From positions 1 to 24,981 of the IMG/VR virus record IMGVR_UViG_3300017749_000124: a DNA stretch of 24,981 nt. One strand, given 5' to 3'. Below the pieces are notes generated by a model that worked only from the letters and a program-made list of their open reading frames with translations, was not told the origin of the DNA and ran no database searches. The stretch's first letter is position 1. Each line of letters starts with the position of its first letter. Origin of the DNA: a virus. Both the position numbers and the translations under genes were made by a program. Of the stretch, positions 1 to 24,981 are shown piece by piece.

Positions 1-23
1 AACATGTGTTAAACAAACATTAG

Positions 24-200
24 ATGTCAAAAAAGTACTTCAACATAGTTCAGATACTAGGATGGAGTAGAGAAGAACAAGTAGAACATAAGGTTTGTTC
101 GGTTAAAGATTGTAAAAGATGGGGAGGATTCGGAATAAATGAGAATAGCCGCTATTATTTTGTATGTGGTAAGCATTATTCAGGGCAAAAAGCATCCTGA
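24..200 (+). CDS. Small zinc-finger-like protein (58 aa), unknown function
   Basis: An intact 58-codon frame starts at the ATG directly after an in-frame TAG (21-23), so no longer start exists. That TAG abutting ATG also suggests the tail of an upstream gene ending at 23. The protein has a C-X4-C pair at residues 25-30 (CSVKDC) and a C-X2-H pair at 48-51 (CGKH), separated by a Trp/Gly/Arg/Tyr-rich loop. This spacing is typical of small zinc-binding treble-clef or ribbon modules; zinc binding is inferred. I do not recognise a family. It lies upstream of the late structural operon, pointing away from the left edge, and its end faces a minus-strand gene 22 bp away. It could belong to the end of an early or middle gene block. 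Confidence 0.6.
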   Translation: MSKKYFNIVQILGWSREEQVEHKVCSVKDCKRWGGFGINENSRYYFVCGKHYSGQKAS

Positions 201-222
201 AAAAGACGAACACGAAGTATAC

Positions 223-384
223 TTAGCTTCTGATAGATATTGAGTTAGGGAATCTTCCGTCTTGCTTATAAGATACATAAGCAAATCGCCAATCATCACC
301 ATATTCTGCTTTACAGAACTGTATTATTCCATCATCAAGATGTACAGAGGGCTTTTTAAAAATATTTTTTAATAAATTAAGCAT
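223..384 (-). CDS. Small hypothetical protein on the minus strand (53 aa)
   Basis: The minus strand carries an open frame from the ATG at 384-382 to TAA at 225-223. The product begins MLNLLKNIFKKPSVHLDDG and continues with an aromatic, charged stretch (AEYGDDWRFAYVSYKQDGRFP) that reads like real protein rather than an AT-rich shadow frame. It is convergent with the 58-aa gene, ending 22 bp from it, and does not overlap any plus-strand gene. Its upstream side opens into the 258-bp gap in front of the late operon, so that gap may hold divergent promoters. There is no convincing Shine-Dalgarno sequence (only AAGAA next to the ATG). Family and function are not recognised. It would be the only minus-strand gene in the window. 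Confidence 0.4.
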   Translation of the reverse strand: MLNLLKNIFKKPSVHLDDGIIQFCKAEYGDDWRFAYVSYKQDGRFPNSISIRS

Positions 385-417
385 TTCTTATAGGATAATT
401 AATATATAGGTTCTGAT

Positions 418-465
418 AAAGCTAGTGTTATTTAGGCAAAGCTATTATGTTATTTATTCAAAGCT
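418..465. repeat. Imperfect tandem (iteron-like) repeat, three AAAGCT copies
   Basis: AAAGCT occurs at 418-423, 438-443 and 460-465, that is 20 and 22 bp apart. The first two units also share the following TGTTATTTA (allowing a 2-bp indel), so this is an imperfect tandem repeat of about 21 bp, close to two helical turns. Repeats of this phase can bind a protein on one face of the helix; that reading is inferred. Confidence 0.45.
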
Positions 466-477
466 GTCAACGGACAG
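464..477. repeat. Short inverted repeat CTGTC-AACG-GACAG
   Basis: A perfect 5-bp stem with a 4-base loop, extendable by a G-T and an A-T pair (462-479). It directly follows and touches the third AAAGCT repeat. No T tract follows on the plus strand and only a short one on the minus strand, so an operator half-site pair or weak minus-strand hairpin is as likely as a terminator. Confidence 0.3.
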
Positions 478-582
478 TTAATGTGAATTGTTTATCTGTA
501 TTTTATATTTATATTCCTTATACAACACTTCAAAACAGGAACTTAATAGAGTTCTAGCTTGTCAGGTTATGACATGGTGTTG

Positions 583-599
583 ATCCAGCTGGATTTTTT
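583..599. repeat. 12-bp palindrome followed by T tract
   Basis: ATCCAGCTGGAT (583-594) is a perfect palindrome whose last T begins a run of six T (594-599). As RNA it could form only a 4-bp stem with an AGCT loop, weak for an intrinsic terminator. As DNA it is a possible dimeric operator, 26 bases before the Shine-Dalgarno sequence of the first late gene. Confidence 0.3.
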
Positions 600-642
600 A
601 TTTGAAGTTTGTGTAAATTTTGAGTAGAAAGGGTATATGGCT

Positions 643-861
643 ATGACACCATCAGAAAGTAAGGTCAATGAAATCCGTAAGGAAATCAAAACCTTAAAGA
701 AACATAACGCTGAATTAGAATTACAAGTGAAGTTCTTGATTGAAAGATTAGAGTTAAAGAATGAACAGTTATTTAAATTCAGAACAGAAACCCTCAACAA
801 AAGTGTTGATGATTTTATTAAATTTAAATCAGATATAATGGAGCAACAAACAAATGCCTAA
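643..861 (+). CDS. Small coiled-coil protein at the head of the late operon (72 aa)
   Basis: The product is mostly heptad-patterned and charged (EIRKEIKTLKKHNAELELQ onward), with leucines and isoleucines at coiled-coil spacing over about residues 5-45, so a parallel coiled-coil dimer or an adaptor is likely. Function is not recognised. Two starts are possible, ATG 637 (74 aa) and ATG 643 (72 aa); I prefer 643 because the AGAAAGGG Shine-Dalgarno at 626-633 is 9 bases away, against 3 for ATG 637. It is the first gene after the 258-bp gap and has its own ribosome binding site, so it probably opens the transcription unit. Its end overlaps the next start by 8 bases (854-861). Confidence 0.65.
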   Translation: MTPSESKVNEIRKEIKTLKKHNAELELQVKFLIERLELKNEQLFKFRTETLNKSVDDFIKFKSDIMEQQTNA

Positions 862-970
862 AGTCGGAAAAAAAACATACCCATATTCTGCTGCTGGAAT
901 GAGAGCAGCTAAGAAAGACGCTATGAAAAAAGGCGTTAAAATGAGTATGAAAAAAACTAAAAAGAAATAA
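854..970 (+). CDS. Lysine-rich micro-protein (38 aa)
   Basis: A 38-codon gene overlapping the previous one by 8 bases and ending in TAATG with the next. The sequence starts MPKVGKKTYPYSAAGMRAA and ends in a Lys-rich tail: 13 Lys and 1 Arg against a single Asp. Small proteins beginning MPKVG..YPY are, from memory, common near the terminase and portal genes of marine podoviruses, always unassigned. The strong positive charge suggests nucleic acid or membrane binding (inference). It fits the pattern of tightly coupled basic genes that follows. Too short for most gene callers, but the conserved start motif and the exact fit between neighbours support it. Confidence 0.65.
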   Translation: MPKVGKKTYPYSAAGMRAAKKDAMKKGVKMSMKKTKKK

Positions 971-1143
971 TGCCTAGTAAAGTAAATCAGGCTGGTAACT
1001 ATACTAAACCAAGCATGAGAAAAAGATTATTTAACAGTATTAAAGCTAGTTCTGTACAAGGAACTGCTGCTGGTAAATGGTCTGCAAGAAAGGCCCAGCT
1101 GTTAGCTAAAAGATATAAAGCAGCTGGTGGTGGATATAAGTAA
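970..1143 (+). CDS. Small basic conserved phage protein (57 aa)
   Basis: A 57-codon gene joined by TAATG overlaps at both ends. The product (MPSKVNQAGNYTKPSMRKRL at the start, KWSARKAQLLAKRYKAAGGGYK at the end) has 13 basic and no acidic residues. The pattern NxAGNYTKPxMRKxLF...KWSARKAQxLAKxYKxxGGGY is one I recognise from many phages, where it is annotated as hypothetical. It is probably nucleic-acid-binding or a minor virion protein, by charge and context only. Translation probably depends on reinitiation after the 38-aa gene, since there is no Shine-Dalgarno sequence. Confidence 0.75.
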   Translation: MPSKVNQAGNYTKPSMRKRLFNSIKASSVQGTAAGKWSARKAQLLAKRYKAAGGGYK

Positions 1144-1391
1144 TGGCTCTTGCCAAATCACAAAGAAGTTTAAAAGCATGGGGTAGTCAGAAATGGCGAA
1201 CTAAATCTGGTAAACGATCTAGTGATACAGGCGAAAGATATCTTCCTACTAAAGCAATCAACGCATTAAGTGCATCTGAATATGCAGCTACTACCAAAGC
1301 TAAAAGAAAAGCAAAAGCTAAAGGTAAACAAGTTTCTAAACAACCTAAAAAAATAGCTAAAAAAACAGCATCTTATAGAAAGTTTAGTTAA
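1143..1391 (+). CDS. Small basic phage protein, DUF5872-like (82 aa)
   Basis: The 82-aa product has two parts. Residues 1-50 hold the conserved block SLKAWGSQKWRTKSGKRSS (9-27) and TGERYLPTKAINALSASEYAAT (29-50). The tail (51-82) is almost all Lys, Ala and Arg (TKAKRKAKAKGKQ...KKIAKKTASYRKF). The block resembles the family I know as DUF5872, found in phages and in some bacterial proteins without known role; the assignment is from memory. TAATG overlaps at both ends. The H1-like tail suggests DNA contact, perhaps during packaging, which is inference from charge and from position just upstream of terminase. Confidence 0.75.
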   Translation: MALAKSQRSLKAWGSQKWRTKSGKRSSDTGERYLPTKAINALSASEYAATTKAKRKAKAKGKQVSKQPKKIAKKTASYRKFS

Positions 1392-1627
1392 TGGTAGCTA
1401 AAAAATATCAGAATCCATCAGGTGGACTTAATGCAGCTGGTCGTAAATATTTTAAAAACAAAGATGGTTCTAATTTAAAACCACCAGCACCCAATCCCAA
1501 AACTAAAAAGTCAAAAGGTAGAAAAAAAAGTTTTTGTGCTAGGATGTCAGGAGTAAAAGGGCCAATGAAAGATTCAAAAGGTAGACCAACTCGTAAAGCA
1601 TTAGCTTTAAGAAAATGGAAATGTTAA
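1391..1627 (+). CDS. Small basic phage protein, DUF6321-like (78 aa)
   Basis: A 78-aa product with an N-terminal NPSGGLNAAGRKYF motif (8-21), a Lys/Pro-rich middle, and a conserved end, KSFCARMSGVKGPMKDSKGR (46-65) followed by PTRKALALRKWKC (66-78). The SFCARMSGVKGPMKD..G.PTRKALALRKW signature is widespread in phages and matches what I remember as DUF6321; function unknown. The two cysteines (49 and 78) bracket the conserved C-terminal block. TAATG overlaps at both ends. Together with its three upstream neighbours it forms a run of four basic proteins with few or no acidic residues. Confidence 0.75.
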   Translation: MVAKKYQNPSGGLNAAGRKYFKNKDGSNLKPPAPNPKTKKSKGRKKSFCARMSGVKGPMKDSKGRPTRKALALRKWKC

Positions 1628-1875
1628 TGACAGATAATTTTGTACGACCACCAGATTTTGATCCTATTGATGCTGAAGTAGATATAGATAATAGAAAACA
1701 ATTTCCTCTATCTTTTCAAGATAGACAAAGATTAAGAAAAATAGTTAAGAAAGTACACTTAAAATTCTTGCCAGAAGAACTCTTAACTGATAAAGAAGCT
1801 GATAAGATGATTGAAGCATTAGGGCCAAGCGTTAGGGAGAAGTTACTGATTGAGCATATTGCAAAAGTCAAGTAA
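1627..1875 (+). CDS. 82-aa protein upstream of TerL; possible small terminase subunit
   Basis: I chose ATG 1627 over the in-frame ATGs at 1615 and 1621 because it makes a TAATG overlap with the preceding stop, as at every neighbouring junction. The product has an acidic N terminus (MTDNFVRPPDFDPIDAEVDI), then a basic helix (QDRQRLRKIVKKVHLK) and a helical C terminus (LLTDKEADKMIEALGPSVRE). Its place directly before, and coupled to, the large terminase is where T7-type phages keep a small terminase subunit (T7 gp18 is 89 aa). No helix-turn-helix or other diagnostic motif is clear, so the terminase role rests on position and size alone. Confidence 0.7.
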   Translation: MTDNFVRPPDFDPIDAEVDIDNRKQFPLSFQDRQRLRKIVKKVHLKFLPEELLTDKEADKMIEALGPSVREKLLIEHIAKVK

Positions 1876-3389
1876 TGGAATTTAATTATAAACCAGATGG
1901 ACAAACACTTAGAGGCTTTCTTAAATCAAACGATTTCTTTAGAGGACTTCGAGGCCCAGTTGGAAGCGGTAAGTCAGTTGCTTGCTGTATTGAAATATTT
2001 AGAAGGGCACTTCAACAATCTAAAGGTGTTGACGGAAGAAGAAAATCTCGTTGGGCTGTTATCAGAAACACGAACCCTCAATTAAAAACTACAACAATTA
2101 AAACATGGCTGGATTGGTTTCCAGAAAATACATTTGGGCCATTTAGATGGTCAGTTCCGTACACACATCAGATTACTATTGGTGATGCAGACTTAGAAGT
2201 TATCTTTCTTGCATTAGATAGACCAGAAGATGTAAAGAAACTACTATCATTAGAGCTAACTGGTGTCTGGGTGAATGAAGCAAGAGAGTTACCTAAGTCA
2301 ATTATTGATGCTTGTACTATGCGTGTAGGTAGATTCCCCTCTATGCGTGATGGTGGTGCATCATGGTATGGTGTTATTGCTGATACAAATGCACCTGAAG
2401 AAGATCATTGGTGGGCAGTTATGGCTGGTGATGTACCAGTGCCAGATCACATACGAAAAGAAGAAGCATTGATGTTAGTCAAGCCTGATAACTGGAGTTT
2501 TCATACACAACCTTCTGCTTTATTAGAAAAAAAAGATGATAAAGGCGAACTAACTGGATATAAAAGAAATCCTTTATGTGAAAATAAAAAATTTATTACA
2601 GATGCTTACTATGAAAACATAGTCAAAGGTAAAACTAAAGGATGGATTGATGTTTATGTCATGAATAAACTAGGATCATTAGAAGAAGGTAAGCCTGTCT
2701 ATCCAAGTTGGAGTGAAGATATACATCTTAGTAAAGAAGTTATTACACCATTCCCTACTGACGTATTTATTGGTATTGACTTTGGATTAACACCAGCAGC
2801 AGTCTTTGGACAGAAGCTATCAAGTGGAAGATGGATTATCTTACAAGAACTTGTATGCTTTGATATGGGTATAGTTAGATTTACTGAATTATTAAAACAT
2901 GAAATAGCAAAAACATACAAAGGATTAACTATAGATATTTATGGTGATCCAGCTGGTGACTTTAGAGTGCAGACAGATGAAGCAACTCCGTTCCAAATAA
3001 TGAGATCACAAGGAATTAAGGCTAGACCAGCTCCAAGTAATGACGTTTCTCTGCGTATAGAAGCTGTAGAAACAGCTTTGAGTAGGTTAGTAGAAGGCAA
3101 GTCTGGTTTTTTACTAAACAATAGCTGTGTGAACCTTAAAAAAGGTTTTAATGGTGGCTATCATTATAGAAGAATACAAACATCTGGTGATCGGTATGAT
3201 GAAAAGCCAAATAAAAACAAATATTCTCATGTACATGATGCTTTACAGTATATGTTAATGGGTGCTGGAGAAGGCAAACAGCTAACAGTAGGAATATCAA
3301 CACCTAGTGCTGTAGTTAAAACTAGAGGTTGGAATATATTTGACAAAAAGAAAAAGAAATCAATATGGCAAAACAGATCAAGTTTTTAA
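1875..3389 (+). CDS. terL: Terminase large subunit (ATPase and nuclease)
   Basis: This 504-aa protein is the DNA-packaging motor. The ATPase domain shows a Walker A motif GPVGSGKS at 27-34, a Walker B strand VWVNEA at 131-136 with the catalytic Glu at 135, and the coupling motif ADTNAP at 169-174. The nuclease domain, which cuts the concatemer, has RNase-H-type acidic residues: Asp302 in GIDFG, Asp358 in YGDPAGD, and Asp455 in HVHDALQY. All motifs are intact and the length is normal. It acts at the portal vertex. It starts in a TAATG overlap and ends 25 bases inside the next gene. In T7 the terminase genes lie after the tail fibre; here they precede the portal. Confidence 0.95.
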   Translation: MEFNYKPDGQTLRGFLKSNDFFRGLRGPVGSGKSVACCIEIFRRALQQSKGVDGRRKSRWAVIRNTNPQLKTTTIKTWLDWFPENTFGPFRWSVPYTHQITIGDADLEVIFLALDRPEDVKKLLSLELTGVWVNEARELPKSIIDACTMRVGRFPSMRDGGASWYGVIADTNAPEEDHWWAVMAGDVPVPDHIRKEEALMLVKPDNWSFHTQPSALLEKKDDKGELTGYKRNPLCENKKFITDAYYENIVKGKTKGWIDVYVMNKLGSLEEGKPVYPSWSEDIHLSKEVITPFPTDVFIGIDFGLTPAAVFGQKLSSGRWIILQELVCFDMGIVRFTELLKHEIAKTYKGLTIDIYGDPAGDFRVQTDEATPFQIMRSQGIKARPAPSNDVSLRIEAVETALSRLVEGKSGFLLNNSCVNLKKGFNGGYHYRRIQTSGDRYDEKPNKNKYSHVHDALQYMLMGAGEGKQLTVGISTPSAVVKTRGWNIFDKKKKKSIWQNRSSF

Positions 3390-3778
3390 TATACTTCTTT
3401 GAAAACGAAGATGGTCATAAACACACTAAAAAATTTAGAAGAGGATTTAAACACTGTGGAGTTATTAGTTATGATCCATCTACTAAACATTGGATAATAT
3501 TAGAGTATATATTTGGTCAATTATTAGTAGAATCAATAAGTGATAAAACTGCTGAAGCATTTTTTAGAATGATTAGAATGAAGAATGGTGTAGTATTAGA
3601 TGGTGAAATGGAACATAAAAAGACTGGATTCCCAAGTTTTATGGGATCGTGGATTAAAGAACATAGTTGTGTAAGTTATGTACAAAGATTGATTGGATAT
3701 AATAAATGGTGGATCTTTACACCATATCAATTATATTGTGCGTTGAAAAAAGAGGGATATTCTGAAATAGATTTATAA
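3365..3778 (+). CDS. Conserved phage protein, possible permuted NlpC/P60-like fold (137 aa)
   Basis: The 137-aa product has a His-containing strand motif GFKHCGVISYD (28-37, His30) and, much later, Cys102 in HSCVSYVQRLIG, followed by the conserved ending WWIFTPYQLYCALKK. A His-before-Cys order with HxG-like and CxxxV motifs is what circularly permuted NlpC/P60 (YiiX-type) papain-like folds show, where the usual Cys-then-His order is swapped. Proteins ending in a TPYQLY-type motif are frequent in podoviruses, unassigned. Peptidase or amidase activity is only an inference. The gene overlaps the terL 3' end by 25 bases and the next gene by one base. Confidence 0.8.
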   Translation: MAKQIKFLIYFFENEDGHKHTKKFRRGFKHCGVISYDPSTKHWIILEYIFGQLLVESISDKTAEAFFRMIRMKNGVVLDGEMEHKKTGFPSFMGSWIKEHSCVSYVQRLIGYNKWWIFTPYQLYCALKKEGYSEIDL

Positions 3779-4005
3779 TGGGAAATTTATTCAAATCAAC
3801 TAAGTATAGAGAAACTCCAGCTGATAAAGCTTTGAGAGAAGATATTGAAAAAAAGAATAAACAAGAAGATAAAGAGTTAGAAGAAGCAAGATTAAAAGAA
3901 GCTAGAATAAAAAAAAGAATGGCTAAAGGAATGTTAGGATCAAGAAGTTTATTTTCTAAATCTGGTATGTCAGGATTCTTTAGAGATGGAGAAAGTATTG
4001 AGTAG
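3778..4005 (+). CDS. Small charged protein between terminase and portal (75 aa)
   Basis: The product is a highly charged helix (residues about 12-50, rich in Glu, Lys and Arg, coiled-coil-like) followed by a short hydrophobic/Gly motif, KGMLGSRSLFSKSGMSGFF (50-68). The ending GSRSLxS.....GF is familiar from small phage proteins located before portal genes; none has a known role to my knowledge. It starts in a TAATG overlap and its last 20 bases overlap the next gene. A head or connector accessory role would fit its place but is unproven. Confidence 0.75.
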   Translation: MGNLFKSTKYRETPADKALREDIEKKNKQEDKELEEARLKEARIKKRMAKGMLGSRSLFSKSGMSGFFRDGESIE

Positions 4006-4765
4006 TCAAGGTTCATCAGCTTCAAAAGCTTCTAATGAAAAAGCAAAGCAAACAGGAGCAGCAGCAAATGTTTATGCTAAACAAAAACTAGGTATTAGAA
4101 AAACTGTTGCTGGCCCAGTACAAGGAGCTAGTGATAGTGTTACTGGATTTTATTCAACAACAAGTCCTAATCAAATGTATGGTACTGAGTATTCTACAGC
4201 AAGAAATGAATATTTAGCATCACAAGGTTTAGGAAGTGTTACAGATACTGGACAGTATAGATCATTTGTTAAAACAGATAATGGTCAAGTATCTACTTTA
4301 GAATCTCGTCAAGCTTATGAAGCATCAAGACAAGAAGCAATTCCTTTATCAAGACAAATGTATGATTCTCAACAAAAGTTTATGAAAATAGGTGGAGCTA
4401 TAGCTACTGGATTAACTGGTATGCCATCTTTTTTTACTTCAGCATATTATGCTAGCAAAAAACCATATAGCCAATATGTTGATAATTACATGAGTAAAGC
4501 AAAAACAAGTTTAAATAGAAGTAATACTAATGCTAATAAAACAACAAACAATCAACAAACAACAACTGTTAAAGATACACCAAAAGTTGCAAATGATTTT
4601 GATGCAGCTGCTAGAGGAGATCAAAGTGCTTTGCGTAGAATTGAAGCTCTATCTAGACAAAAAGAAGCTGGTAGTCCTAACAGAAAATTTTTAGTATCAT
4701 CAGCAAAAACATTTTTAGGTAGAATGCAAAGTGGAACTTTAGATTCGGATTATAATACATTTTAA
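3986..4765 (+). CDS. Unassigned Ser/Ala/Gln-rich protein before the portal (259 aa)
   Basis: I do not recognise this 259-aa protein. It is rich in Ser, Ala, Thr, Gln and Lys, without cysteine. An N-terminal helical region (about 1-40) leads to a tyrosine-rich segment (55-125), a Gly/Ala hydrophobic patch (GGAIATGLTGMPSFF, about 136-150), and an Asn/Thr-rich linker (about 174-195) before a final charged helix (about 200-255). Composition resembles minor internal virion proteins. The start ATG lies 20 bases inside the previous gene and the end forms a TAATG overlap with the portal, so it is made together with the head proteins. A head-associated or ejected protein is the best guess, at low certainty. 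Confidence 0.75.
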   Translation: MEKVLSSQGSSASKASNEKAKQTGAAANVYAKQKLGIRKTVAGPVQGASDSVTGFYSTTSPNQMYGTEYSTARNEYLASQGLGSVTDTGQYRSFVKTDNGQVSTLESRQAYEASRQEAIPLSRQMYDSQQKFMKIGGAIATGLTGMPSFFTSAYYASKKPYSQYVDNYMSKAKTSLNRSNTNANKTTNNQQTTTVKDTPKVANDFDAAARGDQSALRRIEALSRQKEAGSPNRKFLVSSAKTFLGRMQSGTLDSDYNTF

Positions 4766-6363
4766 TGCCATATACACCTTACCCAGAAACTGATGCACCA
4801 TACTCAGGTAATGATCCTAGAGTAGCTTCTTTTATAAAAAAGTTTAGAGATGCTGAATATATTTTTGATAATTGGAAAGATAAATATGAAGAAGCATATG
4901 AATACACAATGCCACAAAGGGAATCTTTTTATGAAGAAACAATAGGAGAAAGAAGAACAGATAAAATATTTGATGAAACGGCTGTAGTAGGAGTACAAGA
5001 ATTTGCCTCAAGGTTACAAGCTGGAATGGTTCCAACTTATGGTCGTTGGGCAAACTTTGAAGCTGGTTCAGAAATACCAGATGACGCAATACCAGCAGTT
5101 AATGAACAGCTAGATGCTATTACTGAATATGTATTTGAAATACTAGGTGGTTCAAACTTCAATCAAGAAATACATGAAGCATTCATGGATTTAGCTATTG
5201 GAACAGCTGTTATATTAGTAGAAGAAGGTGATAGTCTTAATCCTATAAACTTTCAAGCAATACCTTTACCTAGAGTTATGCTTAATAATGGCCCTAATAA
5301 TAAAATAGATACAATCTTTAGAACTAGATATATTAATTATAATCATCTTATGACTGCATACCCTAAAGCAGAAATGTCGCCAGAAATGTTAAAAAAGATT
5401 TCAGATGATGGTCATAGCAAAGCAAAAATAATAGAAGGTGTATTTAAAGTTTACGATAAGCCTAATGAAGAAATATATAAATACTGTGTAGTTTGTATGG
5501 ATATGCAAGAAATGATTTTTGAAAAGGAATTAAAAGGTGTAGGTGCAAATCCTTATATTGCATTTAGATGGAATAAAGCATCAGGAGAAGTTTATGGTCG
5601 TGGCCCAGTGTTTAATGCTATGGCTGCAATTAAAACTACAAACTTAACAGTAGAACTCATCTTACAAAATGCTCAAATGAGTATATCTGGTATATATACT
5701 TTTGAAGATGATGGAGTAATAAATCCAGAAAATATTACATTACAACCCGGTGCTTTAATTCCTGTAGCACCAAATAGCAGAGGATTACAAGCACTTCCAG
5801 CTGCTGGTAGGTTTGATGTAGCTCAATTAATCTTAGGAGATATGAGAGCAAATATTAAAAAGGCTTTATACATGGAAACATTAGGTAGACCTGAAGGTAC
5901 ACCAATGTCAGCTACTGAAGTAGCAGAAAGAATGTCTGACCTATCACGACAAATAGGATCATCATTCGGAAGATTACAATCAGAGTTTGTAACACCCTTA
6001 CTAAGAAGGGTAATTAGAATATTAACTAAGCAAGGTAAAATACAAATACCAACAGTTAATAATAGAGAGGTAAAAGTAGTATCTACTTCACCATTATCTA
6101 AGGCACAACATCAACAAGATATAGCTGATGTAATGAGATTTTCAGAAATATTAGGAACTACATTTGGGCCAGATATGCTTAACATGGTAGTTAAACAAGA
6201 TGAAATAGCTAGATACTTAGTAGATAAAATGAATTTACCTGAAAAATTAGTAAGAACTCCTGAAGAACAACAAGAAGTAGTTTCAAGGTTGCAATCAGCA
6301 CAACAACAAGCTAATATGCAACCAAATGAGTTGGGAGAAACTACAGACCAAGAAGTCCAATAA
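4765..6363 (+). CDS. Portal protein (head-to-tail connector, T7 gp8 type)
   Basis: This 532-aa protein matches the T7-type connector in length (T7 gp8 is 536 aa) and in sequence style. The N terminus has the helix around RRTDKIFDETAVVGVQEFAS (about 63-82) followed by LQAGMVPTYGRWANFEAG, a signature of the head-tail connector family. A later stretch, YGRGPVFNAMAAIKTTN, and the helix-rich segment with EVAERMSDLSRQIGSSFGRL (about 386-405) also fit. It forms the dodecameric ring at one vertex, through which DNA enters and to which the tubular tail proteins bind. The gene starts in a TAATG overlap; its 3' end overlaps the Bbp19-like gene by 38 bases. Confidence 0.93.
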   Translation: MPYTPYPETDAPYSGNDPRVASFIKKFRDAEYIFDNWKDKYEEAYEYTMPQRESFYEETIGERRTDKIFDETAVVGVQEFASRLQAGMVPTYGRWANFEAGSEIPDDAIPAVNEQLDAITEYVFEILGGSNFNQEIHEAFMDLAIGTAVILVEEGDSLNPINFQAIPLPRVMLNNGPNNKIDTIFRTRYINYNHLMTAYPKAEMSPEMLKKISDDGHSKAKIIEGVFKVYDKPNEEIYKYCVVCMDMQEMIFEKELKGVGANPYIAFRWNKASGEVYGRGPVFNAMAAIKTTNLTVELILQNAQMSISGIYTFEDDGVINPENITLQPGALIPVAPNSRGLQALPAAGRFDVAQLILGDMRANIKKALYMETLGRPEGTPMSATEVAERMSDLSRQIGSSFGRLQSEFVTPLLRRVIRILTKQGKIQIPTVNNREVKVVSTSPLSKAQHQQDIADVMRFSEILGTTFGPDMLNMVVKQDEIARYLVDKMNLPEKLVRTPEEQQEVVSRLQSAQQQANMQPNELGETTDQEVQ

Positions 6364-6571
6364 AACAGAAACAACAGAGATAGATAAGATTTATGCCTCT
6401 GTTTTTAATCAGCCTGATGGCAAAAAATTATTGGAACATTTGGAATCGCTAACCATCAACGCATATTGTTCACCACAAATGAATCACCAAACGCTATGGC
6501 ATTTAGAAGGACAAAGATGGATAGTGGGATTAATTAAAAGTAAAGCAAAAAGAGGTACAGTAAATGAGTGA
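6326..6571 (+). CDS. Bbp19-like small phage protein (81 aa)
   Basis: The core IYASVFNQPDGKKLLEHLES (22-41) and the later LWHLEGQRWIVGLIK (57-71) match the pattern of the Bbp19-like family of small phage proteins (F..PDG...L..L...., then EGQR.V...I), usually found between portal and capsid genes. The family's function is unknown to me; a head-assembly role is inferred from the conserved position. The first 12 codons overlap the portal 3' end, and the last 8 bases overlap the scaffold gene. The start is less sure because no Shine-Dalgarno sequence precedes ATG 6326. Confidence 0.8.
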   Translation: MSWEKLQTKKSNKTETTEIDKIYASVFNQPDGKKLLEHLESLTINAYCSPQMNHQTLWHLEGQRWIVGLIKSKAKRGTVNE

Positions 6572-7295
6572 AGATCAATCAACAGAAAATACAGAAACTA
6601 ATACAGAAACAGAAATACCATCATACGTTCCTGAAAAATTTTGGAACAACGATCTAAAAGAAATAAATGTTGAGGAGCTTGGAGCTTCTTACAAAGCATT
6701 AGAAAAAAAACTAGGTCAAAGAACTGAGGAGTTAGCTGGTACTATTCGAGAAGAAGTATTAGCAGATATTAGTGGCAACGCACCTGAAAAATATGAAATG
6801 CAAATGCCTGAATTACCTGATGGAGTACACATAGATGTTGATACAGAACAACCATTATTAAAATGGTGGGAAGAAACAGCTAGATCAAAAGGTTTAAGTA
6901 ATGAAGATTTTAACAAAGGAATAGATGCTTTTGTACAAAATGAAATAGCTGGATTACCAGATAAAGATACACAGATAAATTTATTAGGTGAAAATGCTGT
7001 TCAAAGAATTGAATCAGCTGATCTTTGGGCAAAGAAAAATCTAAGTGAAAATAGTTATACAGCTATAGCTAATATGGTTAGTACAGCTGATGGAATAAAA
7101 GCTATAGAAGAAATTATGTCTTTAAATAAAGATGCTCCTATACCAAGTACAGAAACTAAAATAGATGTTTCTCTTGATCCATTAGATTTAAGATCAATGA
7201 TGGCTGATGAAAGGTATTGGAAAGATGGAGCAAAAGATCCAGCATACATTAAAAAAGTTACTGACCTCTACGAAAAATACTCAAACAAAGCGTAA
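6564..7295 (+). CDS. Capsid scaffolding protein (T7 gp9 type)
   Basis: The 243-aa product is acidic, Thr/Glu-rich at the N terminus and strongly helical, as expected for a scaffold that lines the inside of the procapsid and leaves before packaging. Diagnostic parts are SYVPEKFWNNDLKEINVEEL (about 19-38), common in T7-type capsid assembly proteins, and the C-terminal block RSMMADERYWKDGAKDPAYI (about 211-230) with a final basic helix, the usual shell-binding end. It lies directly between portal and major capsid genes, the canonical order. It overlaps the preceding gene by 8 bases; a further gene starts inside its 3' end. Confidence 0.88.
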   Translation: MSEDQSTENTETNTETEIPSYVPEKFWNNDLKEINVEELGASYKALEKKLGQRTEELAGTIREEVLADISGNAPEKYEMQMPELPDGVHIDVDTEQPLLKWWEETARSKGLSNEDFNKGIDAFVQNEIAGLPDKDTQINLLGENAVQRIESADLWAKKNLSENSYTAIANMVSTADGIKAIEEIMSLNKDAPIPSTETKIDVSLDPLDLRSMMADERYWKDGAKDPAYIKKVTDLYEKYSNKA

Positions 7296-7515
7296 AAAAG
7301 TTAAGATACTCTGGAGAGATGCTATCAGCCATGCTGAATGGCTCTCTCCTAGTGAAGCTAAATTATACAAACCAGCAATAAATACTACAGAAGGTTTTTT
7401 ATTAGAAAAAAACAAACGTTCTACAATCGTTTATATGTCATACAATGATACAGATATTGGCGATTTAACTGTAATCCCTACAGAAAATATACAATCATTT
7501 AAATTTGTGCGTTGA
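7225..7515 (+). CDS. Small conserved phage protein overlapping the scaffold 3' end (96 aa)
   Basis: The core WRDAISHAEWLSPSEAKLYK, then a stretch containing GFLLEKNKRSTIVYMSYND and DLTVIPTENIQSFKFV, matches a pattern familiar from many phages (VxWxDA...WL...EA.......T.GFL......V.........GD.T.IP...I). Its function is unknown. The start is uncertain: in-frame ATGs lie at 7207 and 7225, both well inside the scaffold gene. I use 7225, which has AAAGG (7210-7214) 10 bases upstream. The first 30 or so residues are Lys/Thr-rich and look unconserved, so a later non-ATG start such as CTG 7261 is possible. After its stop comes the 133-bp gap before the capsid gene. Confidence 0.75.
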   Translation: MEQKIQHTLKKLLTSTKNTQTKRKKVKILWRDAISHAEWLSPSEAKLYKPAINTTEGFLLEKNKRSTIVYMSYNDTDIGDLTVIPTENIQSFKFVR

Positions 7516-7648
7516 ATTAATTAGTTATTTATGTAACTGATAGTTTAATAAGACCTCAGATGGCATTAGGATCGCCCCAATTAGGATAACGATTGCTTCC
7601 AAAAGAGATAATCTTTTTACATAAACTAACTAACTTAAAGGAGTTAAA
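7516..7648 (+). promoter_or_regulatory. Gap upstream of the capsid gene; candidate regulatory region with strong RBS
   Basis: This 133-bp gap is the only long non-coding stretch inside the structural operon. It contains a direct repeat ATTAGGAT (7565-7572 and 7580-7587, 15 bp apart) flanking a C-rich ATCGCCCCAA segment, an AT-rich inverted repeat AGTTA/TAACT (7523-7538), and AAAGGAG at 7637-7643, five bases before the capsid ATG, the best Shine-Dalgarno sequence in the window. TAGGATAA within it also occurs at 391-398 in the other gap. No sure -35/-10 pair is seen. A separate promoter or mRNA processing site for high capsid expression is likely but inferred. Confidence 0.5.
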
Positions 7649-8497
7649 ATGAGTGCATCTATAAACAATGCTTTTATTACCCAGTTTGAAGCTGAGGTAC
7701 ATATGGCATACCAAAGAATGGGTAGTAAGCTTAAAAATTTAATTCGTACAGTTAATGGTGTATCAGGTGAATCTGTTAAGTTCCAAAAAGTAGGAACAGG
7801 AGAAGCAACAACTAAAGCTAGACATGCAGAGGTTGTAGCGATGAACATTTCACACACTAACGTAACAGCAACACTTGCTGATTACTATGCATCTGACTAT
7901 GTGGATAAATTAGACGAGTTGAAAACCAACATTGACGAAAGAGCAGTAATTGCAAACAACGCAGCTTATGCTCTTGGTCGTAAGACTGACAGTATTATTA
8001 CAACAGCTATGGATTCTGCTACTAAAGTAGCAAACAATGCTGGTGCAAATGGTACAGCTGGATTAGCAACTGACATGAATGTAGCTAAATTCAAAGATAT
8101 GCAAGCATTATTTGGAACAAACGAAGTTCCTGATGATGACCAAAGATATTGGGCAATAGGCCCAAATCAATGGGGCGATCTATTAGCAGAAGATAACTGG
8201 TCAAACCTTGACTATATTGGCCCAGGTCAATTACCTTTTGCTGGAATGAACTATACAGCTAAAAGATTCTTAGGATTCTTAACTTTTGTTCACTCAGGTC
8301 TTGATACATCTGGAGCAACAGATAGACATACTATTTGTTGGCATAAATCCTCAATGGGTTTAGGCGTAGGTTCAGAAGTAAGAACTGAAGTAAACTACAT
8401 TCCTGAGAAAGTAGCTCATCTATTAACATCATACCTATCAATGGGTTCAATCTTAATTGATACCAATGGTATTCGCATACAGAAATGTGCAGAATAG
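7649..8497 (+). CDS. Major capsid protein
   Basis: A 282-aa protein in the canonical position after scaffold. It has the N-terminal SINNAFITQFEAEVHMAYQR helix, the strand KFQKVGTGEATTKARHAE, the TLADYYASDYVDKLDELKTN segment and ALGRKTDSIITTAMD helix, typical of marine podovirus capsid proteins with an HK97-like fold (fold assigned from family resemblance, not shown by sequence). Hundreds of copies form the icosahedral shell. The strong AAAGGAG ribosome binding site and upstream gap agree with the need for high expression. The stop TAG (8495-8497) is part of the Shine-Dalgarno sequence of the next gene. Confidence 0.9.
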   Translation: MSASINNAFITQFEAEVHMAYQRMGSKLKNLIRTVNGVSGESVKFQKVGTGEATTKARHAEVVAMNISHTNVTATLADYYASDYVDKLDELKTNIDERAVIANNAAYALGRKTDSIITTAMDSATKVANNAGANGTAGLATDMNVAKFKDMQALFGTNEVPDDDQRYWAIGPNQWGDLLAEDNWSNLDYIGPGQLPFAGMNYTAKRFLGFLTFVHSGLDTSGATDRHTICWHKSSMGLGVGSEVRTEVNYIPEKVAHLLTSYLSMGSILIDTNGIRIQKCAE

Positions 8498-8506
8498 GAA
8501 TAATCA

Positions 8507-8755
8507 ATGGCATATGCACTAGACAATCCTGTTAAAAAAGCAACTCAAATGGGTGATACTAATTCTTTATGGTATTACACAGATGGAGATGCTATTGGCA
8601 CTATAGATAATGCAGATTATTTCTTATTATCTAATGCTGATTTAACTGCTGGAGATGTTATTATTGTAAATAGTGGTGGATCAAATGCTGTAGTAGATAT
8701 TTTAATTGTATCTGCTTCAACTTCTTCTACTGTTACAACTGTAATATTAGCATAA
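8507..8755 (+). CDS. Small probable head decoration/accessory protein (82 aa)
   Basis: The product (starting MAYALDNPVKKATQMGDTN, then LWYYTDGDAIGTIDNADYFL) is beta-rich and Thr/Val/Ser-rich at the end, with two Gly-Asp turns. Proteins beginning MAYA.DNP..... and containing W.Y...D....I....YF directly follow the capsid gene in many podoviruses and myoviruses; I recall no experimental function, and a capsid decoration or fibre-base role is an inference. TAGGAA (8495-8500), overlapping the capsid stop, is its ribosome binding site, 6 bases before ATG. It is followed by the GC-rich hairpin, so it closes the capsid transcription subunit. Confidence 0.8.
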   Translation: MAYALDNPVKKATQMGDTNSLWYYTDGDAIGTIDNADYFLLSNADLTAGDVIIVNSGGSNAVVDILIVSASTSSTVTTVILA

Positions 8756-8766
8756 TATAATTAAGA

Positions 8767-8788
8767 AGTGGGGGAGAAATCCCCCACT
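8767..8788. terminator. GC-rich perfect hairpin after the capsid genes (terminator or RNA-stability element)
   Basis: AGTGGGGGA (8767-8775), GAAA loop, TCCCCCACT (8780-8788): a perfect 9-bp stem closed by a GNRA-type GAAA tetraloop. In this AT-rich genome a run of five G-C pairs is exceptional. It sits 12 bases after the stop of the small head gene and 4 bases before the AAAGGA ribosome binding site of the next gene. No T tract follows on the plus strand, so full intrinsic termination is doubtful; partial termination, protection of the capsid mRNA 3' end, or a processing site would all fit. Confidence 0.55.
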
Positions 8789-8803
8789 GATAAAGGATAA
8801 AAA

Positions 8804-9700
8804 ATGGCAATAACAATAGCAGCTAGAACATTAGCAAAAAAATTACTTAAAAATAAAAAGCTTAAAAAAGCAATCAATGTAACTACAAAACAAACTACTA
8901 AATTAAAAAATGCAGCAAAGTCAGGTGCAGCTAAAGTAGCTGGAGCAAGTGCAGCCAGTGCAACAACTGGAGCAAAAACACTTGCTAAAAAAACAGTTTC
9001 TAAAGGAAAAGAATTAGGTAAAAAAGCAGTTAAAAAAACTATAGAAGGTGCAAAAAAAGCATCTACAGTTACAGCTGGGGCAGCAACAGGAGCTGTTGCT
9101 GGAGCTGCAAAAAAAGCTGGTAGTGCAATATCTGCTAGAGTACCAGCTGGAGTAAAAGAAACAGTTAGAAAAGCTGGGGTAAAAACAAAAGATTTAGGAA
9201 ATAAAATAAGATCAGATGCAGACATAGGAGCTACAATAGCTGGTAGAAAAGCAAAAGCTGGTGTAGCTGGTGCTATGGGAATAGGTAAAAAAGCAAGTAA
9301 GGCTGGTAAAGATTTTGCAAAAGCTGAACCATTTATGGCTGGAATGGCAGCACAAGGAGCAATAGATATTCCATTGACTGTAGGAGCTGTTGCCTTAACA
9401 GCATCTATGGTTAAATCAACCACACCTAAAGAAGCATTATTTGATGTAAAAAAAGAACCTGATGGAAGTTTTAAAACATCATTCAATGATGCTAATAAAA
9501 ATGTAATTGTTTCTAATGAACAATTAAGTTCAAAAGAAATGGGAATAGTTAGAGGAGCAATATCTGGGTTAGATACTATTTTACTTTCAGAAGATCCAAG
9601 AAAACAAAGAGATATGTTTAACGGATATTTAACTTTATTAAGTAAATATGGAGTAACATCTATTAATGGAAAAAATTTATCAGTAAATTTAGCTGGATAA
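8804..9700 (+). CDS. Histone H1-like Lys/Ala-rich virion-region protein (298 aa)
   Basis: Residues 1-170 hold about 36 Lys and only 7 acidic residues, with Ala, Gly, Thr and Val making up most of the rest, in patterns such as AKKTVSKGKELGKKAVKKTI (61-80). This resembles the low-complexity tails of histone H1 and bacterial H1-like proteins. A Gly/Ala hydrophobic segment follows (about 178-204), then a non-basic domain (205-298) with normal composition. I know no named family. Between the capsid genes and tail tubular A, it may be a packaged DNA-binding, core or ejected protein (inference). It has its own AAAGGA ribosome binding site (8792-8797), and its stop abuts the next ATG. Confidence 0.8.
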   Translation: MAITIAARTLAKKLLKNKKLKKAINVTTKQTTKLKNAAKSGAAKVAGASAASATTGAKTLAKKTVSKGKELGKKAVKKTIEGAKKASTVTAGAATGAVAGAAKKAGSAISARVPAGVKETVRKAGVKTKDLGNKIRSDADIGATIAGRKAKAGVAGAMGIGKKASKAGKDFAKAEPFMAGMAAQGAIDIPLTVGAVALTASMVKSTTPKEALFDVKKEPDGSFKTSFNDANKNVIVSNEQLSSKEMGIVRGAISGLDTILLSEDPRKQRDMFNGYLTLLSKYGVTSINGKNLSVNLAG

Positions 9701-10309
9701 ATGGCAGTAACTAAAGTAGATATAGCATCAAGAGCTTTAGTAATGGTAGGAGCTAATCCTATTTCATCATTTACAGATAATTCTACTGAAGCTTTAATTA
9801 CAAATACTATTTATGAAGAAGTAGTAGAATCTACATTATCAGAATGTTCATGGCGTTTTGCTATGGGCCAAAAACAATTATCTTTGTTAGCTGATGCACC
9901 AACATCAAGATATGAATATGCATATCAGATGCCAGCAAACCCAGCTGTTATTACTATAGTAACTGTAACTAATAATGATAATCCAATACCCTATTCAAGA
10001 TATGAAGATAAAATTTATTTAAATGGCTATGGATCTGAAAGTAAAGTTTATATGGACTATGTATTTAGACAAGATGAATCTTTGTTCCCAACTTATTTTA
10101 GACTAGCTTTAATATATAGATTAGCTAGTGCATTTGGTGGATCATTAGGCAGAGATGCATCTATGATTAATGCTTATGAAGCTAAAGCAGAAAGACAAAT
10201 TATTAGAGCAAGAAATATAGCATCTCTAGAAACTACTACTAAAAAGTTAAATACTACTAGATTTATAGCTGAAAGAAGGAGCAGTCGAAGTGGACTTGTT
10301 AATTACTAA
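9701..10309 (+). CDS. Tail tubular protein A (T7 gp11 type)
   Basis: The 202-aa product is close in length to T7 gp11 (196 aa) and has the family layout: VDIASRALVMVGANPISSFT (6-25), then a helix with VVESTLSECSWRFAMGQKQL (36-55), a beta-rich middle with RYEYAYQMPANP, and the C-terminal helix with LIYRLASAFGGSLGRDASM. The early CxW.FA motif following a leucine-rich helix is characteristic of these gatekeeper/adaptor rings, which bind under the portal. ATG directly abuts the preceding TAA, and its own stop forms TAATG with tail tubular B, so the two tail proteins are coupled. Confidence 0.88.
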   Translation: MAVTKVDIASRALVMVGANPISSFTDNSTEALITNTIYEEVVESTLSECSWRFAMGQKQLSLLADAPTSRYEYAYQMPANPAVITIVTVTNNDNPIPYSRYEDKIYLNGYGSESKVYMDYVFRQDESLFPTYFRLALIYRLASAFGGSLGRDASMINAYEAKAERQIIRARNIASLETTTKKLNTTRFIAERRSSRSGLVNY

Positions 10310-12525
10310 TGCCAAGAAAAGTCAGACAAGTATTTACCAACTTTTCAGCTGGAGAACTTAATCCTCTATTAAACGCTAGAACAGATGCTAAAGCATACTT
10401 TGAAGGTGCTAGACAATGTAAGAACTGGTATCTCTTAGATGAAGGTGGTGTTATGCGTAGACCAGCAACGCAATTTACAGCAGAATTACCAGCAGAATCT
10501 AGAATAATTCCATTTATATTTGCAGAAGATGAAGTAGCTATATTTGCATTATCAAACAATAGATTAGATGTTTATAACTCTAGTGGTACAGCAATAGCTA
10601 GTAATATTACTTCAAACTGTAACTGGACTACAGCACAATTATTTGAATTAAGTTATGCTCAGTTTGCTGATACAGTTTTTATTTGTCATAGAAGTAATCC
10701 TATAGTTCAAATCAAAAGAACTGCAGCCTCTACTTTTGCAGTTAGTTTATATACATTTGAAGAAGATGATAGTGTAAGTGTAGGTGGAGCAAACAAGACA
10801 CTACAACCATTTTATAAATATGCAGATACTGCTATTACAGTTACTTTATCTGCTCACGCTACTGGCACAGGAAGAACATTAACAGCTAGTGCTAATGCTT
10901 TTAGTGCTAGTTATGTAAACACATATTTAACAGTAAATAATAAACAAGTTTTTGTAACTGGATATACAAGTGCTACTGAAGTAACTGTTACTGTTTTAGA
11001 AGATACAGTTACTACTGGGCCTCATGCTGATTGGCAAGAACAATTAATATCTACTGTTAGAGGATTTCCACAAGCAGTTACATTTCACGATAATAGACTT
11101 TGGTTTGGTGGTGTTAGAGATAATCCTTCAGTTATTATTGCTTCTGAAATAGGTGGGTATTTTAGTTTTGATTTAGGAACAGGATTAGCTAATGAAGCTA
11201 TTAATGTAAACATTACAGCTGATACAGTAAACGAAATTAGACATTTAATATCTGGTAGAAACTTACAAATTTTTACAGATTCAGGTGAGTATTATATTCC
11301 TCAAAGTAATGACAGTGCTATTACACCAGCTAGTATAGCATTCCTTAGACAAACACCTTATGGATGTAATAGATCAAGACCAATACCTTTTGATGGTGCT
11401 ACAATATTTACATCTAAAAATGGTAAATCAATTCGTGAGTTCGTTTTTTCTGATTTAGAACAAGCTTATAAATCAAATAGTATTTCTGTACTTTCATCTC
11501 AAGTAATTGATAATCCTAAAGATATTACAATGATGACTGGTAACGAAGAAAGACCAGAGCAATTTGCTTTTTTTTTAAATAGTGGAACTAATTTAAATGG
11601 TCAAATAGCTATTTTTCACAGTATTAGAGATGAGAAAATAGCTGGTTGGACTATTTGGAATACTAAAACAAATGATAAATTTCACAGTATTACATCTATT
11701 AATGAATTTTTATTTGTAGTTACTAAAAGAATATTACCATCAGGAACTAAATATTTGTTAGAAAAATTTGGTAATGATGATTCTATAACTTTAGACTGTA
11801 GTACAACAACAACTGTATTTCAAAAAGGAACACCATTAGTCAAAGGTGGTAGTCAAACTGGTAGTAGTTTAATTATTGATGGAATTACTACTGCACCATC
11901 TATTCTTGAAACATTTACTATAGCTGGGAATGCTACTGAATATGCAATTCAAGCTGTAACACAATTAGGAAGTAATGAATATAGATTACAATTAGATAAA
12001 GATTTAGCAGCAACTCCAACAAATAATGCTGTAATTACAATAGTAAAAGGTTTTATTCATACTGTTAATAGTATTTATGAACCAACTAATGTTGTAGAAG
12101 CTGTTTTTGGAAACGGTGCATTAGGTTCTTATACAGTAGATAGTAATAACAGAATTACTCTAAATAATGCTCCTCAAATTACTGGTGTTAGAGTAGGATA
12201 TAACTTTACACCGATATTAGAAACAATGCCTATTGATAAAGAAATTGATACTGGGCCATTGACAGGACAACCAAGAAGGATTAATAAAGCTATAATAGAT
12301 ATTTCTGGAGGATTAGATGTAACTATGAAAGCTGCTGATTTAACTTCTAAAGAATTAATAATACAACAAGCCGATTTTACTATAGGTAGTGATTTATCAT
12401 CTTCTGGTGGTAAAAAAGAATTTACCTTTTTAGGATATAGTAAATCACCAACAATAACAATATCGCAAGATAGCCCATTACCATTAAAGGTATTAGGTTT
12501 AGCAATGGAGATACAGTTCGCATGA
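10309..12525 (+). CDS. Tail tubular protein B (T7 gp12 type nozzle)
   Basis: A 738-aa beta-rich protein in the gp12 position and of similar length (T7 gp12 is 794 aa). The N terminus FTNFSAGELNPLLNARTDAK (9-28) followed by CKNWYLLDEGGVMRRPATQF (39-58) is the family signature: F..GE.sP.L..R.D...Y..g...c.N......GG..RRPGT.F. The middle carries an RLWFGG-type motif and an IFTDSGEYYI strand as in marine podovirus homologues. It forms the hexameric nozzle below gp11. The gene ends in an ATGA overlap with the first internal virion gene. Confidence 0.9.
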   Translation: MPRKVRQVFTNFSAGELNPLLNARTDAKAYFEGARQCKNWYLLDEGGVMRRPATQFTAELPAESRIIPFIFAEDEVAIFALSNNRLDVYNSSGTAIASNITSNCNWTTAQLFELSYAQFADTVFICHRSNPIVQIKRTAASTFAVSLYTFEEDDSVSVGGANKTLQPFYKYADTAITVTLSAHATGTGRTLTASANAFSASYVNTYLTVNNKQVFVTGYTSATEVTVTVLEDTVTTGPHADWQEQLISTVRGFPQAVTFHDNRLWFGGVRDNPSVIIASEIGGYFSFDLGTGLANEAINVNITADTVNEIRHLISGRNLQIFTDSGEYYIPQSNDSAITPASIAFLRQTPYGCNRSRPIPFDGATIFTSKNGKSIREFVFSDLEQAYKSNSISVLSSQVIDNPKDITMMTGNEERPEQFAFFLNSGTNLNGQIAIFHSIRDEKIAGWTIWNTKTNDKFHSITSINEFLFVVTKRILPSGTKYLLEKFGNDDSITLDCSTTTTVFQKGTPLVKGGSQTGSSLIIDGITTAPSILETFTIAGNATEYAIQAVTQLGSNEYRLQLDKDLAATPTNNAVITIVKGFIHTVNSIYEPTNVVEAVFGNGALGSYTVDSNNRITLNNAPQITGVRVGYNFTPILETMPIDKEIDTGPLTGQPRRINKAIIDISGGLDVTMKAADLTSKELIIQQADFTIGSDLSSSGGKKEFTFLGYSKSPTITISQDSPLPLKVLGLAMEIQFA

Positions 12526-13055
12526 GTAGTCAAGCAATAGCAGCAACATTAATGTTAATATCAGCTGGTATTACAGCTGTAGGTACGATTTCATCTATGA
12601 AATCACAACAAGCTGCATTAAATAGAGAAAAATATAGATTAGAAACAGAATCAAAAATGGCTGCATTAGCAGCAGCACAAGAAGAAAATGCAAGAAGGCA
12701 GTACTCTGAAAAAGAAAAAGCCAATAACCTAGCGTATCAATCTATAGCTGGATATGCAGATGATAGTATGTCTTTTCTAAATATGAATAAACAAATTATA
12801 CAAAATAGAAATAAAGATATAGCTGATATCAGACTTATGGGGAAATCAGTTAATTTAAAATATAGACAAATGGCATTCGAAAACCAAGCTAGAATGGAAG
12901 CAGTAACATTTGGTGGTTATACTTCTGCTATAGCTAGTTTAGTAAATGGTTATGGAAATTATAAATATTATGGATCAACAAGCACTAATACTAAAAGTAC
13001 ATATAAAACACCAACAAATGAAAACTTTGATCCTAGTTATGGAAGCGATTATTAA
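12522..13055 (+). CDS. Internal virion protein (T7 gp14-like)
   Basis: The 177-aa product starts with a hydrophobic helix (IAATLMLISAGITAVGTISSM, about 6-26), then a long charged helix (QAALNREKYRLETESKMAAL...) up to about residue 72, a second helical part, and a Ser/Thr/Tyr-rich tail. Length, N-terminal membrane-like helix and position directly after tail tubular B are those of the T7 gp14 class (196 aa in T7), which is ejected first and forms a pore in the outer membrane. The sequence itself is not strongly diagnostic, so this rests largely on context. It starts in an ATGA overlap and ends in TAATG. Confidence 0.8.
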   Translation: MSSQAIAATLMLISAGITAVGTISSMKSQQAALNREKYRLETESKMAALAAAQEENARRQYSEKEKANNLAYQSIAGYADDSMSFLNMNKQIIQNRNKDIADIRLMGKSVNLKYRQMAFENQARMEAVTFGGYTSAIASLVNGYGNYKYYGSTSTNTKSTYKTPTNENFDPSYGSDY

Positions 13056-15217
13056 TGGCATTAACATCAGGCGAAAAACAAAATAAAGCAACAGTAAGCT
13101 CTATACAGAGCAGAATGGGCGTAGTAGATGCAGCTAATGTAGGGAATCCTTTAGGATTAGCAGCTGAAGGTGCATCTAAGGTATTAGATGTATTTGCAGA
13201 ACGTCAAGCTAATATAGAAGAAGTATCTTGGAAAACAGATTTTAAATTAAAAAGTAGACAAGCATTATTAAATCTTTCAAGAGTACATTTTGAAGATCCT
13301 GATGGTTTTACAAAAGCAACTAATAGCTATAGAGATTCTCTTGTTAATGAAGCTCCTAATAGATTTAAAAATTATGCAAAAGAATTTATAGGGAATATTG
13401 CATTTGAATATGGAGATCAAATTTGGCAAGAAGCTAAATCACAAAAAACTATATTAGAAATTAGTAATTGGTCAAATAATTATAAAGATTTTATAGCACA
13501 AAGAAATTCAATTATAATGACTAAACCACCTAGTGATTTTCAAGATTACTGGACACAAAGTTTATTACCTGAAATGGCAGATACTATGGCTGATTATGAA
13601 AAGTTATATAATTCATATGATGCAAGTATACAATCACAACTAGCATCACAAAAAGGATTTGGAACGCCAGAAGAATTTAATAAAGCATTAGAATTAGGTT
13701 TTGAAACACAAAGATTAATTAGTTTAACAGCTAAGGATTTAAACAATGCACAAGCATTAGATACAGCATACATACAACAAATGGGTGGAATACCAGATAA
13801 CTATGAAACAGAAGTTTCTAAAGTTTTAAAACAATATCAACTATGGGGAACAAAATATATAGATAAACCTAATCACGATACAGATGATGCTAGTGTATAT
13901 GTAAATACTAATAGAGAAGATAGAGCTGGTATTATTACAAGTGTAGAAAAATACATAGATTCATGGAATGTTGTAAATGAAAAGAATATAAAAAAACAAG
14001 ATATAATATTAAGTCAAGATAAAGAAGTAGTAGTGCAAAGCACTGTTGCTGAAATAGAAGATGGATTTACTAAATCTACTGAAGAAATAAGAGTAATAGC
14101 AATTAATAATAATTTAACACAAGATCAACTTGATAGATTAATAGATATAAATACTTTAACATTACAAGTTCAAGACCTATCTGGACAAATTAGTTCTTAT
14201 GGAAAAAACGAATCAGGTAATTATCAAGTTAATGCAAATATGACTGAATTTGATGTTAATAGTTTAATTTTTAATAAAACAAAATATTTAAATGATTTAG
14301 GTATAGAAATAACACAAGAAGAACTAAAAGATAAAGCTATAATGCAACAAATGTTTTCAATTATTTCTACTACTCCTGAATTTGACGATAATATTACACA
14401 AAGTGTTTTTAACAATATGGATTTATCTACTGTAGTAGCATCAGGAGCAACAGGCAACAATATTGTAACTAATTCATTAGTAGAACTATCTAGGGTATAT
14501 AGTCAAGTTCCTAGTGTATTAGAAAACTATTTTAGTAGTATGGATAGTTTTAACTTTGAAGTACAAGCAGATAGACAAGAATTAAGAAATATGGCTGAAT
14601 TTGCAAATAATCTTTCTAAAACAAAAGGTAGACCATTAGCTTTTAGTGATAGTGAAGGTAATAAAAATTTTGCAAACTTAGTAGAATTACATGAAGAATT
14701 GCAAAAAGTAGGTAGATTAAATATGAATATAGCAAATCTTACAGAAAAACAAATTAATGATTTAAACTTAGATGTAGGTGAATATGAAAAGCTAATTATA
14801 GAAAAATGGGTTAGTAAAACATATCCAGAACAAACTGTACTAGATGAAAAAATTGAATTTATGAATAGCGTTATAGGAGAAAGTGGTACAGACTTTAATA
14901 GAATGATGGAAAACTTTTTTGAAGATCAACAAGAAGATGGCCCATGGTGGGGGTTGGGTTTTGTAGATACAGATTTATTAACTGGTAATAATGAATTTAA
15001 TATTATGGGTAGAGATAAAGATTTACAGCCATCTTTTAATTTAGTTATGCAAGAAGCTGGTGAACAAATATTTGTAAGAGTGGCTAGTATGTTTGATAAT
15101 CAAACATATAAAGTATTAATGACGGAAGATAGTATTAAAAAAGCATTTGAAAAACAATTACCTTACATTCTTAATACTATTAGAACTATGGGTTATGGAT
15201 ATGATGAGAATATATAA
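13055..15217 (+). CDS. Internal virion protein (T7 gp15-like)
   Basis: The 720-aa, mostly helical, charged protein lacks signal peptide and membrane segments. Its N-terminal part (GLAAEGASKVLDVFAERQAN, about 34-53) and the following WKTDFKLKSRQALLNLSR resemble internal core proteins of marine podoviruses. Size and position correspond to T7 gp15 (747 aa), part of the core stack above the portal that moves into the host and builds a periplasmic channel. The gene starts and ends in TAATG overlaps, between the gp14-like and lysozyme-bearing genes. No enzyme motif was found. Assignment is from order and size more than from sequence. Confidence 0.8.
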   Translation: MALTSGEKQNKATVSSIQSRMGVVDAANVGNPLGLAAEGASKVLDVFAERQANIEEVSWKTDFKLKSRQALLNLSRVHFEDPDGFTKATNSYRDSLVNEAPNRFKNYAKEFIGNIAFEYGDQIWQEAKSQKTILEISNWSNNYKDFIAQRNSIIMTKPPSDFQDYWTQSLLPEMADTMADYEKLYNSYDASIQSQLASQKGFGTPEEFNKALELGFETQRLISLTAKDLNNAQALDTAYIQQMGGIPDNYETEVSKVLKQYQLWGTKYIDKPNHDTDDASVYVNTNREDRAGIITSVEKYIDSWNVVNEKNIKKQDIILSQDKEVVVQSTVAEIEDGFTKSTEEIRVIAINNNLTQDQLDRLIDINTLTLQVQDLSGQISSYGKNESGNYQVNANMTEFDVNSLIFNKTKYLNDLGIEITQEELKDKAIMQQMFSIISTTPEFDDNITQSVFNNMDLSTVVASGATGNNIVTNSLVELSRVYSQVPSVLENYFSSMDSFNFEVQADRQELRNMAEFANNLSKTKGRPLAFSDSEGNKNFANLVELHEELQKVGRLNMNIANLTEKQINDLNLDVGEYEKLIIEKWVSKTYPEQTVLDEKIEFMNSVIGESGTDFNRMMENFFEDQQEDGPWWGLGFVDTDLLTGNNEFNIMGRDKDLQPSFNLVMQEAGEQIFVRVASMFDNQTYKVLMTEDSIKKAFEKQLPYILNTIRTMGYGYDENI

Positions 15218-16764
15218 TGACTAAAGAATTAGTAAAATATCCTATGTTTAAAACTTATATGTCAAAAGGTTTATCAGAAGATGAAATTAAAACAGATGCA
15301 ACACTGACTATAGTTAATAGAGGATTAAATATGACTGATGGAGAAAGAGCAGCACTTGGATTAAGTTCTGATTTTTTTACAGCTGAAAATATACTAGGTC
15401 TTATGGATAACAAAAGAATTAGATTTGATTATGATGCAACAAGTATAGGTGATCCAACATATAGAATATCTATGGATTTAGATGGAGATGGAATATTTAT
15501 GGCATTAAATAATCCTAATAATCCAGAATCAGGGTTTAAACCTGAAGCTAATAGAGAATTAAATGCATCATTAACATTATCTGGTGTTAGATCAGACTTC
15601 CAAAATACAGCATGGCAAAATTGGAAAAGTCAAAATATTAAAGCAGATACATTTTTCAAAACATATGGATTTGCAAATATAGAAGAACAACCATTAGTTA
15701 TGCAAACATTAAAAGGTATGTTTAACCTTGTGTATAATGGATATAACAAAGGTAAAAATGGAATAGAAGATTTAGGTAGAATGTTTAATGATATTGAATG
15801 GCTACCTGATGTTAGTATTGATATGAATACTGTAGAAAGACAATTACAAGAAAATCAAATTGCTTTTCTAACATATCAACAACAAAAAGAAGCTGGAGTA
15901 TTTGATGATAATCTAGCTACACAATTTTCAGGCAAGGAGCAAACAGCTATGGGATATCAAAATACAGCAACAAACTTATTAATGGACACTATTAACAAAC
16001 AAGAAGGTGGTTTCTATGCACAAGCATATGATTCTGGTTTTACAGGAAATAGAAACAAAACATTTAATGTTGGTACTAGAGCTGGTGGTGGTGGCCCAGT
16101 AGAAATGGTTACTGAAGGTAGTAAAATACAAAAAGCAGAATATGATCTTATGATGTCAGAAAATGGTGATCCTACTATTGGTACTGGATTATCGTTAAAA
16201 GATCCAACTGTTAAATCTCAATTAACAGAACTTGGTTACGATATTGACAAGTTATTAACTGGTGAACAAACAATTACTAGAGAAGATAACAACATTGTTA
16301 TGATGAAAATGTTAGATGATAAATTAAAATTAGTACAAAGTATTACTGGTATAGATGATTTAGCATCAAATAAAAACGCATACTTAACTGTAGCTCTAGT
16401 TAAATTAGCATATAACAGTTCTTCATGGATTGGGCCAAGATTTCAAAAAGCATTAAATCAGTTTATTAAAACTGGTGATATGAAATACATTGGTAGTTTT
16501 GGAAGTTATAAAGAAGGCACAGATGAGTTTTACTCAGGTGCAACTGCTGCTGGTGTTAAACAATATGAACCAGCATTGTTAAATGAATTATGGAATGATG
16601 CAGAAGGACAAGCTGCAATAGGATATGGTGGATTTAGAACTATGATGAGAGATGTAGCAGAATATATTACTGCATGGTCACAAGGTCAAATGACTTATTT
16701 TCCTGATTTACAAGTTACAACATCACCACAAATACAAAAAAAGAATAAATCTATATTAGACTAG
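15217..16764 (+). CDS. Internal virion protein with GH24 lysozyme-like domain
   Basis: Residues about 255-430 of this 515-aa protein read as a T4/P22-type (GH24) lysozyme: Glu263 in KQEGGFYAQAYDSG, Asp272 nine residues on (the same E-to-D spacing as T4 Glu11-Asp20), Thr320 in DPTIGTGLSL (cf. T4 YTIGIGH, Thr26), then TVALVKLAYN and FQKALNQFIKTGD as in the family's later helices. Between Asp and Thr lie 42 extra residues, including a Gly-rich turn. Residues 1-250 are unlike any lysozyme and are probably a virion-anchoring part; the C terminus has a Trp-containing helix. T7 carries its peptidoglycan-cutting domain at the N terminus of gp16; here it is a separate gene in front of the large internal protein. 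It starts in TAATG and its stop abuts the next ATG. Confidence 0.82.
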   Translation: MTKELVKYPMFKTYMSKGLSEDEIKTDATLTIVNRGLNMTDGERAALGLSSDFFTAENILGLMDNKRIRFDYDATSIGDPTYRISMDLDGDGIFMALNNPNNPESGFKPEANRELNASLTLSGVRSDFQNTAWQNWKSQNIKADTFFKTYGFANIEEQPLVMQTLKGMFNLVYNGYNKGKNGIEDLGRMFNDIEWLPDVSIDMNTVERQLQENQIAFLTYQQQKEAGVFDDNLATQFSGKEQTAMGYQNTATNLLMDTINKQEGGFYAQAYDSGFTGNRNKTFNVGTRAGGGGPVEMVTEGSKIQKAEYDLMMSENGDPTIGTGLSLKDPTVKSQLTELGYDIDKLLTGEQTITREDNNIVMMKMLDDKLKLVQSITGIDDLASNKNAYLTVALVKLAYNSSSWIGPRFQKALNQFIKTGDMKYIGSFGSYKEGTDEFYSGATAAGVKQYEPALLNELWNDAEGQAAIGYGGFRTMMRDVAEYITAWSQGQMTYFPDLQVTTSPQIQKKNKSILD

Positions 16765-19700
16765 ATGGGTGAGTTTTCTACAGTAGGAGATATTAGTCAA
16801 GCAAAACCTAATATTAGTGGTAGACCAGATCCAACTGAGCCATTAAATTATTTTCAAGATGTAAGAGATGTTGGTGCTGGATGGGCAGACGAAAATATTT
16901 TTGGTTTAGCTTTTAAATACATTGTAGATGCTTCTGTTGCACAAGATGATACAGAATTTGTTACTGACAAAACATATAACATATTTTTTGATAGACAATT
17001 AAAAGGACTTGAGCCTTATATTGGAAACTTCCTACACAGTAAAAGTAAAAAACATACAAGTAAATTAATTAAAGACTTTATAGAAGATAGTAAAAAAGCA
17101 AATGGTTCACCTTCATATATTGTAGGTAGAGTATTAGGTGGACTAACTGATCCATCAAGTTTGTTTATGTTTACCAAAGCTGGTAGTTTTATGTTTACTG
17201 GTACTAGATTAATGAGATCAGGTAAAGTTGGTGGATTAATAACTACAGAAGAAATGGTTAAACAAGGTTTAAGCACTACAAGAACGTGGGAAGAAACAGC
17301 CTTAATATCAGCTAGTGGTTTTATATTACCAGCATTATTCCCAGCTATAAACAATAAATTAGCTGGTAAACAGTTTGATGATACGGCTAGTAAGTTAGAT
17401 AATATGGACACACATTATTCTAATAGTCAATATGTAGGTGGTGGTATTTATAAAGAAGGATCTGTTGGTGCTGGTGCTACACAGCCTATAAGAACAGAAG
17501 CAGAGTGGATTAAAGCAAATCAAATTAAACCTACTGGTATGGGTTATCTTGGAGAAAAATCAGGATTTACTCCATTATTTAGAGTGTTAGATAAAGGTGG
17601 ATTAGAAGAACAAGATTTTATTACTACAGTATTAGAAAATCCATTACTAACTAAAGGTAACTTTGAAGGCGTACCTTCTGCTCCTACTATTGAAAGAAAA
17701 ATTAAATCAAGACATTACATGATTAAAATAAGTGATGATGCAGTTATGTCTGAATATAATGCTTATTTAAAAAGATTAGGTAAAAACGAACAAAAATTTT
17801 TAGAAAAAGTTGTTAATACTAAAATTGGTACAGGACTTGATAAAACTGGTGTTATGACACCGAGAGAGTTTTCTTCAGCTGTTACAAGAGCTAGACTAAA
17901 TCCAGATGCACCAGCTATTCCTGAAGTAAAAGCAGCTGCAAAACATACAGAAGATTTGTTTTATGCTCCATTAGGTAAAGAATATCAAGAAAGTGGTATT
18001 TCTATAGCATGGCATAAATATCAAATTGATAGACTTGATATGTTTATTAAACAAATGGATGGTAGTATTGAAGGTAGAAAAGCAGTTACAAATAAGAAAA
18101 AACTACAAAAACTAGAAGATTTAATAGTATTAAGAAGAAAGCTTAAAGCTAAATTAACTTTAATGGAAACTAAAGGTATTCATCTTAGAAAAAATTACAT
18201 TAACCCATTATATAAAAGAGATGCTATTGATGCTAATCCAGAACTATTTAAACAAATAATGAGAGAAGAATTAGAAAAGTTAGCTGCAAGAAATCCGTCA
18301 TTATTAAAAAAAAGCCCTAATATGACAAAAGCACAAGAAGAAGCATGGATGATGAAAAATGGAAATTCTCCAGATATTATTGATGATATTATAGAATCAT
18401 TTATGCAGTATCAACCTACTCTTAGACTTAGACAAATTGATGACGTATTAAATGAAATACCAGAAGAAGCATTGGGAGAAGTTAATAAAATATCTAGTAG
18501 ATTTCTAGGTAGAGATTTAAATATTGATTATACTAGATTAATGAAAGAAGGATTTATGGAAGATGATATAATGCTTCTACAAAGACATTACTTTAATCAA
18601 GTAGTTCCTGACATAGAATTAACAAAAGTATTTGGTGATCCTATGGGATATGGAACACGTTGGTCACCAGATAACAGTTATCAACAAGGTATAATACAAA
18701 TTAGTGATGAAATGCTAAGAAAAAACAAAAAGTACGATATGTATTATAATCAAAGATTTGATGAAAATGCTTTGCCATTAAGTAGTTTTTTAACAAAACA
18801 ACAAATTAAAAATCTACAAGATATAGATGCTTCTATACATTTAGTTAGAGGAACATATGGTTTGCCTTATGATCCTAATAGAACCTTTAGTAGAGGTTTA
18901 AGAATGATGAAATTATACAATGCTACTACTATGCTTACTGGTATAGCACAAGTAGTAGATACAGCTAGATTAGTTATGATTAATGGTATGACTAAAACAT
19001 TTAAAATACAAACTGAAATGTTTCAAAGTGGTATGGCTAAAGAAATATTAAAGATGTCTAAAAACTCTACACAATTAGGTGGTGAAGCTTTAGACATGAT
19101 AGATAGCTCAAGAGCTATGGGTATGTATGGATTAGAAGATGCATTCGGTGTATTTAATAAAATGGAAAGAGGTATGAGTAAAGTAGGTAATGTTTATTTT
19201 ACATTCTTAAATGCAAGTAACCCTTGGAATGCCTCAGTTAAAACAATGGCTGGATTCTTTAATGGTACTAGAATAATAGAAAATGTAGAAAAAATAGCAT
19301 TAGGTAAACCTATTTCTAAATTAAATAGAGCTAGAATGAACTTCTTAGGTATTACAGATGATATTGCTAGAGAAATATATAAACAATATCAAAAACATGG
19401 TGTAGGTAAAAATGGTAAAATATCTAGTAAAGCAGATGGAAATGAATTTAAACATATGCGTGTAGCTAATAGTGATGCTTGGGATGACACACCTAAAGCA
19501 AAAGAAGCTGCTGAAATATATCATCAAGGATTATCTAAACAAGTTAATGTAGATATTGTTACTCCAAGTAAAGGAGATGTACCATTATGGGCCAATACAG
19601 AAATGGGTGGTGCTATATCACAATTTAAAAAATTTGGTGCAGCGGCTACACAAAGAATGTTAATGCGTGGATTACAAGAAAAAGACACAAATTTTATGCA

Positions 19701-20133
19701 AGGTATATTGTTGTTAATGGCTGGTGGTATGATGGTAGATGCCTTTAGACAAAAACAATTTGGTAGAGATTATAGTAAGAAACCACTTGGTCAAAAATTA
19801 GTAGATGGATTTGATAGATCAGGTTTAGGTGGTATTTTTTCAGATATTAATAATGCTATTGAAAGATTAGGTAATAATGAAATTGGTTTAAGACCATTAT
19901 TAGGTGGTAAAAAACCATACGGCACTTACAAAGATATATTAAATAATCCTATTCCTGATGTATTAGGGCCAACAGCTAGTCAAATATCTAATATATCAGA
20001 TATTATGTGGACATGGGGTACAGGTAAGTACAATCATCACACAGCTCGTAATGTGCGTAGACTAGTACCATTCCAGAATGTATGGTTTTTGGATTCACTA
20101 TTTGATAAATTAGAAAAAAATGTATTAAGATAA
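16765..20133 (+). CDS. Large internal virion (DNA ejection) protein, T7 gp16-like position
   Basis: At 1122 aa this is the largest product, mostly helical and Lys/Asp-rich, with several moderately hydrophobic segments (for example SGFILPALFPAI around 185-196 and QGILLLMAGGMMVDAF around 982-997). It follows the lysozyme-bearing gene with TAG directly abutting ATG, and precedes the tail fibre, exactly where T7 has gp16 (1318 aa). I see no transglycosylase motif, which agrees with that activity being in the upstream gene. Likely role: core protein ejected into the cell to form the inner-membrane channel and pull in DNA. Sequence alone gives no catalytic clue; role inferred from context. Confidence 0.82.
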   Translation: MGEFSTVGDISQAKPNISGRPDPTEPLNYFQDVRDVGAGWADENIFGLAFKYIVDASVAQDDTEFVTDKTYNIFFDRQLKGLEPYIGNFLHSKSKKHTSKLIKDFIEDSKKANGSPSYIVGRVLGGLTDPSSLFMFTKAGSFMFTGTRLMRSGKVGGLITTEEMVKQGLSTTRTWEETALISASGFILPALFPAINNKLAGKQFDDTASKLDNMDTHYSNSQYVGGGIYKEGSVGAGATQPIRTEAEWIKANQIKPTGMGYLGEKSGFTPLFRVLDKGGLEEQDFITTVLENPLLTKGNFEGVPSAPTIERKIKSRHYMIKISDDAVMSEYNAYLKRLGKNEQKFLEKVVNTKIGTGLDKTGVMTPREFSSAVTRARLNPDAPAIPEVKAAAKHTEDLFYAPLGKEYQESGISIAWHKYQIDRLDMFIKQMDGSIEGRKAVTNKKKLQKLEDLIVLRRKLKAKLTLMETKGIHLRKNYINPLYKRDAIDANPELFKQIMREELEKLAARNPSLLKKSPNMTKAQEEAWMMKNGNSPDIIDDIIESFMQYQPTLRLRQIDDVLNEIPEEALGEVNKISSRFLGRDLNIDYTRLMKEGFMEDDIMLLQRHYFNQVVPDIELTKVFGDPMGYGTRWSPDNSYQQGIIQISDEMLRKNKKYDMYYNQRFDENALPLSSFLTKQQIKNLQDIDASIHLVRGTYGLPYDPNRTFSRGLRMMKLYNATTMLTGIAQVVDTARLVMINGMTKTFKIQTEMFQSGMAKEILKMSKNSTQLGGEALDMIDSSRAMGMYGLEDAFGVFNKMERGMSKVGNVYFTFLNASNPWNASVKTMAGFFNGTRIIENVEKIALGKPISKLNRARMNFLGITDDIAREIYKQYQKHGVGKNGKISSKADGNEFKHMRVANSDAWDDTPKAKEAAEIYHQGLSKQVNVDIVTPSKGDVPLWANTEMGGAISQFKKFGAAATQRMLMRGLQEKDTNFMQGILLLMAGGMMVDAFRQKQFGRDYSKKPLGQKLVDGFDRSGLGGIFSDINNAIERLGNNEIGLRPLLGGKKPYGTYKDILNNPIPDVLGPTASQISNISDIMWTWGTGKYNHHTARNVRRLVPFQNVWFLDSLFDKLEKNVLR

Positions 20134-23100
20134 ATGGCAATAACAATATCAGACATATCACCTAGAATACAATATACAGCTACGTCTGGACAAACATCAT
20201 TTACAGTTCCTTTTGAGTTCTTTGGTGATAATGATTTAGTAGTAGTTAATACTAATGCTGGTGGTGTTAATACAACTTTAACTAAAGCTGCAAGTCCTTC
20301 TAGTGTATCACAATATTCTGTCACAGGAGCTGGTGTTACTGGTGGTGGTTCTATTACACTTGGTGGTGGAGCAACTTTAAACGATAAATACACAATTACA
20401 AGAAATGTACCAATAGCTAGATCAACTGATTTTGCTACTACTGGTGTATTTCCTATAGATTCTTTAAATACAGAATTAGATAAACTTGTTGCAATGATGC
20501 AACAACAAGGAGTAGATATTAATTTATCTCCTAGAGCTTCTTCTACAACATCAACAGCTTATGGTTTAATATTTCCAGAATTAGTTGCTGATAAAATATT
20601 ATCAGTAAATAGTGCTGGTGATAGTCTTTTATTTTCTCAAGAAATAGGTAATTTTAAAGGAAATTGGTCAGCTAGTACATCATATGTACAAAGAGATATA
20701 GTAAAAGATACTTCTACAAATAATATATTTATAGCAAACACTGCTCATACATCATCAGGATCACAACCTTTAACTACAAATACAGATTCTGCAAAGTGGG
20801 ATTTATTAGTAGATGCTGCATCAGCAACAACTTCAGCAAGTGCTGCTGCAACTTCAGCTACTGCTGCTGCTTCTAGTGCAACTACTGCATCTGGTCATGC
20901 TACTACAGCAACTACCAAAGCTGGTGAAGCCGCAACTTCTGCTACAGCTTCAGCCAGTTCTGCTACAGCTTCTGCTAGTTCTGCAACAAGTGCTAGTGGT
21001 TCTGCATCAACTGCAACGACTAAGGCTAGTGAGGCTAGTACAAGTGCTACTAATGCTGCATCATCTGCAACATCTGCTACTAGCTCTGCATCTACAGCTA
21101 CAACCAAAGCAAGTGAAGCATCTACGTCTGCAACAAACGCTGCATCTTCAGCAACTACTGCATCTACTAATGCTACAACTGCTACAACAAAAGCAACTGA
21201 GGCTGCTACATCAGCTACAACAGCTTCTACACAAGCAAGTACAGCTACTACAAAGGCAAGTGAAGCCGCTACATCAGCAACAAATGCAGCTACATCTGCT
21301 ACATCATCTGCTACTTCAGCGACTAATGCTGGTAATTCAGCTACCGCAGCCGCTAATTCTGCCGCTGCTGCTGCTAATTCATTTGATGATTTTGATGATA
21401 AATACTTAGGAAGTAAAACTTCTAATCCTACAGTAGACAATGATGGTAATGCTTTAGTAACTGGTGCTTTATATTTTAATTCAACTGCAAATGAAATGCG
21501 TGTTTATGATGGTGCTAATTGGATTGCTGCCTCAAGTGCTGGTACAGCTTCTTTAATTTTATATGAGTACACAGCAACAGCTGGTCAAACAACTTTTACT
21601 GGTAGTGATGATAACTCAGCAACACTTTCTTACAGTGTAGGTAATTTACAAGTAATGATGAATGGTATTGTATTAGACCCTTCAGATTTTACAGCAACAA
21701 CTGGTACATCTATTGTGCTAGGTAGTGGAGCTGCTCTAAATGATTTAGTTAATATCTATGCTTTTAAATCTTTTACTGTATCTGAAATTAATGCAAACAA
21801 TCTAAATGACGGAATAGTACCTGATGCAAGATTTCCAGCAACCTTACCAGCTATATCTGGTGCTAACTTAACAAACTTAGATGCTTCTGATTTAGCAAGT
21901 GGTACTGTACCTGATGCAAGATTTCCAGCAACACTTCCAGCTTTAAATGGTTCTGCTTTAACAAATTTAACTTCTGGTAACTTAACTGGTGCATTACCAG
22001 CTATTGATGGTTCTGCTCTCACAGGTATAGAATCAGGAATTGCTTGGCAATCATCAATTAAAACAGCTAATTTTTCAGCATCTTCTAATGAAGGTTATTG
22101 GGTTGATACATCATCAAACACAGTAACTATAACATTCCCTTCAAGTCCAAGTGTAGGAGATACTATTGAATTAGTAGACTATGCAAGAAATTGGGGAACA
22201 AATAAAATTATAATAGATAGTAATACTAAAAACTATCAAGGCGACCCAGATACATTTATTGTTCAATACGACACAAGTGGTCAAGGATTAAGAGTAGTTT
22301 ATTCTGGTGCAACCAAAGGTTGGATTCCAACATCAGACGAAGTATCTGAAGATAATCCTATAAATGCTTATAATGTAGATTTCTTAGTTGTCGCTGGTGG
22401 AGCTGGTGGCGGTATGGATTCTGGTGGAGGTGGAGGTGCTGGTGGTTATCGAGCATCATACAACTCTGAGGCATCAGGTGGTGGAGGTTCTTCGGAAACT
22501 GCACTACAGGTTATAGCTGGAACTCAATACACTGTAACAGTAGGCTCTGGTGGTTCTGCATCATCAGGTGGTTCTGCTAGTCGAGGGGGTAGTGGTAGTG
22601 GTTCTGTTTTTGGTTCAATAAGTTCAACTGGTGGTGGTGGTGGAGGAAGTAATAGTGAATCACCTGACCTAAGACCTGGACTTAATGGAGGTTCTGGCGG
22701 TGGTGCTGGTACAAATTCAAATGGCGGAGTTCATCAAGGTGGCTCTGGAACAGCTAATCAAGGCTTTGATGGTGGAGATTCTGACGGAGGGTCATTTCCA
22801 AATAGAAAAGGTGGTGGTGGCGGAGGTGCTTCTGCTGCTGGTGGAAATGCATCACAAACTGTTGCTGGTAGTGGAGGTAATGGTGTTGCTTCAACAATCA
22901 CAGGTTCTTCAGTCACACGAGCTGGTGGCGGTGGAGGTGGCGGTCAAGGTAATGCTGGTACTGCTGGTTCTGGAGGTTCAGGCGGTGGCGGTGCTGGAAG
23001 CGTTAATGGTAATGGAACAAATGGAACAGGAAACACTGGTAGTGGTGGAGGTGCTTGTTCATACAATCAGACAAGTGGTGCTGGGGGTTCTGGTATCGTT

Positions 23101-23217
23101 ATTCTTCGTATGCCAACTGCTAGTTATTCAGGCACAACATCAGGTTCACCTTCTGTTTCAACAAGTGGCTCAGATACAATATTAACATACACAGGTTCAG
23201 GGAGTTACACAGCGTAA
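20134..23217 (+). CDS. Tail fibre protein with T7 gp17-type N terminus and glycine-rich tip
   Basis: This 1027-aa protein has clear parts. Residues 1-130 form the T7 gp17-type attachment domain (IQYTATSGQTSFTVPFEFF, YTITRNVPIARSTDF, LNTELDKLVAMMQQ). Residues 175-226 resemble a small carbohydrate-binding or fibre module (NWSASTSYVQRDIV ... AHTSSG ... KWDLL). Residues 227-416 are an Ala/Ser/Thr shaft similar in style to lambda Stf repeats. Residues 445-550 repeat an attachment-like fold (QTTFTGSDDN, VMMNGIVLDPSDF); 560-633 hold VPDARFPATLPA repeats; 640-735 are beta-rich; 748-988 are a glycine-rich domain starting DFLVVAGGAGGG and ending GGSGIVILRMP. The tip probably binds the host receptor. 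ATG abuts the preceding TAA; the stop is in TAATG. Confidence 0.9.
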   Translation: MAITISDISPRIQYTATSGQTSFTVPFEFFGDNDLVVVNTNAGGVNTTLTKAASPSSVSQYSVTGAGVTGGGSITLGGGATLNDKYTITRNVPIARSTDFATTGVFPIDSLNTELDKLVAMMQQQGVDINLSPRASSTTSTAYGLIFPELVADKILSVNSAGDSLLFSQEIGNFKGNWSASTSYVQRDIVKDTSTNNIFIANTAHTSSGSQPLTTNTDSAKWDLLVDAASATTSASAAATSATAAASSATTASGHATTATTKAGEAATSATASASSATASASSATSASGSASTATTKASEASTSATNAASSATSATSSASTATTKASEASTSATNAASSATTASTNATTATTKATEAATSATTASTQASTATTKASEAATSATNAATSATSSATSATNAGNSATAAANSAAAAANSFDDFDDKYLGSKTSNPTVDNDGNALVTGALYFNSTANEMRVYDGANWIAASSAGTASLILYEYTATAGQTTFTGSDDNSATLSYSVGNLQVMMNGIVLDPSDFTATTGTSIVLGSGAALNDLVNIYAFKSFTVSEINANNLNDGIVPDARFPATLPAISGANLTNLDASDLASGTVPDARFPATLPALNGSALTNLTSGNLTGALPAIDGSALTGIESGIAWQSSIKTANFSASSNEGYWVDTSSNTVTITFPSSPSVGDTIELVDYARNWGTNKIIIDSNTKNYQGDPDTFIVQYDTSGQGLRVVYSGATKGWIPTSDEVSEDNPINAYNVDFLVVAGGAGGGMDSGGGGGAGGYRASYNSEASGGGGSSETALQVIAGTQYTVTVGSGGSASSGGSASRGGSGSGSVFGSISSTGGGGGGSNSESPDLRPGLNGGSGGGAGTNSNGGVHQGGSGTANQGFDGGDSDGGSFPNRKGGGGGGASAAGGNASQTVAGSGGNGVASTITGSSVTRAGGGGGGGQGNAGTAGSGGSGGGGAGSVNGNGTNGTGNTGSGGGACSYNQTSGAGGSGIVILRMPTASYSGTTSGSPSVSTSGSDTILTYTGSGSYTA
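20812..21381 (+). repeat. Ala/Ser/Thr heptad-type repeat region of the tail fibre
   Basis: Encodes residues 227-416. The motif TTK(A)-S/T-EA recurs with its Lys at 262, 297, 325, 353 and 374, giving spacings of 35, 28, 28 and 21 residues, all multiples of seven. The DNA copies differ at many synonymous positions (for example ACCAAAGCAAGT, ACAAAGGCAAGT, ACTAAGGCTAGT), so the protein pattern is kept while the DNA has diverged. A trimeric coiled-coil shaft is the likely structure. Confidence 0.8.
21817..21932 (+). repeat. 26-bp direct repeat inside the tail fibre gene
   Basis: Bases 21817-21842 and 21907-21932 are identical over 26 bp (both begin GTACCTGATGCAAG and encode VPDARFPAT), exactly 90 bp apart, matching a 30-residue protein repeat. 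A third, more diverged copy of the downstream part (LPAxxGSALT) follows at about 21991-22023. This looks like a fairly recent in-frame duplication and a possible site of slippage or recombination. Confidence 0.8.
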
Positions 23218-23567
23218 TGGCACATTTCGCAAAATTAGGAGTTGGAAACATTATTGAAAGAGTGGAAGTGGTATCAAATGATATTGCTACAAACGAACAA
23301 GCTGGAGTAAATTTTTTAAATACTTTATATGGCACTAGAGATACTTGGAAACAAACATCTTACAATGGCACTATAAGAAAAAACTTTGCTGGTGTTGGTT
23401 ATAGTTATAACCAAACAAAAGATGCTTTTATTCCACCCAAACCTTTTAACAGTTGGACATTAGATGAAGATACTTGTCTTTGGGAAGCACCTGTTGCTTA
23501 TCCTGATGACGGACAATTTTATCAATGGAATGAAACAAACCAAGAATGGGAGATAATTAATGACTAG
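23217..23567 (+). CDS. Fibre-associated conserved marine phage protein (116 aa)
   Basis: The product begins MAHFAKLGVGNIIERVEVVS and carries WKQTSYNGTIRKNFAGVGY (42-60), DAFIPPKPFNSWTLDEDTC (67-85), LWEAPVAYPDD and a final W.W-type motif. This combination is one I recognise from many cyanophage and other marine phage fibre loci, where the gene is unassigned or called tail-fibre related. A short beta-rich domain acting as fibre tip, connector or assembly factor is plausible. It starts in TAATG with the fibre gene and overlaps the next gene by 8 bases, so all three fibre-region genes are co-translated. Confidence 0.82.
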   Translation: MAHFAKLGVGNIIERVEVVSNDIATNEQAGVNFLNTLYGTRDTWKQTSYNGTIRKNFAGVGYSYNQTKDAFIPPKPFNSWTLDEDTCLWEAPVAYPDDGQFYQWNETNQEWEIIND

Positions 23568-24606
23568 AGCAAGGGATTTAGCAAATTTTATAAATGGCAT
23601 AGACGCAAGTAAAATTATATCTGGTACTTTTGCAGATGCTAGAATAGCAGCATCTAATGTTTCTCAACACGCATCATCTTTTGATGATAACAATCTTGTT
23701 AATGACATATCTACTTTAGCATTAAGAGAAGCTACTAGAGAAAATCTAGTAGGATATAATACTAATTCTAGTTCTGTAGATGTTTTTCAAGACGCAACCA
23801 AATTAGATGCTCTTTCTAATAGTTCTAGAAATACAAGTGAATATGTTTCAAGCCTTACATCAGTTATATCTCCTAAGAGATATTGGAGAGCATTTAAAAC
23901 TTCAGGTGCTGTATCTGGAAGTTATCATAGTATACTAAAAGTATTTAGTGGTGCAGACCATTCCACACAGGAAACTGTAACTGCTGGAATGTTATCATCA
24001 ACTGGCGTAACTGTAACTAGTGGTTTACAAAACTTGTTAGATGGAGATGCTTCAACAGTAGCCTTTCACACTGATACTGCTCCTGTTGGCTCTACTGTAA
24101 CTATTGACTTTGGTTCAGGTAATGAAAAAGCATTAACTAGATGGTTCTTTGATTATAATTCACTAACAAATGCTTCATGGAGAGCTGAATGGTCGTCTGA
24201 TAATACTAACTGGACTGCTGTTACAGTAGGAATACAAATAAGTAATTTCATGGATTGGGATGCAGTTACAACTGACACATTTAATGCGACTGGAAACTTT
24301 ACTGGTGCAACAATAACAGCACCTAGTTCTGTTTCTAAAATGGGTGGTATTTTTACTTATCAAGATACTTCTGGAACAAACTCATTAAACACAGACATAA
24401 TTTTACAGCTATCAGCAGATGGTGGTTCTAACTTTACCACTACAACTTTGACAGCTTTGCCAGACTTTTCTACAGGAATTAAAATGGCAAAAGCAAATGA
24501 TGTAAGTGTTACTGCTGGTACATCATTAAAATATAAAATCCTCTTTGCTAATCAAAGTAGTGGTAGCAAAGAAGCAAGAATTAGAGGAGTTAGTTTACAA
24601 TACTAA
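23560..24606 (+). CDS. Second fibre-type protein with discoidin-like (F5/8C) domain
   Basis: The 348-aa product starts MTRARDLANFINGIDASKII and SGTFADARIAASNV (21-34), a segment like the ASGTVPDARFPATLP repeats of the main fibre, so it is probably a short fibre or fibre-docked protein. Residues about 105-225 resemble an F5/8 type C (discoidin) carbohydrate-binding domain: LLDGDASTVAFHT, VTIDFGSG, then WRAEWSSDNTNWTAV (cf. the usual ALDGD..T.W, I.VDLG, Y.I.YS.DG..W). The C-terminal part is beta-rich and ends KYKILFANQSSGSKEARIRG. A role in binding surface sugar is inferred. No Shine-Dalgarno sequence; start 8 bases inside the preceding gene. Confidence 0.82.
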   Translation: MTRARDLANFINGIDASKIISGTFADARIAASNVSQHASSFDDNNLVNDISTLALREATRENLVGYNTNSSSVDVFQDATKLDALSNSSRNTSEYVSSLTSVISPKRYWRAFKTSGAVSGSYHSILKVFSGADHSTQETVTAGMLSSTGVTVTSGLQNLLDGDASTVAFHTDTAPVGSTVTIDFGSGNEKALTRWFFDYNSLTNASWRAEWSSDNTNWTAVTVGIQISNFMDWDAVTTDTFNATGNFTGATITAPSSVSKMGGIFTYQDTSGTNSLNTDIILQLSADGGSNFTTTTLTALPDFSTGIKMAKANDVSVTAGTSLKYKILFANQSSGSKEARIRGVSLQY

Positions 24607-24613
24607 TAGTTAA

Positions 24614-24655
24614 ATGTGTGAGTGTTGCGAAGGTTACGACTGTATTTGTAAGTAA
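24614..24655 (+). CDS. Cysteine-rich micro-ORF (13 aa)
   Basis: ATG at 24614 opens a 13-codon frame, MCECCEGYDCICK, with five cysteines in a CxCC-x4-CxC arrangement. It fills the space between the fibre-type gene (ending 24606) and the next gene exactly, ending in the same TAATG overlap used at most junctions here, which argues it is translated and may feed reinitiation. No Shine-Dalgarno sequence is visible. Metal binding by the cysteines would be natural, but function is unknown. At this length, chance cannot be excluded; confidence rests on the junction and the cysteine density. Confidence 0.4.
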   Translation: MCECCEGYDCICK

Positions 24656-24981
24656 TGCCTAGCCTATCAGACAAAACAGAAATAGGTTTACCTCTTAAAA
24701 ACTTATTGAGTTTATTAGGTGTAACTGCTACAGCAGTCTGGGCATACTTTGGTATTATTGAAAGACTAAACAATATAGAAACTAGAGCTACTCTATTTGA
24801 AGCTGATCTTGTAAAGAACGCAGATCAAACTCCTATAGATCAGGAACAGTTTATGCTACTAGAATTTGTATCAGAACAAGTAGAAGGTATGTCAGAAGAT
24901 TTAGAAAACATGGCACATAACAAAGTAAACATTATGAGATTACAAGCTGATATGGAAAAAGCATTAGAAAATATAGAAGAA
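24655..24981 (+). CDS. Membrane-anchored coiled-coil protein, 3' end beyond window
   Basis: 109 codons are visible before the window ends. Residues 14-35 (about LKNLLSLLGVTATAVWAYFGII) form one transmembrane helix, preceded by a short charged N terminus (MPSLSDKTEIGLP) and followed by a helical, acidic part with heptad spacing (IERLNNIETRATLFEADLVK and onward) that is probably cytoplasmic or periplasmic coiled coil. Similar proteins (SDKTE...P.KNL, then WAYFG..ERL, then TP.DQEQFMLLEF) lie after the fibre genes in marine podoviruses. A holin- or spanin-like lysis role is possible from location and topology but unproven. It starts in TAATG with the micro-ORF. Confidence 0.8.
   Translation, partial: MPSLSDKTEIGLPLKNLLSLLGVTATAVWAYFGIIERLNNIETRATLFEADLVKNADQTPIDQEQFMLLEFVSEQVEGMSEDLENMAHNKVNIMRLQADMEKALENIEE

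Follow-up and report, generated by a model that had tools for sequence, protein, structure and literature searches.

Introduction

Site avoidance by phages is already known. Lytic dsDNA phages are reported to eliminate the sites of orthodox type II restriction-modification (R-M) systems, such that a type II site is almost wholly gone from the genome (Rusinov et al., 2018, PMC6286503), and missing R-M sites have been tied to the wide host range of Staphylococcus phage phiAGO1.3 (PMC6346686). Among pelagiphages, GANTC is depleted in about half of 33 phages, clustered by phylogeny (PMC9516812). The available portion of that 2022 methylome study raises R-M in SAR11 as a possibility, with none found in its Pelagibacterales MAGs; it describes R-M as unreported in SAR11 genomes except for a few common defence systems, and some pelagiphage motif depletion as unexplained. 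The phage group described here resembles these cases in that a type II site is almost wholly gone, and in that motif depletion differs between groups of pelagiphages. It differs in that the motifs are GGWCC and GGCC, overlapping sites that compete at every Gly-Pro dipeptide; in that there are two exclusive states between which close relatives switch, so that even sisters differ; and in that R-M loci are present in genomes of a SAR11-type family. Switching of this kind is not described in those portions of Rusinov et al. (2018) and of the phiAGO1.3 paper that were available. What appears to be new is the forced switching between two states, together with AvaII-type restriction in relatives of SAR11.

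GGWCC is absent from a pelagiphage-like contig

The window is the whole of a 24,981 b contig with a G+C content of 33.0%, which encodes TerL, portal, capsid, tail and internal virion proteins (families in Table 1). HTVC035P matches it at 80% over 399 b, and its portal is 55% identical to that of EXVC031P Hodr. The window is therefore kin to phages isolated on Pelagibacter; that it infects Pelagibacter is an inference from these similarities. Relatives of the portal were also found at 11 loci in bacterial genome bins of a genome collection, in unrelated taxa; we read these as misbinned phage contigs, and they gave no phage-host link.

Neither GGACC nor GGTCC occurs in the window, as a preliminary description of this DNA had noted, with nine GGCCC and ten GGGCC. 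When synonymous codons were shuffled with the amino acids and codon counts of each gene kept fixed, 13.75-14.1 GGWCC sites were expected (sd ~1.5), and GGACC/GGTCC has the lowest z score (-9.7) among 484 5-mers. A maximal-order Markov model, which expects only 6.4 sites (z -2.5) and by itself makes the absence modest, lends some support to chance or mutational bias under an AT-rich composition. By the same model CCWGG fares worse than GGWCC (2 versus 22.1 expected). GCAGG/CCTGC, on which the preliminary description was silent, is also missing (0 versus 38 expected, a larger deficit in counts), so other words are missing besides GGWCC. GAWTC shows no depletion (39 versus 34 expected); among the forms of GANTC, only GASTC does (0 versus 8.7 expected).

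All 16 Gly-Pro dipeptides use GGG (8) or GGC (8), as had been claimed (chance probability 8e-16), and GGA and GGT do dominate glycine overall (558/630; glycine codons GGT 344, GGA 214, GGC 50 and GGG 22). This pattern had been offered as an internal control. The pattern is real, but it is not independent of the absence of GGWCC: of the 13.75 sites expected, about 13.2 lie on a Gly-Pro codon boundary and only 0.6 elsewhere, so that in the window the two are one observation. For the same reason, the window alone cannot separate restriction from a translational codon-pair bias, in which the ribosome or tRNAs disfavour GGA or GGT before a proline codon.

Table 1. Gly-Pro codon pairs and other GGSCC sites in the window.
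Feature	Position	Strand	Context
Whole contig	1..24981	.	GGACC and GGTCC absent; pelagiphage-like podovirus fragment
Gly-Pro GGG CCA	1559..1564	+	small ORF 1391-1627
Gly-Pro GGG CCA	1822..1827	+	small ORF 1615-1875
Gly-Pro GGC CCA	1953..1958	+	TerL
Gly-Pro GGG CCA	2136..2141	+	TerL
Gly-Pro GGC CCA	4112..4117	+	ORF 3986-4765, without family match
Gly-Pro GGC CCT	5290..5295	+	portal, PF12236
Gly-Pro GGC CCA	5602..5607	+	portal
Gly-Pro GGG CCA	6166..6171	+	portal
Gly-Pro GGC CCA	8159..8164	+	capsid, PF19821
Gly-Pro GGC CCA	8219..8224	+	capsid
Gly-Pro GGG CCT	11017..11022	+	tail protein, phrog_376
Gly-Pro GGG CCA	12253..12258	+	tail protein, phrog_376
Gly-Pro GGC CCA	14939..14944	+	ORF 13055-15217, without family match
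Gly-Pro GGC CCA	16093..16098	+	ORF 15217-16764, without family match
Gly-Pro GGG CCA	16432..16437	+	ORF 15217-16764
Gly-Pro GGG CCA	19966..19971	+	internal virion protein, phrog_342
GGCCC, not at Gly-Pro	1092..1096	+	
GGGCC, not at Gly-Pro	9865..9869	+	
GGGCC, not at Gly-Pro	19589..19593	+	

Relatives lack either GGWCC or GGCC, in all reading frames

Since Gly-Pro is always encoded as GGN CCN, each dipeptide must hold GGWCC or GGCC. We scored Gly-Pro codons as W (GGA/GGT before proline) or S (GGG/GGC before proline) in 216 related loci and the window; removal of L001, which is part of the window itself, and of four duplicate copies of contigs left 212 sequences including the window, one of which, with fewer than three Gly-Pro, was left unclassed. 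ORFs of relatives were called with our own script and are uncurated. Only the best 80 loci were taken from each portal scan, and the sample is redundant, so state frequencies are not population estimates. Among the 211 loci, 92 avoid GGWCC, 105 avoid GGCC and 14 lie between. Eighty-nine loci are all-W and 87 all-S, where a binomial model expects 0.3 all-S loci and reaches at most 4 in 2,000 draws.

The 92 GGWCC-avoiding loci (987 kb) contain six GGWCC altogether, distributed over frames 0, 1 and 2 as 5/1/0 versus 524/33/48 expected. Depletion is thus not confined to the codon boundary: off it (frames 1 and 2), one site was observed versus 81.5 expected, or 1 versus 45.8 when only ORFs of at least 200 aa were counted, and 1 versus 42.4 in 34 representatives. 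By contrast, the 105 loci in the opposite state, whose composition is similar, show GGWCC counts close to those expected (750/40/39 versus 694/37/58), which argues against compositional chance; their deficit is in GGCC outside GGNCC (19 versus 255 expected). GGCC outside GGNCC is also partly depleted in the GGWCC-avoiders (59 versus 147 expected in 34 representatives); this is not what exposure to a single enzyme alone would lead one to expect. We considered that GGSCC might be tolerated in GGWCC-avoiders through methylation protection; the counts are small.

We also examined G212, a SAR11-type genome of 1.2 Mb, of which 260 kb were sampled. Its Gly-Pro codons are 104 W and 33 S, a normal rate, and GGWCC occurs 127 times versus 135 expected. 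Avoidance of GGWCC is not shared by this host-type genome, although this is a single genome, and not one known as the host of this phage. Together, the loss of GGWCC off the Gly-Pro boundary in relatives and the lack of bias in G212 indicate selection on DNA, in all frames, a conclusion reached through the relatives and not from the window alone. They also contradict the translational effect that the preliminary description had named as its refutation.

Lineages have switched state repeatedly

The portal tree requires at least 16 changes of state, 14 of them forced by starred branches; since some state labels rest on only 3 to 5 Gly-Pro (e.g. L106 and L191), 16 is an approximate count. The tree shows weak clustering of state: with labels shuffled, the mean number of changes is 22.0, and only 3 of 500 shuffles needed as few as 16. 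Despite this clustering, the number of changes rules out GGWCC avoidance as a clade trait of single origin.

Switches are concerted. In 16 of 19 pairs of opposite state, the members differ at every shared Gly-Pro, and the other three differ at 4/5, 2/3 and 9/10; five pairs of the same state differ at 0/13, 0/7, 1/13, 1/10 and 1/5. Between L191 and L181 (94.5% identical, opposite states), Gly-Pro codons flipped at 4/4 positions and other glycines at 2/77, and between L128 and L127 (93-95% nucleotide identity, opposite states) the figures are 5/5 and 2/69. Sisters at 93-95% identity with opposite preferences at the same sites are hard to explain by codon-pair bias, which, with the off-boundary counts and the unbiased SAR11-type genome, we regard as very improbable. 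Other four-fold sites, glycines included, changed at only 6/344 between L191 and L181, such that third positions flip at Gly-Pro and hardly elsewhere; we consider that this leaves mutational bias or compositional chance next to no credibility.

Six pelagiphage isolates were examined, out of 29 Pelagibacter records in which a portal matched; for Hodr and HTVC035P, motifs were counted in part of the genome only. Hodr avoids GGWCC, and the other five (Greip, HTVC028P, HTVC204P, Lederberg and HTVC035P) avoid GGCC. State is not tied to the isolation host, since five of the six, Hodr included, come from HTCC1062 and yet differ in state.

The state could instead be set by the phage, through a nuclease or methyltransferase of its own specific for GGWCC or GGCC, with avoidance serving as self-protection. 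Indeed, a 132-aa Lys-rich gene is commoner in GGWCC-avoiders of the Hodr group (17/18 versus 4/14). However, this association is confounded with clade and is the best of many clusters, uncorrected, and the group to which the window belongs contributes none of the 28 proteins in that cluster. Moreover, blastp of panel ORFs of at least 100 aa found no homologue of the SAR11-family C5 methyltransferases or AvaII-like nuclease described below, although gene absence is weak evidence since most loci are partial. We consider a phage-set state unlikely.

AvaII/SinI-type loci in a SAR11-type family

Among 397 genomes from the family to which a SAR11-probe-positive genome belongs, four (G486, G564, G584 and G492) have an AvaII/SinI-type nuclease adjoining a C5 methyltransferase. 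The nucleases match RE_SinI (PF09570) at 113.8-125.4 bits (cut-off 22). None of 14 control genomes carries the PF09570 family, hence there was no positive control; a scan for RE_SinI across Alphaproteobacteria gave one marginal match (22 bits) in 289 genomes. As in AvaII/SinI R-M (AvaII structures 6S58, 6S48 and 6G3B), nuclease and methyltransferase genes are convergent, with overlapping ends in 4/4 loci, and the catalytic and W-reading residues are kept. The G486 nuclease matches AvaII in the PDB (E 6.6e-26) and conserves its active-site residues E123, D147, Q161 and K163, and H108, M112 and E115, which read W over S (roles from PMC7337904; numbering is our own, along the G486-AvaII alignment); the other three show the same pattern when aligned to the G486 enzyme. 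Unlike in AvaII, N116 and S171 are changed in three of the four loci. The nucleases are 36-54% identical to the G486 enzyme, and the methyltransferases are 83-85% identical. These loci may represent AvaII/SinI R-M systems; cleavage of GGWCC, and specificity for it, are inferred from homology only.

GGWCC might also be read by a host defence of another type than orthodox type II R-M, such as a methylation-guided system like BREX or DISARM, and PADLOC does score the methyltransferase with DrmMII and Druantia models, albeit below two type II methyltransferase models. Nonetheless, GGWCC, the AvaII site, has the pseudo-palindromic form of a type II target (PMC7337904), the loci are simple pairs of methyltransferase and nuclease with AvaII active-site residues, and Rusinov et al. 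(2018, PMC6286503), in the portion available, report that sites are eliminated in response to orthodox type II systems but scarcely to types I, IIG and III. We consider it unlikely that such a defence is responsible.

A model for forced alternation between two states

We consider it very likely that GGWCC avoidance is an escape from AvaII/SinI-type restriction in some hosts, with two switching states. The absence of GGWCC, its independence of frame, the two states, their repeated and concerted switching, the normal codon use of G212 and the AvaII-like loci in the family are observed; cleavage specificity, the encounter of phage and enzyme, and the identity of the GGCC system are inferred. We propose that this phage lineage has been selected at the DNA level for zero GGWCC, with some hosts, most likely SAR11-type, carrying an AvaII/SinI-type type II enzyme that would cut unmethylated GGWCC. 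The genetic code would set the cost, with GGWCC or GGCC unavoidable at each Gly-Pro: the phage would fix GGG or GGC before proline and carry GGCC only as GGSCC, and related phages under the opposite pressure, from a GGCC-specific system, would fix GGA or GGT before proline and purge GGCC. Lineages would alternate between the states through synonymous substitutions that reach every shared Gly-Pro site, or almost every one. The preliminary description's suggestion of GGWCC-specific restriction in the host range is thereby supported by the off-boundary counts in relatives, by one SAR11-type genome and by the AvaII/SinI-type loci, although neither cleavage nor host encounter has been demonstrated. 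Counting against host R-M, avoidance of GGWCC is common in our redundant sample (92 of 211 loci), yet the AvaII-type system was seen in no more than 4 of 397 family genomes. Also against it are the isolates, whose state departs from their isolation host, the 14 loci in neither state, the weak clustering of state on the tree, the partial GGCC depletion in GGWCC-avoiders, and the lack both of a link from this phage to those hosts and of an identified GGCC nuclease. The host of this ocean phage is probably SAR11, by inference.

The data suggest that restriction has acted on these phages strongly and in alternation, and they offer candidate enzymes in SAR11-type family genomes. It seems to us probable, on balance, that the Gly-Pro pair confines phages to two anti-restriction states that exclude one another (GGWCC absent or GGCC absent), that lineages on SAR11-type bacteria have moved between them many times through joint recoding of their Gly-Pro dipeptides, that the state records the restriction enzyme of recent hosts, and that R-M exerts major selection on the phages of a group thought to be without it. 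The genetic code limits the sets of sites that a phage can lose together. The Gly-Pro conflict is a clean natural experiment, and would show, across the genome of each phage, which one of two host enzymes it has been escaping.

A GGCC-specific counterpart in bacteria is only hinted at, its identity inferred. No GGCC nuclease was found with RE_HaeIII or RE_NgoPII (0/197 over the cut-off for each), with one sub-threshold RE_NgoPII match. The closest PDB match of the L237 methyltransferase is M.HaeIII, covering the catalytic core and C-terminal end and not the target-recognition part, and the L239 methyltransferase is 81.5% identical to it. The convergent neighbours of these two methyltransferases, without a named Pfam family, are alike (27%, E 2e-8).

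Identity of the window and absence of GGWCC

The window, a virus record 24,981 bases long, is apparently a fragment of a podovirus genome (see the table below for gene assignments) and, judged by sequence, is akin to the pelagiphages: HTVC035P matches it at 80% across 399 bases, and its portal protein is 55% identical to that of EXVC031P Hodr. The records of both phages name Pelagibacter HTCC1062 as host; the host of the window phage itself is unknown.

Features of the window and of related phage loci, with coordinates where available
Feature	Sequence	Coordinates	Basis or remark
TerL	window		phrog_2
Portal	window		PF12236, 306 bits
Capsid	window		PF19821
Tail proteins	window		phrog_394, phrog_376
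Internal virion protein	window		phrog_342
GGCC off Gly-Pro	window	1092, 9866, 19590	all three within GGCCC or GGGCC
Lys-rich protein, 132 aa	L194	1086-1481	no Pfam family; homologues in other loci
Putative (DNA) methylase, ~140 aa	Greip (L264)	25285-25707	annotation; GGCC-avoiding isolate
Putative (DNA) methylase, ~140 aa	Lederberg (L267)	22398-22829	annotation; GGCC-avoiding isolate

As the preliminary description had reported, the AvaII-type site GGWCC (W, A or T) is fully missing from the window, with no GGACC and no GGTCC, while GGCCC (9) and GGGCC (10) are present. The expected number of sites, put at about a dozen in that description, is 13.75 to 14.1 (sd about 1.5) if synonymous codons are permuted inside each gene; a maximal-order Markov model gives only 6.4. 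Under the synonymous-codon null, GGACC/GGTCC has the lowest z of the 484 5-mers tested. The claimed codon bias is also real: all 16 Gly-Pro pairs use GGG (8) or GGC (8), as against 72 of 630 glycines overall (probability 8e-16). This bias had been offered as an internal control, but it is not independent of the missing site; Gly-Pro pairs supply 13.2 of the 13.75 expected sites, so the two arguments collapse into one, and translational and restriction effects cannot be separated from the window alone.

GGWCC avoidance acts on the DNA word

We therefore turned to a panel of 212 sequences, drawn from three portal scans of viral contigs (best 80 each), 11 loci in bacterial bins, HTVC035P and Hodr (both partial records), and the window. 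The 211 loci with at least three Gly-Pro pairs were classed by the fraction of GGS (S, G or C) before proline: 92 are GGWCC-avoiding (at least 0.85), 105 are in the opposite state (at most 0.25) and 14 lie between. Eighty-nine loci use only GGW at Gly-Pro and 87 use only GGS, where binomial draws from each locus's other glycines give an expectation of 0.3 all-GGS loci (maximum 4 in 2,000 draws). The 14 mixed loci (L104, L107, L108, L198, L199, L203, L209 and seven more) may represent lineages in mid-switch, or lineages that face neither pressure; L089, L092 and L093 among them derive from genome bins. The portal-family phage contigs L084-L094 are likely misbinned, since the bins that hold them are assigned to Opitutae, Gammaproteobacteria, Euryarchaeota, Rhodobacterales and other taxa.

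Since Gly-Pro defines the classes, the independent test is GGWCC at other places. In frames 1 and 2 of the GGWCC-avoiding loci there is one GGWCC, against 81.5 expected; the count is also one with only ORFs of at least 200 aa (45.8 expected) and in 34 de-replicated representatives (42.4 expected). Just six GGWCC occur in total across 987 kb of these loci, whereas loci in the opposite state are at expectation (829 versus 789). Thus, it is the DNA word that is avoided, and not the codon pair. The bacterial genome G212 (1.2 Mb, 29% G+C) shows no such codon bias; it was the sole match to a SAR11 16S probe among 289 genomes, with all four SAR11 probes tried present in its 16S region. In 260 kb sampled from G212, Gly-Pro is 104 GGW to 33 GGS and GGWCC is found 127 times (135 expected). 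The suggestion of a restriction-type rather than a translational effect is supported.

A second state purged of GGCC

Loci in the opposite state are not neutral: they are purged of GGCC, with 19 outside GGNCC versus 255 expected (5 versus 78.6 in 31 representatives), and 33 GGSCC versus 142.5 expected. Gly-Pro is always GGN CCN, so every pair holds GGWCC or GGCC, and a phage that keeps its Gly-Pro pairs cannot purge both. The window's GGCC pattern is a compromise between the two avoidances: all 19 copies are GGGCC or GGCCC, Gly-Pro pairs account for 16, and no copy falls outside these words (3.6 expected in ORFs of at least 100 aa). GGWCC-avoiding loci also retain a partial GGCC deficit outside GGNCC (59 versus 147 in 34 representatives), with GGSCC off Gly-Pro near expectation (38 versus 42). 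This combination is unexplained; it is possibly a leftover of recent switching.

Six pelagiphage isolates, from 29 Pelagibacter records matching the portal, likewise divide between these states. In five of them (Greip, HTVC028P, HTVC204P, Lederberg and HTVC035P) Gly-Pro is always GGW and the ORFs gave a GGCC count of zero. The sixth, Hodr, has 0 GGW and 9 GGS, and no GGWCC (9.8 expected). Isolation host does not predict state among the six.

Lineages switch state repeatedly, with Gly-Pro codons changing in concert

A quick maximum-likelihood portal tree of 65 representatives (34 GGWCC-avoiding, 31 GGCC-avoiding) was built from protein columns because the codons of interest must not build it. 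It needs at least 16 state changes, 14 of them forced by starred branches. When labels are shuffled the mean requirement is 22.0 changes, and a figure as low as 16 comes up in 3 of 500 shuffles, so the link between state and kinship is weak.

Between sisters, Gly-Pro codons change in concert. The phage loci L191 and L181 (94.5% DNA identity) differ in W/S class at 4/4 shared Gly-Pro versus 2/77 other glycines, and at 6/344 other 4-fold sites (glycines included); L128 and L127 (93.5%) differ at 5/5 versus 2/69, and the window and L012 at 13/13 versus 24/229. Every shared Gly-Pro differs in 16 of the 19 opposite-state pairs compared, the others giving 4/5 (L128/L125), 2/3 (L106/L105) and 9/10 (window/L016). 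For pairs in the same state, of which five were compared, the figures are 0/13, 0/7, 1/13, 1/10 and 1/5. Fisher values were computed for five of the pairs.

Candidate restriction-modification systems in SAR11-type genomes

A C5 methyltransferase match was found in 41 of 197 genomes of the G212 family, 34 above the curated cut-off. When 20 proteins were scanned around 20 of these methyltransferases, four matched nuclease families (RE_Eco47II, RE_TdeIII, RE_Bsp6I and HNH_2). We take RE_Eco47II and RE_TdeIII to be GGNCC families, and RE_SinI to be a GGWCC family. RE_SinI is present in 4 of 397 family genomes (1 of 197 in a smaller draw), convergent with a C5 methyltransferase in 4/4 loci; these methyltransferases are 83-85% identical to that of genome G486. 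Against the PDB, the G486 nuclease matches AvaII (E 6.6e-26). Numbered by us along this alignment, its catalytic E123, D147, Q161 and K163 are conserved, as are H108, M112 and E115, credited with preferring A/T at the centre, with roles as given in PMC7337904; N116 and S171 are changed, as in two of the other three enzymes. Together, the match and conserved residues make GGWCC specificity likely, although it is unmeasured.

The C5 methyltransferases of bacterial loci L237 and L239 are 81.5% identical, and M.HaeIII is the nearest solved relative of the former. Each has a convergent neighbour from one shared, unnamed family (27% identity), making a candidate GGCC system predicted from sequence; no nuclease of the families RE_HaeIII or RE_NgoPII passed the cut-off in 197 family genomes. 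Separately, two C5 methyltransferases adjoin each other in SAR11-family genomes (L248, L249, L251 and L254, and also L250 and L255), both being 96-99% identical across the three genomes of L248, L249 and L251.

Alternating restriction pressures as the proposed cause

Phage site elimination is already established (PMC6286503). PMC9516812 reports GANTC depletion in pelagiphages, and describes restriction-modification as unreported in SAR11 genomes bar a few common defence systems. In the open-licence literature searched, we saw neither GGWCC avoidance in pelagiphages described, nor the conflict between GGWCC and GGCC at Gly-Pro, nor AvaII-type restriction-modification in SAR11.

The two states are best read as the outcome of counter-selection under type II restriction that alternates in its target: in some hosts a GGWCC enzyme would select against GGWCC, and in others a GGCC enzyme would select against GGCC. 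DNA-level avoidance, near-exclusive states (14 of 211 loci fit neither) and lineage switching are observed, and SAR11-type family genomes hold a putative GGWCC system. That the phages encounter these enzymes is inferred, as is a GGCC enzyme behind the other state, for which the only support is the likeness of the L237 methyltransferase to M.HaeIII. Moreover, the AvaII-like enzyme is rare (4/397) whereas the GGWCC-avoiding state is common in our redundant phage sample.

With most loci partial, a cause encoded by the phage rather than the host stays possible. The panel's ORFs of at least 100 aa include no homologues of the methyltransferases or the AvaII-like enzyme. In the Hodr group, where the region is covered, the 132-aa protein occurs in 17/18 GGWCC-avoiders versus 4/14 GGCC-avoiders, an association confounded by clade. 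The putative methylases of Greip and Lederberg also bear on a phage-encoded cause.

Other missing words

GCAGG/CCTGC is absent from both strands of the window, where synonymous shuffling would give about 38, most of them at Ala-Gly and Pro-Ala boundaries. That both words are missing points to a DNA-level origin, with no enzyme assigned. The pair is strongly depleted in the best 80 portal relatives of one scan and in HTVC028P (0 versus 30.5), and not in Hodr or HTVC035P. Also missing from the window are GAGAC/GTCTC (9.7 expected), CAATTG (11), AGATCT (8.5), GCGC (6) and GASTC (8.7); GAWTC is normal (39 versus 34), so the deficit is not of GANTC as a whole. The sets of missing words vary among relatives and isolates, like a barcode.
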